Below are positions 1 to 59,366 of a stretch of DNA of 59,366 bases, one piece after another. Source of the DNA: Oscillospiraceae bacterium. GTDB lineage: Bacteria; Bacillota; Clostridia; Oscillospirales; Oscillospiraceae. How positions within the stretch are numbered: the first letter of the stretch is position 1; each line of letters starts with the position of its first letter. The position numbers and the translations under genes were made by a program. The stretch covers positions 952 through 60,317 of the forward strand of contig WRNV01000002.1 of NCBI GenBank assembly GCA_009776445.1, written 5' to 3'. The notes beneath the pieces were generated by a model. That model searched no databases. It saw only the letters and a list, made by a program, of their open reading frames with translations, and had not been told where the DNA came from.

Positions 1-1706
1 GCGTACTTGATCGCCGACAGCGAGTCCGTGACCGTCCCGATCCCCACGCCCTGGATGTAGCTCGTGTTGTACCTTGCCCCGCCAGCGTTATAGTCCTTGC
101 CCCGCTTGATGCAGTCGTTTGTAATGATTGACAAAAACGGCGCGGGGAGGTAACGCGCGTAATATGATTCAATGACGTTTGAACCGGCTACTTTCACGTC
201 GACGAAATAGCGGATCTGCGCCTCATACGCAAGAAACAACTCTTCAAAACTGGAAAAGTCTGCGGCATCGCCTGTCTGAGGGCCAAGCTGCTCGCCTCGC
301 TCCGGATCGAAACCGTTATTTAGCGTGATTTCCAGGATTTTCGGCAAATTGAAATATCCCGTGAGTATATAGGCTTCGTTTCCAAAAGCCCCTGTTTCGA
401 CACATCCGCTGGCGCCGCCCTGCCTGGCGTCCTGGATGCTTTTGCCGGCGTTGAGCAGTTCTTGCACAATGGCGTCGGTATTGTAAAACGCCGGCTGTCC
501 CCAGCCCTGCCTTGATATCTCGCACGCGCGCTTGAGGAACGATTTTGGCGTTTTACGGCTGATTTGCACATTCGAACTGGGCTGTAGCAGTCGCATTTCG
601 TCCATGCAGTCGAGGATCAGGAAACTCACGTCGTTGACGCCGTCGCTGCCATCCTCAGCGACGCCTCCAGTGTTAATGTTCGCGAAATCAGTATATGTGC
701 CGCTCTCCTTTAACGTAATGCCGACCTTCGGCGGAGCGGGCTGATTGTTAAACTTTACCCACAGGCACTCAAGGAGCTCAAGCGCCTTGTTGTTGTCCAG
801 GACGCCGTTTTCGCAATCATTGCGGTAAAACGGGTATAGATGCTGATCCAGCCTGCCCGGGCTATAGGCGTCCCAGGGGTTTATCTCGCTCGTCACCCCA
901 ATATGGACAAACCAGTACATCTGTATTGCCTGCCAATACGTAAGCGGCTTATGCGCGGGTACGACGTCGCAGTTTTCCGCTATCTGCAAAAGCTCCAAAC
1001 GGCGGACGTCGTCCGATTCAGCCTCGACAAGTATGCGCGCGTAGTCGGCGTAGCGCCGTCCCAGTGCCATAATACCGTCGCAGCAGATGGCCATTGCGCT
1101 CAGCTGCTCGCGTTTTTGCGCCGCTTCGGGGTCGTTCCCGTAATCTAAATCCGCGATAGATTTCTCGATCTCGCGCTTATAGTCCAAAAACCCCTTCTGG
1201 AATATGTTGCGCGAGCCGACTGTATGCCCTGGGCCTCGCTGTTCCATGAATTCGGTAAATATGCCAGCTGCGTAGCAACGTTTCCATTCCGGCGACATTG
1301 CGTCGAGCAATCTATCCCGAATTGCGCGTTTTTTCCAAAATGGTATGACGGTATTTTCCTGAGATTGGAAGTCTTCAGGGCTTACGCGAAAAAAGATGAG
1401 CTCGCGTTCGTTCATTACATGAAGATCGTCGAGCGTGTGGCAGCAAATCTCCGGATAACTAGGCGCTGACTGCGGGTGCGAACCTTTTTCCCCGACGATC
1501 AGCTCGCCATCCCCGATCCAGAGTGTTTTATTTTCCATGATATGCTTGAAACTGAGCGCTCGAAGCTCCGGAACAGACACCCGGCCTTCATGCATTTTAT
1601 ACGCTTCGGTCTCCAGCAGCGCTCGTTCCATACAGATACTGGGTATCGCGTTAACGCTCTCTTCCCGCAATTTGCGGATACGTTCATTCATTCCCCGCTG
1701 TTGCAT
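1..1706 (-). CDS. hypD: Trans-4-hydroxy-L-proline dehydratase (glycyl radical enzyme), 3' end cut by window edge
   Basis: Translation of the minus strand from the ATG at 1706 gives 568 codons of an uninterrupted glycyl radical enzyme that follows Clostridioides difficile HypD almost without gaps. HypD removes water from trans-4-hydroxy-L-proline to give pyrroline-5-carboxylate, in the cytoplasm. The active-site loop GGASGCVETG places the thiyl-radical cysteine at residue 435 and the catalytic glutamate at 437. Residues recalled from the HypD structure fall at a constant +1 offset: Phe153, Asp279, Ser335, Asp340 and Tyr451. The C-terminal glycyl-radical loop lies beyond the window. The start is supported by a GAGGTG ribosome site (minus strand, 1713-1718). 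The activase HypA and a pyrroline-5-carboxylate reductase are not in view. Base use is GC-richer than the neighbouring island. Family identity is recalled knowledge; the alignment was done by eye. Confidence 0.92.
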   Translation of the reverse strand, partial: MQQRGMNERIRKLREESVNAIPSICMERALLETEAYKMHEGRVSVPELRALSFKHIMENKTLWIGDGELIVGEKGSHPQSAPSYPEICCHTLDDLHVMNERELIFFRVSPEDFQSQENTVIPFWKKRAIRDRLLDAMSPEWKRCYAAGIFTEFMEQRGPGHTVGSRNIFQKGFLDYKREIEKSIADLDYGNDPEAAQKREQLSAMAICCDGIMALGRRYADYARILVEAESDDVRRLELLQIAENCDVVPAHKPLTYWQAIQMYWFVHIGVTSEINPWDAYSPGRLDQHLYPFYRNDCENGVLDNNKALELLECLWVKFNNQPAPPKVGITLKESGTYTDFANINTGGVAEDGSDGVNDVSFLILDCMDEMRLLQPSSNVQISRKTPKSFLKRACEISRQGWGQPAFYNTDAIVQELLNAGKSIQDARQGGASGCVETGAFGNEAYILTGYFNLPKILEITLNNGFDPERGEQLGPQTGDAADFSSFEELFLAYEAQIRYFVDVKVAGSNVIESYYARYLPAPFLSIITNDCIKRGKDYNAGGARYNTSYIQGVGIGTVTDSLSAIKY

Positions 1707-1717
1707 AGTCAACACCT

Positions 1718-1779
1718 CTCTTACTGTTGCTTAATATACATCAAAAACATCAGAAAAGCAATAAGAACAAAATGTGTAT
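1718..1779. repeat. 62-bp direct repeat, left copy (island boundary)
   Basis: Positions 1718-1779 match 28428-28489 at 61 of 62 bases in the same orientation; the only difference is A at 1740 versus C at 28450. The match stops abruptly at both ends. This copy sits in the hypD upstream region and contains the hypD promoter. It marks the left edge of the AT-rich block. Confidence 0.9.
1733..1761 (-). promoter_or_regulatory. Putative sigma-A promoter of hypD
   Basis: On the minus strand TTGCTT (1756-1761) and TATATT (1733-1738) are separated by exactly 17 bases, with a TG just upstream of the -10 (extended -10). It lies about 30 bases before the hypD start and inside the 62-bp repeat. Confidence 0.5.
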
Positions 1780-1819
1780 TGTAACGGTTCAGGTAGTGTC
1801 GTAAGTATCACAATTTCGT

Positions 1820-1903
1820 TTTTGCGAGGAGCGTAGCAATCCAAAAGAAAACATTACAATCGATGCAATACGGACTGGATTACCACACCTACGGCTCGCA
1901 ATG
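1820..1903. repeat. REP/MITE-like palindromic element
   Basis: The left arm (TTGCGAGGAGCGTAGCAATC, from about 1821) and the right arm (GGATTACC... to CTCGCAATG, ending at 1903) are imperfect inverted repeats. They carry the TTGCGAG/CTCGCAA ends and GCGTAGC-like core often seen in dispersed bacterial intergenic palindromes. The element sits just inside the left island boundary. Copy number elsewhere in the genome cannot be seen here. Confidence 0.4.
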
Positions 1904-1973
1904 TAGGTATATCTATTCGGACAAATCAGACAAATAAAAAATAAAAAAGCGGTATATTTTCACAATAAAACTA

Positions 1974-2002
1974 TTGCATTATGAAATAGTTTCTGATAGA
2001 AT
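1974..2002 (+). promoter_or_regulatory. Putative promoter of the island biosynthetic operon
   Basis: TTGCAT (1974-1979) and TAGAAT (1997-2002) are separated by 17 bases, about 70 bases upstream of the PP-loop gene start at 2075. Both hexamers are close to the sigma-A consensus. No experimental support. Confidence 0.4.
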
Positions 2003-2074
2003 ATCTGGCATCAGCATTTGAAATGTAGTATTACAACATGTCTAACAATAATAAAAATGATGGTAGGGATCGTT

Positions 2075-3043
2075 ATGTTTCAACTGAAGTATGAAAAGTT
2101 TTTGAAGATAATTAATGATTATGAACTAATTCCAAAGGAAATCGAAAAAGTTGCAATAGCAATGTCTGGCGGAAAGGATGCACAGGTACTTACAGCGCTG
2201 TTGCTTGAATATCAACAAAAGGAGCGGCGAGATCTTGAATTGGAGATTGTGACCGTTGCGGCGCCGGGATGGAAATATACACCTGACAAGTACTTTGCCA
2301 CAGATGAAAGCAAAAAGGGTTATATAATTGAACAAAAGAAAGCTATTGATGAGACAAGGGAATTTTGGGAGAGGAAAGGTATACCATATACCTACATCCA
2401 TACTGTTCCCGGGATAAATGAAGATATACTTTTAAACGCATCAAAGCCATGCGTTTGGTGTTTTTTTGGTTTATACAGAGCTTTGTGTAAGTACCTTGAA
2501 GATGAATATGACAAGGGTAAGAACATTACTTTAGCTGTAGGGCTAACCAAATTTGATTTGCTTTATGTGCTGGAATCTTTGATTATCAGATCTGGGGGAA
2601 AGACTTGGGAGTATGACAAAATACATGATAATCAAAAGTATTATTTCAATAGAATGCAGTTATCCTGGTTTAGTCCATATCCCAAATTGAAAATCGGAAT
2701 TCCAAATAAGGAGATATATAAAATAACCCCTATTATAGATATTACTGATAATGAGACTAGAGAGTTAGCAAATGCAATGGGTTTGCCGAGGATTCCCGAC
2801 CCTTGTCACAAGCTGTTCGGGGATAAATTTGAATCTGATAAAAGGCATTTTGACAGATATTTAGCTGGTACAACAACAGAGGATGTGAACCTTGATCATG
2901 TTAATAGTGGGTTTTTCTCTCAATATGAAAGTTTACTAGATACTTTTACTAGAGTAGGTGTTCTTCCGCCTATTGAAGAAATTGACAACATTTTATACGA
3001 TGGATTGTACAATCCACTAGTCACATCGGTTTTTAGAGATTAA
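2075..3043 (+). CDS. TtcA-like PP-loop ATPase / sulfurtransferase
   Basis: This 322-aa protein belongs to the HUP/PP-loop superfamily. The nucleotide-binding loop SGGKDA is at residues 31-36. A CVWC pair (Cys126, Cys129) and a later PDPCHKLFG cysteine (Cys244) reproduce the CxxC plus distal Cys pattern that binds a 4Fe-4S cluster in tRNA 2-thiocytidine synthetase TtcA and relatives. Such enzymes adenylate a substrate and transfer sulfur (or release AMP) in the cytoplasm. As first gene of a biosynthetic operon it may thiolate or activate a pathway intermediate rather than tRNA; that is inference. The ATG at 2075 is preferred over an earlier in-frame ATG at 2018 because TAGGGA lies 6 bases upstream and similarity begins there. 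An amidotransferase or NAD-synthetase-like ligase role is a less likely alternative. Confidence 0.7.
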   Translation: MFQLKYEKFLKIINDYELIPKEIEKVAIAMSGGKDAQVLTALLLEYQQKERRDLELEIVTVAAPGWKYTPDKYFATDESKKGYIIEQKKAIDETREFWERKGIPYTYIHTVPGINEDILLNASKPCVWCFFGLYRALCKYLEDEYDKGKNITLAVGLTKFDLLYVLESLIIRSGGKTWEYDKIHDNQKYYFNRMQLSWFSPYPKLKIGIPNKEIYKITPIIDITDNETRELANAMGLPRIPDPCHKLFGDKFESDKRHFDRYLAGTTTEDVNLDHVNSGFFSQYESLLDTFTRVGVLPPIEEIDNILYDGLYNPLVTSVFRD

Positions 3044-3223
3044 TATTTTATAGCAAACGTTGTGTTGCCCACAACCCAAACATACGAGCCTATGCGCGCT
3101 TGAAGTGGTTAGCGGCTGGGAGGCGGGGGTGTGACAACAAAACCAAACAACTTGTTTTAAATAGTAACTTATTATAAACGCAGGTTATAATGCGGGTAAA
3201 GTGGATCGAGGAGGGGCATAATT

Positions 3224-4204
3224 GTGGGAAATGATACATATATTAAGTATATTGATTACTATTTACCAGGGAATTACATTACTGTTGAGGATGTATTCTC
3301 AAGTCTTGATGATGAGGTATTTAAAAGTAAGAACATAGAGACAGAAAAGTTCATTAGTAAATTCAAAACTGAAACTAGACTAGATAAGATTTCCGTATTT
3401 CAGAAAGAGGATGATTTGGCGATAATAATTGCTAACATGGTAGACAAATTATTAGATGAAACCAAAATTGATCCTCATGAAATAGGTTATATTGTGTGTG
3501 GCAACGATGTATTAATGAGATATAATAACACATCGATCATACACTATATACAAAATGTATATAACTTTGATAAATCTACTGTCATACCATTGATACAACC
3601 TTGCACGGCATCACTTTTTGCTATGGGACTTTCAAGAAATTTACTGGATCAAGAAAAAAAGTATATGCTTATTATTAACGCCTGCAAATTGGAATCGCCA
3701 GAAGACAGATTTATTGATTTTACAATGAGGGGTGATGGAATAGGTCTTCTATTAGTTGGATGTGACGCAGGTTCATTGAGAATAACTGGTTGGAATTCCT
3801 GTAATCTAGGCAATCCAAGTTACAACAAGATCGTAAAGAAACCTCAAAGCCAAGACTATCGGGGTGATATGATAAGCCGAGGGATTTCTTTTATCGAAGA
3901 GACTTTAGCAAAATTTAAGCTTGAAAGGAAAAATATTGGAAAAGTTATTACATCCAATGTGAGATATGATGTTTATCATGATGTATATAGCCATTATTTA
4001 AAAATGAGTCCCAAAATATTCTTCTTGGAAAATATCCCCAATGGTGGACACATTGTCGATGTTGATATTATCAGAAATTTAAAGGACTATATAGAAAGCA
4101 ATGAGAAGCCGACAAAGAATCAAAATATAATTTTGTATTCCCCAGATTTACAAGAATCTTTGGATGTAAATTATCATTTAGTGTCACTAGACCGTGTTGA
4201 ATAA
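3224..4204 (+). CDS. KAS III-like (FabH-family) condensing or acyl-transfer enzyme
   Basis: A 326-aa thiolase-fold protein of FabH size. The likely nucleophile Cys127 lies in IQPCTASLFAMGL, as in ketoacyl-ACP synthase III. The C-terminal half has NGGHIVDVDIIRNL (about residues 273-286) where FabH carries its Asn loop. I cannot identify a clean FabH His/Asn pair, so it may be an acyltransferase or a decarboxylation-independent synthase rather than a true chain-initiating KAS III. The start is GTG at 3224 behind GAGGAGGGG. It is followed 31 bases later by an acyl carrier protein, then an adenylating ligase, suggesting that it acts on the carrier-bound substrate these load. AT-rich codon use matches the rest of the island operon. 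Confidence 0.7.
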   Translation: MGNDTYIKYIDYYLPGNYITVEDVFSSLDDEVFKSKNIETEKFISKFKTETRLDKISVFQKEDDLAIIIANMVDKLLDETKIDPHEIGYIVCGNDVLMRYNNTSIIHYIQNVYNFDKSTVIPLIQPCTASLFAMGLSRNLLDQEKKYMLIINACKLESPEDRFIDFTMRGDGIGLLLVGCDAGSLRITGWNSCNLGNPSYNKIVKKPQSQDYRGDMISRGISFIEETLAKFKLERKNIGKVITSNVRYDVYHDVYSHYLKMSPKIFFLENIPNGGHIVDVDIIRNLKDYIESNEKPTKNQNIILYSPDLQESLDVNYHLVSLDRVE

Positions 4205-4235
4205 AACTAAATGACGTATTCATTATGGAGGCCAT

Positions 4236-4487
4236 ATGATTTTAAAAAGTAATTATGCTAAAGCTATTATCAATGCTTTGAAGGAAGTTACTTCAAACGA
4301 TAGTATTAGCAAAGATACTGATATTCAAAAGGATATATATATCGATTCAATGGGATGGATTCAATTTCTCATAAAGCTCGAAAAGAAATTTAAATATTCA
4401 TTCGAACCTGGTTTTCTTAGCAAAGAAAAATATGAAACCGTAAATGACCTTATCAATTGTATTGTACGCGTTATTGATTCAAAATAA
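4236..4487 (+). CDS. Acyl carrier protein
   Basis: An 83-aa, mostly helical, acidic protein with the carrier motif DSMGW. Ser38 is the expected phosphopantetheine site. It carries covalently tethered acyl or aminoacyl intermediates in the cytoplasm. It is flanked by a KAS III-like enzyme upstream and an AMP-forming ligase downstream, with an acyl-CoA-dehydrogenase-like protein next, so the four probably form one loading-oxidation-transfer module. A GGAGG ribosome site precedes the ATG. No phosphopantetheinyl transferase is encoded in the window, so the host enzyme would have to activate it. Confidence 0.85.
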   Translation: MILKSNYAKAIINALKEVTSNDSISKDTDIQKDIYIDSMGWIQFLIKLEKKFKYSFEPGFLSKEKYETVNDLINCIVRVIDSK

Positions 4488-4531
4488 AGAATATACTATC
4501 GCTCCACTAGTATAAATGGAAGGAAAAACAT

Positions 4532-6094
4532 ATGGAAAAAAATGATATTGAGAATTTCTATCAATTGTTCGATTATATAGCGGATAATAATGTTAACTAT
4601 ATTGAATACTTATATTGGAGCGAACGTAAGTATAAGTATCTAAAAAAAAGCTTCGCAGAAATACATCGTGATATACGTAATTGTTATAGTAATTTAAAAC
4701 AATTTGGTATAACAGATAATTCAATAATACTTATTGATATTGATAATTCATATGAGTTCCTTGTCTGTGATTTTGCCGTAATTCTGACAGGCGCGTTATC
4801 TGTAGTTTCCAATAGTAACGAACCATCAGAAATAGTTATAGATAGAGTGGAACAATTTAAGGTTGATTATATAATCAGTAAAAAAACGAACGCGGATCTA
4901 GGTGTTGACACTAAAGTCATTGATATTTATTCCTTACTCGAAATATCCAATAACTCAGAAGTTGTTCCGACAAGATACAATAAGAGAGACTTCTCCATCG
5001 TCTTCTCATCAGGGACATCAGGATTCCCAAAAGCATTAGGTATAACTGAACCGGGATCAATAAGGAGTTCAAGACATTTTTTTAACTATATGCGGTTCTA
5101 TTCTTCAGATAAATTTATGATCTATCTTCCATTAGCAAATTACCAGCAGCGTTTTTTCTTTTGGGGATGCCTGATCACATCAGTCAATATAGCTTTTGGC
5201 GACGATAAATCTCTATTGCACGCTTTGAAAGAATTCAATCCAACAATACTACTAGCATCTCCCAATTTCTACTACAATTTATTCTGTTTAGATAATAATA
5301 AAAAGAGTTTAGCTAAAAAAATATTCAAAAACATTGATAATAGAATTATATGTAGACATATTACTCATAAGCCAATATATGAAGCGCTGGGAAAGAAGAT
5401 GCGGTATTTACTCACTGGCATGGCGCCAATTGATATTAAGATTTTAGAGCACTTTCGGGAAAGCAACTTGGAAATCTACCAGATATATGGGCAAACTGAG
5501 ATAGGTATGATAGCTTGTAACAATAAAAAGCAAAACAGAATTGGAACTGTAGGGAAACCAATTATCAAGTTATATTTATCTGAGGATAATGAAATTATTA
5601 CCCAAAGTGATTTCCCAATTGTTAGTTGTTACTACAATAAAGACAATACTAAAGATTTTCTGGATATTACAAGGCCTACTGGAGATGTCGGGAGCATTGA
5701 TGATGATGGATTTTTACGTATTAGCGGGAGAATGAATGAGACAATCATACTCAATAATGGAGCTAAAATAAATCCCATTACGATTGAACAGAAGATCAAA
5801 TCAAGTTTGCAAATTGCTGATATAGTAATCTTCAAAACAAGACAAGAAAGCGATAGCTTTACCTTAAATATAGTTTTGTTATTAGATGGCTTTTCCAGTC
5901 TTGACGATAAGATTGTTAAACAAAACATTAGTAGTGTCCAAGAAATAAAGGCGAATACCACCGATGTTCACATTTACAAATATAGTTTCACACATGATGA
6001 AAAAAGAATTTTCTATACGGAGAACGAAAAGTTTTCACGAGCGCGAGCCATTAGTTTTTTCAAGGATAATTCTGAAAAGTTGATAGCTATTTAG
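4532..6094 (+). CDS. AMP-forming adenylating ligase (ANL superfamily)
   Basis: A 520-aa acyl/aminoacyl-AMP ligase. Visible core motifs are the P-loop FSSGTSGFPK (residues 158-167), YGQTEIGM (A5-type), and TGDVGSIDDDGFLRISGR with the hinge after the conserved Asp (A7/A8-type). It would activate a carboxylic or amino acid with ATP and load it on the preceding carrier protein. The C-terminal lysine of the usual A10 motif is not obvious: the corresponding stretch reads EKFSRARAISFF. The second half-reaction may therefore differ or use another residue. Substrate cannot be read from sequence alone. ATG is preceded by GGAAGGA. Ligase, ACP and acyl-CoA-dehydrogenase trios are known to make oxidised carrier-bound amino acids, for example pyrrole-2-carboxyl thioester from proline. 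Confidence 0.82.
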   Translation: MEKNDIENFYQLFDYIADNNVNYIEYLYWSERKYKYLKKSFAEIHRDIRNCYSNLKQFGITDNSIILIDIDNSYEFLVCDFAVILTGALSVVSNSNEPSEIVIDRVEQFKVDYIISKKTNADLGVDTKVIDIYSLLEISNNSEVVPTRYNKRDFSIVFSSGTSGFPKALGITEPGSIRSSRHFFNYMRFYSSDKFMIYLPLANYQQRFFFWGCLITSVNIAFGDDKSLLHALKEFNPTILLASPNFYYNLFCLDNNKKSLAKKIFKNIDNRIICRHITHKPIYEALGKKMRYLLTGMAPIDIKILEHFRESNLEIYQIYGQTEIGMIACNNKKQNRIGTVGKPIIKLYLSEDNEIITQSDFPIVSCYYNKDNTKDFLDITRPTGDVGSIDDDGFLRISGRMNETIILNNGAKINPITIEQKIKSSLQIADIVIFKTRQESDSFTLNIVLLLDGFSSLDDKIVKQNISSVQEIKANTTDVHIYKYSFTHDEKRIFYTENEKFSRARAISFFKDNSEKLIAI

Positions 6095-6198
6095 CTGCTA
6101 ACAATTTATATAGAACTAAATTAACACATCTATTTTGAATTCTAAATTTATAGCGAAAAATTCCACAGTATATTATGCGGGATTGGGAGGATAGGGAA

Positions 6199-7401
6199 AT
6201 GGAATTTAACTTTTCACAAGAGCAATTGGAACTAAAAAGAGTCATAGGTAAATTTGTTGACAAGGAACTTACGCCTTATGCGGCAGGATATGACAGAAAA
6301 GAAAACCCAGAGGATTGCATACCTTGGCCCATAATAGAAAAGGCAATAGAGCTAGGAATTGGCAGCATGGCTGTTCCAAAAGAGTATGGTGGTGATGAAC
6401 TATCTAGTGTTGAGATATTGACGATCATTGAAGAACTTGCTCATGGGGATGCAGGTATTGCCTATACTTTATTATCAACTATAACTGGCACTCAGTTGAT
6501 AGCTAGATTTGGAGATGAGGAACAAAGGGCACGCTGGCTAACAAAGATAGCAAACGACCAAACCAAAAGATTTTTAGTAGGATTTGCACTGTCTGAACCT
6601 CAATCTGGATCTGACAATATGTCTCCAAATCCAAATGCAGGTATGTTGACGACAGCAGTGCTAGATGGTGATAAATACATAATAAATGGCGCTAAGAGTT
6701 TTATAACTAACGCAGGAATTGCGGGATTATACATCGTCTGGGCTAGAACTGATAAGACAAAAGGAGCGCCACAGGGTGGGCTTAGCGCATTTTTAGTGCC
6801 AGCAGATACAATTGGTATTAATGTAGGAAAAATTGAGGACAAAATGGGAAACAGATTGTCACAACAAGGTGAATTAATATTCGAAAACTGTACAATCCCC
6901 GAGAATAATTTACTTGGAAAAGAGGGAGATGGACTTCAGATTTGTTTAGCAATGATCGAAAATCGTTTTCCCGCTGTTGGAGCCATTGGTACTGGCATTG
7001 CCCAGACAGCCTATGATATTTCTTACAAATATGCAAAAGAAAGAATTCAGGGTGGGACACCAATTATAAATCATCAAGCAATAAGCCATAAATTAGCTAA
7101 TATGCTGATTTCAATAGAATCATCAAGGTTGCTATACCAAAAAGCAGCGTGGCATTTAGATAACAAGATACCAAATATGATTATAAGTTCAATGAGCAAG
7201 GTTAGCGGTTCGGATGCCGCCATTATGGCATCAAATGAAGGTATTCAGATTTTAGGATGTTATGGTTGTTCAAGAGAGTACTCAATAGAAAAGCTCTTTA
7301 GAGACTCTAAAGCACTATCAATATGTGAATCCGCAAACGAAATACAAAGAAGCAATATTGTCATGATGGTTCAAATGATGGAACAGAAACATCGCGGATA
7401 G
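6199..7401 (+). CDS. Acyl-CoA dehydrogenase-family flavoprotein
   Basis: A 400-aa protein with the complete acyl-CoA dehydrogenase architecture: N-terminal helical domain, FAD-binding middle domain (VGFALSEPQSGSD, KSFITNAG), and C-terminal helical domain. The short-chain-type catalytic glutamate is retained in SICESANEIQR near the C-terminus. It should introduce a double bond alpha-beta to a thioester. In this operon the substrate is likely the acyl or aminoacyl group on the neighbouring carrier protein rather than a CoA ester, as for prolyl-PCP dehydrogenases; that is inference. No dedicated ETF genes are nearby. Start at 6199 rather than the in-frame ATG at 6175 because GGGAGG lies 8-9 bases upstream and family similarity starts at MEFNFSQEQ. 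Confidence 0.85.
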   Translation: MEFNFSQEQLELKRVIGKFVDKELTPYAAGYDRKENPEDCIPWPIIEKAIELGIGSMAVPKEYGGDELSSVEILTIIEELAHGDAGIAYTLLSTITGTQLIARFGDEEQRARWLTKIANDQTKRFLVGFALSEPQSGSDNMSPNPNAGMLTTAVLDGDKYIINGAKSFITNAGIAGLYIVWARTDKTKGAPQGGLSAFLVPADTIGINVGKIEDKMGNRLSQQGELIFENCTIPENNLLGKEGDGLQICLAMIENRFPAVGAIGTGIAQTAYDISYKYAKERIQGGTPIINHQAISHKLANMLISIESSRLLYQKAAWHLDNKIPNMIISSMSKVSGSDAAIMASNEGIQILGCYGCSREYSIEKLFRDSKALSICESANEIQRSNIVMMVQMMEQKHRG

Positions 7402-7438
7402 CGTTCGCCTCAGTACACTAAACTGAAAGGGTGCTGAC

Positions 7439-8602
7439 ATGGATTACTATAGTCTCAATGAAAGTGATCAAAAAGATTTTAATTTTTTCTTTTGTGACAC
7501 AACGCTCAGAGATGGTGAGCAAGTGCCAGGTGTCAGATATACGCCTGAACAAAAATCAGAAATTGCACAACTGATGGATAATGTTGGGATAGAATCAATT
7601 GATGCTGGTTTTGCGGCAACTTCAGAAGAAGAAAGGCTTTCAATACGAAAAATTTGTGATTTGGGCTTGAAAATGAGAATAATGAGTATGTGTCGTGTTG
7701 TTCGTGAAGACATTGATTATGCTTATTCTTGTGGTGTGGGAGGAGTTATTTTATTTATTCCCGGTTCGGATATTCACCTAAAAGCGAAATTCGGAGATGA
7801 TATTTCTGCAGTTAGACAAAAACTTGTACAAAAAGCGATGGATGCGATTAAGTATGCTAAGGATAGAGGCCTTTTTATCGAGTTTGGAGTGGAAGACTCA
7901 ACGAGGATGGACTTCAATGTACTTTTAGAGATACTGTCATTGGCACAGCTAGAAGGTGCGGACGTTCTTGGAACTACTGATACAATAGGTTATTTTACTC
8001 CCGAGATGACCTATGATTTCATAAAGAAATTGGCAAATCAATTGGAAGCGCCAATAGGGGTACACTGTCATAATGATATGGGGCTTGCAACAGCAAATAC
8101 AATTGCCGGTTTGTTGGCCGGAGGAGGATATTGTTCCCCAACAGTCAATGGAATGGGTGAAAGAGCAGGTAATGCGTCTCTGGAAGAAGTGATCATGATT
8201 TTAAAAGTACTATATAAACAGGACCTAAAATACGATACGAGTATTTTAGGAGCTTTATCCAAAAAAGTTGAAAAATATTCAGGAGTTTCGATGGATATTT
8301 TCAAGCCGATTGTTGGACAAAATGCATATTCGCATGAGTCAGGCATACATGTCCACGGGATGTTAAAAGACGTAAATACCTACGAGCTATTTGATCCACA
8401 GTTAGTAGGCCATTCCAGAAAATATGAGATGGGAAAACATGCCGGTAAGCATACTATCAGATATATTTTAAATATGAACGGATTCGAAGTATCGGATGAG
8501 GAAGTAGCAGATTTCTGGAAACACATGAAGAATAACGAAAATGCCGGAGTGTACTACACTGTGGATGACGTAATAACAGAGTACAAAAAACTAAGGGGAT
8601 AA
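7439..8602 (+). CDS. Homocitrate / isopropylmalate synthase-like Claisen enzyme
   Basis: A 387-aa HMGL-like TIM-barrel enzyme of the LeuA/NifV/AksA group, which condenses acetyl-CoA with a 2-oxo acid. The catalytic DTTLRDGEQ (residues 20-28) and metal-binding HCHND (His209, His211) are present, followed by SHESGIHVHGMLKDVNTYE and GKHAGKH, which resemble homocitrate synthases (NifV/AksA) more than long LeuA. It lacks the regulatory LeuA C-terminal domain, as NifV does. Two roles are possible. It may make homocitrate (a nitrogenase cofactor ligand, given the NifHDK- and NifB-like genes). Alternatively, with the aconitase pair two genes downstream, it may lengthen a 2-oxo acid side chain as in homotyrosine or homophenylalanine biosynthesis. 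No LeuB-type dehydrogenase is present in the window. Confidence 0.8.
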   Translation: MDYYSLNESDQKDFNFFFCDTTLRDGEQVPGVRYTPEQKSEIAQLMDNVGIESIDAGFAATSEEERLSIRKICDLGLKMRIMSMCRVVREDIDYAYSCGVGGVILFIPGSDIHLKAKFGDDISAVRQKLVQKAMDAIKYAKDRGLFIEFGVEDSTRMDFNVLLEILSLAQLEGADVLGTTDTIGYFTPEMTYDFIKKLANQLEAPIGVHCHNDMGLATANTIAGLLAGGGYCSPTVNGMGERAGNASLEEVIMILKVLYKQDLKYDTSILGALSKKVEKYSGVSMDIFKPIVGQNAYSHESGIHVHGMLKDVNTYELFDPQLVGHSRKYEMGKHAGKHTIRYILNMNGFEVSDEEVADFWKHMKNNENAGVYYTVDDVITEYKKLRG

Positions 8603-8612
8603 TGATTAAGCC

Positions 8613-8951
8613 ATGGTTATTGATAATTGGACAAAGGTAGACAATGAGCTTATCGGTAAGAACGCTGATATGCGAGTAATTACCTCTGAAAATATTTCCG
8701 TCAGCGAATTTGAATTCAGAGAAACGATAGACCTTCCCATACACAGTCATAATAGCGAACAAACAACAATTGTTGTAGAAGGTGAAATGACTATCAGATA
8801 CGGAACAATAGAAAAAAAGATGAGCGCTGGCGACGCGTGTATTATTCCCGCAAACATACCTCATTGTGCAACTATATCGAAAATTCCGTTTAAATCATAT
8901 GATATTTTTTATCCATTTAGAGAAGACTTTATACAAAAGATCAGTATATAG
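8613..8951 (+). CDS. Small single-domain cupin
   Basis: A 112-aa beta-barrel protein with both cupin motifs: HSHNSEQTTIVVEGEMTI (motif 1, metal-binding histidines and glutamate-type position) and AGDACIIPANIPHCA (motif 2, with its His). Single cupins act as isomerases, lyases or metal-dependent sensors. Two genes further on comes a BacA-like prephenate decarboxylase. In bacilysin and aeruginosin pathways BacA/AerD work with a cupin isomerase (BacB/AerE), although BacB is bicupin and twice this length. A BacB-like isomerisation of the dihydro-hydroxyphenylpyruvate product is therefore a reasonable guess, not more. It starts 10 bases after the preceding stop. Confidence 0.75.
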   Translation: MVIDNWTKVDNELIGKNADMRVITSENISVSEFEFRETIDLPIHSHNSEQTTIVVEGEMTIRYGTIEKKMSAGDACIIPANIPHCATISKIPFKSYDIFYPFREDFIQKISI

Positions 8952-8999
8952 CCCAATAAGAACAGTATTTGAGGGTTTGTCGGTAAATTTGAGGTTTAC

Positions 9000-10256
9000 A
9001 TGAAGCAGACATTAATAGAAAAAGTTATTTCAAATAAAGTTGGAAAATCTGTTTATGCAAATGATACGATTTTTTCCCCCATAGATCTAGTAATGGGTAC
9101 TGATGCTACTACACCGCTTACCATTGAGATATTTAATGAGCTTGGACTCGAATATGTCGTTAATCCTCACAGAATTGTACTTGTAAATGACCACTTTGCT
9201 CCAACAAAGGATGTCGCATCAGCAAATTTTGCGCTTATGTTGAAAGAGTTTGCTAGAAAGCAGAAAATAGAAAACTATTTTGAAATTGGAAGAAGCGGCA
9301 TTTGCCATGTACTATTGCCTGAAAAAGGATTTATCAAACCCTATGATATTGTCGTTGGAGGAGATTCACATACGTGTACATATGGTGGGTTGAGCGCATT
9401 TTCCACTGGTATTGGCTCTACAGACATGGCGTGTGTATGGGCAACAGGGAAATTGTGGTTTAAAGTTCCTGATACCATAAAGGTAGTGTTTTCTGGAGAA
9501 CTATCCGAAGGAGTTTATGCAAAAGACTTAGTTTTGTATTTAATTGGTAAATTAGGTATTAATGGCGCTAACTATGATATGCTCGAATTTGACGGTGAAT
9601 TAATACACAACCTTGATATTTCAAGTCGATTAACACTCTGTAACATGGTTGTAGAAATGGGGGCTAAAGCAGGGATTATTAATGTGGATTCTGTTACAGA
9701 ACAGTACTTTCAAGAGAAAAGTATTAATCTGGAATACACATATTTACATTCAGATGACGGCGCTAGATACAAAAAGACAATAGAAGTTGATGTTTCTAGA
9801 ATTGAACCGATTATCGCATGCCCATTTAGTCCGGGAAATACAAAACCCGCAAAAGAGTTGGCGAATCAAAAAATAGACCAAGTAGTAATTGGTTCCTGTA
9901 CTAATGGGAGAATAGAGGATTTCAGAATAGCTCATAAGTATTTAAAGGATAATGAAGTTCACCACGATGTAAAGTTAATTGTTATACCAGGTTCACAAGA
10001 AGTGCTCAAACAGATGGAAGAAGAGAGTATATTGCTCGATTTTATCAAATGCGGCGCCTTAATTTCCCCCCCGACTTGTGGGCCGTGTATGGGAGGACAC
10101 ATGGGGGTTCTTGGAAATAATGAAGTGGGACTTTTTACGACTAATAGAAACTTCATTGGTAGAAATGGTGATCCCTCATCGCAGGTATATTTATGCAATC
10201 CCGCAATAGCCGCATACTCAGCGTTAAAAGGCAGTATACAAATACCAGAATCATAA
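9000..10256 (+). CDS. Aconitase-family hydro-lyase, large subunit (LeuC/homoaconitase type)
   Basis: A 418-aa protein of the bacterial/archaeal LeuC-HacA size class. The 4Fe-4S ligands are Cys300 (GSCTNGR), Cys360 and Cys363 (PPTCGPCMGG); GGDSHTCTYGG is also present. It would dehydrate and rehydrate a 2- or 3-hydroxy di- or tricarboxylate produced by the upstream homocitrate/isopropylmalate-synthase-like enzyme: isopropylmalate, homocitrate, or an aryl-alkyl malate. Its small subunit follows immediately. The two-subunit form suits LeuCD, AksDE and HphCD-type systems. ATG is preceded by GAGGT. Confidence 0.88.
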   Translation: MKQTLIEKVISNKVGKSVYANDTIFSPIDLVMGTDATTPLTIEIFNELGLEYVVNPHRIVLVNDHFAPTKDVASANFALMLKEFARKQKIENYFEIGRSGICHVLLPEKGFIKPYDIVVGGDSHTCTYGGLSAFSTGIGSTDMACVWATGKLWFKVPDTIKVVFSGELSEGVYAKDLVLYLIGKLGINGANYDMLEFDGELIHNLDISSRLTLCNMVVEMGAKAGIINVDSVTEQYFQEKSINLEYTYLHSDDGARYKKTIEVDVSRIEPIIACPFSPGNTKPAKELANQKIDQVVIGSCTNGRIEDFRIAHKYLKDNEVHHDVKLIVIPGSQEVLKQMEEESILLDFIKCGALISPPTCGPCMGGHMGVLGNNEVGLFTTNRNFIGRNGDPSSQVYLCNPAIAAYSALKGSIQIPES

Positions 10257-10319
10257 AAAGTTGATACCGTTTTTTATGAAGTGATTGTTTTAAAAGCATA
10301 ATGTGTTAGGTTGGTAAGT

Positions 10320-10820
10320 ATGAAAATTTGCGGGTATGTCCATAAATTCGACAATAATATTGATACAGATGTAATTATACCGGCTCGGTACTGTGTTACT
10401 TTGGATAAAAAAGAGTTAGCCCGGCATTGTATGAATGACATTAAAGTGGAGTTTTTTAGACATGTTAAAGAAGGCGATATCATTGTTGCAGGTGATAACT
10501 TTGGTTGTGGATCGTCAAGAGAAGTTGCCCCCATTGCTATACAGGCGTGTGGAATCAGATGCATTATAGCGAAATCATTTGCAAGGATTTTCTTTCGTAA
10601 TTCAATCAATATAGGTTTAATGGCAGTAGTAAATAATGAACTCTACGACTTGGTTTCGACCGGAGATTATATAGAAGTTGATATTGAGAACAAATTCATA
10701 TTGAGCAAAAGCAATAATAGAAAAGTTGAGATTAGTATGAGTAATAGTACAATAATTGATGAAATTATCGGGCACAATGGGCTAAATAATTACATAAAAA
10801 GTAAGAATTTTCGGGTTTAG
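10320..10820 (+). CDS. Aconitase-family hydro-lyase, small subunit (LeuD/homoaconitase type)
   Basis: A 166-aa swivel-domain partner of the preceding large subunit. The diagnostic GDNFGCGSSREVAP loop and the following IIAKSFARIFFRNSINIGL helix-strand are intact, and the N-terminus DNNIDTDVIIPARY is typical of short LeuD proteins. ATG at 10320 is chosen over an in-frame TTG at 10311, which has no room for a ribosome site. Together the pair should catalyse stereospecific isomerisation through an unsaturated intermediate. With no 3-isopropylmalate-dehydrogenase homologue in the cluster, either a housekeeping enzyme finishes the elongation or the pathway uses the dehydrated intermediate. Confidence 0.87.
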   Translation: MKICGYVHKFDNNIDTDVIIPARYCVTLDKKELARHCMNDIKVEFFRHVKEGDIIVAGDNFGCGSSREVAPIAIQACGIRCIIAKSFARIFFRNSINIGLMAVVNNELYDLVSTGDYIEVDIENKFILSKSNNRKVEISMSNSTIIDEIIGHNGLNNYIKSKNFRV

Positions 10821-10836
10821 TTGATAGGAGCAATAG

Positions 10837-11484
10837 ATGTGTAGTTTACGAAATGAAGATGTGTTATGTAAAAAATGTAACAATCAACGAGAAAAATTGT
10901 TTAAGTACATAGAAAAGAAAAATTCTGTCACAATGGCAACGCTTGGCCCCCGAGGTACTACGAGTAGCGAGGCTGCGATGGCCTTTAAGAAATACATAGA
11001 GCAAAGGAATCATTTAGCAAATTTAAAGATTGATTTGTACGATTCATTCGAGTTGGCATTGGATGAGGTACACAAAAGGAACGCCGATTTTATACTACTG
11101 CCAAATGCTTACGGCAAGATGACTAGCTTTTACTGGGACACTTCCATCGAACTTGGATTTGTTTTTACGAATGAAACACCAGAATATGGGATTGCTATAA
11201 TGGATAAAAGAAAACTGCTTAATAAATCCACCTTGACTATATCCACTTGCAAGGCTGTTGAGCATTTGCTTCAAGAGTTGATGGATACAACTGAATTTAG
11301 AGATAGGGATTTTGAAATTGTTGAAGCAAGTTCTACGACGAAATCTTTGGCATTATTGGAAGAAGGAAAAGTGGATTTGACGCTAACAAATGATACTAGC
11401 TTGAAAAACAGTAAAGCGTATTTCATCTCGATAACAAAACAAACAGATGTTCTGTGGTCTGTCTTTATGCTAAAAACGTTTTAG
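10837..11484 (+). CDS. BacA-like prephenate decarboxylase / prephenate dehydratase homologue
   Basis: A 215-aa periplasmic-binding-fold enzyme with the prephenate dehydratase signature TLGPRGTTSSEAA. Its layout follows Bacillus BacA rather than PheA. There is no ACT domain, LLPNAYGKMTSFYWD matches the BacA region around VPHAYDGIKHFY, and STTKSLALLEEGKVDLTLTND matches STSQAARKVKEGLYDIALTN. BacA decarboxylates prephenate without aromatisation, giving dihydro-4-hydroxyphenylpyruvate, the entry to bacilysin, aeruginosin Choi and related dihydro/tetrahydrotyrosines. The downstream chorismate mutase-DAHP synthase would boost prephenate supply. The N-terminus carries an extra CKKC-like stretch (CKKCNNQ). 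The assignment rests on by-eye comparison with remembered BacA, so ordinary prephenate dehydratase activity cannot be excluded. Confidence 0.7.
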   Translation: MCSLRNEDVLCKKCNNQREKLFKYIEKKNSVTMATLGPRGTTSSEAAMAFKKYIEQRNHLANLKIDLYDSFELALDEVHKRNADFILLPNAYGKMTSFYWDTSIELGFVFTNETPEYGIAIMDKRKLLNKSTLTISTCKAVEHLLQELMDTTEFRDRDFEIVEASSTTKSLALLEEGKVDLTLTNDTSLKNSKAYFISITKQTDVLWSVFMLKTF

Positions 11485-11528
11485 GTTTACGCAGTAAAAT
11501 ATTAAATTAATATTAAGAAGTTGATAAT

Positions 11529-12233
11529 ATGAGTTTTGGTAAATGTTCGATATGCAATTCGGCTATTCTATATAAAGAAGATTATTTTGAAGCAAAGTGT
11601 GAGTTTTGTGGCAAGAAAGAGGAAACATACATTATTTGTTCAAATAACCATTATCTCTGCATAGTGTGCGCGGCTAAAGAAGTTATGGATAAACTCTATG
11701 AACTCCTTCCTGACATTGATTTAAAAAACCCCTTGGATATTGCGGAAAGACTCATAAGTAAATGTGGTATTTCCGGGCATACGCCCCACCCCATTACTGC
11801 GGCGGCTTTTCTAACTGCGGTAAAAAACGTTACCGGTTACATAACGGATGAAGATGTGATGGAAGGAGTTTCGAGAGCTTATGAAATACCGGGCGGATGG
11901 TGCGGGTATTATGGCGCTTGTGGCGCGGCTGTGGCGTTAGGTACAAGTTTTAGCGTTTTGTTAAATGCTACACCAAGTTCTGATAAGGAGCGCAGTATAG
12001 CTAATCGTGTGACATCAGCATGTTTAGTTGAAGTTGCTGCGTTAGGGGGACCTTACTGCTGCGTTGCATCCATAAGGGCAGTTCTAGAAAAAGGAATCGA
12101 GCTATCAGAGTTACATCTAGGGATTAAGTTTCCTGAAAGAAAAACAAGTTATAAAAAATGCTGGACCGCGACATTTCAGCAAAACTGTAAAACTGAGAAA
12201 TGTAGATTTTATAACATGGATGTACAAGAATAA
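11529..12233 (+). CDS. Cys-rich DUF5714-like protein of unknown function
   Basis: A 234-aa soluble protein. The N-terminal 50 residues form a zinc-ribbon-like module (CSIC, CEFC, CSNNHYLCIVC). The body holds SGHTPHPITAAAF and a Gly/Cys-rich segment, GGWCGYYGACGAAVALG, then GGPYCCVASIRA; the C-terminus has CWTATFQQNCKTEKCRFY. This pattern resembles what I recall of the DUF5714 family, known from anaerobes and without an assigned function. At least eight further cysteines could bind Fe-S clusters or metal. The conserved GHTPHP histidines and GACG loop look catalytic. Position between the BacA-like enzyme and the DAHP synthase ties it to the pathway. Function is not known to me. Confidence 0.6.
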   Translation: MSFGKCSICNSAILYKEDYFEAKCEFCGKKEETYIICSNNHYLCIVCAAKEVMDKLYELLPDIDLKNPLDIAERLISKCGISGHTPHPITAAAFLTAVKNVTGYITDEDVMEGVSRAYEIPGGWCGYYGACGAAVALGTSFSVLLNATPSSDKERSIANRVTSACLVEVAALGGPYCCVASIRAVLEKGIELSELHLGIKFPERKTSYKKCWTATFQQNCKTEKCRFYNMDVQE

Positions 12234-12272
12234 AAAAACTAATAGATGCAATTATCACTATGGGAGGATGCT

Positions 12273-13331
12273 ATGAGCAAGAGTTTAAAAACATTGAGAC
12301 ATGAGATTGATAGTGTTAATGACTCTATCCTTGAAATGCTCAATAAAAGAACAGTGTTAATAAAAGAGGTAGTGGATCTAAAAGATCAAACTGGCTCTGA
12401 ATATTTTGATCCTGAACGTGAGACGGAAATGATGGAAAACGTTTTAAGAAAAAACAGTGGTCCTCTATATAACGATCTCATAAGGGAGGCCTTTGGCGTC
12501 ATATTTTCTACATCACTGAAGTATATGGGCATAAGTTACCAAAAAAAAATGCTGGTAAGTTCAAGCTCTGATGAATGTTTTAAAAGTATTGGAGAGATGT
12601 TTGATTTAAGTAGTAATGGACCAATTATTATTGCAGGTCCATGTGCGGTCGAAACTCCGGAATACCTTGAGACAGTAGCAAAACACTTAAAAGATAGAAA
12701 TATTAAATTCATTAGAGCTGGCGCTTATAAACCAAGATCGTCGCCTTATGACTTCCAAGGTCTAAAGGAAAACGGTTTAAAAATATTACAAGATGTTACT
12801 AAACGCTTTGGACTGTTTAGTGTTACCGAAGTGGTTGACACAAGGGACGTAGATTTAGTAATGCAGTATGTAGATATTCTCCAAATTGGAGCGAGAAATA
12901 TGCAAAACTACGAACTTCTAAAAGAGGTAGGAAAAACTGATCATCCAGTATTATTAAAAAGAGGAATTAGCGCAACTATACAGGAGTTAATGCTTGCGGC
13001 GGAGTACATTGCGCTAAAAGGCAATAAAAAGATAATTTTGTGTGAACGCGGAATTAGAACCTATGAAACGAAAACGAGAAATACACTTGATATTTCTTCA
13101 ATTCCTATTATTAAAAACGAGACACACTTACCCATTATAGCGGATTTGAGCCATTCCCTAGGAAGAAAAGATATCGTAAAAAACATCGCAAAAGCAGTTC
13201 TTTCGGCTGGCGCCGACGGTATTATGGTAGAAGTTCATCCAATTCCTGAACTTGCTCTTTCTGATAGTAAACAACAACTTAGTTTAAGCGAATTCGACGA
13301 TTTGCTTGATTGCATTAGTGAATGGAGGTAA
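12273..13331 (+). CDS. Bifunctional chorismate mutase - DAHP synthase
   Basis: A 352-aa fusion. Residues 1 to about 85 are an AroQ-type chorismate mutase (LRHEIDSVNDSILEMLNKR, FDPERE). The rest is a class I-beta DAHP synthase (IIAGPCAVET, AGAYKPRSSPYDFQG, LCERGIRT, ADLSHSLGRKDIV, GIMVEVHP). It makes 3-deoxy-arabino-heptulosonate 7-phosphate from erythrose 4-phosphate and PEP, and turns chorismate into prephenate. In a secondary-metabolite cluster this usually bypasses feedback control and raises prephenate flow, here towards the BacA-like decarboxylase. Start at 12273 because GGGAGG lies just upstream; an in-frame ATG at 12246 has none. Confidence 0.92.
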   Translation: MSKSLKTLRHEIDSVNDSILEMLNKRTVLIKEVVDLKDQTGSEYFDPERETEMMENVLRKNSGPLYNDLIREAFGVIFSTSLKYMGISYQKKMLVSSSSDECFKSIGEMFDLSSNGPIIIAGPCAVETPEYLETVAKHLKDRNIKFIRAGAYKPRSSPYDFQGLKENGLKILQDVTKRFGLFSVTEVVDTRDVDLVMQYVDILQIGARNMQNYELLKEVGKTDHPVLLKRGISATIQELMLAAEYIALKGNKKIILCERGIRTYETKTRNTLDISSIPIIKNETHLPIIADLSHSLGRKDIVKNIAKAVLSAGADGIMVEVHPIPELALSDSKQQLSLSEFDDLLDCISEWR

Positions 13332-13333
13332 TT

Positions 13334-13882
13334 ATGATCATTAAACAACTATCTACTTGTGACTGTAAAGCTGAGTTGAGCGAATTTGTTAAAGGGTTGT
13401 TTGATATTTGGAAACAGGATAGTAGTTTCTCAAAAGATAATTGTTGTTGTTCTCAACGATCAATAAACGAGGTAATGGAAAAGATTGATACGGTTGATGG
13501 AAAAACATCTGAATTTTTAGTTGCATTTAGTGAGATAACTGATAGTGTTTGCGGAATGCTGTACTTTTCATCAAATTCCAATAAAGCTGCTCATATAAGC
13601 CTTGTAAATGTTGACCCAAAACACAGAAGAATGCGAGTTGGCTTTTCGCTATTGAGCTATTGTATGGTTTTATTCGCAAAGAAAGGTATCGATTGCGCAG
13701 TATTGGAAACTTGGGATGATAATATCAGCGCAATTACGTTTTTTGAAGAATTTGGGTTTACTAAAACTTTAGCATATGGAAGGACTATTGAACTCAAAAG
13801 TAATTTTCCTGCAGTTTTACAAGAAAAATATCCTAATCTAGAAAGCCTTTCACTAGATCATTTTGACGTATCTAATACATGA
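13334..13882 (+). CDS. GNAT-family N-acetyltransferase
   Basis: A 182-aa protein with a GNAT fold. The acetyl-CoA-binding motif is ISLVNVDPKHRRMRVGFSLLSYC, followed by AVLETWDDNISAITFFEEFGFTKT, the usual beta5-alpha4 end. The N-terminal region has a run of three cysteines (NCCCSQ). Acceptor unknown. With an ArgD-like aminotransferase downstream, it might protect an amino group during biosynthesis or acetylate and detoxify the product. ATG 13334 follows GGAGGT, which overlaps the end of the preceding gene, so the two are translationally close. Confidence 0.78.
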   Translation: MIIKQLSTCDCKAELSEFVKGLFDIWKQDSSFSKDNCCCSQRSINEVMEKIDTVDGKTSEFLVAFSEITDSVCGMLYFSSNSNKAAHISLVNVDPKHRRMRVGFSLLSYCMVLFAKKGIDCAVLETWDDNISAITFFEEFGFTKTLAYGRTIELKSNFPAVLQEKYPNLESLSLDHFDVSNT

Positions 13883-13935
13883 AAATAGCTTTAAAATAGC
13901 AAAAATTAATAATATTCGCGAAATGGTGAGCTAAA

Positions 13936-14772
13936 TTGAAAAGTATAAAACAAATCGCAATATATGGCAAAGGCGGAATCGGGAAATCAACTACATGTTC
14001 AAATATATCGGCAGCGCTAGGATTAATGGGTTATAGAGTATTACAAATTGGATGCGACCCAAAAGCTGACTCTACTAAAACCTTAGTCGGCAAAAATAGA
14101 ATGTCAAATATTCTTGACTACATCAAGGAGAATTCAAAGAATATTTCCATTGATAGTATAGTTACTAAAGGATTTGCAAATACATACTGTATAGAAGCTG
14201 GAGGACCAGAACCCGGGATAGGATGCGCAGGCAGGGGGATTATATCGGCTATTGAAATAATCGAACAGCTTAACCTATTCAAGGAATTAGACATTGAAGT
14301 AGTAGTTTACGATGTTTTGGGGGATGTTGTTTGCGGTGGTTTCGCAGTTCCATTGAGAATGGGATTTGCAAAAGATGTGTACTTAATAACCTCTGGAGAA
14401 TTAATGGCATTATACGCGGCTAACAATATAGCCAAAGCCATAAACCGATTTGGTAAAAGAAGTGATGTTAGATTAAGTGGGATAATATGTAACCAACGTA
14501 ATGCTTACCTTGAGGAAGATATTGTAAATACACTTTCCGCCAAATTGAGTTCACAAATTATCGGTTGGATTCCCAGAGATAATATTGTTCAGGAATGTGA
14601 ACTAGCCGAAAAGACTGTCATGGAAGGCAACCCTGAATCCAGACAAGCTCAAGTCTATAGAGAATTGGCAAGGAATATTCTTGAAAATAATGATCGTGTA
14701 ATACCTACTCCTTTGTCAGACGAAGAGTTCGATAAGATGGTTAAGGAACCACTGACTAAAGACAGGGCGTAA
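13936..14772 (+). CDS. NifH-like (nitrogenase-family) ATPase / reductase component
   Basis: A 278-aa Fe-protein homologue. It retains the P-loop GKGGIGKST (residues 11-19), GCDPKADST (39-47), cluster ligands Cys97 (GIGCAGRGI, with Arg100) and Cys133 ([16 protein letters not shown]). These are the hallmarks of NifH, BchL, CfbC and relatives, so it should be a homodimer holding one 4Fe-4S cluster and delivering electrons with ATP hydrolysis to the NifD/K-like complex encoded 2 bases downstream. The start is TTG at 13936, preceded by GGTGAG. The nearest family (NifH itself, NflH, MarH, BchL) cannot be settled without a tree. Island codon use. Confidence 0.9.
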
Positions 14773-14774
14773 AA

Positions 14775-16121
14775 ATGGTTAGTGAAATTGAAAGCAAAAT
14801 AGCAATGTTAAGTACGCTAGTAACAGAAGTAAAATCTGATAATTTAAATATCAGAGATTGCATAGATATGCATCAATTTTGCGCGTTTTGGGGTGCGTTT
14901 GATATTTTAAATTACTTCAAAGATATAGGCATAATTGTACACGGTCCATCAGGATGTTTGGGAAATAGAAGATTTCTCGCAGCTATGGGGCATCATAGCG
15001 AGTGTGATAATAAACCTCACATTTCAACTTCCTTTACAAACAGAGAAGTTGTTTTTGGAGGAGAAAAAAAACTGATAGATAGCATAAATGAAGTAAACAG
15101 CCGATATAGCCCAAGGATTATTGCGGTCTTAACCAATTGCTGCGCAGATATTATTGGGGATGATGTTGAAGGATGTATTGAGGGATTACCTGATGAAATA
15201 AGAGAAAAAACGATTTATCTCAATACGGGGGGGTATTCAGGGAAATCATATCGTCGTGGAACAGAGATGGCGTTTAAGCGTTTAGCCTTACATCTTGTGG
15301 CCAACGCAAGCCCAGCAGATGTTAACAACAGGGAGAAAAGTGTAAATCTATTTCTAAGAAGATGGATTTGGGATAAGACAAAGCAGGAAGAAATTAATGA
15401 AATTAGTAGAATGTTCAAAATGATAGGTGTAAGATTGAACAAAATATTTACTCAAGGCTTATCTATCGAAGATTTTTATGAAATGCTAAACGCGCGGTTA
15501 AATGTTGCTTTATGTTTATTTTTTACCAGGGGTCTATTTGATGAATTTAATAATAGATTCAGTATTCCCTACTCAAAGATTACATATCCTATGGGATTAT
15601 ACGCTACCAAGAAGTGGCTGAATGAAATTATAAAGATTTTGCAGCTTGATGTTGATGTTGAGGATCTGGATGAAGTAAAGGAATTGGAAGAACAGCGCAG
15701 GGAATTAGTGCGTGAAATAGGAAAAGGGCGAAATTGCATTATCTGGACACAAACTGGCGAGCGTATGCTTGCGATGGTCAAGTTAGCATATGAGCTGGAA
15801 ATGGAACCTATAGTGATAGACGTAGAGCCTGCAATAGTTAGGGATAAATTTTCTGTATTTGAAAAAGAAATATTGGAAGATGAACTAGACACGAGGATAT
15901 TTATTTCAAAATATATTGAAGATGTCAATGAACTAGTCGAATATTTGGAGAATCCAATTATTATTTGTAATAATAATTACTTTCCAGACCAAACTGTTTT
16001 TAAGTATAGATTCGCCCAAAATCCAATATATGGATTCAACGGCACAAGAAAAATATATCAGGAAATGTTTAATGCGCTAAAAAAGAAGAGTAATAAGTAT
16101 TCATTATTTGTAGAAGGCTAA
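14775..16121 (+). CDS. NifD-like catalytic subunit of a nitrogenase-like enzyme
   Basis: A 448-aa member of the NifD/NifK/NifE/BchN superfamily. Three P-cluster-type cysteine positions are present: Cys36 (MHQFCAFWG), Cys61 (HGPSGCLG) and Cys122/123 (TNCCADIIGDD), with spacings close to NifD Cys62, Cys88 and Cys154. Cys247 in LNVALCLFFTRGLFDEFNNR followed by FSIPY aligns by eye with the NifD Cys275 region that ligates FeMo-co. The NifD His442 counterpart is not recognisable. The C-terminal NPIYGFNGTRKIYQ matches the family GY/GF-G motif. With its partner it should form a heterotetramer that reduces an unknown substrate. It is shorter than NifD, nearer the size of biosynthetic and MAR-type relatives. 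Confidence 0.85.
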   Translation: MVSEIESKIAMLSTLVTEVKSDNLNIRDCIDMHQFCAFWGAFDILNYFKDIGIIVHGPSGCLGNRRFLAAMGHHSECDNKPHISTSFTNREVVFGGEKKLIDSINEVNSRYSPRIIAVLTNCCADIIGDDVEGCIEGLPDEIREKTIYLNTGGYSGKSYRRGTEMAFKRLALHLVANASPADVNNREKSVNLFLRRWIWDKTKQEEINEISRMFKMIGVRLNKIFTQGLSIEDFYEMLNARLNVALCLFFTRGLFDEFNNRFSIPYSKITYPMGLYATKKWLNEIIKILQLDVDVEDLDEVKELEEQRRELVREIGKGRNCIIWTQTGERMLAMVKLAYELEMEPIVIDVEPAIVRDKFSVFEKEILEDELDTRIFISKYIEDVNELVEYLENPIIICNNNYFPDQTVFKYRFAQNPIYGFNGTRKIYQEMFNALKKKSNKYSLFVEG

Positions 16122-16124
16122 AAT

Positions 16125-17402
16125 ATGACAAATACAGCTCTATGCGTTGATTCAATTGAAAAATGTGGCATATTGGGTGTTAGCCATGTAATAGCCCAAA
16201 TAGCGAATTCATCAGTTGTCGTCCATGGTCCTAAAGGGTGTGTTTACCCTGCTTATGAAGCGTCAATTAATTATCCTTTGAACATTAACTACACAGAAAT
16301 GTGTGAAAAGTCTACTGTTTTTGGCGGAGAATTGGATGTAAGCAAAAAAATAGTTGACGAGTTCTATGAAAATAGGCCGGATTTAATGGCTGTAATAACT
16401 ACATGCTCATCTGAAATTATTGGAGATGATATTGAGGGAATAATAAAACTCGCGAACTTACCGATTCCTGTGATCAGGATTGATGGCGGAGGATTTCTTA
16501 ATACACAGATATCTGGAATGAATATGGCCATGAAAGCCATTATTGCAATGCTGTGCAAAAACAGCGACAACTCTTTTCCGATAGTGAACCTTATCAGCCC
16601 AATTTGTATACCCTCAAGTTGGAGAGAAGATATGGTATATCTAGCTAACTTACTAAATGAATTTGGAATTAAGGCAAGGCCCTTGTTTTGTGACGCAACC
16701 GCGAAGAGCATTATTGATTATGGCCGCGCGTGTTTGAACGTAGTATTGTGTTCACCGATAGGGCTAGATGCCGCAGAATATATGAGAAGGCATCAGGGGA
16801 TTCCTTATAAATCTCTACCATATCCATTGGGGCTGGAAAAAACGGATTTCTTCATTGAAAGCATTCTGGAAACCCTGCAGTACAGTAATGATGTTTTCTC
16901 GCTCATGGCTGAAAAAAGAGCTAATATTAAAAGGCAATTCAATGATGGTATGGGGAAAGTAAACACATTTAGATTGTTTGAATATATTAAGCAACTGGAA
17001 AAGATGATAGTTGGGCCTTCAGAAATTGCCCTGGCTTTTTTGAATATGATTGTAAATGAATTTGAAGATAAAATTGACACAGTAATAGTGAAAGATTTAT
17101 CATTAGAAGACATTGATGAAATAAAAGCAAAGTTTAAAGAAATATCTCCAACGACTAGAATATTTTTTACAAATGATAATCAAAAAATAAAAGAAAGAAT
17201 TCAAACTGTAAGACCTCAGGTCTTGCTGGGAAATGATGTTGACTACTATTATGCGAAAGAGGTGTATGAACCTGCATATGTTAATATTTGTTATCCAAGT
17301 CAAAGGGAAATACACTTTAGCTATCGTCCGATAGTAGGATACGAAGGAATACTGTATTTCTTTGAAGTATGGTACAATAAAATCATAGATAGATACTATT
17401 AA
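16125..17402 (+). CDS. NifK-like subunit of a nitrogenase-like enzyme
   Basis: A 425-aa partner of the preceding subunit, starting 4 bases after its stop. Cys14 (EKCGILGVSH), Cys39 (HGPKGC) and Cys94 (TTCSSEIIGDD) reproduce the three NifK P-cluster ligands with near-identical spacing (25 and 55 residues). GIPYKSLPYPLGLEKTDFF and the terminal PIVGYEGILYFFE are family hallmarks. Since NifN lacks two of these cysteines, the pair looks like a catalytic NifDK-type complex rather than a NifEN scaffold. A Cys also occurs here in LNVVLCSPIG, at the same strand as Cys247 of the D-like chain, so that residue alone does not prove a cofactor site. Confidence 0.85.
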   Translation: MTNTALCVDSIEKCGILGVSHVIAQIANSSVVVHGPKGCVYPAYEASINYPLNINYTEMCEKSTVFGGELDVSKKIVDEFYENRPDLMAVITTCSSEIIGDDIEGIIKLANLPIPVIRIDGGGFLNTQISGMNMAMKAIIAMLCKNSDNSFPIVNLISPICIPSSWREDMVYLANLLNEFGIKARPLFCDATAKSIIDYGRACLNVVLCSPIGLDAAEYMRRHQGIPYKSLPYPLGLEKTDFFIESILETLQYSNDVFSLMAEKRANIKRQFNDGMGKVNTFRLFEYIKQLEKMIVGPSEIALAFLNMIVNEFEDKIDTVIVKDLSLEDIDEIKAKFKEISPTTRIFFTNDNQKIKERIQTVRPQVLLGNDVDYYYAKEVYEPAYVNICYPSQREIHFSYRPIVGYEGILYFFEVWYNKIIDRYY

Positions 17403-17427
17403 TGGTTAACAGGGAGGAGGGGTGAAT

Positions 17428-17607
17428 ATGAACCAAGGGGATATAAGAAATAGGACTAATGAGCAGACTGTTGAAGATAGCAACATAGATGACTCTACTA
17501 GCAATGAAAATGTGGACCTTGCTGAGGATTGTAGCTGTAATATCTTTAGCTATAAAAGGCCAACAATGGATGATTCAAAGAAAACCAAGAGAAAAACGTG
17601 TTGCTAG
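17428..17607 (+). CDS. Small acidic peptide ending in Cys-Cys
   Basis: A 59-aa reading frame with an exceptionally strong ribosome site (GGGAGGAGGGG at 17412-17421) and ATG at 17428; an in-frame GTG at 17422 overlaps the site. The N-terminal two thirds are Asp/Glu/Asn-rich and probably unstructured. The C-terminal part is basic with CSC near residue 35 and a final Cys-Cys. I do not recognise a family. It sits between the NifK-like and aminotransferase genes. Possible roles: a peptide scaffold or carrier for the pathway, a RiPP-like precursor, or a small metal/cluster donor for the nitrogenase-like complex. It lacks the LysW C-terminal EDWGE, so it is not an ordinary amino-group carrier. Confidence 0.65.
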   Translation: MNQGDIRNRTNEQTVEDSNIDDSTSNENVDLAEDCSCNIFSYKRPTMDDSKKTKRKTCC

Positions 17608-17695
17608 GCAATAATTGAGACGCGCGATAAAAAAGCAATCTATTATCATATCTGCGTCATCACAACAAGACATTTTTAAGGAAGGTGTGTTTTTT

Positions 17696-18913
17696 ATGTC
17701 TTATAATTCTAATATCGATTCTATTGAATTACTACGGAAAGCAGAAAAATCTCTGATGTATGTAACTCCTAGGCCAAGCATCGTTTTTATTGAAGGCAAA
17801 GGCTCATATCTTTGGGATAGTGAAGGCAATAAATATCTTGATATGATTGCCGGTTGGGCTGTGTGCTGTTTAGGGCATTCACCTGATACGATGGTTGACG
17901 CTTTGGCACGCCAAGCAAAACAATTAATTAACCCAAGCCCGTCCTTTTATAATCAACCAGCAATAGAATTTGCGGATCTACTTACAAAAATCTCCTGCAT
18001 GGATAAGGTGTTTTTTATTAATTCCGGAGCTGAAGCTAACGAGGGCGCCATCAAATTAGCTAGGAAATATGGACAAAAATTTAAGAATGGCGCATATGAA
18101 ATAATTACCACTTGGAATAGTTTTCATGGAAGAACACTGGCTACAATGGCAGCTTCTGGCAAAAAACAATGGGAAAATCTTTATAAACCCCAGCCAAAAG
18201 GGTTTACAAAGGTAGAATACAATGATACTGAGGCACTAAGACAATCAATATCAAAAGATACTTGTGCCGTTATGCTTGAGCTGATTCAAGGTGAGGGTGG
18301 TGTAATAGTAGCCGATAAAAACTATGTTAAACAAGTAAGACAGCTTTGCGATGAGAATAATATTTTACTGATCATAGATGAAGTGCAGACTGGTTTAGGC
18401 AGATTAGGCGATATGTTTGCATATGAAGACTATGAAATTGAGCCAGACATTTTGACGCTTGCAAAGGGAATAGGAGGCGGGTTCCCACTGGCAGCTCTAC
18501 TTGCTAAGGACAAGGTGTGTTGTTTTGAAGCAGGGGATCAGGGTGGAACTTATAGTATGACACCGCTTGGCGCTGCAGTTGGGATAGCAGTGGTCCAGGA
18601 GATTATTGATTTAGATTTATGTAATCACGTAAAAAAGATCAGCGAATACTTTACCAAGCAGTTAAGTGATTTAATACTTCGCCATAAAGTCGTCAAAGAG
18701 GTAAGAGGGAAGGGACTATTGTTAGCAATTGGGTTGCATGAAGAAATTGCTAACGAAATTAAAGATGAATGTATGAATAATCACTTGATTATTAATGCTC
18801 CAAATACTAAAACACTAAGGTTCATGCCAGCCTTAAATATCTCAACTGTTGAAGTCGACGAAGCTATGAGCATTTTAAACCAAATACTGAATAACTTTAC
18901 TGGAAAATCTTAA
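17696..18913 (+). CDS. Class III PLP aminotransferase (ArgD/ornithine-aminotransferase type)
   Basis: A 405-aa fold-type I aminotransferase. Visible are INSGAEANEGAIKLAR, WNSFHGRTLATMAASG, IIDEVQTGLGRLGDMFAYE and the PLP lysine in LAKGIGGGFPLAA. The pattern is closest to acetylornithine/LysW-aminoadipate-semialdehyde aminotransferases, which act on an omega-aldehyde or terminal amine. In this cluster it could install the amino group on a pathway keto or aldehyde intermediate. The ATG at 17696 follows AAGGAAGG and starts at the family N-terminus; the open frame extends further upstream without a site. AT-rich codon use as in neighbours. Confidence 0.85.
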   Translation: MSYNSNIDSIELLRKAEKSLMYVTPRPSIVFIEGKGSYLWDSEGNKYLDMIAGWAVCCLGHSPDTMVDALARQAKQLINPSPSFYNQPAIEFADLLTKISCMDKVFFINSGAEANEGAIKLARKYGQKFKNGAYEIITTWNSFHGRTLATMAASGKKQWENLYKPQPKGFTKVEYNDTEALRQSISKDTCAVMLELIQGEGGVIVADKNYVKQVRQLCDENNILLIIDEVQTGLGRLGDMFAYEDYEIEPDILTLAKGIGGGFPLAALLAKDKVCCFEAGDQGGTYSMTPLGAAVGIAVVQEIIDLDLCNHVKKISEYFTKQLSDLILRHKVVKEVRGKGLLLAIGLHEEIANEIKDECMNNHLIINAPNTKTLRFMPALNISTVEVDEAMSILNQILNNFTGKS

Positions 18914-18944
18914 AAGCGTCGCTATATAGAAGGTTGGTAATATT

Positions 18945-19802
18945 ATGAATGAAATTCTCCACCCTTGTTTTGACGAAACTGCGTTAGGATATAGAATTCA
19001 CCTCCCCATAGCAGAAAAATGCAACACCAAATGTAATTATTGCAAGATGGCATTCTCAAAGTGTGATATAAGGCCTGGTGTTACTGAAGAATTATTGAGG
19101 AGTAGCGATATAGACGCTTATGTCAATGAAAGCTTGAAAATATATGATGATTGTAGGATCGTTGGGATAGCAGGGCCAGGAGATCCATTGGCGAATCCTA
19201 AGGAAGTTTTTTATGCGTTGGAACGGATAAGCAAGAATTATCCTAATTTTAAAAAATGTATGTGTACGAATGGATTTGGGGTAGAAGACTACGCTGATAA
19301 GATAAAAGAAGTGGGTTTAGATTATATAACGCTTACAATTAATTCAATAAACGAATGTACGCTCAGTAAAATATACAAATTCATTTATTATCACGGCGAA
19401 TACTATAAAGGAAAAAGCGCGGGGCAACTAATATTAAAATTGCAAAAATCCGCATTGCATATTCTGAATAGATTTGAAAATATAAAAATTAAAATCAATA
19501 TTGTCTTTATACCAGGAATAAATGATATGGAAATTGATGATTTGATACAGTTTTTATGCAAGTATAAAATTGACATAATAAACATTGTTCCATTGCTTCC
19601 AGTTAATGGAACCGAATACGAGTCTATTAAGCCTTTAACGTATGGCGAATTCGATAAAATTAAAAAAGATCTCCAAAACAAGTATAAAAAAGTTAGGTTT
19701 AAGCAGAACTGTCAACGGTGTCGTTCTGACGCGAGAGGAAAGGTAACTGCTCAGAGAGAAGGCAATAACAATCAATGCTCCTTTGGGTACGCGGGCTTAT
19801 AG
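18945..19802 (+). CDS. NifB-like radical SAM protein (metallocluster biosynthesis)
   Basis: A 285-aa radical SAM protein that follows NifB throughout its core. Seen are N-terminal HPCF (6-9), the AdoMet cluster motif CNTKCNYC (Cys26, Cys30, Cys33), RPGVT, IAGPGDPLANP (75-85), CMCTNG (Cys107 at the NifB third-cluster position), IPGIND, PLLPVNGTE, and the terminal NCQRCRSDARG (Cys256, Cys259). NifB fuses two 4Fe-4S clusters around a carbide to make NifB-co, the precursor of all nitrogenase cofactors. The usual NifB ExRP motif reads DIRP here, a possible functional change. There is no C-terminal NifX domain. Presence next to the NifHDK-like genes suggests that the latter carry a NifB-co-derived cluster; that is inference. 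Confidence 0.85.
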   Translation: MNEILHPCFDETALGYRIHLPIAEKCNTKCNYCKMAFSKCDIRPGVTEELLRSSDIDAYVNESLKIYDDCRIVGIAGPGDPLANPKEVFYALERISKNYPNFKKCMCTNGFGVEDYADKIKEVGLDYITLTINSINECTLSKIYKFIYYHGEYYKGKSAGQLILKLQKSALHILNRFENIKIKINIVFIPGINDMEIDDLIQFLCKYKIDIINIVPLLPVNGTEYESIKPLTYGEFDKIKKDLQNKYKKVRFKQNCQRCRSDARGKVTAQREGNNNQCSFGYAGL

Positions 19803-20116
19803 CCCACATATGTGAGCCGTAATATTTGGTTGATGCCAATGAAGGCAGATGTGGGCAAGACGCCGCATGTGCATATGATTACTCTGAGCAGTTACGAGGA
19901 AAGATATATTTATAAAACGAAATTTACGATGTGAGATGAACAATGTGAGATGAACGAGGAGTTCGTCTGATCAACGTTAGAAACGTAAAAGTGGAGCAAA
20001 TCAGTATAATAAACAAGCTTAAAACCCGATATTATACTAGCTGTTAAGTCTAGCCGTGTGTCTGGTCAACTAAAACATTTAAAACAAAAAATTTTGAAAG
20101 GAGCGCCAAGATCAAA
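19803..20116. other. Intergenic region between the biosynthetic and transporter modules
   Basis: No convincing gene. It contains a 10-bp palindrome CACATATGTG (19804-19813), a short direct repeat of ATGTGAGATGAAC (19929-19941 and 19943-19955), and an open frame of about 33 codons from 19833 without a ribosome site. No clear terminator or promoter was found, so read-through from the upstream operon is possible. Confidence 0.5.
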
Positions 20117-20986
20117 ATGAAAAAAGGAAGTATATTAATCCTGTGGCTTATTATGATCGCCCTACTGCCCGCCTGTGGAACCGTAAAACAAGACAGCATA
20201 CTTGATGTTGTACTTGAAAGAGGGGTCGTCTATATAGGTTCGGGCAACAGCACCCCACCTATGAACTATATGGATGAAGACATGAATTGGATTGGTTTCG
20301 ACTTGGACCTCTCAGCCGCAATTGCCGACCGTTTGGGAGTGAAACTCGAAAGGGTTGTCGTGAATAACACGACAAGGATATCTTTCTTGGCTAACGGTAC
20401 TGTCGATATGGTTGTTTCCAATATGAGTCATACAAGAAGTCGCGATGAGCAAATCGATTTTGTCGAACCAGCATATTTATGGACTGGCAAGATCGCCTAC
20501 GCGAAAAAGGGAAGGTTTACTAGTCTCACAGATTTAGCCGGTAAAAGAATTGCCGTAGATCAAGGGTCAAATGCCTATATCGCTATCCAACAGGAGATCG
20601 AAAAGGTGAATGGCGAAGAACCGGATATCCAAAGCTTCCAATCGAATTCCGAATGCTTTCTTGCGCTCAAACAGGACAAGGTCGACGCTTATACCCAGGA
20701 TAGCGTTATTATTGCGGGAGTAGCCGGTAGAGAAGGCGTTGAATATGAGGCAATCGGAGGCGTATACAGCCCTGGATTATATAGTATCGGCGTACCTCCA
20801 AACGACAGTAAATGGAGAGACGAAATCGGCTTTATTCTTCAGGATTTGATGCGTGACGGTACTTATGACGAAATCTATGATAAGTGGTTCGGACCGGATG
20901 GTAAGTTTCCCGTACAACCTTCAGCAAAACCTGTTTTGCCGAAGGAGGTATTTGGGGATAACCAGCTTTTTGTTTGGCCTGATTAA
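20117..20986 (+). CDS. Solute-binding lipoprotein, polar amino acid ABC type
   Basis: A 289-aa extracellular binding protein. A short signal peptide ends in the lipobox LLPAC, so Cys20 would be lipidated. The mature domain is the periplasmic-binding type II fold of the HisJ/GlnH family: IGFDLDLSAAIADRLG, SHTRSRDEQIDFVEPAY, GKRIAVDQGSNAYI, and the final YDEIYDKWFG. It should bind an amino-acid-like solute outside the membrane and hand it to the two permeases at 25814-27248. A related domain occurs fused to the ATPase at 24321. AAAGGAG precedes the ATG at a long spacing of about 14. Confidence 0.88.
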   Translation: MKKGSILILWLIMIALLPACGTVKQDSILDVVLERGVVYIGSGNSTPPMNYMDEDMNWIGFDLDLSAAIADRLGVKLERVVVNNTTRISFLANGTVDMVVSNMSHTRSRDEQIDFVEPAYLWTGKIAYAKKGRFTSLTDLAGKRIAVDQGSNAYIAIQQEIEKVNGEEPDIQSFQSNSECFLALKQDKVDAYTQDSVIIAGVAGREGVEYEAIGGVYSPGLYSIGVPPNDSKWRDEIGFILQDLMRDGTYDEIYDKWFGPDGKFPVQPSAKPVLPKEVFGDNQLFVWPD

Positions 20987-21058
20987 TCCGCCTTTTCACA
21001 ATAGCAAAACTAACCATATTTTGTAGAGCGTTTGTAAAGCGGGTTTGAGGTGTTACGT

Positions 21059-24000
21059 TTGGTAAATTCTACCATTAAATATGGAATGATCATAGACCTC
21101 GATAGATGTATAGGCTGTTATTCATGCCAGATGAGTTGCCGGAAGGAGCACAGCCTTCCTCGTGGGGTGGACAGAATACAATTATACACACAAGACGCTG
21201 GCGCATATCCAGATAATACTCGGCTCTTCCTTCCGGTTTTTTGTAATCATTGCGAAAAACCGGCCTGTACAGAGTGTTGCAACAGTAAGGCTTTATATCT
21301 CACGGAACATGGAATAGTCAGATATAATGCTGAAATATGCGTACAGTGCCTTGTGTGCACGGAAGTTTGCGCACTCAAATCTATCGGCTATCAAAATGAG
21401 ATCGGTCTTCTAAGTAAGTGTGATTTTTGCTTTGAAAGATTGAGCCTGGGTTTGCAACCAGCGTGTGTTCTTGCTTGTATGGCGAAGGCAATACACTTCG
21501 GAGAACTGAATCATAGAGAAAGCGAAATAACACAAATTCTGCGGGCTAATCGAAACGCTATATATGTGCATAAGGCGCTAGCTAATACTTTGCCAAAAGT
21601 TTTTTTCATGCAAAGAGGCAATAACCGATATAAATCTTTAACAAAGCTAGATCTTTCTTTATACAATTTTCAATTTGCTGATATATTCGGCTTGCCTTTT
21701 GTGCCGGATGAACAGATGCCCAGTAACAAATACGTGAATACAGTCGATCTTATGTGTGCATCGGAATGCAGTATAAGCGTATTAGTCGACCAGGGGATAC
21801 CCAAAAAAATTTACGGCAATCCTCAATCACTCAATAACCAGGGGACGATATGCGCAAAGGGAGTGGCAGGTCTCGAACTTGTTTATTCACCGCTACGCAT
21901 AAAAACACCACTTATGCGAGTAGGTGAACGGGGAAGCGAAAAATGGAAGGAAGTAACATGGGAATCATCATTAGAGCAGATATCCCAAAAACTTGTTGCA
22001 ATTAAGTCAAAACACGGCGCGGAATCTGTCGCCCTTGACTGTGGTGATCTAACGGATGCTGAACCTTACATGATGTTATTTCATGCGTTTGGCACTCCAA
22101 ATACTTACACTCATAGCTGTATTTGTGACACAAACCGCCGGTGGGGTTCCAAGCTGATGATGGATGATGAAAGACCATTGCCGGATATTCAGCGCCCACT
22201 TCTGATCAATAACCAAGATGAAAAATTATATTTAAGAACAAAACATGATACAAAGCTCTTGATTAGTATTGGAGCAAATCCACTTGTAGCTACACGTTTT
22301 AATTTTATGTCGCGAGGTATTCCGGCAGCGCAATTGACAAACAAAATGCATTATGTGGTCATCGATCCTTCTTTTACCAATTCCGCAGCAAAAGCCAATC
22401 TCTGGCTACCAATTGTGCCGGGTACAGATGCTGAGTTACTAGCTTGTATGCTTTATTATATCATCACTCATGATGATCCGGGGAACAAACAGACGTCTTT
22501 CATTGACCATCATTTTATTGAACATTATACGGAAGGTTGGGAAAACTATAAGAACGAATTGCTTACACAAGCCAAACAGTTGGACGAAACAAATAAGCTT
22601 TTGTATTTCTCACCTGAGTGGGGAGCGGATAAAACGGGCATAGCTCCGAATAAAATCATACACCTCGCGCGTTTAATGGGAAATATCAAGCCAGCAGCAA
22701 TAGAAGTCGGCATGCACGGAGGTGCTCATCATCTGACAGGCGACATCACATCCATTCTGGCGAACGTGTTATGCGCGATTACCGGGAATATAGATGTACC
22801 TGGAGGTCTGGTTTTTGCAGGATCGGTTAAACCCGCGCTCAAGTTGATAAGCCGTGATATGAATGCTTCTCGTAAGATAACTCGAAACATAGGCGGCAAG
22901 GACCGGAAGGGCACTGTTCAACATCTACATAAGGATCTTTATGGCGATTATCCCTATGCCTGGAAAGGTGTCCTAAGTACTTTTCCACGAAACATTCTTG
23001 ACGGTATAACCCTGAAAAGAGGGCCGTTTAATGGTCATGTTTATCCCATAAAGGCATTTATCAACAGAACAGGCAACCCTGTGTATACGGGAGGGAATAC
23101 TGACGAGTGGATAAAAGCCTTTACGGCCGCACAAAATGGTAAGTACCTGTTGGATATCATTGTTCACATCGATACGCATATCAACGAGACAGGTAAATAT
23201 GCAGATTTTATTTTGCCTGAATGCAGTTATCTGGAAAAGATGGGACTGAGCGACCAGTACACCATCAATCCAGAAATCGCATTGCGAGACCGTGTAATTG
23301 CTCCGTTATATGAGTCGAAAACGCCATTTTGGTTTATGCAAAAGATGACTGAAACGTTGGTCGCTGCCGGAGATAAAGACATTGACAAACACAGTTTTAC
23401 TTGCTATCGAACTGAAGAGGATCTATTAAACACGCAGCTTAAAGGATGTCCCAAATTTAGGAATATCGGACGACCGCTCCCTTACCCGAAATATCCGGAA
23501 GGCGCCATGATTGAAGGAACACCAGACAACCCGAATGTTTACTTTGAAGGAAAGCTTATTCATCAAGGTGAAGCGCTGACAGTGGAGTGGCTGAGAGAGA
23601 ACGGCGGAGTGGCGACCTGGCCCGTCAGCTACTATAGATATCGCCTCAATAATGAATCCAAACCCTCAGGATTTTTACCTTCGACCGATTCCAGAAAATT
23701 CGAATTCAGTTTTGGTTTTAAAGACAATCAAAAGGAAAAACAGGACTGCTGCTATCCGACAACAGCCTTTCTATGGAAAGAAAACAACAGCCAATTTGCT
23801 GAAAACCTCCAACAAAAATACCCATTCCATCTCATCACTGGCAGAACACACCAAACTAACACTATTTCTCAGATTTGCGGCTCTCTCTCCGATCTCGAAA
23901 CAGAAGCAAATAGAAAGCTGAATAATGTGTTTACTATTCCCTCGCATACACAAAAAACAGGGAACGACGAATTTGAAGCGAATACAATCGCTATCCCAGT

Positions 24001-24349
24001 TTTTTTGATCAATGAAAGTGATGGGGAGAAACTGGGGATTTACACTGGCAAGACTATTAGGCTCGAAAACGCGTATGGCAAATATATTACTGGAAAAGCA
24101 TTTCTTTCTGCAGGAATAAAATCCGGAGTCATAAAAACGACCTTTGGTTCAGGCGGTAGGACAGCAGCTGGAATTGGCCTTTTTTCAGGGGCAGCCTCAT
24201 TTACACCAAATATCAATACGCTATATGACCCTGATGCCATTAGCCCGCACACCGGTATGCCAGCTTTTGGAGATATATTGGTTAGAATTAAGAATGATTC
24301 GGAAGAAAGAGGGATAACAAATGACGGATTTAGAAACACCGGTTATTAA
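21059..24349 (+). CDS. Molybdopterin oxidoreductase fused to four-cluster Fe-S subunit
   Basis: About 1096 aa, joining what are normally two subunits. Residues 1 to about 170 are a DmsB/NrfC/PhsB-like ferredoxin domain with repeated cysteine groups (CIGCYSCQMSC, CNHCEKPACTECC, CVQCLVCTEVC, CDFC). From about residue 220 follows the DMSO-reductase-family catalytic chain: MCASECS near the entry Fe-S site, TICAKG, a probable Mo-ligand cysteine in THSCICDTNRR, GTDAELLACMLYYI, NETGKYADFILPECSYLEK, and the C-terminal MGD-binding domain. Substrate unknown; thiosulfate/polysulfide-reductase-like is closest by eye. No signal or Tat motif is visible, so it is probably cytoplasmic. TTG at 21059 is preferred (GAGGTG 6 bases upstream); GTG at 21050 is the alternative. 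MobA downstream supplies the cofactor. Confidence 0.85.
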   Translation: MVNSTIKYGMIIDLDRCIGCYSCQMSCRKEHSLPRGVDRIQLYTQDAGAYPDNTRLFLPVFCNHCEKPACTECCNSKALYLTEHGIVRYNAEICVQCLVCTEVCALKSIGYQNEIGLLSKCDFCFERLSLGLQPACVLACMAKAIHFGELNHRESEITQILRANRNAIYVHKALANTLPKVFFMQRGNNRYKSLTKLDLSLYNFQFADIFGLPFVPDEQMPSNKYVNTVDLMCASECSISVLVDQGIPKKIYGNPQSLNNQGTICAKGVAGLELVYSPLRIKTPLMRVGERGSEKWKEVTWESSLEQISQKLVAIKSKHGAESVALDCGDLTDAEPYMMLFHAFGTPNTYTHSCICDTNRRWGSKLMMDDERPLPDIQRPLLINNQDEKLYLRTKHDTKLLISIGANPLVATRFNFMSRGIPAAQLTNKMHYVVIDPSFTNSAAKANLWLPIVPGTDAELLACMLYYIITHDDPGNKQTSFIDHHFIEHYTEGWENYKNELLTQAKQLDETNKLLYFSPEWGADKTGIAPNKIIHLARLMGNIKPAAIEVGMHGGAHHLTGDITSILANVLCAITGNIDVPGGLVFAGSVKPALKLISRDMNASRKITRNIGGKDRKGTVQHLHKDLYGDYPYAWKGVLSTFPRNILDGITLKRGPFNGHVYPIKAFINRTGNPVYTGGNTDEWIKAFTAAQNGKYLLDIIVHIDTHINETGKYADFILPECSYLEKMGLSDQYTINPEIALRDRVIAPLYESKTPFWFMQKMTETLVAAGDKDIDKHSFTCYRTEEDLLNTQLKGCPKFRNIGRPLPYPKYPEGAMIEGTPDNPNVYFEGKLIHQGEALTVEWLRENGGVATWPVSYYRYRLNNESKPSGFLPSTDSRKFEFSFGFKDNQKEKQDCCYPTTAFLWKENNSQFAENLQQKYPFHLITGRTHQTNTISQICGSLSDLETEANRKLNNVFTIPSHTQKTGNDEFEANTIAIPVFLINESDGEKLGIYTGKTIRLENAYGKYITGKAFLSAGIKSGVIKTTFGSGGRTAAGIGLFSGAASFTPNINTLYDPDAISPHTGMPAFGDILVRIKNDSEERGITNDGFRNTGY

Positions 24350-25826
24350 GATTGCAAATGTCAGCAAATGGTACAACGACGTCCAGGTGTTGAAGGATAT
24401 CAATTTGGAAATATATAACCGGGAAGTGTTAGTTATTTTAGGCCCAAGCGGTTCGGGTAAAAGTACCTTACTGAAAACAATCAGCGGGCTGGAGAGTATC
24501 CAAACCGGAGAGGTGTTAATTAATAATGAAATCTATAACTGTGAAAACTGTAAAACGCTAAGCAGAAAAAAACGAGCGGATGTTGGTATGGTCTTTCAGC
24601 AATTCAATTTATACCCACATATGACAGCCCTTGAAAATGTGACGTTGGCGCTAAGGAAAGTAAAGAAAAAGACCAAAGAGGAAGCATTTGAGATAGCCAT
24701 ACCTATATTACGTAAAGTTGGTCTCGATAACAAAAGCCATTCTTATCCGACTCAGCTATCGGGAGGCGAGCAGCAGCGTATAGCTATTGCGCGTAGCCTC
24801 GCTATGCAGCCAAAAGTAATGCTGTTTGATGAACCGACCTCTGCGCTAGATCCAGAATTAATTAATGAAGTACTTGATACAATTGTCAGCCTCTCTATGG
24901 ACGGAATGACAATGATCGTCGTTACGCATGAACTAGGATTTGCCCGTCGCATAGCCAGCAAAATCGCTTTCCTCGACAAGGGTGAGATAATTGAAATTAA
25001 TAAACCTTATGATATTATCGTACGGCCAAAAAAAGATCGCACCAAAATGTTCATGAAGAAAATATTCAGCCAGAACTCAAGTTTTCACTCTGTTAAGAAG
25101 TCCAACACTCTAAATATTGGCATTGTAGACAACGCTCCGCCCATGTGCTTCAGCGAGGATGGGCGTACAATAATTGGCTTTGACGTTGATCTTGCTAACA
25201 GTATCGCAAAACGCTTAGACGTCTCCTTAAAACTCCAACCTATAAAAAGTAAGGAGCGTATAGAGTTTATTATAAGTAATAAAATCGATGCTTGTATCGC
25301 AAAATTAAACCATACTAAATCTCGAGATAATCTGATTGACTTCAGCGTCTCCTATCTTCAAGACTGCAAGAAAATCCTAATGAATAAAGAGAGCATAGGA
25401 ACAATTGGAAACTTAGTAGGCAAAGATATTGCGTATGCTATCGATACAAGTACAGCAATCGAAATAGAAAAATGTTTTAAGGAGCTTAATTTAGCTAAAC
25501 CAAATTTTGTCGCGTATTCGTCGGATGCGCAGGCATACAATGCGTTGAAGCATAATCTTGTTGCCGGATATGCAAGTGATGAGATAATAATTAATCATTT
25601 TATGCAAAATGAAACTGAAAAGGCTAAATATCAATTTCATCCGAAAGTCTGCTGTTACTCATATTTTTGCGTCGGTGTTTCGGAAAATGATTCCGAGTGG
25701 TTAAATGAGATCAACAATATTTTGCTTGATATCTACGATTCTGGTGAGTATGAGGACATTTTTTATAAATGGTTTGATGCGCGGAACAAAAAATTCTTGC
25801 GTCCGTTCGAAAGATGGTCGAGTTGA
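24321..25826 (+). CDS. Amino acid ABC transporter ATPase fused to a solute-binding domain
   Basis: A 501-aa fusion. Residues 1 to about 248 are a GlnQ/HisP-type ATPase: Walker [10 protein letters not shown] (41-49), Q-loop FQQFN, signature LSGGEQQR (146-153), Walker [10 protein letters not shown] (169-177). Residues about 262-500 are a type II solute-binding domain ([49 protein letters not shown]), clearly related to the lipoprotein at 20117. No signal peptide or membrane segment separates them, so the binding domain should sit in the cytoplasm. It may be an intracellular ligand sensor gating transport. The ATG overlaps the end of the preceding gene by 29 bases and overlaps the next permease, implying coupled translation. 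Confidence 0.85.
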
Positions 25827-26575
25827 TTATGATATTAGCCATTAATTATGAATTTAATTGGCAGAGAGTTTTAAACGGACAATATCTAGAATGGATATTG
25901 CAAGGATTTCAGATTTCTTTAAGTCTGATGATACTTTCTTCTTTGCTTGCCATTTTATTTGGGTTATTGCTTGCCTTTGGAATGATATCGAAATATCGGT
26001 TATTTCACCTAATATCTTCCCTGTTTATAGAGCTCTGTCGGAACATTCCGACACTCATCTGGTTGTTGTTTTTTTACTATGTTTTGCCCGAATTCTTTTC
26101 TGAACCTACGAAGATGATGCTCAACGCCAATCCGGCACTGAATTACTGGGCTGCGATCGCCGGTTTATCTATCTGCAGCAGTGGTTATATTGGTGAAATC
26201 ATTCGAGGAGGGATATCCGGTGTTTCCAATGAACAAATTGCTGCCGCGCGCACCCTGGGTCACTCACAATATGAAATCTGGAAATATATTATTTGGCCAC
26301 AGGCTATTCGCATCTGTTTCCCACCTCTTGTGTCCAGGCTTATCCATAATATAAAAAACAGCTCTCTGGCATTGGCATTATCAATACATGAAATTATCTG
26401 GGCTACCCGGCAGATCGAGTCGATCACATTTCGCGGTATAGAAGTGGCTATCATAGCAACGGTTTTCTTCTTAACCATCAATTATATCTTTGGCCGTTTA
26501 GCAGTGTTAGTGGAAAAGGCCTTTTTATCTGATAAAGAGTCTAAGAAAATAAGAAGGGTAAGAGATGTTGTCTGA
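25814..26575 (+). CDS. Amino acid ABC transporter permease
   Basis: A 253-aa HisM/GlnP-family permease with about five hydrophobic membrane segments and the cytoplasmic EAA-type loop AAARTLGHSQYEIWKYIIWPQAIR, which contacts the ATPase. FIELCRNIPTLIWLLFFYY is the family N-terminal signature. It overlaps the fused ATPase gene by 13 bases and the next permease by 11, so the genes are translationally coupled. An ATG at 25829 is an alternative start; neither has a strong ribosome site. Confidence 0.88.
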   Translation: MVELIMILAINYEFNWQRVLNGQYLEWILQGFQISLSLMILSSLLAILFGLLLAFGMISKYRLFHLISSLFIELCRNIPTLIWLLFFYYVLPEFFSEPTKMMLNANPALNYWAAIAGLSICSSGYIGEIIRGGISGVSNEQIAAARTLGHSQYEIWKYIIWPQAIRICFPPLVSRLIHNIKNSSLALALSIHEIIWATRQIESITFRGIEVAIIATVFFLTINYIFGRLAVLVEKAFLSDKESKKIRRVRDVV

Positions 26576-27248
26576 TATACCCAACTTAATAAAAATGTTT
26601 TTGGTAGGTTCGTTTCCGCAAGGCCCTTTGGGTGGCCTTGCTATCAATGCTTTTCTTGCTATCGTTACTATGGCGTCGGGGTTTGTTCTGGGTCTTTTAT
26701 TAGCGTTAGGCCGGATTTCCAAAAATACTCTCACTAGTCGAATTATCACCTTTGTGATTGAAACCACCCGCGCCTTGCCCTTGTTGCTGATCGTCTTTTG
26801 GTTTTATTTCTTCATCCCTCTATTTGCGGAAAGACCATTACCAACCCTTTTAAGCGCTTTCCTTTCGCTTACTTTTTATTCGGCTGTAAACCAAGCCGAA
26901 ATCTTCCGGGGTGGTTTAATGAACGTCGCAAAAGGACAATGGCAAGTTGCTTACACAACAGGTTTATCATATGTTCAGTGTATGATAAACATTATCCTGC
27001 CGCAGGTGTTGAGGATGATGTTGCCATCCTTTGCCGGTTTTTTTATCTCTCTTTTCAAAGATACTTCGGTTATATATATTATTGGAATTGTGGAGCTGAC
27101 GCAGGTGGGTATAATGCTCAGCCAGCGGGAGCCTGATAAACTTGTATTTTCATATATATTGGTTGCCGCTATGTTTTTTGGCATCTGTTTTATCCTTTCG
27201 TTTTATGCCAAAAAATGGGAAGCAAAGCAATTAAAATGGTTTAAGTGA
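26565..27248 (+). CDS. Amino acid ABC transporter permease, second subunit
   Basis: A 227-aa HisQ/GlnP-like permease. It has several membrane segments, TRALPLLLIVFWFYFFIP, and the EAA-type loop QWQVAYTTGLSYVQCMINIILPQVLR. The canonical Gly of that loop is preserved as TTGLS. It would heterodimerise with the preceding permease, using the fused ATPase and the lipoprotein at 20117. AAGGGTAAGAG precedes the ATG. Confidence 0.88.
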   Translation: MLSDIPNLIKMFLVGSFPQGPLGGLAINAFLAIVTMASGFVLGLLLALGRISKNTLTSRIITFVIETTRALPLLLIVFWFYFFIPLFAERPLPTLLSAFLSLTFYSAVNQAEIFRGGLMNVAKGQWQVAYTTGLSYVQCMINIILPQVLRMMLPSFAGFFISLFKDTSVIYIIGIVELTQVGIMLSQREPDKLVFSYILVAAMFFGICFILSFYAKKWEAKQLKWFK

Positions 27249-27856
27249 TTATGTTTGATTTAAAAATGGATAACAGAGATAGAAAGACGACAGGGATAAT
27301 CTTAGCTGGAGGAAAGAATACTAGAATAAATTGTAAAAAAGCCTTTGTGATTGTGAATGAAAACACTATTATTGATAGAATTTTAGCTATTTTTAAAGAA
27401 GTATTTTTTGAAGTTTTAATAGTTACGAATACACCGGGGGATTTTTCTTATACTGGTTTTAAAACTGTTGTAGACATAATGCCTGATAACGGTCCACTTG
27501 GGGGATTATATACAGGTCTTGTTAACATGAAGTATGAACATTGCTTCATTGTGGCTTGCGATATGCCATATATATGCAAGTCTCTTGTGAAGTATATTAA
27601 TGATATTCAAGGATACGACATCGTTGTTCCTAAAATCAAAGGACTTTTCGAGCCGTTATTTGCTTGCTATTCAAGAAGATGCGCGGATGTGGCAAGAAGA
27701 CAGATCAAAGACGGCAATTTAAAAATAACTGACATTTATTCACATTTTACTGTAAAAGAAATCTATGAGGATGAAATAAGAAAATTTGACAGCAACATGA
27801 GATCGTTCATTAATATTAATACACTGAAGGATTTGGCATCCTTAAACTCAATGTGA
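27245..27856 (+). CDS. mobA: Molybdenum cofactor guanylyltransferase
   Basis: A 203-aa MobA-family nucleotidyltransferase. GIILAGGKNTRI is the GTP-binding loop (family LAGGxSxRMG, here with a shortened, altered end). DIMPDNGPLGGLYTGL and VACDMPYI carry the metal-binding Asp; VVPKIKGLFEPLFACYS is the substrate-site signature. It attaches GMP to Mo-molybdopterin to give the MGD cofactor needed by DMSO-reductase-family enzymes, matching the oxidoreductase at 21059. It overlaps the preceding permease by 4 bases if started at GTG 27245; ATG 27251 is also possible. Confidence 0.85.
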   Translation: MIMFDLKMDNRDRKTTGIILAGGKNTRINCKKAFVIVNENTIIDRILAIFKEVFFEVLIVTNTPGDFSYTGFKTVVDIMPDNGPLGGLYTGLVNMKYEHCFIVACDMPYICKSLVKYINDIQGYDIVVPKIKGLFEPLFACYSRRCADVARRQIKDGNLKITDIYSHFTVKEIYEDEIRKFDSNMRSFININTLKDLASLNSM

Positions 27857-27861
27857 AATCA

Positions 27862-28314
27862 TTAATCTTCACTGCTTCCGATACTTTTTGTTATAGCATC
27901 TACTAACAAATCAAGACTTTCTAGAACCTGTTTGCGCTTGCCTCGTGGAATATTATCGTAGACATTTCTAAAATAACTCCCCATAGTATTGTTTATTTCT
28001 TCAAACATATTTTTCCCGGTTTCGGTTAATGATATGGTAACATATCTCCTGTCATTTGGGTCAAGCTCTCGGTTAGCTAGGCCTTTATTTACGATTTTAT
28101 TAACCGTTCTACTCATAGTGCTAATATTAACATTTAATTTTTCTGCTAGCTCATTTAGCGATATATTGGGCGTACGTCCAATTTCTGTAACCGTATGGCA
28201 TTGTGTAAATGATATCCCACAGCATGTGGATTCCATTTCATTTAGTATTCCTAGTTTTGCTTCCATCTTCCTTATTAGTTCCCTTAGATCGTTTTCATTA
28301 TTTTGTATACCCAT
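27862..28314 (-). CDS. MarR-family regulator with Cys-Cys-x6-Cys motif
   Basis: A 150-aa winged-helix regulator, convergent with mobA. The DNA-binding region is ISLNELAEKLNVNISTMSRTVNKIVNKGLANRE followed by the wing DPNDRRYVTISLTETG. The N-terminal helix holds STCCGISFTQCHT (Cys31, Cys32, Cys39), an arrangement seen in MarR proteins of anaerobes and plausible for metal, metalloid or redox sensing; function inferred. It is the only regulator inside the bracketed island and probably controls it. AGGAGA lies 8 bases before the ATG. TATAAT (minus strand, 28363-28368) is a likely -10. Confidence 0.85.
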   Translation of the reverse strand: MGIQNNENDLRELIRKMEAKLGILNEMESTCCGISFTQCHTVTEIGRTPNISLNELAEKLNVNISTMSRTVNKIVNKGLANRELDPNDRRYVTISLTETGKNMFEEINNTMGSYFRNVYDNIPRGKRKQVLESLDLLVDAITKSIGSSED

Positions 28315-28362
28315 TTCAATTATCTCCTAGATCACTGCGTATTGGTGAAGTGACTGTCAAGA

Positions 28363-28368
28363 ATTATA
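28363..28368 (-). promoter_or_regulatory. Possible -10 element of the marR promoter
   Basis: A perfect TATAAT on the minus strand about 50 bases before the marR start, with no good -35 at 17 bases. A palindromic AACGTT lies next to it (28371-28376) and might be part of an operator. Confidence 0.3.
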
Positions 28369-28427
28369 CTAACGTTTAATGAGATTTGCCGTTTTTTAGC
28401 TCACTTGTATAACATTTGACGACAACC

Positions 28428-28489
28428 CTCTTACTGTTGCTTAATATACCTCAAAAACATCAGAAAAGCAATAAGAACAAAATGTGTAT
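28428..28489. repeat. 62-bp direct repeat, right copy (island boundary)
   Basis: Right-hand copy of the 1718-1779 sequence, 61/62 identical. It carries an orphan copy of the hypD promoter pointing left towards marR (TTGCTT at 28466-28471, TATATT at 28443-28448). The single mismatch at 28450 changes the TG of the extended -10 to GG. Confidence 0.9.
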
Positions 28490-28496
28490 AGCAGTG

Positions 28497-28525
28497 TTGT
28501 TTATTGCGTGGAATTATGCTAAAAT
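28497..28525 (+). promoter_or_regulatory. Putative pilZ promoter
   Basis: TTGTTT (28497-28502) and TAAAAT (28520-28525) have a 17-base spacer with an upstream TG, about 35 bases before the pilZ-domain gene. It begins just outside the right repeat, so it belongs to the resident chromosome. Confidence 0.4.
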
Positions 28526-28559
28526 ATCTGAACTGACATAAAACGCGGAGTGTGGAGAT

Positions 28560-29126
28560 ATGGCAAAATCCTTGACCAATTTTACGGATTCTCTGGTTAT
28601 AATACGCGATAACGGAAATAATCTTATTACTGAAACAATAGTTACAGGGTATAATAGGGACGAGATGTACATCGAAGTTACGGAAGGTATGGAAAACGTC
28701 AAGCCCGGTGCCCGGTTGCGTTTACTGATCATACACCCCGATGGCGTCAGTGAGTTTAGTGGCACGCTAAAATATTCGCGCCAGGGCATATACGAGATTC
28801 CGATATTCGGCGAACAGACACGCGGCGCACGCGCGACGGCGCGTTACCCGCTCAATGCCGACGCGCTTATCAAGGAAATGGTCGTAAACTCGGAGAAAGT
28901 ATCGCTTCGAGACCCGATACAAGTATCATTGGAGAATATCAGCAAGTCTGGCATTTTCATCAAATCTCCTGAGATACGTTTTATAAACGACGTTGTTTTA
29001 TGGATTGAATTCAACGTCAAGGGCAAGGAAATGGTTCTCAACGCGAAAGTAGTAAGAGAACAAAAAAATAATGACAATTCATACAGCTATGGCTGTCAAC
29101 TGGTTTTCAAATCTGGAGAGAAATAA
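28560..29126 (+). CDS. PilZ-domain protein (putative c-di-GMP receptor)
   Basis: A 188-aa protein. The N-terminal half resembles the YcgR-like beta-barrel. The C-terminal PilZ domain shows RATARYPLNADA (RxxxR-type) and LENISKSGIFIKSP, the (D/N)xSxxG motif with Asn replacing the common Asp. PilZ proteins bind cyclic di-GMP and adjust motility, adhesion or envelope functions in the cytoplasm. It is the first gene to the right of the island and stands 26 bases before the MoxR operon, possibly co-transcribed. Codon use is GC-richer than the island. Confidence 0.8.
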   Translation: MAKSLTNFTDSLVIIRDNGNNLITETIVTGYNRDEMYIEVTEGMENVKPGARLRLLIIHPDGVSEFSGTLKYSRQGIYEIPIFGEQTRGARATARYPLNADALIKEMVVNSEKVSLRDPIQVSLENISKSGIFIKSPEIRFINDVVLWIEFNVKGKEMVLNAKVVREQKNNDNSYSYGCQLVFKSGEK

Positions 29127-29152
29127 CAATAAAAACTTCAAGGTGGTAAATA

Positions 29153-30106
29153 ATGGAAAACCGAGACGGTAAACGCCTGGCTGGACTTGGAGTGCTTAAA
29201 AGCGTGGCTAATGCAATCGTTGGGAAAGACCAAGTAATTTTACGCGTTTTTCTGGCAATACTAGCCAGAGGCCATATTCTGATAGAAGATATTCCAGGCG
29301 TCGGAAAAACCACGCTTGCCATAGCTTTTTCAAAAGCGCTCGACCTAAAATATAATCGGGTGCAGTTCACTCCGGACGTATTACCGTCAGATGTCACAGG
29401 TTTCTCGATACTTGACAAAGAAACCGGGCGCATGGAATACACGCCGGGCGCGGTTTTATGTAACCTCTTCTTGGCGGACGAACTCAACCGCGCCACAAGC
29501 CGTACTCAATCGGCGCTCCTTGAAGCCATGGAGGAAGGGCAAGTGACTGTCGACGGCGTTTCTTACGCTGTGCCGCAGCCATTTATAGTTGTAGCTACGC
29601 AAAATCCTGTGGGCGCGGCTGGCACGCAGCTCCTACCGGATTCCCAGATGGACCGGTTTATGGTTCGCTTGTCATTAGGATATCCGGCTCACGACGACGA
29701 GATGCTTCTGCTCAAACGCAAGCATACAAACAACCTACTCGACCTTGTGGAACCTGTGCTGACAGGCAACGATCTCCAGCGAATGCGCGAGGAAGTGGAT
29801 AAGGTGCATATCGACCCTTCCCTTTTGGACTATATTGTCGCGCTTGTAAGTGCGACGCGCCGACATCCCGACCTACTTTTAGGCGCGAGCCCGCGCGCTT
29901 CCATAGCGCTTGCCGCCATCTCGAAAGCGACAGCTTACCTCCAGGGGCGCGATTACGTTACCCCCAAGGATATTTTCCCGCTATTCGCTGACACGCTTGC
30001 CCATAGGCTGATTCTTCGGCCTGGTGCGGAAAATGAAAACATTACGTCGGCAAAAATCCTTGACGGTATCCTCAAGTCCGTACGCTCCCCGAGCGTTTCC
30101 CTGTAG
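29153..30106 (+). CDS. MoxR-type AAA+ ATPase
   Basis: A 317-aa AAA+ protein of the MoxR family. Walker A is IPGVGKTTLA, Walker B FLADELNRA, sensor VVATQNPVG, followed by the arginine-finger region QMDRFMVRLSLGYP and the C-terminal lid. MoxR ATPases act as chaperones for complexes or envelope proteins. The following DUF58 and transglutaminase genes form the common moxR-DUF58-TgpA cassette, which supports the call. AAGGTGG precedes the ATG. Confidence 0.92.
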   Translation: MENRDGKRLAGLGVLKSVANAIVGKDQVILRVFLAILARGHILIEDIPGVGKTTLAIAFSKALDLKYNRVQFTPDVLPSDVTGFSILDKETGRMEYTPGAVLCNLFLADELNRATSRTQSALLEAMEEGQVTVDGVSYAVPQPFIVVATQNPVGAAGTQLLPDSQMDRFMVRLSLGYPAHDDEMLLLKRKHTNNLLDLVEPVLTGNDLQRMREEVDKVHIDPSLLDYIVALVSATRRHPDLLLGASPRASIALAAISKATAYLQGRDYVTPKDIFPLFADTLAHRLILRPGAENENITSAKILDGILKSVRSPSVSL

Positions 30107-30115
30107 GTCGCCGAA

Positions 30116-31051
30116 ATGGGGACGCGACGGATCACATACACGTCGGCGCTTATCGGCCTGGCACTATTTTATATACTCTATTCACACTGGTTCTCATGGT
30201 ATCTTCTTGTCCTGTTTTTGCTGCTGATACCGTTTGACCTGGCGTTCAGCTTGCCAGGTATGCTGACGAGAAGGATAACGATTATCGCGCCGAATGTGCT
30301 GGAACAAGGATCCCACGGAATCCTGGCGATAGTCGCGTATAAAAAAAAACCGTTTCCCGCAAGATGTATAAAGGCGTGGTTGAAAATCTACAACGACGAC
30401 TTCAAAACGATGCGCCGGTTTGTTTGCGGGGCGGAGCGAGGAAACCGGTATGAAGTAGAGATCGACACATCACGCAGTGGGTTGACCGTTTTTGAAATCA
30501 AACGAATATGGATTGTCAGCCTTATAGGCCTATTTTCGATGCCTGCTACCGTAAATTGTCGATCCACCGTCCTGGTTTTGTCAGCGCCGGCTAGACCCGC
30601 GAATATAATAGCGTTGTCTCGCGGTGTAATCTTACGTCCAAAACCGGGCGGCGGTTTTTCGGAAGAGCATGATTTGCGCCACTATCGTAGTGGCGATCCG
30701 ATCAGGAGCATACACTGGAAACTATCCGCGAAGTTTGATTCGTTAATTATCCGTGAACCGCTCGTCCAGCCGCCGCATAGTCGGCTTATTATCATCGAAA
30801 GCTGGAACGGTGCGCAAGAGCGCGACGTAATCCTCGGACGGTTGCGGTGGGTTTCTGACTATTTACTAAAATGGGATATGCCTTACTTTATAAGGTTTGG
30901 AGACGACGGATCGATCGAGGAAATTACCAAAGCCGAGGATTTGATTGATTTCCTCCGCCGCTCGCTTGATGTTAAGAAACTCACGCTTCCCGCGTATGGG
31001 AGCGTACCGACCAGGTTTTCCTGGATTTTCCGCGTTAACGCAGGAGGTTAG
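30116..31051 (+). CDS. DUF58 membrane-associated protein
   Basis: A 311-aa protein with two N-terminal hydrophobic segments (residues about 10-45). The DUF58 core EEHDLRHYRSGDPIRSIHWKLSAKFDSLIIREP is the defining motif. It lies 9 bases after moxR and 5 before the transglutaminase gene, the conserved cassette order. The DUF58 partner is thought to act with MoxR, possibly through a von Willebrand-like fold; the precise role is unknown. Confidence 0.88.
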   Translation: MGTRRITYTSALIGLALFYILYSHWFSWYLLVLFLLLIPFDLAFSLPGMLTRRITIIAPNVLEQGSHGILAIVAYKKKPFPARCIKAWLKIYNDDFKTMRRFVCGAERGNRYEVEIDTSRSGLTVFEIKRIWIVSLIGLFSMPATVNCRSTVLVLSAPARPANIIALSRGVILRPKPGGGFSEEHDLRHYRSGDPIRSIHWKLSAKFDSLIIREPLVQPPHSRLIIIESWNGAQERDVILGRLRWVSDYLLKWDMPYFIRFGDDGSIEEITKAEDLIDFLRRSLDVKKLTLPAYGSVPTRFSWIFRVNAGG

Positions 31052-31056
31052 AGGTT

Positions 31057-33330
31057 ATGGCAAAAAACGCGAAACATGCCATAACGGTTGTTGGCAGCTT
31101 TATTTTGATCCTGACCGCTGTCGCGTGTACATTTGGTGCGGTGATAAGTGCGTTTTCGTTCGAAGTGGATCGCTGGCTCCTGCTTTTTGTTTGGCTTTTT
31201 ATAACTTTGGCGCTGTCAATTGTAGCCACGATATGGCGCGGAAAGGGAATGCTTGCGTTGATATTGCCCATGCTTGCTCTGGTATTCTGGAAGCTGCCGG
31301 AGATTTCTGAAGGCGCGAAATGGGCAATATTCTTTATCAGCAGGGAGTTTAATAAATGGCTTGTCGTCCCAATATTCTTTTCGGGCACAGTCGCGTCCAC
31401 ATACGAATTGACTCTTTTTTTCGCGGGGGCAGGGGTAATCCTGGCTTATCCGCTTGCTGTCGCGATATGCCTTCGACGTAGCGCTTTCCTTGCTGTTTTT
31501 CTTACAGTTCCGATTGTATTTGTTACTTTTATACTTGTACATAGCCAGCCCAACACTTGGCTTCTTGTTGGTTTGGTTGCGGTATACCTTACATTGCTGA
31601 TAAGCAGCGCCCTCCATAGCGACGATTTTCAAAAAAGAGACGCCGCAATTTTTCCTTCACTTGCCATTGCGATACTTTTACTGGGCCTTGCGTATGTGAT
31701 CGCGTCGCCGGAAAATTACAAGCGGGAAATGAGCATGGATACGATCGACTCCCAATTGCGAGCCATAGCTACGCGGGTTGGGATGACGCAGACAAAATCC
31801 GGCGTTGGATGGCCCCTTTCATACTTGTATGAATGGCGCTTTGACACAAAAAACGTGGAAATCTCGAAAGCAGGTACGCGCGTGATAACAGACAGGGATA
31901 TTCTTGAAGTAGTGTCTTCCGAGGCGGGGACATTTTATCTGAGAGGATACTCCATGCAATTGTTTGACGGGGATCGGTGGACTGTCAATTCGGATACGCT
32001 GCCGTTTTCCAATGAATGGGTGGCGATGGCGTACCCGAATTGGATCGCGGAAAACTACTTGACGCATTATTCAGATGAAGGGCTGATCAGTATCAAACGT
32101 GTGAGTATGGCGATCGACAGGATCCGCGACGCGACGGTGGATATTGAATACACGCCATACTACAGCTCCCCCTTTTCTCTTGGTGCTCTCAGTGCACTCA
32201 GTTCTAGCATTTCTCCCTATGGTTCAATCTATCCACATGATTCAATTTATCCACAATTTACCCAACAAGGGAGTGCATTTTTATACACTGAGGAAAGCAT
32301 ACTTAAAATCCAGCACTCGTTTCCCGAATTTCGCTATAACTATGAAATGTTTACCGCCTATATCAGCGAAGCCCGGGAGGCATATACGCAGATTGACGAC
32401 AGCACGGCAATTGGGCTGCGTGAGCTTGCCAGAGAGGCGGGCATCGACGCTACAGCAGCCCGGGAAACCGTCGTCGACAAAGTTGCCGAGTATATCCGCT
32501 CATCGGGGCGGTACACCCTGTCGCCTTATGTCATCCCGGACGGTGAGGATTTCGCTCTTTATTTTCTAAAAGAATCGCAGCAAGGATACTGCATCCACTT
32601 CACGACTGCCGCAGTATTGATGCTCAGGGCGCTGGATATCCCCGCGCGATTTACGAGCGGATTTTTTGTGACAGTTCCTGAGGATAGGGTTGGAAGGGCT
32701 TTTCCAGTTACCGACAGAAACGCCCACGCGTGGGTCGAGGTATTCTATGACGAAGCAGGATGGTTGCCGCTTGAGGTGACGCCGGCTTATCCAGGTTCAG
32801 AAATCCCTGGCGGAAGGTCTCATACGCCTGATGATTCAGGCGAAAATAGTAATTCTAACGGGATATCGAATATGCCGGCTGATAAGGATAGGGAAGACGC
32901 GCCTTCCCAAACGCAGGGTAACGGGCAGAAAACGGATCCGCTGGCTGACGGGGACGATGATAATGATCAGGAAAAGATAAAAGCTATGTGGAAAGCCATA
33001 CTGATCATGTTTTACTCATGCGCCGCCATATGCGCCGCGTTACTGTTCTTACGCCGCCCTTTGGCGCGAATGAGAAGAAAAAAGCATTTTGCCCAAACGG
33101 ATACGAACGCTGCTGTTATCCGCGCGTGGCGCTATATTACGCGGCTGAGCGGCAAAAAGACGCCACCGGAGGAAATAGAGGAATTGGCTTATAAAGCGCG
33201 TTTCAGCCAGCACATAATATCCGAAGAAGAACGAGCGGAGATGGTAAGTTACGCATTTGGCCTTTGCGCCGAGAGATATCTCTTAAGTAACATTTTTGGA
33301 AAATTCCTGCTGTATGTCCGCGGCCTATAA
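31057..33330 (+). CDS. Transglutaminase-like membrane protein (TgpA/DUF3488 type)
   Basis: A 757-aa protein. About six hydrophobic segments fill the N-terminal 200 residues. A large extracellular part contains the transglutaminase-like core GYCIHFTTAAVLMLRALDIPARFTSGF (catalytic Cys) and DRNAHAWVEVFYDEAGWLPLEVTP (catalytic His, Asp-type acid). Another membrane segment near residue 655 precedes a cytoplasmic DUF4129-like tail. It may act as a protease or cross-linker on surface proteins. A low-complexity Ser/Tyr stretch (32160-32260) has repeated SIYPHDSIYPQ-like units. Third gene of the MoxR cassette. Confidence 0.88.
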   Translation: MAKNAKHAITVVGSFILILTAVACTFGAVISAFSFEVDRWLLLFVWLFITLALSIVATIWRGKGMLALILPMLALVFWKLPEISEGAKWAIFFISREFNKWLVVPIFFSGTVASTYELTLFFAGAGVILAYPLAVAICLRRSAFLAVFLTVPIVFVTFILVHSQPNTWLLVGLVAVYLTLLISSALHSDDFQKRDAAIFPSLAIAILLLGLAYVIASPENYKREMSMDTIDSQLRAIATRVGMTQTKSGVGWPLSYLYEWRFDTKNVEISKAGTRVITDRDILEVVSSEAGTFYLRGYSMQLFDGDRWTVNSDTLPFSNEWVAMAYPNWIAENYLTHYSDEGLISIKRVSMAIDRIRDATVDIEYTPYYSSPFSLGALSALSSSISPYGSIYPHDSIYPQFTQQGSAFLYTEESILKIQHSFPEFRYNYEMFTAYISEAREAYTQIDDSTAIGLRELAREAGIDATAARETVVDKVAEYIRSSGRYTLSPYVIPDGEDFALYFLKESQQGYCIHFTTAAVLMLRALDIPARFTSGFFVTVPEDRVGRAFPVTDRNAHAWVEVFYDEAGWLPLEVTPAYPGSEIPGGRSHTPDDSGENSNSNGISNMPADKDREDAPSQTQGNGQKTDPLADGDDDNDQEKIKAMWKAILIMFYSCAAICAALLFLRRPLARMRRKKHFAQTDTNAAVIRAWRYITRLSGKKTPPEEIEELAYKARFSQHIISEEERAEMVSYAFGLCAERYLLSNIFGKFLLYVRGL

Positions 33331-33350
33331 TGAAGGAGCGCTTGATTAAT

Positions 33351-34940
33351 ATGTATAAACTAGTCATTGTTGAAGACGAACAGGATATCAGAAATAGACT
33401 GGTCAGCATGATCGAAAAGTCGGGATGCAATTTCGAGATTGTCGCTGAATATGAGACCGGGATAGACGCTTATGACGGGATAATGTCGGACAATCCGGAT
33501 CTCATCATGACTGATATAAAAATCCCTTACATCAGCGGTATTGAGCTTGTGAAAAAAGCGCGCGAAGCATATCCGCTCATACGGGTAATTATAATAACGG
33601 GATATAACGAGTTCGACTACGCAAAAGAAGCCGCGAACCTTGGAGTGCTGGGGTTTGTCAGCAAACCCGTCACTTTGGACAGCATAAGGGACTTGCTGAA
33701 AAAAGCGGAAGCGTATTTGGACAATGAATTTGTTACAGGTTCAAACCTCAACAAACTCTCCGCATTTTATCAGGAAAACCTCCCGGTCATAAGGGAAAAC
33801 GATCTATATCGTCTATCCGGAGCTTCGGATGTAACGCCTGCTTTTGAAGCCAGGCTCAGAGGCAACAATATAAGACTGGACTACCCATATTTCGCGATGT
33901 GTATTTTTGACCTCGACGAGATTCCCGACCAGGACGCTGAACAGTACGATATCATATTTTCCTCCGTGCGGAAAACCATCGGAGAAGAACTTGAAAACCT
34001 GTGCGATTACGACATGTTCAACCGTTACGAAAAGCTATGCCTCATACTTAAGTATCACGCTCAGCCAGATATTAAGGAGCTTGAACGGCGCATAGAGCGC
34101 GTTATCCAGCGCGCGGGCCGCTATTCTGACATGCCGCTTAGTGCGGGGATAAGCAGCGTCATGGAAAACAGCAAAAACTTCTCGAGACTTGTTAAGGAAG
34201 CGACGCGCGCGCTGGAATATCGGAGCGTCATGGGCGGGCAGAAAGTCTTTCTGTATGGGAATTCCCAGTCCGGTATAATAAACCTTGCGGCTGGAGACAG
34301 CAAAATAAAAGAGCTGGGATATCTTCTCCATTCACGAACTGCCGAGGACTGCATCCAATGGATCGACTCGATACGCGATACTATCGTAAGCTCCCGGGAT
34401 TCCCTCTACTACGCGGCTACAGGGATCCTCAATATCCTTATCCGCGGGTGCGACGATATAGAGGGACTCTACGCCCGCTACGGAGGTTTGGACAAACTCT
34501 ATCGCAAACTGTTTGAGATCAAAACTGACGAAGAGATATACGACTATTTGAAAGAATTGGTAGTTATTGTACGCGAACTGAACGACGGCGTGATTGTAGA
34601 CGATGTGGAACGCAACCTGCATCTGGTGATGTCATATATTGAAACGCGCTTTTGCGACCCGGACATCAGCTTTGAGTCCCTCGCCAGGGAAGTGGGCTTT
34701 TCAGTTAGCTACATCAGCGCGCTTTTGAAGAAACGGCTCAACACCTCATTTATCAAAATGCTCACCGAGTTGAGGATCGATAAAGCAAAGGAACTTTTGT
34801 TAAACCCAGCGTTGAAAATAATTGATGTCGCGGAACAACTGGGGTACAATGATTCATACTATTTTAGCCATTGCTTCAAAAAACATGTGGGCATGCCGCC
34901 AAAGGAATTCAGGAATGAGAAAAATAGGCAGGTTTTTTAG
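33351..34940 (+). CDS. YesN-type response regulator (REC plus AraC HTH)
   Basis: About 529 aa. The receiver domain starts MYKLVIVEDEQDIRNRL, with phosphoacceptor Asp in PDLIMTDIKIPYISG and Lys in GFVSKPV. A long linker region leads to a C-terminal AraC-type double helix-turn-helix (ISFESLAREVGFSVSYISALLKKRL ... IIDVAEQLGYNDSYYFSHCFKKHVGMPPKEFR). It should activate sugar-transport genes once phosphorylated by the overlapping kinase. Target is probably the mgl operon downstream. AAGGAG is about 12 bases before ATG 33351; an in-frame ATG at 33330 precedes that site. Confidence 0.9.
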   Translation: MYKLVIVEDEQDIRNRLVSMIEKSGCNFEIVAEYETGIDAYDGIMSDNPDLIMTDIKIPYISGIELVKKAREAYPLIRVIIITGYNEFDYAKEAANLGVLGFVSKPVTLDSIRDLLKKAEAYLDNEFVTGSNLNKLSAFYQENLPVIRENDLYRLSGASDVTPAFEARLRGNNIRLDYPYFAMCIFDLDEIPDQDAEQYDIIFSSVRKTIGEELENLCDYDMFNRYEKLCLILKYHAQPDIKELERRIERVIQRAGRYSDMPLSAGISSVMENSKNFSRLVKEATRALEYRSVMGGQKVFLYGNSQSGIINLAAGDSKIKELGYLLHSRTAEDCIQWIDSIRDTIVSSRDSLYYAATGILNILIRGCDDIEGLYARYGGLDKLYRKLFEIKTDEEIYDYLKELVVIVRELNDGVIVDDVERNLHLVMSYIETRFCDPDISFESLAREVGFSVSYISALLKKRLNTSFIKMLTELRIDKAKELLLNPALKIIDVAEQLGYNDSYYFSHCFKKHVGMPPKEFRNEKNRQVF

Positions 34941-36654
34941 GTCAAAATCAGTCGGGTTTATTATAATTGCGGTTTGCGTGGTTATTGTCTTGATCCTTGT
35001 GGCGTCGCTTTCGTTTGTCGCCTTCTCAAGTTTTAGGACGGGTATAGACGAGTCCGTAAATACGCAAACAAGCGAATTGAGCACTCAAATTGTATATAAC
35101 TATGAAAGCACAATTAGCAGCATTATCGAAATATCAAATATTATCCAGACCGACATAGATAGGTTCGATATCTCAACGAAAGATGGTAGCGCGCTTTTTA
35201 CGGAGTACCTTAAGCAGATAGTCCATTTCAAAAGCGATATCATCAGAATTTCGGTCTATGATTATAATTCATGGTTTTGCCTTGCGTCATCAAGTGAGTT
35301 GGAAATCGGATCTTCGATATACATCGGGTATACCTCATGGTTTTTTGAAGCGATCAACGACCCTACAGTCCACGTTTTTTCTACCCCGTACCCCGAGTAT
35401 GTCAGCCAGGAATACACTGAAGAATACAAAGTGAACGTTAGTAAACGCATACAATTCCAAAATGGAGCAAGGACAGGGGTCTTGAAAATCGAAATCAGCT
35501 TCCAGAGTTTTATCGATCTAGTGGATAAATCAAACCTAGGCGAGGGTGGGCACGTCACAATAATAGATTCGAATTATGACGTAGTTTATACCTCCGAGCC
35601 TGAACCAGAATTGACTCAGGCGGGGGTCGACGTCGCGAGGGGACTTATACTCGGGTCAAAAAGCGCGGTCTTAGGAGGGTATAACATGGCCGTCAACGTG
35701 GATACGCTTTCAAATACGAAATGGCGGATCTGCGTATTTATGAATATTGACAAACTGGTAGAAATACAACAATCGTTCCTGCTCACGATGGTTATTGTCT
35801 CAAGCGTCGTGCTTGTAATCGGCGCGCTGATGTTTACAGCAGCCGCCCGAACTATAACGACGCCTATGAAACAGCTTGAGTTGGCGATGCGCAAAGTTGA
35901 AAAAGCCGATTACTTCCGGATGGAAGAAGTCAGCATTACCGCCTCAAGGGAAGTCGAAGCTCTGACGGGGCGGTTCAACCGGATGATGCGCAAGATCGGA
36001 GAACTCATGGACAATGTCATCGCTGAACAAAACGCGCAAAGGAAAAGCGAACTCAAAGCCCTCCAAAACCAGATAACACCTCATTTTCTCTACAATACTC
36101 TGGACTCGATCCTGTGGCTTATAGAAAACGAGAAAAACTACGAAGCGGGGAGAATGGTGGTAGCGCTAGCCAAGCTTTTTCGCATCGGTATCTCAAGAGA
36201 GCAAGAGGTCATACCTGTGCGCGACGAAATTGAGCATGTACGCAATTATTTACTTATCCAAAACATACGCTATACCGGTTCGTTCGAGTATAAGTTCCAT
36301 GTCAGTGAAGACGTATTGGATATTCCGACAATGAAGCTGATACTCCAACCGATCGTGGAAAACTGCATCTACCACGGCCTGAAAAATAAAATAGATAAGG
36401 GATGTATAAATATAAGCGCTTTTGCTGAGGATGGACGCCTGATTCTTCGCGTTTCCGATAACGGGTATGGAATGCGCCAGGCGACCATAGACGGGCTGTT
36501 TGAATCATTTAAAGACGGCGCTGTTAGCAATAGCGTGGGACTTAAGAATATTTATCAGCGTGTGATGATATACTATGGGGGAAATGCCGGCATGACTATC
36601 GAAAGCGAACTTGACGAGGGTACTTCCATCACGATAAAACAGCCGCTCGACTAA
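34915..36654 (+). CDS. YesM-type sensor histidine kinase
   Basis: A 579-aa membrane kinase. There is a transmembrane helix near residues 13-38, an extracellular Cache-like sensor domain, a second membrane helix (LLTMVIVSSVVLVIGALMF), HAMP, then the His_kinase domain LKALQNQITPHFLYNTLDSILWLIE with phospho-His, and an HATPase domain (VENCIYHGLKN, SDNGYGM, SVGLKNIYQRV). The ATG at 34915 overlaps the regulator gene by 26 bases; AAAGGA is 8 bases upstream and the frame upstream of it lies within the regulator. The adjacent galactose-binding-type lipoprotein may present sugar to the sensor domain. Confidence 0.9.
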   Translation: MRKIGRFFRSKSVGFIIIAVCVVIVLILVASLSFVAFSSFRTGIDESVNTQTSELSTQIVYNYESTISSIIEISNIIQTDIDRFDISTKDGSALFTEYLKQIVHFKSDIIRISVYDYNSWFCLASSSELEIGSSIYIGYTSWFFEAINDPTVHVFSTPYPEYVSQEYTEEYKVNVSKRIQFQNGARTGVLKIEISFQSFIDLVDKSNLGEGGHVTIIDSNYDVVYTSEPEPELTQAGVDVARGLILGSKSAVLGGYNMAVNVDTLSNTKWRICVFMNIDKLVEIQQSFLLTMVIVSSVVLVIGALMFTAAARTITTPMKQLELAMRKVEKADYFRMEEVSITASREVEALTGRFNRMMRKIGELMDNVIAEQNAQRKSELKALQNQITPHFLYNTLDSILWLIENEKNYEAGRMVVALAKLFRIGISREQEVIPVRDEIEHVRNYLLIQNIRYTGSFEYKFHVSEDVLDIPTMKLILQPIVENCIYHGLKNKIDKGCINISAFAEDGRLILRVSDNGYGMRQATIDGLFESFKDGAVSNSVGLKNIYQRVMIYYGGNAGMTIESELDEGTSITIKQPLD

Positions 36655-36673
36655 CCGGGGAGGTTATCAAGAA

Positions 36674-37717
36674 ATGATAAAATATGGAATATCAAAGCTG
36701 ATTTCATGTATGCTTATACTTGCGATTACATTGACGGTATCCCTTGCCGGTTGCGCGGAAGAAGGGCAAAAGATCGCGTTTTTCAAATATAAAGGCGGTG
36801 ATACGTTTATCTCTGAAATGATGGGCTACATGACGGCAAGAGTGCCGCCGGGCGTAGCGTTCGAGGTGAGAGACGCGGGAAATTCCCAATCTGTGCAGAA
36901 TCAGCAAATAGTCGAGCTGGTATCCGGAGGGTTTGATTTGTTGGTTATAAATGCTGTTGACCGTCTGGCATGCAGCTCGATCATCGAAAAATGCGCCGTC
37001 GAAAAAATCCCGATCATCTTTTTTAACAGAGAGCCCCCGGAAGACGCTCTCGTTGGCAGCGACGTGTTTTATGTTGGCGCCGATACCGATAGCATGGGGA
37101 AAAAGCAAGCCGAAATGGTCGCCGAGTTATTCGGCGGTGACTTTGTAGGTTCAAAATTTGATAAAAACGGCGACAATGTAGTTCAGACAGTCATATTGAA
37201 AGGCGAACAGGGGCATCAGGACGCCGAAAAGCGCACTGACAACTGTATCGCGCATTTAAAAAGCCTTGGGTATTCGGTTGATGTCATGGCGATCGAGGTG
37301 GCTGACTGGAACCGCCGGGACGGGTATGAAGCCATGAAGCTTCTGTTTGAGGAATATGGCGACAGCATCGAGCTGATTTTTTCAAATAATGACGATATGG
37401 CGCTAGGAGCCATTGATTATTTACTTGACGAGGGTATTTTTTCCCAGGACAAAACGGTTTATGAGCAATCTATTGTGGTTGTCGGCGTTGATGGGACCGA
37501 GGTTGGGCTTGAAGCTATAGAAAAAGGGTTGTTATATGGAACGGTAAACAACGACTATAAGAAACAATCGGACGCGATCCTGACTCTGGTAGATTACATA
37601 TTGTCCGGAGACAGCTTCAGGGACTTTCCTTATTCGATAACCCGCGGCCACTATATATATTTCGGCGGGGATATTATCACCAAAGCGAATCTGGAGGAAT
37701 ATCTAAGTATTTCGTGA
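36674..37717 (+). CDS. Sugar-binding lipoprotein (MglB-like), probably sensory
   Basis: A 347-aa type I periplasmic-binding protein. Signal peptide with lipobox SLAGC (Cys27), then IAFFKYKGGDTFISEMMGYM, LVINAVDR, IPIIFFNREPPED, FSNNDDMALGAIDYL, VVGVDGTEVGLEAI. It is a divergent paralogue of the MglB encoded 195 bases downstream. Being encoded directly after YesM/YesN (20 bases) it is more likely the ligand-presenting part of a three-component sensor than the transporter subunit; that is inference. The ribosome site is only a weak GGGGAGG at longer distance. Confidence 0.85.
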   Translation: MIKYGISKLISCMLILAITLTVSLAGCAEEGQKIAFFKYKGGDTFISEMMGYMTARVPPGVAFEVRDAGNSQSVQNQQIVELVSGGFDLLVINAVDRLACSSIIEKCAVEKIPIIFFNREPPEDALVGSDVFYVGADTDSMGKKQAEMVAELFGGDFVGSKFDKNGDNVVQTVILKGEQGHQDAEKRTDNCIAHLKSLGYSVDVMAIEVADWNRRDGYEAMKLLFEEYGDSIELIFSNNDDMALGAIDYLLDEGIFSQDKTVYEQSIVVVGVDGTEVGLEAIEKGLLYGTVNNDYKKQSDAILTLVDYILSGDSFRDFPYSITRGHYIYFGGDIITKANLEEYLSIS

Positions 37718-37791
37718 AAATTTTGTCTCCTGCATACCCACTGAAACAGTAGCTCGTGAAGAAAATTGGGGTTTTTAAGTTTAATATTACA

Positions 37792-37820
37792 TTTCTTTTT
37801 TAAAATGTTGCGTGTATACT
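37792..37820 (+). promoter_or_regulatory. Possible mglB promoter
   Basis: TTTCTT (37792-37797) and TATACT (37815-37820) with a 17-base spacer and TG before the -10. The region 37718-37911 between the sensor genes and mglB otherwise has no gene; a GC-rich GCGCC/GGCGC pair (about 37840-37875) follows the promoter. Confidence 0.3.
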
Positions 37821-37911
37821 TGCAGCAAACGGTTGTGTCGCGCCGTAACAGGAGCGCTTTTATAAGTGTGGCGCGTATCGTTGCCGTAAAAAAAAACAGG
37901 AGGAATAAAAA

Positions 37912-38877
37912 ATGAAGAAAAAAATCATCGCGCTGGCGCTGGCGTTCGTACTGGCTGCCGCAATGCTATCTGGCTGCGGCGGCGGAGGCGCCAAGACCTA
38001 CAAAGTAGGCGTATCCATCTACAAGTTTGACGACAATTTCATGACTCTGTACCGCAACGAACTCGAAAGCTACTTCAAATCAAAAGAAACCGATTCCGTG
38101 AAGTATGATGTGACCATCACCGATGGCAAAGGCGATATGGTCGAGCAGACCAACCAGGTCGACGACTTTATCGCGAGTAAGGTCGATGTAATGATCATCA
38201 ACCTTGTGCAATCCTCGTCAGCCGACACCATCACCCAGAAAGTCAAAGCCGCCAACATTCCCTGCGTATACATCAACCGCGAGCCAAGCGAAGACGACAT
38301 GAAAGCCTGGGAAAAGATTTGCTACGTTGGCGCAGACGCGCGTCAGTCCGGGACATATCAGGGTGAGATCATCCGCGACCTGCCAGACAATGGCGACGTG
38401 GACGGCGATGGCGTCGTCCGTTACGTCATGATCGTGGGCGACCCCGAGAACGTTGACGCGCAGTACCGTACAGAGTTCTCTATCAAGGCTCTGACTGATG
38501 CTGGAATAGCGGTCGATAATCTGTTTGAGCAACGTGGTGACTGGGATCAGGCGAAAGGTCAAGAACTCGCCGCCAACGCGCTGGCTCAGTTCGGAGCTTC
38601 AATTGACGTCATATTCTGCAACAACGACGGCATGGCGATGGGCGCTATCCAGTCTATCAAAGCCGCCGGGCGCACGGTTGGGCAAGACATCTATCTGGTA
38701 GGCGTAGACGCGATCCCCGAAGCTGTCGACGCGATTAAAGCGGGCGACATGACCGGTACCGTCCTCAACGACCATGTTGGACAGTCCCACACTGCCGTAG
38801 ACGCGGCCATAAAGTATATAAATGGACAGAGCGTGGACACATACCTCTGGGTCAACTATCAGAAAGTTGATAAGTAA
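37912..38877 (+). CDS. mglB: Galactose/methylgalactoside-binding lipoprotein
   Basis: A 321-aa sugar-binding protein. Signal peptide with lipobox MLSGC (Cys22) and Gly-rich linker, then KVGVSIYKFDDNFMTLYRNELESYF, MIINLVQSSSADTI, IPCVYINREPSED, EQRGDWDQAKGQELA, FCNNDGMAMGAIQSIKAAG, LVGVDAIPEAVDAIKAG. This follows MglB, including the calcium-site-like DGDGVV region. Strong AGGAGGA ribosome site. It is the first gene of the mgl operon and is separated from mglA by a strong hairpin. Confidence 0.92.
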   Translation: MKKKIIALALAFVLAAAMLSGCGGGGAKTYKVGVSIYKFDDNFMTLYRNELESYFKSKETDSVKYDVTITDGKGDMVEQTNQVDDFIASKVDVMIINLVQSSSADTITQKVKAANIPCVYINREPSEDDMKAWEKICYVGADARQSGTYQGEIIRDLPDNGDVDGDGVVRYVMIVGDPENVDAQYRTEFSIKALTDAGIAVDNLFEQRGDWDQAKGQELAANALAQFGASIDVIFCNNDGMAMGAIQSIKAAGRTVGQDIYLVGVDAIPEAVDAIKAGDMTGTVLNDHVGQSHTAVDAAIKYINGQSVDTYLWVNYQKVDK

Positions 38878-38919
38878 GCCACTGAAGGCAGCTAACGCTG
38901 GAAATTGCTGAAACTGCCG

Positions 38920-38953
38920 GGAAGCTACGCGCGCTGACGCGCGCGTGGCTTCC
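38920..38953 (+). promoter_or_regulatory. Intercistronic hairpin between mglB and mglA
   Basis: Arms 38920-38934 and 38939-38953 pair over 15 bases with one T-G wobble and a 4-base loop. No T-run follows. It probably protects the mglB mRNA end or attenuates read-through, giving more binding protein than ATPase, as known for other sugar ABC operons. Confidence 0.6.
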
Positions 38954-38982
38954 TGGGTATCTGGGTGTTCAAGGAGGCGGAG

Positions 38983-40503
38983 ATGGCGGAATATATATTA
39001 GAAATGAGGGGCGTATGCAAATCATTTCCCGGTGTGAAAGCGCTTGACGGAGTATCGCTTTTAGTTCGCAAAGGTAGTGTCCACGCGTTGATGGGGGAAA
39101 ACGGCGCGGGTAAGTCGACGCTGATGAAATGCCTTTTCGGTTTATACTCTATGGATGAAGGGGAGATCCAATACGATGGGCAGACTGTCAGGATATCCAG
39201 CCCCTTTGACGCTCTGCGCAGAGGGATTTCGATGGTGCATCAGGAACTACAGCCTATCCCCGAGCGTTCGATCGCCGAGAACATTTTCTGCGGGCGGTAT
39301 CCAACGACGCTGCCCGGGATAATCGATCACGCGAAAATGAACGCTGAAACAGCCGAGGTTTTAAAAAAAGTTGGTTTGGATTACGATCCCGAACTCAAAC
39401 TGGGGGCGCTCTCTGTGTCGCAGATCCAACTTGTGGAGATCGCACGCGCCGTTTCGATCAACGCGCGGGTCGTGATAATGGATGAGCCTACGTCGTCCCT
39501 GACAGGTGGGGAAGTTGCAAAACTGTTTTCTATAATAAACGCCCTGCGGGATGCAGGCGTCGCGATTATCTACATATCTCATAAGATGGACGAGATACTG
39601 CGCATCTCCGACGAAGTGACCATACTGCGCGACGGGAAGCTTATAGGCACTTGGATAGCGGGTGAGCTCACGACAGATCTCATCATTACCCGAATGGTTG
39701 GGCGGCAGATATCAAACTTGTTTCCGCCTAAGGAAAATCAACCTGGTGAAACGATTCTGGAGGTCAAGGACTTCACTTCTATAAACCCCAGATCTTTCAG
39801 GGACGTCAGTTTTAGCCTCCGAAAGGGGGAGATATTGGGCGTTGCAGGACTGGTGGGGGCGCAGCGCACGGAACTTATGGAAGGGCTTTTCGGTTTGCGA
39901 GCCACTGTTTCCGGTAGGATAATTTACAATGATGAAAAATTCAGATGTTCGCGCCCAAAAGACGCGATGGATCATGGGCTTGCCATGCTTACTGAGGATC
40001 GTAGGCAGACAGGAATTTTTGGAGTGCTGTCTGTGTCTGACAATATCTCGATGGCATCAATAAAAAAGTATCTAAAGTATTTGGTAGTGCTGGACAAAAA
40101 GCGGATAAACACGCTCGTAGAAGACAATATCAAGAAACTCAGCATCAAAACACCAAGCATCAAGACCCTCATCATGTCACTTTCGGGAGGAAATCAGCAA
40201 AAGGTCATAGTGAGCCGGTGGTTGGCGAACGATCCCGATGTTTTTATAATGGACGAACCGACCCGAGGCATCGACGTTGGCGCGAAATACGAAATATATT
40301 GCATTATTGGGGATTTAGCGAAGCAAGGCAAGAGCATCATTATGATCAGTTCGGAGATGGACGAACTTATCGGCGTGGCGGATCGAATAATGGTCATGTG
40401 CGACGGAAGGGTGACCGGATTTGTGGATGGCGAGGATATGAACGAAGAGACGATCATGGAACTTGCCACACGTTATGAAAAGGTGGATGAAAAAAATGCT
40501 TAA
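38983..40503 (+). CDS. mglA: Galactose ABC transporter ATPase
   Basis: A 506-aa tandem ATPase of the sugar (CUT2) type. The first domain has Walker A GENGAGKST, signature LSVSQIQLVEIARA and VVIMDEPTSSL. The second has the degenerate Walker A GLVGAQRTE typical of this family, then SLSGGNQQKVIVSRWL and MDEPTRGIDVGAK. It energises galactose import. ATG at 38983 follows AAGGAGG; an in-frame GTG at 38965 precedes that site. The end overlaps mglC by 8 bases. Confidence 0.93.
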   Translation: MAEYILEMRGVCKSFPGVKALDGVSLLVRKGSVHALMGENGAGKSTLMKCLFGLYSMDEGEIQYDGQTVRISSPFDALRRGISMVHQELQPIPERSIAENIFCGRYPTTLPGIIDHAKMNAETAEVLKKVGLDYDPELKLGALSVSQIQLVEIARAVSINARVVIMDEPTSSLTGGEVAKLFSIINALRDAGVAIIYISHKMDEILRISDEVTILRDGKLIGTWIAGELTTDLIITRMVGRQISNLFPPKENQPGETILEVKDFTSINPRSFRDVSFSLRKGEILGVAGLVGAQRTELMEGLFGLRATVSGRIIYNDEKFRCSRPKDAMDHGLAMLTEDRRQTGIFGVLSVSDNISMASIKKYLKYLVVLDKKRINTLVEDNIKKLSIKTPSIKTLIMSLSGGNQQKVIVSRWLANDPDVFIMDEPTRGIDVGAKYEIYCIIGDLAKQGKSIIMISSEMDELIGVADRIMVMCDGRVTGFVDGEDMNEETIMELATRYEKVDEKNA

Positions 40504-41503
40504 TTCTAAAGCTAACGACAGGAAATCTATTACCACTTTCCTGCTCAATAACGCTATAGTAATTCTATTGGTGGTAATTTCTGTCGCTGTTGGCATCCTC
40601 CGCCCCACATTTATTTCCTTACAAAATTTAATAAACCTGATTAACAACACGACAGGGCGGTTCATTGTCGCGCTGGGCGTGTCGGGGTGCCTGATAGCCA
40701 AGGGTACAGACCTATCCGCCGGACGCGCGGTCGGGCTTGCGGGATGTATAGCGGCGACGTTTTTGCAGCGGGCGAACTTTGCAAGCAAAGTATATCCCAA
40801 TATTGGCAACCTGAACATGTTGTTGGTATTACTTGGGGTCGTGGCTATCGCCGCGTTTTTCGGCGTTATAAACGGCAGTGTTATTTCCTTTCTCAAGGTA
40901 CCTCCGTTTATCGCTACGCTGGGCATGCAAACGATAATATACGGTATATGCCTTGTGTTCACGGGTGCACAGCCGATCGGTGGGCTGCGCGAGGATTATA
41001 CCAATATATCTAGCGGTTTCTTATTAGGTATAAGGGCATTGCCATATATGGGGTTTATCGCGCTTGCCTGCGGTATTATTATATGGTTTGTCTACAATAA
41101 GACCGCGCATGGGAAATACATGTACGCCATAGGCGGCAACGAGCTTGCGGCTGAAGGCAACGGCATAAATACCAGAAAGACGAAGATCATTATCTACGCG
41201 GCAGCCGGGGCGCTATACGGCGTGGCTGGATTCCTCTACGGGGCGAAGGCGGGCGGAACTTCAGTAAACCTGGGCATGGGCTATGAGCTCGAGGCGATTG
41301 CCGGATGCACCATAGGCGGCGTGTCCACGAACGGTGGTGTTGGTCGCGTTTCTGGAATACTTGTCGGCGTACTCGTCTTCGAGCTTCTCAAGATCGCAAT
41401 GAATTTCATAGGCGTCCAGGCGTCTTATACATACATTGTTCAAGGCCTGGTCATTGTCCTTGCGGTCGCTGTCGACATGCGTAAATACGCGGGCAGGAAA
41501 TAA
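40496..41503 (+). CDS. mglC: Galactose ABC transporter permease
   Basis: About 335 aa, with many hydrophobic segments and the CUT2 permease signatures GVSGCLIAKGTDLSAGRAVGLAGC, VPPFIATLGMQTIIYGI, AIGGNELAAEGNGINTRK and GYELEAIAGCTIGGVSTNGGVGRV. ATG 40496 is preferred (AGGTGG 9 bases upstream); earlier in-frame ATGs overlap mglA more deeply. It works with MglA and MglB. Confidence 0.92.
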   Translation: MLNSKANDRKSITTFLLNNAIVILLVVISVAVGILRPTFISLQNLINLINNTTGRFIVALGVSGCLIAKGTDLSAGRAVGLAGCIAATFLQRANFASKVYPNIGNLNMLLVLLGVVAIAAFFGVINGSVISFLKVPPFIATLGMQTIIYGICLVFTGAQPIGGLREDYTNISSGFLLGIRALPYMGFIALACGIIIWFVYNKTAHGKYMYAIGGNELAAEGNGINTRKTKIIIYAAAGALYGVAGFLYGAKAGGTSVNLGMGYELEAIAGCTIGGVSTNGGVGRVSGILVGVLVFELLKIAMNFIGVQASYTYIVQGLVIVLAVAVDMRKYAGRK

Positions 41504-41506
41504 GGC

Positions 41507-41722
41507 ATGGACGAAGACAGGGAACCTGCCGATCCTACCGATGAGCAAGAGGGGCAAGAGAAAAAAACGGAAAAGCAGAAGGCTGATATAGGATACAAGG
41601 AAAGTTTCTATGACAAAATTCCTTTGACGAAAAAACAGCTGAATGTTATTATCATCATCCTGATAATTGCTGTTATAGTATTTTTTGTTTTGGGCGCGCT
41701 AATAGGAAACGGCGTTATATAA
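41507..41722 (+). CDS. Small membrane-anchored protein of the mgl operon
   Basis: A 71-aa protein. The first 45 residues are highly charged (Glu/Asp/Lys/Gln). The C-terminal part LNVIIIILIIAVIVFFVLGALIG is one membrane helix. It starts 3 bases after mglC and ends 21 bases before galK, so it is part of the operon. I do not recognise the family; a small regulatory or stabilising subunit of the transporter is possible. Confidence 0.75.
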   Translation: MDEDREPADPTDEQEGQEKKTEKQKADIGYKESFYDKIPLTKKQLNVIIIILIIAVIVFFVLGALIGNGVI

Positions 41723-41743
41723 GTAAGGGGCTGTATTGGCGCA

Positions 41744-42874
41744 ATGGGTTCAGATAACCGTGTACGCCGCTTTTCGGCGCCAGGCCGCGTAGAGATCGGC
41801 GGAAATCATACTGATCACCAGCATGGGAGAGTGCTGGCTGCCGCAGTGGGGCTGGAGATAACAGCTACCGCTATAGCTAACGGCCTCGATACAGTGAAGA
41901 CAAGCGGACAATTCCCTTGTCTCATAGATATAGGGCAGGTTGATCCCCAACCTGCGCCAGAGGAAAAAGGGACTTCAGCCGCGCTTATCCGAGGGGTAGC
42001 GGCGTGGTTTGCGAAAAACGGATACGCGACAGGCGGATTTGACGCGGATATTTCGTCAACCATACCGGTTGGGTCGGGGCTGTCCAGCTCCGCCGCGTTC
42101 GAAGTGCTTATCGGAAATATCTTTAAAGGACTGTTCGGCGCGGATATTTCGCCTATCGAGCTTGCTCTTGCTGGGCAATTTGCCGAAAACGTATACTTCG
42201 GCAAGCCCTGTGGATTGATGGATCAAGCCGCATCCAGTTTTGGCGGCCTTAATGTCATTGACTTCAGCGATCCGGGGAATATCACAGTGACGCCTGTAGT
42301 CGCTGAGATACCCGGCTATTTGATGTGCGTCGTCGATACGGGCGGCTCGCACGCCGACTTGACGCCAGACTATGCAGCTATCCCTAATGAGATGAAGGCG
42401 GTAGCGAGGTACTTTGGGAAAGAGTACTTAAGCGAGGTTGCGGCGGACGAGTTCTTCCAAGCTATTGGCGCTCTGCGCAGCCTAGGCGACCGCGCGGTTT
42501 TGCGCGCTATCCACTTTTATAAGGAAAATGACGTCGTGTTAAAACAGGCGGACGCGCTGGAACGCGGCGACTTAGATACGTTTTTCGGACTCGTTACGGA
42601 GTCGGGGCGCTCATCGCTGGCGTATCTGCAAAATGTGTTCAGCCCGACGTCGCTGCAAGAGCAAGGGGTGACGCTGGCGCTTGCGTTGTCTGAAAAGCTT
42701 CTTGCGGGGAAGGGCGCCTGGCGCGTCCACGGCGGCGGGTTTGCCGGCACCATCCTTGCGTTTGTGCCAGATGAGCAAAGGGGAGAATATGACCGCCAAA
42801 TGCGCGACGTATTCGGAGAGGGCTGCTGCCATTTCCTACGCATACGCAAAGAAGGCGGAATGGAAACGCTGTAA
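41744..42874 (+). CDS. galK: Galactokinase
   Basis: A 376-aa GHMP kinase. The galactokinase signature appears as APGRVEIGGNHTDHQHGR, a variant with Asn for the usual Glu, followed by the phosphate loop IPVGSGLSSSAAFEV, FGKPCGLMDQAASSFGG with the catalytic Asp, and the C-terminal RVHGGGFAGTILAF. It phosphorylates galactose at C1 in the cytoplasm and completes the mgl import operon. GalT and GalE are not in the window. A related sugar such as arabinose is a less likely substrate. Confidence 0.88.
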   Translation: MGSDNRVRRFSAPGRVEIGGNHTDHQHGRVLAAAVGLEITATAIANGLDTVKTSGQFPCLIDIGQVDPQPAPEEKGTSAALIRGVAAWFAKNGYATGGFDADISSTIPVGSGLSSSAAFEVLIGNIFKGLFGADISPIELALAGQFAENVYFGKPCGLMDQAASSFGGLNVIDFSDPGNITVTPVVAEIPGYLMCVVDTGGSHADLTPDYAAIPNEMKAVARYFGKEYLSEVAADEFFQAIGALRSLGDRAVLRAIHFYKENDVVLKQADALERGDLDTFFGLVTESGRSSLAYLQNVFSPTSLQEQGVTLALALSEKLLAGKGAWRVHGGGFAGTILAFVPDEQRGEYDRQMRDVFGEGCCHFLRIRKEGGMETL

Positions 42875-43218
42875 TGGGATGAGCTTCCAACACAAACAAA
42901 AATTATATTAAAACTATCGTTATTGTCACGCTTTCAAACAATTTCTAAAACTATCATTATTTTCTGAACTACATGTGATATTGTCTCACTAAACAGCACG
43001 ATTTGTTACAGTTCAGACGGCATCAAAAACACAGGTTGGTTACAGCCAAAGCACTAGCACATTGGTGAAAACTTGTAATATTTGCCAAAACTTGTGTGCG
43101 GAGCCTGTAACCATTGTGAGTTTTTAGATACCTGTTAGAGTTGATGTATATGATATTTTAGAAATATCGAATCCATCAGCTATGTACGACAATATACAGA
43201 AAGAAGGGATAGTGATTT

Positions 43219-43311
43219 ATGACGCAGCAGGATAGGGAGCGCTTCAAGAAGATGTATGTGTTTGCCAAGCAATACTGGGTCAACACTAACTATTGGTGCT
43301 ACTTCCTATAA
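43219..43311 (+). CDS. Possible 30-aa aromatic-rich peptide
   Basis: The frame reads MTQQDRERFKKMYVFAKQYW and ends in an aromatic-rich tail NTNYWCYFL. AAGGG lies 10 bases before the ATG. The stop codon falls inside a perfect 8-bp hairpin (43305-43312 with 43318-43325), followed shortly by a T-rich stretch. It resembles no peptide I know; it could be a signalling or leader peptide, or chance. Confidence 0.3.
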   Translation: MTQQDRERFKKMYVFAKQYWVNTNYWCYFL

Positions 43312-43340
43312 AAAAAGTTTATAGGCAAAGTGTTTTTATT
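43305..43340 (+). terminator. Weak AU-rich terminator-like hairpin
   Basis: CCTATAAA pairs with TTTATAGG across a 5-base loop; a T-rich run follows after about 8 bases. It would end a transcript of the small peptide frame. Confidence 0.3.
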
Positions 43341-43479
43341 ATTTTCTGTTGAAGACCGCAGCCATATTACTGGGTAAATATTCACAGGTACGCGCTTGGT
43401 GTTAAGTGGTGTAGCAGATAATATATAATCTTTTGATAATGGATATTACCAGTAACGGTACAATGACCTGCCGCGTTTT

Positions 43480-43516
43480 CCGGCACTCTATATACACCCT
43501 CCGGCACTCTATATAC
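43480..43516 (+). repeat. Two 16-bp direct repeats upstream of a promoter
   Basis: CCGGCACTCTATATAC occurs at 43480-43495 and again at 43501-43516. The 21-bp period equals two helical turns. The second copy abuts the -35 at 43517, the usual place for an activator site. Confidence 0.75.
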
Positions 43517-43545
43517 TTGACCGAAAAGCGGTTTTGGTCTATTAT
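43517..43545 (+). promoter_or_regulatory. Promoter of the CotH-like surface-protein gene
   Basis: TTGACC (43517-43522) and TATTAT (43540-43545) have a 17-base spacer, 119 bases before the GTG start at 43664. Directly preceded by the two 16-bp repeats. Confidence 0.55.
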
Positions 43546-43663
43546 ATAGATAGCTTGATTTGCTTATTTTAAAATGCCTTGGTACATGGAAAGATGAATA
43601 TGAGGGCAATTTATGTAAACTGGGCAAGCAATACAATACGATACAATACAAGGGGTGTAATCA

Positions 43664-46600
43664 GTGAAAAGGGGCAAGGCTTTATTTATCGCGCTGGCTA
43701 TTATTTTTGGAATGCTGGCAACTCCGATTTCTACTTATGCGGGGCCGGAATCCGCTCCGATTTCGGTGCAGTATTTGGAAGAAATCATTTTAAAGAATAA
43801 CGACATCAGTCAACTCCCGGACGAATTGCCGGTTGTTTTGGACGACGGAGGTATGGGCGTCGCGCCTGTTACATGGGCGGGCAGCCTTAAGGAGGGCCTG
43901 CAGTATGTTGCGGGGACGGTTGAAGGAAGGGACGGGCCCATAACCGTATCACAGCCGGTTATTCTTCTGGGACCGACACACAGGCTGATCCACTATTACG
44001 ACGCTACGGATACCCAGACGCCCGTAGACGGAGTGTCCGGAAACACGTTGACAATGGGCGGGACTAACCCGATAGCGGATTTGGTAGACGGCAGCATAAC
44101 CATAAGGGGCGTTGCTGCGGACAGATATTGCCTTAACGACTCCCTGGTAAGACTTAACGGCGCGGGAAAATATGAAATGAGGATGTATGCCCGCACGGAC
44201 ATAACCACGTACTCCAACCCGAACAACGGGTTTGTCCACTTCAGCCTTAAAACATGGCGGAGTCAGAGCGATCGGAACGCATCGCAGGAAATAAGGACAA
44301 CAAGCGGCAACGAACCATGTACTTTCAATGTTTCCAGTTTTAGGCCGAATAATGAGATCACGGAATTGTCGTATACTTTTGACCTTAACTCAACAATGTC
44401 AAATTATCTCAACGCAAGCGGGGATACATTTGCTGAATTCAGGTTGAAAATGCAGGTTAACAGGGCTTTGACGACAGATTTGCATATCCTGGGCTTCAGT
44501 ATAATACAACTTGACGCCCCGGAAGAAATCATAATAATCGATGACGACCCAAGAATCAAAGAATACCGCATAACCCCCTCCCTGTCCGACGGGGTTTCTA
44601 TACCTGAGGCTTCGCTGGAATACCTTTGCCTGAAGGGGATTATCTCCGGCAGCAACTTTTATGTCGCCGAGGACAAGCTGATACAGTTTACGGCAAATAT
44701 TGAGGCTGGATGGACATTCAACCGCACGTATTCAAGGTTTTTTGCCGGCGACAACGCAAACGCTTCGATTACCGCCGCTCCGGACGAGAGGACGGTCGCG
44801 TTCAGGTATCAGGCCGTGAAAGGGATCGCGTTAAGCCTTGACGATCTTGAGTTGATTCGGATCAACTGTACCCCCGACAAACTCCCGATATTGCGGATTA
44901 CGGTGCCGCTGTCGGGCGGGCAGTCTGTCAATGGAGTAATAAACAATAAGAATGACTGGATCGGGTCGTTAGTCGTCGGCGGGCAAACCCAATACGTAAC
45001 AATGACGCTGGAACCCGGGACAAAGCAATACGCTTCGGGTAATTCATACGAAGGCCGCGTGGATATCAGGCGCAGGGGGAATTTCTCGTTTGGCCAGACT
45101 AAAACCCCGTATTCGCTGAGGATGCCTGCCGCGACGTCCCTTCTGGGTATACCGGCCACGAGGAGGTACGCCATCATTGCCGCGTATTCAGACCCGACGT
45201 TAAATATGAGGAATTACCTGACATACAAAACCGGATGGAAAATGGACGGTATAACCTACAACCCAAGGATCGAATACATTGAACTTTATATAAACGGTGA
45301 TTACAGGGGCGTCTATTGTCTGACCGAAAGGGTAGGCGCGATTGAGGAGAACATGGAGGATATTGTACCCGCATCGGCAGGCAATATTACCGGCGGATTC
45401 CTTTTCGAAAAAGAAGTGGGCGACAAACTCAACAGCGTTAGTGATCAGTGGGTAAGGGCGCCGTATAACTGGAGCACCACGGCGAGTACCGGCGGCGGGG
45501 GCAACGGCGGCTCAGGCATGGGCCATGGGGCGGGTGATTTCTTCGTTTTCTCAGACCCGGACCCAACCCCGGAAATGATGATCTACTTGTCCGACCATTT
45601 GCACTACCTCCATTACGCCCTGATCAGCGGCGAGGAGGATTACACGAAATACATTGACCAGTCGACATGGATTGACTATTTAATTACCCAGGAGGTCTCC
45701 AAAAACGTCGACGGCAACATGAAGACCAGCACGAACATGAAAAAACTGAGGGATGACGACGCCATATATATGGGCGCCTTTTGGGATTTTGACCTGTCAT
45801 ACGGCAACGCCAACTGGGATTCGCCGCAGCCCCAGAATACATATGGTTTCCTGATTATGAACGATATGTCGCCGTGGCTTAACGCGTTGATGAGGAAACC
45901 AATGTTCGCTGATGAGGTCAAGGCAAGGTATACGAAATACAGGAATACCATCTACAAAGAAATGCTCGACCTGGCTGAGGAGACCGGCGCGTACATATCA
46001 GACGCGGCCGCCAGGGATTTCTCCAAATTCGGCAGCCGCGGGCAGGTCCAACAAGCCAATAACCTCAGGTCGGGTATCAACAGTTTTACCAACTGGCTTA
46101 ACGCAAGGCTTCAATGGCTTGACACCCAATGGTATCTTAGCGATGAGCCGGCTAAGAACCCGAACGCGGGCGATGTTATAATCAATCAGGTATACGGCAG
46201 GGCGGACGCCGGGCCGCAAGCGATATCCCACGGTTTTGTCGAGCTGTATAATACTACAGACCAGCCGATAAGCCTTGACGGTTTTTCCCTTCAATACGCT
46301 GCCGGCAAAAGGGCCAACAATACCGTAAACTCTGATGTAAGCTGGAAGGTTCTTGACCTTGCGGGCAAAACAATCGGCGCCAGGAGTTCGTTCCTGATCC
46401 GCAGCTCGGCGGGCGACGGGACAGCCACCCACTATACTATCGCGAACGCCGACATGGATTGGAACCAGAGCTTCAGTAACCGGGCATTGCAAGTGGCTTT
46501 GGTGGACGGAAAAGATCCCCTGGGCAGCGTGGTTACGTATATGGAGCTTACAAACAGGGTGATTGACATGGTAGGCGCGGTGAATACCCCCGGGACACCC

Positions 46601-49600
46601 AGGACGCCGCAATCCCCCAGAGATCCTGCCGGGGCGGGTGCGGCCGGTGGCGGCGTCAACGGTTCGACGCAAGCCAACTGGGGCACATGGTTCCCAGCTT
46701 TGCCTTTCCCCGCCGGGACGCCCTCTTCGCCCAATGCTTTCAGAAACCCCGCGAGAGCCGCAGTTACCGCGCCGGACCTGATTGACAACTTCAAGGGTTC
46801 CCAATTTGAGGGTATTTCCAACCAAGTGGCCGCGCGCCGCGCCGAGTTCGGCAACACCGAGCATAACAGGAGAGATTTTGTGCCGGTGAATTACCGAACG
46901 GCTGATATTGGGCTTGTTTATCCGCACTGGAGCGGCGACGGTGAATGGGATGATTCGGGGATAACCATCAATATTGCCGCAATCCAAGGCGTTACACCAC
47001 CGGTAGCCGGCGAGAAACCGGTCACCGTACTTACTGAGACCGATCAATATACCGGAACGGTAACATGGTCTCCGCCTGTGACAGAAACACTGCCGGGTGA
47101 CCTGCTTATGTCGCTGACGCGTACGGAAGCCACCCTGGCAGAGGACGGCAACCAGTTTAAAGCCGATTCCGGCGTTTTCGCGGATGTATCCAGTTTAACA
47201 GCCTGGAACAACAATCAGCAGATAGCTGTCGGCGGAACCGGAAGGACGCCTATCGTTATCAATAACGCCGCAGTCAATAATAACCCTTTGGGCGGCAACG
47301 GCTTTCGTTCCGTGAGTTCCATGGACATTGACGTGGGCATTACGGTCAACACCGCCACCGCGTTCCAGATTAAATTCGCGACTACCGGTTATAAGAACAT
47401 AAAGTTCTCGGCTAGTCAGAAATCCACCGCCAGCGGCCCCGAATTTTTCGCGCTCGCTTACAGCGTAAACGGCCCGACTGGACCGTTCATCGCCATCCCC
47501 GGCTCAAAGGTTGACGCCCCGAAAGAAGCGGCCACCGATGCTTATTCCGATCTAAGGCCGTCTTATGTGTGGTTTGGGCTTCCGCCGGAACTAGAGGACA
47601 AAAACGACGTATATCTGAGAGTCTATCTGGTTGACAGCACGCTTGGCAACAGGGCTAGCGGCAACACATCGATCAATGACATCTTGATTGTCGGCGACGA
47701 AATAGGTGGCGATGGCAGTTCTTTTGAGGCAGGCGGAACTTTCGCCGAAGATACGGTTTATACTGCGACAATAACGATAACACCTAAAGAGGGATATACC
47801 CTTAACGGCGTGCCGGCGGACTTCTTCACCGTCGCAGGCGCATCGGACGTGAGCAACGACGCGAACAGCGGCGTAGTTACGGCGGTATTCGCAACAGCGC
47901 GGGTAATCGATATCGCGGCTGTCCTGGGCGTTACGCCCCCCGAGGCCGGCGCGTTTCCGGTTAAAACAATAACCGAGACGGCTCAGTACACCGGAACGGT
48001 GACCTGGTCGCCAACGCCGCCGGAAGTTGGACCGGATATTTTGCTGATGTCTCTGACGCGGACCGCGGCTACGGTGGCTGAAGACGGCAACCAATTCAAA
48101 GCTGATTCAGGCGTTTTCGCGGACAAATCAAACCTCACCGCGTGGAATAACAATCAGCAGATAGAAATTGGCGGAACCGGAAGGACACCCATCGTTATCA
48201 ACAACAACGCGGTCAATAATAACCCGACGGGCGGCAACGGCTGGCGGTCTGTAGGACCTATGGCTGTTGACAGCGGCATTACGGCCGACACTGCCACCGC
48301 GTTCCAAATCAAGTTCTCAACCATCGGCTATGAAAACATAAGGTTCTCAGCAAGCCAGAAATCCACCGGAAGCGGTCCCGAATCCTTCTCGCTGGCTTAC
48401 AGCTTAAGCGGACCGACCGGCCCGTTTACCGTTATCCCCGGCTCAAAGATTGACGCCCCGAAAGAAGCGGCCAACAATGAATACGCGGATCTAAGACCTT
48501 CTTACACGGAGTTTGTGCTTCCTTCAGGATTGGCCGATCAAAACGAAGTGTACCTGAGAGTGTATATGGTTGATTGCGCGTTTGAAAACAGGGCCAACGG
48601 CAACACATCGATAAACGACCTCGTAATCATCGGCGACACGATAGATAACGGTAACGCGGCAGGCAGGACTTTCGCCTACGATACTGTCTATACCGCGACA
48701 ATCACAATAACGCCAAAAGTTGGATATACCCTTGCGGGTGTGCCTACAAACTTCTTTACGGTCGCCGGCGCGGCGCCCGTAAGTAATGCGGCAAACAGCG
48801 GCGTGGTTACTGCGGTATTCCCGATTACAGGACGGATAATTGATATCGCGGCAATTCCGGGCGTTACGCCACCGGCAGCGGGAGAGGTTCCGGTTGCTGT
48901 CATTACCGAGACGGATCAGTATACCGGAAAAGTAACATGGTCGCCGGCGCTGTTGGAGACCGGACCGGACATTACGCTGATGTCTCTGACGCGGACTACG
49001 GCCACAGTAGGTGAAACCGGCAACCAATTCTTTGCTGATTCCGGCGTTTTCGCTGATATATCAAATTTAACCGCTTGGAATAACAACCAAAAAATAGACA
49101 TAGGCGGAACGGGGCGGACGCCCATCGTTATAAATAACGGCGCGGCCAATAATAACGCGTCGGGCGGCAACGGCTGGCGTTCGGTAGGGCCCATGGCTAT
49201 TGACGCCGGCATTACGGTTGACACCGCCACCGCGTTCCAACTTAAGTTCGCAACTGCCGGCTATGAGAATATAAGGTTCTCGGCCAGCCAGAAATCCACC
49301 GGAAGCGGCCCCGAATCCTTCGCCCTCGCTTACAGCTTAAGCGGCCCGACGGGCCCGTTCATCGCTATCGCAGGATCAAAGCTTGCTGCCCCGAGGGAAG
49401 CGAATAATAATGAATACGCTGATCTCAGGCCATCTTACTCGGCGTTTGAACTACCGTCGGCATTGGCGGATAAAGACGAAGTGTACCTGAGAGTGTATAT
49501 GGTGGACTGCGCGCTTGACAACAGGGCTAACGGCAACACATCGATCAACGATCTCGTAATAATCGGCGACACAATCGGCGGCGATAACATGGACGCAACT

Positions 49601-51826
49601 TTCGCCTACAATACGGTGTATACCGCGACGATAACGATAACGCCCAAAGAGGGTTTTGCCCTTGCTGGCGTACCTGCGAACTTCTTTACAGTCGCCGGCG
49701 CGGCTCCCGTTAGCAATGCAGCCAGTAGCGGTGTGGTTACGGCGGCATTCCCGATAACAGCTGCTCAGCCGATTAACATCGCAGCAATCCCAGGCATCAC
49801 ACCGCCTGTTGCCGGTGCGTCACCGGTCACCACAATCACCGAGACAGCTCAGTATACGGGCACGGTAACCTGGTCACCGGCAGTGAGTGGGACATTTGCA
49901 TACAATATGGTCTATACCGCGACAATCACATTGACGCCTAAAGCGGGTTATACATTGACGGGTGTGGCGGCTAACTTCTTTACGGTCGCTAACGCGACAA
50001 ACGTGAGCAACGCGGCTAATAGTGGCGTGGTTAATGCTGTGTTCCCATCAACGTCGGCACAGACAGTAAATATCGCGGCAATCCCCGGCGTTACGGCGCC
50101 GGTAGCCGGAGCAGCCCCTATTACCACGATTGCCGAGACGGCTCAATATACCGGCACAGTAACCTGGTTACCGGCGGTCAGTGGAACATTTGCATACAAT
50201 ACAGCCTACACAGCAACAATCACATTGACGCCAAAGGCAGGTTATACCCTGAACGGTGTGGCGGCTAACTTCTTTACGGTCGCCGGTGCTGCAAGCGTGA
50301 GCAATGCCGCAAACAGCGGCGTGGTCACTGCAGTGTTCCCTGCGACGGCACTACAGACAATCAACATCGCGGCAATCCTTGGCGTTACGGCGCCTGTAGC
50401 CGGAGCGGCGCCGGTCACCTCGATAACCGAGACGGCTCAATATACCGGTGCGGTAACCTGGTCGCCGGCAGTAAGTGGGACGTTTGCTTATAATACTGTC
50501 TACACCGCGACTATTACGTTGACGGCAAAGGCAGGTTATACCCTGACCGGCGTGGCGGCTAACTTCTTTACGGTTGCCGGCACGACAAGCGTGGGTAACG
50601 CGGCTAACGGCGGCGTGGTTACTGCCGTATTCCCGGCGACGGAGCTGCAGACGATCAATATTGCAGCTATCCCCGGCGTAACGGTGCCTGTTGCCGGAGC
50701 GGCGCCGGTCACAGTGATTGCCGAAACGTACCAGTATACCGGCGCGGTTGTCTGGTCGCCCGCAGTAAGCGTAGGGTTTGCTAATAATACTGTCTACACC
50801 GCGACAATTACGTTGACGGCTAAGACAGGCTATACCCTAACCGGCGTTGCCGCGAACTTCTTTACAGTCGACGGCGCGGCTAGCGTGAGCAATGCGGCTA
50901 GCAGCGGCGTGGTTACCGTGGTATTCCCGGTGACGGCACTGGAGCCAGTAAGTATCGGGCTGATTGCCGGTGTTACGGCGCCTGTTGCCGGCGTGATACC
51001 GATCACCTCGATTGTTGAGACGTCGGAGTATTCCGGCACGGTTACCTGGTCGCCGACAGTCAGCTTGACATTTGCCTATAATACGGTCTATACCGCGACA
51101 ATTACGTTGACGCCTAAGGCTGGTTATACCATGGACGGCGTTGCGGCGGATTTCTTCACGGTCTACAGCGCGACAAGCGTGAGCAATGCCGCTAACAGCG
51201 GCGTGGTTACTGCGGTCTACCCGGCGACGGAGCTGCAGCAAATCAACATCACGGCTATCCCCGGCGTTGTAGCGCCTATTGCCGGTGCGGCGCCGGTCAC
51301 CACAATTGCCGAGACGGCTCAATATACAGGGACAATAACCTGGTCGCCGGCAGTTAGCGGGATATTTGACAATGACACGGCCTACACCGCGACAATCACA
51401 TTGACGCCTAAGACGGGATATACCCTGTCAGGTGTGGCGGCTAACTCCTTTACGGTCGCCGGAGCGACAAGCGTGAGCAACGAGGCGAACAGCGGCCTGG
51501 TTTCGGCTGTGTTCCCGGCTACCGCTATTACGACTGAAGGTTTGACTGCATCAATCAGTCTTTGGCAGGAGTCAGGGGACGCTAAAGCTGCTTATAATGT
51601 CACCAACAACTCCGGCTCTACCAGAACAATTCTTTATATCTTGGCAATATACGACAACGGCAAGATGATCTCAATTAAGACAGATACAGCTATAATACCA
51701 AACGGAGGCAATTTAGCCACAGAATTGAACCTTAATATTCCTTTGGGCTATACTGCGAAAGCTTTCATATGGGATGGCGTCACCTATATTCCTTTGGTTG
51801 AATCCGCTCAGATAACAGGAATCTAA
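43664..51826 (+). CDS. Giant secreted CotH-kinase / lamin-tail protein with tandem repeats
   Basis: A 2720-aa secreted protein with GTG start behind AAGGGGTG. Signal peptide about residues 1-26 (cut near STYAG). A CotH spore-coat-kinase-like domain covers about residues 400-830: VDIRRRGNFSFGQTKTPYSLRM, YIELYINGDYRGVYCLTERVG, and GAFWDFDLSYGNANWDSP with likely metal-binding Asp. Next a lamin-tail domain (GDVIINQVYG ... FVELYNTTDQPISLDGFSLQY), then repeats: three long units (311-313 aa) and six 98-aa units with VTWSPAVSGTFAYNTVYTATITLTPKAGYTL and NFFTVAGA...SNAANSGVVTAVFP. No LPXTG or SLH anchor is visible; the C-terminal 100 residues form another beta domain. It probably works outside the cell in protein phosphorylation or adhesion. 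Confidence 0.88.
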   Translation: MKRGKALFIALAIIFGMLATPISTYAGPESAPISVQYLEEIILKNNDISQLPDELPVVLDDGGMGVAPVTWAGSLKEGLQYVAGTVEGRDGPITVSQPVILLGPTHRLIHYYDATDTQTPVDGVSGNTLTMGGTNPIADLVDGSITIRGVAADRYCLNDSLVRLNGAGKYEMRMYARTDITTYSNPNNGFVHFSLKTWRSQSDRNASQEIRTTSGNEPCTFNVSSFRPNNEITELSYTFDLNSTMSNYLNASGDTFAEFRLKMQVNRALTTDLHILGFSIIQLDAPEEIIIIDDDPRIKEYRITPSLSDGVSIPEASLEYLCLKGIISGSNFYVAEDKLIQFTANIEAGWTFNRTYSRFFAGDNANASITAAPDERTVAFRYQAVKGIALSLDDLELIRINCTPDKLPILRITVPLSGGQSVNGVINNKNDWIGSLVVGGQTQYVTMTLEPGTKQYASGNSYEGRVDIRRRGNFSFGQTKTPYSLRMPAATSLLGIPATRRYAIIAAYSDPTLNMRNYLTYKTGWKMDGITYNPRIEYIELYINGDYRGVYCLTERVGAIEENMEDIVPASAGNITGGFLFEKEVGDKLNSVSDQWVRAPYNWSTTASTGGGGNGGSGMGHGAGDFFVFSDPDPTPEMMIYLSDHLHYLHYALISGEEDYTKYIDQSTWIDYLITQEVSKNVDGNMKTSTNMKKLRDDDAIYMGAFWDFDLSYGNANWDSPQPQNTYGFLIMNDMSPWLNALMRKPMFADEVKARYTKYRNTIYKEMLDLAEETGAYISDAAARDFSKFGSRGQVQQANNLRSGINSFTNWLNARLQWLDTQWYLSDEPAKNPNAGDVIINQVYGRADAGPQAISHGFVELYNTTDQPISLDGFSLQYAAGKRANNTVNSDVSWKVLDLAGKTIGARSSFLIRSSAGDGTATHYTIANADMDWNQSFSNRALQVALVDGKDPLGSVVTYMELTNRVIDMVGAVNTPGTPRTPQSPRDPAGAGAAGGGVNGSTQANWGTWFPALPFPAGTPSSPNAFRNPARAAVTAPDLIDNFKGSQFEGISNQVAARRAEFGNTEHNRRDFVPVNYRTADIGLVYPHWSGDGEWDDSGITINIAAIQGVTPPVAGEKPVTVLTETDQYTGTVTWSPPVTETLPGDLLMSLTRTEATLAEDGNQFKADSGVFADVSSLTAWNNNQQIAVGGTGRTPIVINNAAVNNNPLGGNGFRSVSSMDIDVGITVNTATAFQIKFATTGYKNIKFSASQKSTASGPEFFALAYSVNGPTGPFIAIPGSKVDAPKEAATDAYSDLRPSYVWFGLPPELEDKNDVYLRVYLVDSTLGNRASGNTSINDILIVGDEIGGDGSSFEAGGTFAEDTVYTATITITPKEGYTLNGVPADFFTVAGASDVSNDANSGVVTAVFATARVIDIAAVLGVTPPEAGAFPVKTITETAQYTGTVTWSPTPPEVGPDILLMSLTRTAATVAEDGNQFKADSGVFADKSNLTAWNNNQQIEIGGTGRTPIVINNNAVNNNPTGGNGWRSVGPMAVDSGITADTATAFQIKFSTIGYENIRFSASQKSTGSGPESFSLAYSLSGPTGPFTVIPGSKIDAPKEAANNEYADLRPSYTEFVLPSGLADQNEVYLRVYMVDCAFENRANGNTSINDLVIIGDTIDNGNAAGRTFAYDTVYTATITITPKVGYTLAGVPTNFFTVAGAAPVSNAANSGVVTAVFPITGRIIDIAAIPGVTPPAAGEVPVAVITETDQYTGKVTWSPALLETGPDITLMSLTRTTATVGETGNQFFADSGVFADISNLTAWNNNQKIDIGGTGRTPIVINNGAANNNASGGNGWRSVGPMAIDAGITVDTATAFQLKFATAGYENIRFSASQKSTGSGPESFALAYSLSGPTGPFIAIAGSKLAAPREANNNEYADLRPSYSAFELPSALADKDEVYLRVYMVDCALDNRANGNTSINDLVIIGDTIGGDNMDATFAYNTVYTATITITPKEGFALAGVPANFFTVAGAAPVSNAASSGVVTAAFPITAAQPINIAAIPGITPPVAGASPVTTITETAQYTGTVTWSPAVSGTFAYNMVYTATITLTPKAGYTLTGVAANFFTVANATNVSNAANSGVVNAVFPSTSAQTVNIAAIPGVTAPVAGAAPITTIAETAQYTGTVTWLPAVSGTFAYNTAYTATITLTPKAGYTLNGVAANFFTVAGAASVSNAANSGVVTAVFPATALQTINIAAILGVTAPVAGAAPVTSITETAQYTGAVTWSPAVSGTFAYNTVYTATITLTAKAGYTLTGVAANFFTVAGTTSVGNAANGGVVTAVFPATELQTINIAAIPGVTVPVAGAAPVTVIAETYQYTGAVVWSPAVSVGFANNTVYTATITLTAKTGYTLTGVAANFFTVDGAASVSNAASSGVVTVVFPVTALEPVSIGLIAGVTAPVAGVIPITSIVETSEYSGTVTWSPTVSLTFAYNTVYTATITLTPKAGYTMDGVAADFFTVYSATSVSNAANSGVVTAVYPATELQQINITAIPGVVAPIAGAAPVTTIAETAQYTGTITWSPAVSGIFDNDTAYTATITLTPKTGYTLSGVAANSFTVAGATSVSNEANSGLVSAVFPATAITTEGLTASISLWQESGDAKAAYNVTNNSGSTRTILYILAIYDNGKMISIKTDTAIIPNGGNLATELNLNIPLGYTAKAFIWDGVTYIPLVESAQITGI
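46967..49771 (+). repeat. Three long tandem repeats (about 935 bp each) within the CotH-like gene
   Basis: Units begin at 46967, 47906 and 48839 (periods 939, 933, 933 bases). Each has a VxxAxxxxTxPPxAG start, a beta domain beginning LLMSLTRT, and ends with the same 45-residue segment found in the short repeats. Whole codons only, so the frame is preserved. Confidence 0.85.
49772..51535 (+). repeat. Six 294-bp tandem repeats within the CotH-like gene
   Basis: Units begin at 49772, 50066, 50360, 50654, 50948 and 51242, each exactly 294 bases (98 codons). They correspond to the long repeats with the central LLMSLTRT domain removed. High nucleotide similarity makes copy-number change by recombination likely. 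Confidence 0.9.
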
Positions 51827-52272
51827 TGCGGTATTCGACCGCAGAATTCAGTTGTCAGGATTAAGAATTCAAAATACGGGAGATGCGTGGGCTAAAATCT
51901 TGTTGATATTGCAGAAAATGACCCGTCAGGTACTATAGTATAACCCGAGCGTTTGCCCTAAAGACGAACTAATGCCTGCATGGATACCTATCCGGAATCC
52001 ATGTGGGCGTCTTTTTTTGAACGTGGGGACGGACCAAGATCACTTCTTCTCAATATTCTTTTTATATTTATTTTGACTTTTTCAGTGGTCTCGGACGGTC
52101 CCTATGCTCATTTTATTGTAATTATTTCATTTGTAAAGCGCGAAAGAGTGTTTTACGAAAATTTCACCTATTCTTTTCACGATCATGATAGCAAGCGCGG
52201 AAAATAAATTGTATCGTTTCATAGATCGGTGAGATCAAAAATAAATGAAGAACGAGGAGGAACACAAATCAA
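51827..52272. other. Intergenic region between surface-protein genes
   Basis: Contains the terminator at 51960-52018, then AT-rich sequence and the AGGAGGA ribosome site of the next gene. A 75-codon open frame (51980-52207) overlaps the terminator and has no ribosome site; no other gene is seen. Confidence 0.6.
51960..52018 (+). terminator. Rho-independent terminator of the CotH-like gene
   Basis: Nested stem AAAGAC/GTCTTT, GCC/GGC and CATGGAT/ATCCATG, ending in a run of seven T. It lies about 135 bases after the stop. Confidence 0.7.
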
Positions 52273-55200
52273 ATGAGAATACGAAAGAGCGGAAAAGTGA
52301 TTATCTCGGCTTTGCTTACACTGATGCTACTGCTCCAATTCCTTCCCCTGCAGGTCTTAGCACAGAAAGAAACAGAAAAAGAACTGACGGTCGCTGTTAT
52401 ATCGGACATACACGTCATACCGCCGTCCATGTGGGCGGACAACCCGGATTCCGCCGCCGCTGTATCGGCGGATAGGAAAATGTTCGCTGAGAGTGCCGCT
52501 ATATTGGACGCGGCTATAGCCGATATCATCAGGGAAGCTCCCGACGTGGTTCTTGTTTCCGGCGATCTGACCAAAGACGGCGAATATGAGTCGCATGTTT
52601 ATCTGGCCGAGAAGCTCAGCGAAATGAAAACAGCCCTCCCCGGCACAAGCGTCTACGTTATCAACGGCAATCATGACATCAACAATCCCCATGCATATGA
52701 TTACTCAAGCGGTTCCGGTGTTCCCACACATTCGGCGACCCCCGAGGAGTTCAAAGAAATCTATGAGGGGCTTGGCTTTGGTACAGATACGGCGATGCCC
52801 TGTTCATGGTCTGGAACTGCACTACCGGGAATACGGCGGGCATGAGAACCTTCCTGCAAAGCGCGATCGCCCAGAACGAGGACGCATCTTGGAGGATCCT
52901 CTCGTTCCACTACGACGTATACGGCCAGGGCAGCTCACACGCTCTCTCGGACGGTAAGAATTACAGGGACAACTATGTTCCGGTGATCGACGACTTTGAC
53001 ATAGATGTCGTATTCAACGGTCATGACCACTCCTACAGCCGTTCCTATCCGATGAAATGGTCCGGAAGCACCAGCACCTCAAACACCCAGGGCATGCAAC
53101 CCGAAACCTTTGACACCGACGGCGCTTCCCTCGATCCGACCGGTACGGTCTATTTCTCCCTGAACTCCGCGACCGGTTCGAAACACTATTCGCTGGCGGC
53201 CAGACAGCCCTATACCGCTGCCATGAATCAGGCCAACCGCCCGAATTTCAGCGTGGTGGACATGACTGCCGACACGTTCACCTGCACTACCTATCAGGTG
53301 AACACGAACAACTCTCTCACCGAAATTGATACATATACCATTCGGAAAACGTCAGGTGAGATTGCCCCCTTCGAAGCGGAAACACTGACCCTTCAACCCG
53401 GAGCGACGGCGACGGCTCTTAACTTCAACTGGTACAGTGACCGCACTGCCGCCAACAACGCCTCTGTCGTGCAGATAGCAAAAAGAGCCAACATGACTAG
53501 CGACAGTTTCCCAACGACAGATATCATTACCACGACGAACGGTACGATGGGTGACGCCTCCGCCGGCAAGAGCTGGCACAAGGCCGGCATCACCGGCTTG
53601 GCCGGCGATACCGAGTATGTCTACCGCGTGTCCAATGACGGCGAAGTTTGGAGCAGGGTTTACAGTTTCAAGACATCCAAGACGGATTCCTTCCGATTCG
53701 CAGTGACCGGCGACCCGCAGCTCACAACGGGCCAACAAGACAACACGAGCAGCCGCAAAGATGAAACCACGGCCGAAGGCTGGCAGGACACGATCAATGC
53801 CATCACAGCCAAAGGCGTAGACTTCATCGCCGGTGTCGGCGACCAGGTTGACATCACATCTAACGGCAGCGAGGCAGAGTATGCCAACTTCTTCGCGCCC
53901 GACGCGCTGAGAAGTGTTCCTTTCTCTCCGGCGGTGGGCAACCACGACAGGCATTATCTGTTCAATTATCACTGGAACATTCCCAACGAACAGAGCTTCA
54001 CCCCGATCATCAACGCCGGTAACGCGACCAACGTCCAATATCAAGATATGGAGGTAGCGGGCAACTACTACTATCTTTACAACAACGCACTGTTTGCCGT
54101 ACTCAACGACTCCGGCTACCCGGAGAGCAGGGAAGTGGCCGCGCAATATGTGGAGCTCTATGACAAAACACTCCAAGCGGCTACCGAAGCCTACGCTGGG
54201 CAGTATGACTGGCTGTTTGTCCAGCATCATAAGTCGACCGCGAGCTTAGCCGACCACTGCGCCGACCGCGACATCCAATACTATGTGGAAGCCGGTTTTG
54301 AAACAACCATGGATAAGTACAGCGTCGACTTCGTTATGGCCGGACATGACCATGTGTACGCCCGCAGTTACCCGATGAACAATGGCGTACCGGACAAAAC
54401 AGGCGCCAGCGGCATGCCCAATGTGACACTCATCACGGGCGGCGACGGCGCGTCGGCTGCCACAAATCCGAATGGTACGGTATACTTCACGACGACGACA
54501 TCCAGCGGCCTAAAGTATTATGAACTGTTCAACAACGCAGGCAATCTGTATGTTAAGGACAACGTATTGTACCCCTACCTGGTGGACGGGAAAGTGGGCA
54601 GCACAGCGTACATGGAAGGCAACTTACCGCTGTCCGCCGCCAAATACCTCCAGAACAAGACGCCCGGATACCTCTATGTAGAGGTGGCCGACGACACTGT
54701 TACGTTTAAGTATTTCGACCTTGACGACTATAGCGATACGCCTTATGACACCTATACCGTGACTAAAGCCGCGACCAGCCAGCTTTCGGCTAGTGTGACA
54801 ACGACCGAGTTGAGCGATGTCTATGAGCTGGTGTCGTTCGCCTTCTCTCTGCGCGGGATGGATCATGTCAACACAATAGCGTTTGATTTCACGCTGTCCG
54901 GTGGTATCCTGCAACACAGTCAGTTGGAGAGCCTGAACAACTTCGCGGCGATGCCCATTCAATTTACAGAGTTGGAGGGCGGACAGTACAACGGCAATCT
55001 GACGCTGGTCTATCTGGGCGATACGATCACTTCCGCCGACGCTTTGGATGTTGTCAAACTCTTCTTCAATGCCACGGATTTGGGTGACGCAACCGTCACG
55101 CTGAGCAGCGTCACAGTGACCATGCAGCCGGAAGCCGGCGGTAAGATTATCACGGCCAATGCCATGATAGACAATGGCACGGCTACAACTTCCGTTATAG

Positions 55201-55439
55201 AGGTAAAAGTGTACTCAGTCTATGACCTCAATAGAGACGGTGCGATCGGTCAGGCTGACTTGGCAATTGTCGCGCTAGCCTGCGGTATAGACAAGGATGA
55301 CCCGCGTTGGAATCAGAAAATCGCCGAGGATTCCAAAGGCAAAGCCATCATCCCCGCCATATGCGATGTCACTAGCGACGGCAAGGTGGATATTCTCGAC
55401 CTGCTTGATGTGTTCGTGCACTATGCTGACGCTTATTGA
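52273..55439 (+). pseudogene. Frameshifted, apparently chimeric secreted metallophosphoesterase with dockerin
   Basis: Frame 1 (52273-52845) has a signal peptide, then metallophosphoesterase motifs VISDIHV, VSGDLTKDG and INGNHDINNPHAY, and stops early. The second frame (open across 52806-55439) resumes near GDALFMVWN with FLQSAIAQN, LSFHYDVYG and FNGHDHSYSR, then a second complete phosphoesterase: fibronectin-like N-domain, AVTGDPQ, GVGDQVD, AVGNHD, VQHHKS, AGHDHVYARSYPM. A cohesin-like domain (about 54780-55200) and a C-terminal dockerin (DLNRDGAIGQADLAIVALAC, DVTSDGKVDILDLLDVF) follow. The two halves of the first phosphoesterase look like different subfamilies and the segment between them is short. 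That suggests an in-gene deletion with a frameshift, or a sequencing indel. The second half may still be expressed. Confidence 0.75.
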
Positions 55440-55475
55440 TCCCCCTTCTGATAGTATGTAAAAAAGCGCCCCGGC

Positions 55476-55520
55476 GCAAAGCCTATCCGCATGATAAATC
55501 CTGTGCGGATAGCGCTTTGC
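55476..55520 (+). repeat. Strong inverted repeat between the phosphoesterase and SLH genes
   Basis: Arms 55476-55491 and 55504-55520 pair over 16 bases with one bulged base and a 12-base loop. No T-run follows, so it is not a standard terminator; it may be an mRNA processing or attenuation structure 20 bases before the next start. Confidence 0.5.
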
Positions 55521-55539
55521 GACAGGTCATGATGAAAGG

Positions 55540-56892
55540 ATGTCTGAAGTGACAAACACAATAAAAAGAAAACGCGCGGCGCTTGCGCTGTGCGCAATTA
55601 TGCTGCTTAGCTTGATATTCAGCGCCACCGCTTTTGCAGCCGATCCCAACCAGAGCTTTACCGCGCCCAAAAACGGACAGAGCTACACCTTTTCTGTCCC
55701 TCTTCAGGTAAATGAAACCGAACCCTACGCGGGTATACAGTTCAAATTGGCGCTAAGCAGCGAGGAGCATCTGTCCTATACCTTCTCTATGGGTTCGGAT
55801 GTCACAGCCAAAGGCGCCACTCAATATGCCCCAACAGCCAATACTAATTACTTCGGGTTTTGGTGCGGCTCAAATGCGCTCAGCGGCAATCTGTTGGTGG
55901 GCACATTGAATATTGCATACACCGGCAACGACCCGCAAGCCATATATATCACTGAGATGACGATTGTATGGGTTGACGAGAGCATAAATCATCCCACAAG
56001 TGATACCACAAAACAATCGCCGGTGCAAACCATTAGTGTATCACGCGCAGGGAGTGAAACTTTCCATACTGTAATCTATGATCTTGCCGGTGGAACACGC
56101 GTCGGTGGTGGGGAACTGGTGCAGACGGTTCCCGACGGCGGTGCGGCCGTTGCCCCGACCGTATCCCGTAGCGGATATACTTTTAATGGCTGGGACAGAT
56201 CTTTTGCAAATGTCACTTCCGACATAACAGTGACAGCGCAATGGACATCCAACGGCAGCCCTGGTGTACAGATACCCGGTGGCTTCACCAGCGAAGCTAT
56301 CGAGGACGCCAATCCACCGCTGGCCAACCCCAAAACAAAATCAGAATATTTTGATGATATGGACGAGCACCCTTGGGCTATTGAAGAAGTTGACTATTTG
56401 TATGAGGCCGGCGTGGTAAACGGTACATCGCACAGGAAATTCTCCCCGGCGGCCAACATCAAGCGCGGCGACTTCATGCTTATGCTGGTGCGGGCCTTTG
56501 ACCTTGAGGGCGACTTTACCGAAAATTTCTCAGATGTTCCGCCGGACAGCCATTACTATGATGCCATCGGTATCGCCGAAAAGTTAGGCATCGCGAAAGG
56601 CATCGGAAACAACACATTCGCTCCCGAAGCGCCCATCACCAGGCAGGATATGATGACTCTGGTGGACAGGACACTGCGCGCTATCGATCAGCCGCTGCCG
56701 GCGGGAACTGATGCTGATCTGTCGCCATTTCCGGACAAGGATATAGTCGCCGGGTACGCAAAAGACCCTGTTGCAACCTTGATAAAATCCGGTATTGTCA
56801 GAGGCGCCGGCTCGGGACTTATCAATCCGTTGGGCAACACTACCCGCGCAGAAATGGCTGTTGTGATGTACCGGTTGCTGACTTTGGAATAG
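55540..56892 (+). CDS. Secreted cohesin-like / InlB-repeat / SLH-anchored protein
   Basis: A 450-aa surface protein. Signal peptide ends near ATAFAA (about residue 34). Residues about 40-170 form a cohesin-like beta domain (VPLQVNETEPYAGIQFKLAL, TLNIAYTGND). A Listeria-Bacteroides InlB-type repeat follows (VIYDLAGGT...SRSGYTFNGWDRSF...DITVTAQW). The C-terminus has three SLH motifs (HPWAIEEVDYLYEAGVVNG, HYYDAIGIAEKLGIAKG, YAKDPVATLIKSGIVRGAG), which bind pyruvylated wall polymer. With a dockerin-bearing enzyme encoded just upstream, it could be a cell-wall scaffold holding that enzyme; that is inference from domain types. Confidence 0.88.
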   Translation: MSEVTNTIKRKRAALALCAIMLLSLIFSATAFAADPNQSFTAPKNGQSYTFSVPLQVNETEPYAGIQFKLALSSEEHLSYTFSMGSDVTAKGATQYAPTANTNYFGFWCGSNALSGNLLVGTLNIAYTGNDPQAIYITEMTIVWVDESINHPTSDTTKQSPVQTISVSRAGSETFHTVIYDLAGGTRVGGGELVQTVPDGGAAVAPTVSRSGYTFNGWDRSFANVTSDITVTAQWTSNGSPGVQIPGGFTSEAIEDANPPLANPKTKSEYFDDMDEHPWAIEEVDYLYEAGVVNGTSHRKFSPAANIKRGDFMLMLVRAFDLEGDFTENFSDVPPDSHYYDAIGIAEKLGIAKGIGNNTFAPEAPITRQDMMTLVDRTLRAIDQPLPAGTDADLSPFPDKDIVAGYAKDPVATLIKSGIVRGAGSGLINPLGNTTRAEMAVVMYRLLTLE

Positions 56893-56943
56893 AACTCCTG
56901 CGTGGATTTTTATACTCACCCGTGAAAATAAAAGGCAAAAGCT

Positions 56944-56976
56944 AAGTGGTCAGCGATTGGTAATCGCTGACCACTT
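56944..56976. terminator. Bidirectional terminator between convergent genes
   Basis: A perfect 15-bp stem with a 3-base loop, followed by GTTTTCT on the plus strand and by TTTT stretches on the minus strand. It lies between the plus-strand SLH gene and the minus-strand CAP-domain gene. Confidence 0.8.
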
Positions 56977-56999
56977 GTTTTCTCAGTCTGTATTGGTTG

Positions 57000-59366
57000 C
57001 TATTCTACTATTGTTATAGTTCTAGTGTCGATGCCTATGGATACACCATTGAGTAACAGCTCGGCTGATACCTTGACATTTCCCGCAATTAAAGGATCAA
57101 ACCAACCTTCCTGTTCGTCTATTGTAGCGGATCCACCTTCTTGAGTACAAGTCCAACGTATGCTGTACGCGGAGGGCGGATTAGCTGGCGTCGTACTAGT
57201 AGTAAACTGTGTTCGAACTCCGACAATCGGATGCGAAACTGGATTATTAAATGTAATCGATGGATACCCTCCTATGGTGACGCTTATAGTCTTTGAGTAA
57301 GAAGAACCCGCGCCTTGCTGAAGCGTTACAGTGACAGTCGCTGTGCCAGGTTCATTACCCGTAATTATAGCGTTTTCAAATTTTGAGCCGCTGCTAGTGA
57401 CTACAGCGACACTAGGGTCGCTGGAAACCCATGAGAAGCTGTATGATGATTGCATGATTGATGGAGGATCAGTCGTAGCTGTAACGCTCACCTCCTCTCC
57501 CGGTATCGCATTTATTGATGATACGGATACATTTATGCCGTCCGCGAACTGCTTTCCCTGTACATCCAGACTTGCGGTTCTTGTGACCATGCCTAGATAT
57601 GAGGAACTATCCCACTTAGCTACGCAGGTTATCGTAGCCCGCCCCGCGCTTACCGCTGTGAAAGTAGCGTTTATAACCTCAGCAGCCAAGGGTGTTCTGG
57701 ATAAATGCGAGCTGGAGGACCAGGTATATGTTGGCGCCGCACCAGAAGGCAGGCCACTGATACTTATGGATGCGTTCACATTAACGGTTACATTGACTGG
57801 ATCAGGAGATACATCGACCGCTTTGGGCACTGAAACAATAAGTACGGGGATGTCATGTGTGATATATGTGTTTGAGCCTGTCTGAGCTCTGGCTCTTATT
57901 GTTACCGACCCTGGAGTGTTTGACGCTGTTATTATCCCATTGTTATTGTTGGTTCCTCTTGCTACGCTTGCGGCTGTCCCGCTGCCTACTCGCGACCATT
58001 CCACAGCCGCGCCGGAGGTTGTGGATGCGGAAATTGTAAGGGTATCGCCCGTGCCGATTATCAAAGTGTAGGCAGAGGTTTTTTCGTCCTTGCCAGTGAT
58101 ATTATTGCCAGATGTCGTGAGAGTTTTGGCCGTACCGGTTGGAGAGCAGGTTAAGGTTAGGTTTCTGGCATAAGCTGATGTGCCGACTGACACAGGGATT
58201 CTATATTCTTTCCCGCTGGAATTGCAGGAAACGATTATATCCGCGTCCCCTGTAGAGGCGCCTGTGACAACGAGGGTTGTTACCGCGCCTGAAGTAGAGA
58301 TATTGGAAACTTTCATCCGGTTCGTGTTCGAAGATGTTATAGTAAACGTCTCATTAAACCCAGAAGGAGTCATGGTGAGCGAGATCGTCACAGCGGCGGC
58401 GGCGCCCACGTTGACGTTTATTGTTGAAGTGGCCACATTGTTAAGCCTTGCCGTGACGTCGGAGATTGAAGTCACGTTGCCGAGCGCGTATGTATAGTAT
58501 GTGCTCAGCGAGCCGGTGTTGGAACCGTAGAAGCCAGCGCCAAACACGGTGGCAGAGGCGTTAAGTATTTGTGACCTCATTGCAAACGAACCTGCCGGAT
58601 CGCTCAAGATCTGGTTGAGCGCCTCAAACGCGTCGTCGCCGCCAGCGACATAGTTGCCGCCGATATAACGGGCGCTGTCAAAACCGCCCGATATTACCCG
58701 GTCGCGCAATACACCGACGCCTTTGTTGGCGCTGTGTACGCGCGCCGGCGTCCCTAGTTTATTTGACCATTCTATTATTGTTCTGCTGTTGCTTACGCGA
58801 TACGCATTTACAAGCTCATAAAGAAACTGCTCCTGACCTTCGGCAAGCAACGCGCGCGACTTGCCTATTGTTGTCGTATCATCATATATCATTATGGCGA
58901 ATTGGCGTGACGAGTCCCCTGGATCGGTATATGAAACCGCGCCAACGCCGCCGTAGGTGTTAGCCTGCAAGACCGTTATTATCGTGTCGTCCCTGTTTTT
59001 AAGTTGGTTTGCGGCATTTGACGCCATCGAATAGACAGCGGCAGATCTGTTATTGATAAAACCAACCGCAATGAAATTTGTGTAATTTGAACTGTAATAT
59101 AGCTGCCATGATTCAGTATTGCTTGCTGATATCGTACGCCTTACAGTTCCTAAGAGCTGCGATACCTTCGCTTGAGTCATCCCAAAATATATTTCGTGAA
59201 GTTTTACGCCCCTGCTGAACTCAGGATTAGCTACGGTGAGGGTGAATGTTTTAGACCTCGTTTGTGAACCCTGCATAATCGTTGCGGTAAGCGTCGCCGT
59301 GCGAGTTTCGGTTCCGGGAGGCGTGGAGACTATACCAGATTCGCTAACGACTGAGGGGTTGTTGCT
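57000..59366 (-). CDS. Large Ig-like / CAP-domain surface protein, 5' end beyond window
   Basis: The minus-strand frame is open from the right edge to the stop at 57000 (at least 788 codons). An internal ATG at 59276 is not the true start, since coding sequence (VSESGIVSTPPGTETRTATL) continues to the edge as an Ig-like domain. Next comes a CAP-associated N-domain (IYFGMTQAKVSQLLG ... NFIAVGFINN). A CAP/SCP-like domain follows (LVNAYRVSNSRTIIEWSNKL, ARVHSANKGVGV, SQILNASATVFGAGFY). Several BIG2-type Ig-like domains come last. No C-terminal anchor is visible. CAP domains in Firmicutes are extracellular and of uncertain function. The His/Glu set of typical CAP proteins appears incomplete. Confidence 0.8.
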   Translation of the reverse strand, partial: SNNPSVVSESGIVSTPPGTETRTATLTATIMQGSQTRSKTFTLTVANPEFSRGVKLHEIYFGMTQAKVSQLLGTVRRTISASNTESWQLYYSSNYTNFIAVGFINNRSAAVYSMASNAANQLKNRDDTIITVLQANTYGGVGAVSYTDPGDSSRQFAIMIYDDTTTIGKSRALLAEGQEQFLYELVNAYRVSNSRTIIEWSNKLGTPARVHSANKGVGVLRDRVISGGFDSARYIGGNYVAGGDDAFEALNQILSDPAGSFAMRSQILNASATVFGAGFYGSNTGSLSTYYTYALGNVTSISDVTARLNNVATSTINVNVGAAAAVTISLTMTPSGFNETFTITSSNTNRMKVSNISTSGAVTTLVVTGASTGDADIIVSCNSSGKEYRIPVSVGTSAYARNLTLTCSPTGTAKTLTTSGNNITGKDEKTSAYTLIIGTGDTLTISASTTSGAAVEWSRVGSGTAASVARGTNNNNGIITASNTPGSVTIRARAQTGSNTYITHDIPVLIVSVPKAVDVSPDPVNVTVNVNASISISGLPSGAAPTYTWSSSSHLSRTPLAAEVINATFTAVSAGRATITCVAKWDSSSYLGMVTRTASLDVQGKQFADGINVSVSSINAIPGEEVSVTATTDPPSIMQSSYSFSWVSSDPSVAVVTSSGSKFENAIITGNEPGTATVTVTLQQGAGSSYSKTISVTIGGYPSITFNNPVSHPIVGVRTQFTTSTTPANPPSAYSIRWTCTQEGGSATIDEQEGWFDPLIAGNVKVSAELLLNGVSIGIDTRTITIVE

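Follow-up and report, generated by a model that had tools for sequence, protein, structure and literature searches.

Genes for a nitrogenase-like reductase share a gene cluster with an arsenic-associated regulator in an Oscillospiraceae bacterium

To our knowledge, the nitrogenase superfamily has few branches of established function. In the available portion of PMC12552129, structure 9FMG is described as Mar, the methylthio-alkane reductase MarBHDK, and a nitrogenase that lacks NifEN has been published (PMC11573651, likewise available in part). In the accessible text of PMC12159101, the arsenic natural product bisenarsan is linked to an acyl chain bound to a carrier. Among the matches listed for the open-licence PMC literature, the titles and opening lines of abstracts contained no nitrogenase-like enzyme in arsenic-metabolite or natural-product biosynthesis, and nothing on the genes described below was found in the portion of PMC3578447 at hand. 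In PMC11653729, MarR was matched only as the name of an author. The arsenic link of this nitrogenase-like cluster is new here.

The window, a stretch of 59,366 nucleotides from an Oscillospiraceae bacterium, contains a low-GC3 island at 2075–28314 (Table 1), in which a biosynthetic row with NifH-, NifD-, NifK- and NifB-like genes is followed by a half with the importer, Mo-enzyme, MobA and MarR genes. The first-pass annotation had described a row of named genes with one orientation, tight spacing and a shared AT-rich codon use. The 18 genes of 2075–19802 are indeed found at about the described places, all on the plus strand and with intergenic gaps of −10 to 272 nt, and display GC3 values of 0.24–0.38, against 0.50–0.64 in the nine flanking genes measured; the gene content also supports the biosynthetic character ascribed to them. 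The unit had been delimited too narrowly at 2075–19802, as seven further genes of low GC3 (0.28–0.45; SBP, Fe-S/Mo oxidoreductase, ABC ATPase-SBP fusion, two permeases, MobA and MarR) extend it to 28314, where the minus-strand MarR gene forms the end. Higher-GC flanks are present on both sides within the same contig, which belongs to a 279-contig assembly that is 89% complete and 6.35% contaminated. The 2075–28314 cluster was apparently acquired by its host.

Table 1. Genes of the low-GC3 island, with window positions and the basis of each assignment (scores in bits; identities are to homologues)
Feature	Position	Strand	Basis
TtcA-like PP-loop protein, possible sulfur transferase	2075..3043	+	NCBIfam TtcA 25.9, far under cutoff 272; G136 84%, A. 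populeti 61%; weak assignment
KAS III-like condensing enzyme	3224..4204	+	Pfam FAE1_CUT1_RppA 22, under cutoff 27; G136 71%, A. populeti 39%; weak assignment
Acyl carrier protein	4236..4487	+	PF00550 27.7, over cutoff 20.8
AMP-forming acyl ligase	4532..6094	+	PF00501 107
Acyl-CoA dehydrogenase family protein	6199..7401	+	PF00441/02770/02771; best NCBIfam acryloyl-CoA reductase, 299 vs 640
Isopropylmalate/homocitrate-synthase-like Claisen enzyme	7439..8602	+	LEU1_arch 417 vs cutoff 485; NifV 357 vs 463
Cupin	8613..8951	+	PF07883 39.5, over 27.2
Aconitase-family large subunit	9000..10256	+	NF001614 564, over 385
Aconitase-family small subunit	10320..10820	+	TIGR02087 186, over 109
BacA-like (prephenate decarboxylase-type) protein	10837..11484	+	tblastn 33.5% identity, E 2e-18, to plasmid gene annotated BacA; Pfam PDT 17, under cutoff
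DUF5714 Cys-rich protein	11529..12233	+	PF18978 171; in 5/7 complete loci
Chorismate mutase-DAHP synthase	12246..13331	+	NF009239 499, over 279
GNAT with CCC motif	13322..13882	+	PF00583
NifH-like reductase component	13936..14772	+	PF00142; NCBIfam nifH 386.5 vs cutoff 394; own group in tree
NifD-like subunit	14775..16121	+	PF00148; own clade 100/100
NifK-like subunit	16125..17402	+	PF00148; own clade 100/99; three P-cluster Cys
Class III aminotransferase	17675..18913	+	PF00202; argD 416, over 410
NifB-like radical SAM protein without C-terminal domain	18945..19802	+	TIGR01290 185 vs cutoff 344; only profile 12-281 of 441 matched
Amino-acid-type solute-binding protein (SBP)	20117..20986	+	PF00497
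Fused Fe-S/molybdopterin oxidoreductase	21050..24349	+	PF00384, PF13247; best PDB match ArrA 6cz7; best NCBIfam PhsA 242 vs 694
ABC ATPase fused to second SBP domain	24321..25826	+	PF00005, PF00497
ABC permease 1	25814..26575	+	PF00528
ABC permease 2	26565..27248	+	PF00528
MobA-like molybdopterin nucleotidyltransferase	27245..27856	+	PF12804
MarR regulator, arsenic-associated family (CC...C)	27862..28314	-	Gene neighbourhoods of relatives

A co-conservation of NifHDK-like with BacA-like and DUF5714-like genes, proposed earlier as a check, was found: the row of the window recurs in full order in genome G136 and in part in A. populeti. NifHDKB, the SBP, the Fe-S/Mo oxidoreductase, the ABC ATPase and both permeases are common to all seven complete loci, while the scaffold genes vary from locus to locus, which makes it probable that the shared enzymes work on something that every locus has. 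Within the stretches fetched, four of the seven complete loci contain no homologue of BacA, DAHP synthase, IPMS or aconitase and nevertheless keep NifHDKB, the importer and the Mo enzyme, which argues against a single shared scaffold and leaves unsupported the view that the reductase must serve a shikimate-derived ring. CM-DAHPS and ACAD genes are found in two of seven loci. A role of the IPMS-like gene as homocitrate supplier is held to be weak, because the gene lies beside the aconitase pair and occurs in only three of the seven complete loci. All five homologous GNATs that were read have a CC or CCC motif, as does one Photobacterium protein with no match in Pfam. ETF-type genes occur in G136 and A. 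populeti only, with ETF or acryloyl-CoA-reductase electron-transfer subunits as best matches, all under cutoff. Ahead of the cluster, R. hungatei and A. alkalicellulosi have LoaP, a NusG-type antiterminator scoring over its cutoff.

A search with the NifD profile of 391 genomes of the class recovered, at full strength, the window, G136, R. hungatei and A. alkalicellulosi, along with two weaker matches that group in the tree with a Nostoc gene adjoining vnfDK (labelled VnfE by position). The same profile gave two matches among 197 genomes of the Photobacterium family, one among 293 of its class, two among 11 of the family of G136, one among 397 of the family of A. populeti and the window alone among 319 of the phylum; there is overlap between these sets, and some of their genomes were known beforehand.

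The nitrogenase-like proteins form a branch of their own, in line with the first-pass view of an enzyme unlike the known groups, as the H, D and K trees place none of them firmly within a known functional group. The D and K proteins each constitute a clade (bootstrap/SH-aLRT 100/100 and 100/99, respectively) outside Nif, Vnf and Mar, and the NifH-like protein falls in a separate group. In the D tree, MarD was represented by the clostridial D partners of proteins closely homologous to MarK; MarK sits in a 13-row clade (100/99) apart from the K clade. Among solved structures, MarK (9FMG) is the best match of the NifK-like profile. All six P-cluster Cys are kept (D, 8 of 8 rows; K, 7 of 7), as is the equivalent of the cofactor ligand Cys275 in all eight D rows, a position that is Pro in BchN. 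The His442 column is Phe in all eight. The equivalent of Arg359 is retained, and none of V70, R96, Q191 and H195 of Mo-nitrogenase was found in the ligand alignment of the NifD-like clade. Four thiols, D77, D123, D398 (close to the C terminus) and K60, are invariant here, and none of the 16 D or 12 K comparison rows has Cys at these positions. In the NifB-like proteins, the Cys residues of HPC, CxxxCxxC and CxxC are invariant in seven of seven; the Photobacterium copy exceeds the NifB cutoff (528 vs 344), while that of the window falls under it. Standard Nif was rejected on the D and K scores, which are far under cutoff in the window (nifD 88.6 vs 653.6; nifK 67.7 vs 427.3), on the absence of His442 and on the separate clades, and membership in NifEN on those clades and on the best NCBIfam match of the D protein, nifE, at 113 vs 505. 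Mar was rejected since both clades lie outside its own, and the Bch/Cfb class, which has 4Fe-4S clusters only and no Cys275 ligand, since the Cys275 equivalent is present.

The MarR gene is found in six of eight loci, the other two being Photobacterium-type loci. Around its relatives elsewhere, arsenic genes score over the family cutoff in six of nine fetched neighbourhoods and appear in eight once weaker matches are counted; the ninth has none. Matches over cutoff near these relatives comprise arsM (4 of 4 proteins scanned), arsN1 (2 of 4), ArsD (2 of 2) and, in the one locus scanned, ArsA and ACR3. The three CC...C thiols are each kept in 14–15 of 16 rows. Judged by its family and these neighbourhoods, the regulator appears to be of an arsenic type. 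In the window it is encoded on the other strand, at a distance of 12.6 kb from NifD. The regulator could sense something else here, which counts against an arsenic reading.

ArsL is a C-As-bond enzyme. The cluster of R. hungatei holds ArsL (706 bits, over cutoff 450), and two Photobacterium-type clusters hold ArsL-like genes, both under cutoff; the one such protein scanned matches ArsL best in NCBIfam, at 331. A search at E 1e-30 detected no ArsL in the genomes of the window, G136, A. alkalicellulosi, A. populeti and a Ruminococcus MAG. The window contains no known C-As-forming enzyme, and no ArsM was found among its cluster proteins scanned. The Mo enzyme matches the arsenate reductase ArrA best in the PDB and has His and Cys at the HSSVC of ArrA; in NCBIfam, PhsA outscores ArrA (242 vs 139), both far under cutoff. 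The importer resembles an amino-acid importer rather than an arsenic one. The first-pass annotation had seen the biosynthetic and HDKB genes of the island and had missed its second half and the arsenic link, namely the ArsL of the sister cluster and the arsenic-associated MarR. DUF5714 is not specific to arsenic loci and was discarded as a marker: three of 24 other genomes searched have it, and one of these three loci is arsenic-linked, with neighbours read by eye. A full-text search for the term DUF5714 returned no paper; MbdU, its relative in NCBIfam, is no more than named in the accessible part of PMC13188914.

The reading that we favour, at a little under an even chance, is that 2075–28314 is an arsenic-responsive natural-product cluster in which NifDK reduces an arsenic centre or an As-bearing intermediate. 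It builds on the observed gene content, conservation, separate clade, cluster ligands, arsenic neighbourhoods of the regulator family and ArsL of the sister cluster; the ArrA match of the Mo enzyme and the LoaP genes also speak for it. We infer the entry of arsenic into the product, the action of NifDK on arsenic, its substrate and product, and the order of the steps. As(III) would free the MarR repressor, the importer would take up an amino acid, and the shikimate-, Claisen- and ACP-type genes would supply an organic scaffold. The Fe-S/Mo oxidoreductase would convert an As(V) oxo-acid to As(III). The product of NifB, an [Fe8S9C]-type precursor cluster, would enter NifDK directly without NifEN; NifH, driven by ATP, would pass electrons via the P-cluster to NifDK, which could then reduce the arsenic centre (or As-bearing intermediate) further to a low-valent arsenic nucleophile or an arsine-type group. 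The clusters would be a family, arsenic-responsive and probably organoarsenical, whose common nitrogenase-like reductase depends on NifB and may have arsenic itself as its substrate. As(III) generally harms Fe-S enzymes, which counts against this reading, as do the five genomes in which no ArsL was detected, the under-cutoff ArsL-like genes of Photobacterium-type loci that lack the MarR, the three MarR neighbourhoods with no arsenic gene over cutoff, the higher PhsA score of the Mo enzyme and the amino-acid character of the importer. A bolder form, which we regard as doubtful, has the nitrogenase homologue take As(III) or organo-As(III) to the arsine level by NifB-type cluster chemistry, as the core shared by a family of clusters for arsenic natural products whose organic scaffolds can be exchanged.

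That the enzyme instead reduces an organic scaffold or ACP-bound intermediate (a dihydro-aromatic ring, or a C-O or C-S bond, for example), much as the first-pass annotation had proposed, with arsenic as a mere inducer or irrelevant, appears rather unlikely. Scaffold genes are numerous in the window, G136 and A. populeti, and relatives of known function act by reducing C=C (Bch) or breaking C-S bonds (Mar), as the available text of PMC12552129 has it; against this stands the lack, in the stretches fetched, of a scaffold common to all complete loci. Distinctly less probable is a reductive lyase like Mar, cleaving the C-S or C-As bonds of an amino acid brought in by the importer and supplying sulfur or arsenic metabolism: the loci hold the parts of Mar (H, D, K and a NifB-type maturase, no NifEN), an importer is present in every complete locus and MarK is the best match of the NifK-like profile among solved structures, but the enzyme falls outside the Mar clade, and its linkage is to anabolic genes and, at one locus, to an enzyme that forms C-As bonds. 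It is very improbable that the enzyme is a cryptic nitrogenase acting on N2 or an assembly scaffold of the NifEN type. The near-cutoff NifH score, nifE as best match of the D protein and the Photobacterium NifB would fit; the low nifD and nifE scores and the missing His442 would not, and the 89%-complete genome holds just two PF00148 genes, with no separate NifEN and no separate nitrogenase to serve found in it.

A branch that combines ligands for the large Fe-S clusters with ties to secondary-metabolite and arsenic genes offers a directly testable new reaction class. Should the arsenic reading be true, no earlier case of a nitrogenase-type enzyme in arsenic chemistry is known to us, and a hidden family of arsenic natural products, found mainly in anaerobes, would be indicated.

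Compared with the bacilysin/anticapsin pathway, the cluster shares a BacA-like protein and adds a Claisen/aconitase set and nitrogenase-like genes; other Bac genes were not identified in it. The arsinothricin cluster arsQML has ArsL in common with the R. hungatei sister cluster, but consists, in the accessible text of PMC8552651, of three genes, none nitrogenase-like, whereas neither ArsL nor ArsM is among the window proteins scanned. The bisenarsan (bsn) cluster likewise has core genes with varied surroundings; its C-As bond arises by a bsnM/bsnN route, and the available part of PMC12159101 does not mention nitrogenase. Mo-nitrogenase NifHDK and NifEN belong to the same protein families and share the P-cluster Cys and the equivalents of Cys275 and Arg359, but differ in His442 and in V70/R96/Q191/H195, in the NifEN not found here and in D and K scores far from their cutoffs. 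With Mar, the similarity extends from the common set of parts to the six P-cluster Cys and the Cys275-equivalent ligand (Mar Cys270), as far as the portion of PMC12552129 available describes it. Mar carries a His429 ligand on a Mar-specific loop; in the D proteins of this clade the invariant His are 33, 56 and 82 only, and C398 is invariant near the C terminus. The nitrogenase-like enzyme is distinguished from Mar by its well-supported separate clade, different neighbours and extra invariant thiols.

Open-reading-frame and family scans found the genes named in the first-pass annotation, which had placed a nitrogenase-like biosynthetic cluster at 2075–19802, and tblastn backed its BacA-like gene. 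The unit is longer than that annotation proposed, extending to 28314 by GC3 and added genes. The shared AT-rich codon use holds throughout, with a GC3 of 0.24–0.45 in all 25 genes of 2075–28314 versus 0.50–0.64 in the nine flanking genes measured, and the unit is therefore a foreign-looking island, in a genome whose assembly is fragmented and slightly contaminated. The added part comprises an SBP, a fused Fe-S/molybdopterin oxidoreductase, an ABC ATPase fused to a second SBP domain, two permeases and MobA, and is closed by a MarR gene on the opposite strand. The C-terminal SBP domain of the ATPase would sit in the cytosol, possibly as an intracellular sensor of the imported ligand; full-length homologues of the fusion occur in the remaining clostridial loci. 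Just before the island lies a trans-4-hydroxyproline dehydratase-like glycyl radical enzyme gene (1020 bits against a full-length cutoff of 1100), and downstream a 2720-aa ORF with a start that is signal-peptide-like by eye.

Positions of individual features (window coordinates unless a fetched locus, L, is named)
Feature	Position	Remark
ABC ATPase with C-terminal amino-acid SBP domain	24321–25826	SBP domain homologous to the stand-alone SBP (20117)
Glycyl radical enzyme	3–1715	Minus strand; cut by the window edge
2720-aa ORF	43664–51826	
LoaP antiterminator genes	L030:10415–10942 and L021:2466–2984	Precede the R. hungatei and A. alkalicellulosi clusters
HgcA, R. hungatei	L004:20014–21337	
HgcA, genome G112	L105:6359–8080	
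Photobacterium cluster	L026:15760–18895	Divergent methylaspartate-mutase-E-like gene, adjacent to ATP-grasp and MFS transporter genes

The NifD-like family is rare in profile searches of class, phylum and family genome sets. A genome scan revealed five relatives, in A. alkalicellulosi (a record titled UNVERIFIED_CONTAM), R. hungatei, A. populeti, a 3.5-kb Ruminococcus MAG contig and Photobacterium lutimaris, and whole-genome searches added genomes G136 and G516, the latter from the family of P. lutimaris. Gene order was compared in seven complete loci and the MAG contig. The SBP, Mo oxidoreductase, ABC ATPase, two permeases, NifH, NifD, NifK and NifB-like genes are present in all seven. DapA-like genes (both scanned copies above the dapA cutoff, 326 and 289 against 206) occur in five, being absent from the stretches of the window and R. 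hungatei; the aminotransferase, and ACP with the ligase, in four; PP-loop and KAS in three; CM-DAHPS and ACAD in two. Three carry ArsL or an ArsL-like gene, and MarR occurs in five and on the MAG contig. The linkage of NifHDK-like genes with BacA- and DUF5714-like genes, which the first-pass annotation had put forward for comparison, recurs: BacA, with IPMS, cupin and the aconitase pair, in three complete loci and DUF5714 in five. The cluster family is thus a constant core combined with different scaffold modules. The row of the window is kept in identical order in G136, where the importer block precedes the row instead of following it and a DapA-like gene is inserted ahead of NifB. The moeA-, mobB- and moaA-type genes that follow the R. 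hungatei cluster have homologues in G136 and A. alkalicellulosi. The LoaP genes of R. hungatei and A. alkalicellulosi exceed the family cutoff of 125 (171 and 186); a short ORF before the SBP in G136 resembles them by eye, and the window showed no such gene.

In R. hungatei, the permease genes and NifH flank a gene that NCBIfam identifies as ArsL (706 bits against 450). This locus also holds an L-amino-acid-ligase-type ATP-grasp protein, a DGC protein and an MFS transporter, with an ArsR/SmtB-type gene, HgcA (468 against 275), ACR3 (357 against 283) and a below-cutoff ArsC-like gene (87 against 215) downstream. The best NCBIfam match of the Photobacterium gene is ArsL (331, below cutoff), followed by CUAEP (270) and then scores of about 50. 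Family scans of the window found neither ArsL nor ArsM.

A search of 196 class genomes with the MarR of the window gave matches in 13, two being the window's own and G136; neighbourhoods were fetched from nine of the other eleven (G181 and G069 were left out). Six of the nine hold arsenic families above cutoff: arsM (cutoff 263) in L106, L108, L110 and L111 (302, 311, 307 and 297), arsN1 (170) in L106 and L109 (231 and 233), ArsD (90) in L110 and L112 (131 and 137), and, in L110, ArsA (855 against 650) and ACR3 (384 against 283). The GNAT of L112 scores below the ArsN1 cutoff (130). Two further neighbourhoods are linked by weaker matches, L105 by an ArsC-like gene (87 against 215) and an ArsR-type homologue, beside HgcA (487 against 275), and L113 by an ArsN1-like gene (132 against 170) and an ArsR-type homologue; no arsenic gene was found in the short stretch of L107. 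Each of the three thiols of the MarR CC...C pattern is present in 14–15 of 16 rows; one is missing from L112 and from L113, and all of them from the truncated MAG copy. In both R. hungatei and G112, HgcA (the mercury methylation corrinoid protein) occurs together with ArsR-type genes; an ArsC-like gene and what looks by eye to be an HgcB-like ferredoxin lie close by, and in G112 HgcA adjoins the same MarR type as that of the window.

A third link to arsenic comes from the Mo enzyme, whose best PDB match is ArrA, although in NCBIfam it scores higher to PhsA than to ArrA. Across the loci, the region of its Mo ligand is HSxICDTN in five of seven and HNSLCDTS in the two of Photobacterium type, versus HSSVC, residues with a catalytic role, in ArrA.

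Each of the eight loci has at least one arsenic-linked gene, be it this MarR type, ArsL or an ArsL-like gene, whereas the scaffold genes are not common to all. Whatever the invariant parts act on ought to be shared by every locus, and this distribution favours a nitrogenase-like reductase that would act on the arsenic moiety in a family of natural products. ArsL and MarR provide two distinct lines of linkage to arsenic; since the clostridial loci share common descent, linkage to MarR should not be tallied as six independent events. Action on the organic scaffold instead is a serious rival, which would have to accommodate the uneven distribution of scaffold genes. A Mar-like reading is likewise a serious rival. 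In a 75-row D/K tree (a careful IQ-TREE run; a quick version was also made), the D proteins (eight rows, bootstrap/SH-aLRT 100/100, stem 1.38) and the K proteins (seven rows, 100/99, stem 0.68) each form a clade of their own, both falling outside the clades that contain the labelled NifD, NifE, VnfD, NifK, NifN, VnfK and MarK rows together with relatives from clostridia; sampling is chiefly clostridial, the deep branching order is weak, and MarD enters only through D proteins paired with close MarK homologues. The nearest neighbour of the K clade is BchB (93/85), a long branch. The NifH-like proteins also group apart (eight rows, SH-aLRT 93, quick tree), so that the H, D and K trees suggested in the first-pass annotation give separate groups, and Nif, NifE/NifN, Vnf or Mar membership of D and K is set aside. 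Close MarK homologues or additional nitrogenase-like DK pairs were seen in clostridial genomes and a Treponema plasmid (L070, L073, L069, L072, L074, L089), the Treponema genes lying alongside GNAT and ABC transporter genes.

The six P-cluster Cys are all invariant in the D and K alignment of the clade, as is the Cys275 equivalent in D; the His442 column is Phe in all eight D proteins. Among further functional positions of Mo-nitrogenase, V70, R96, Q191 and H195 are not kept, and the Arg359 equivalent is. Invariant within the clade are also C77, C123 and C398 of D and C60 of K, none of which is Cys in 16 D and 12 K comparison rows (C398 falls in a gap in most D rows). The Cys of the HPC, CxxxCxxC and CxxC motifs are kept in all seven NifB-like proteins, of which the Photobacterium one exceeds the NifB cutoff of 344 (528) and those of the window and G136 fall below it (185 and 186). 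Only two genes of family PF00148 were found in the genome that holds the window. In PMC12552129, which names PDB 9FMG, the reference structure used here, as Mar, the enzyme is described as carrying an [Fe8S9C]-cluster that lacks homocitrate in addition to a P-cluster, and MarB as having all NifB motifs. By analogy with MarB and the Mar clusters, we infer that the NifDK-like enzyme of the window would carry the same cluster set as Mar, a P-cluster and an [Fe8S9C]-cluster.
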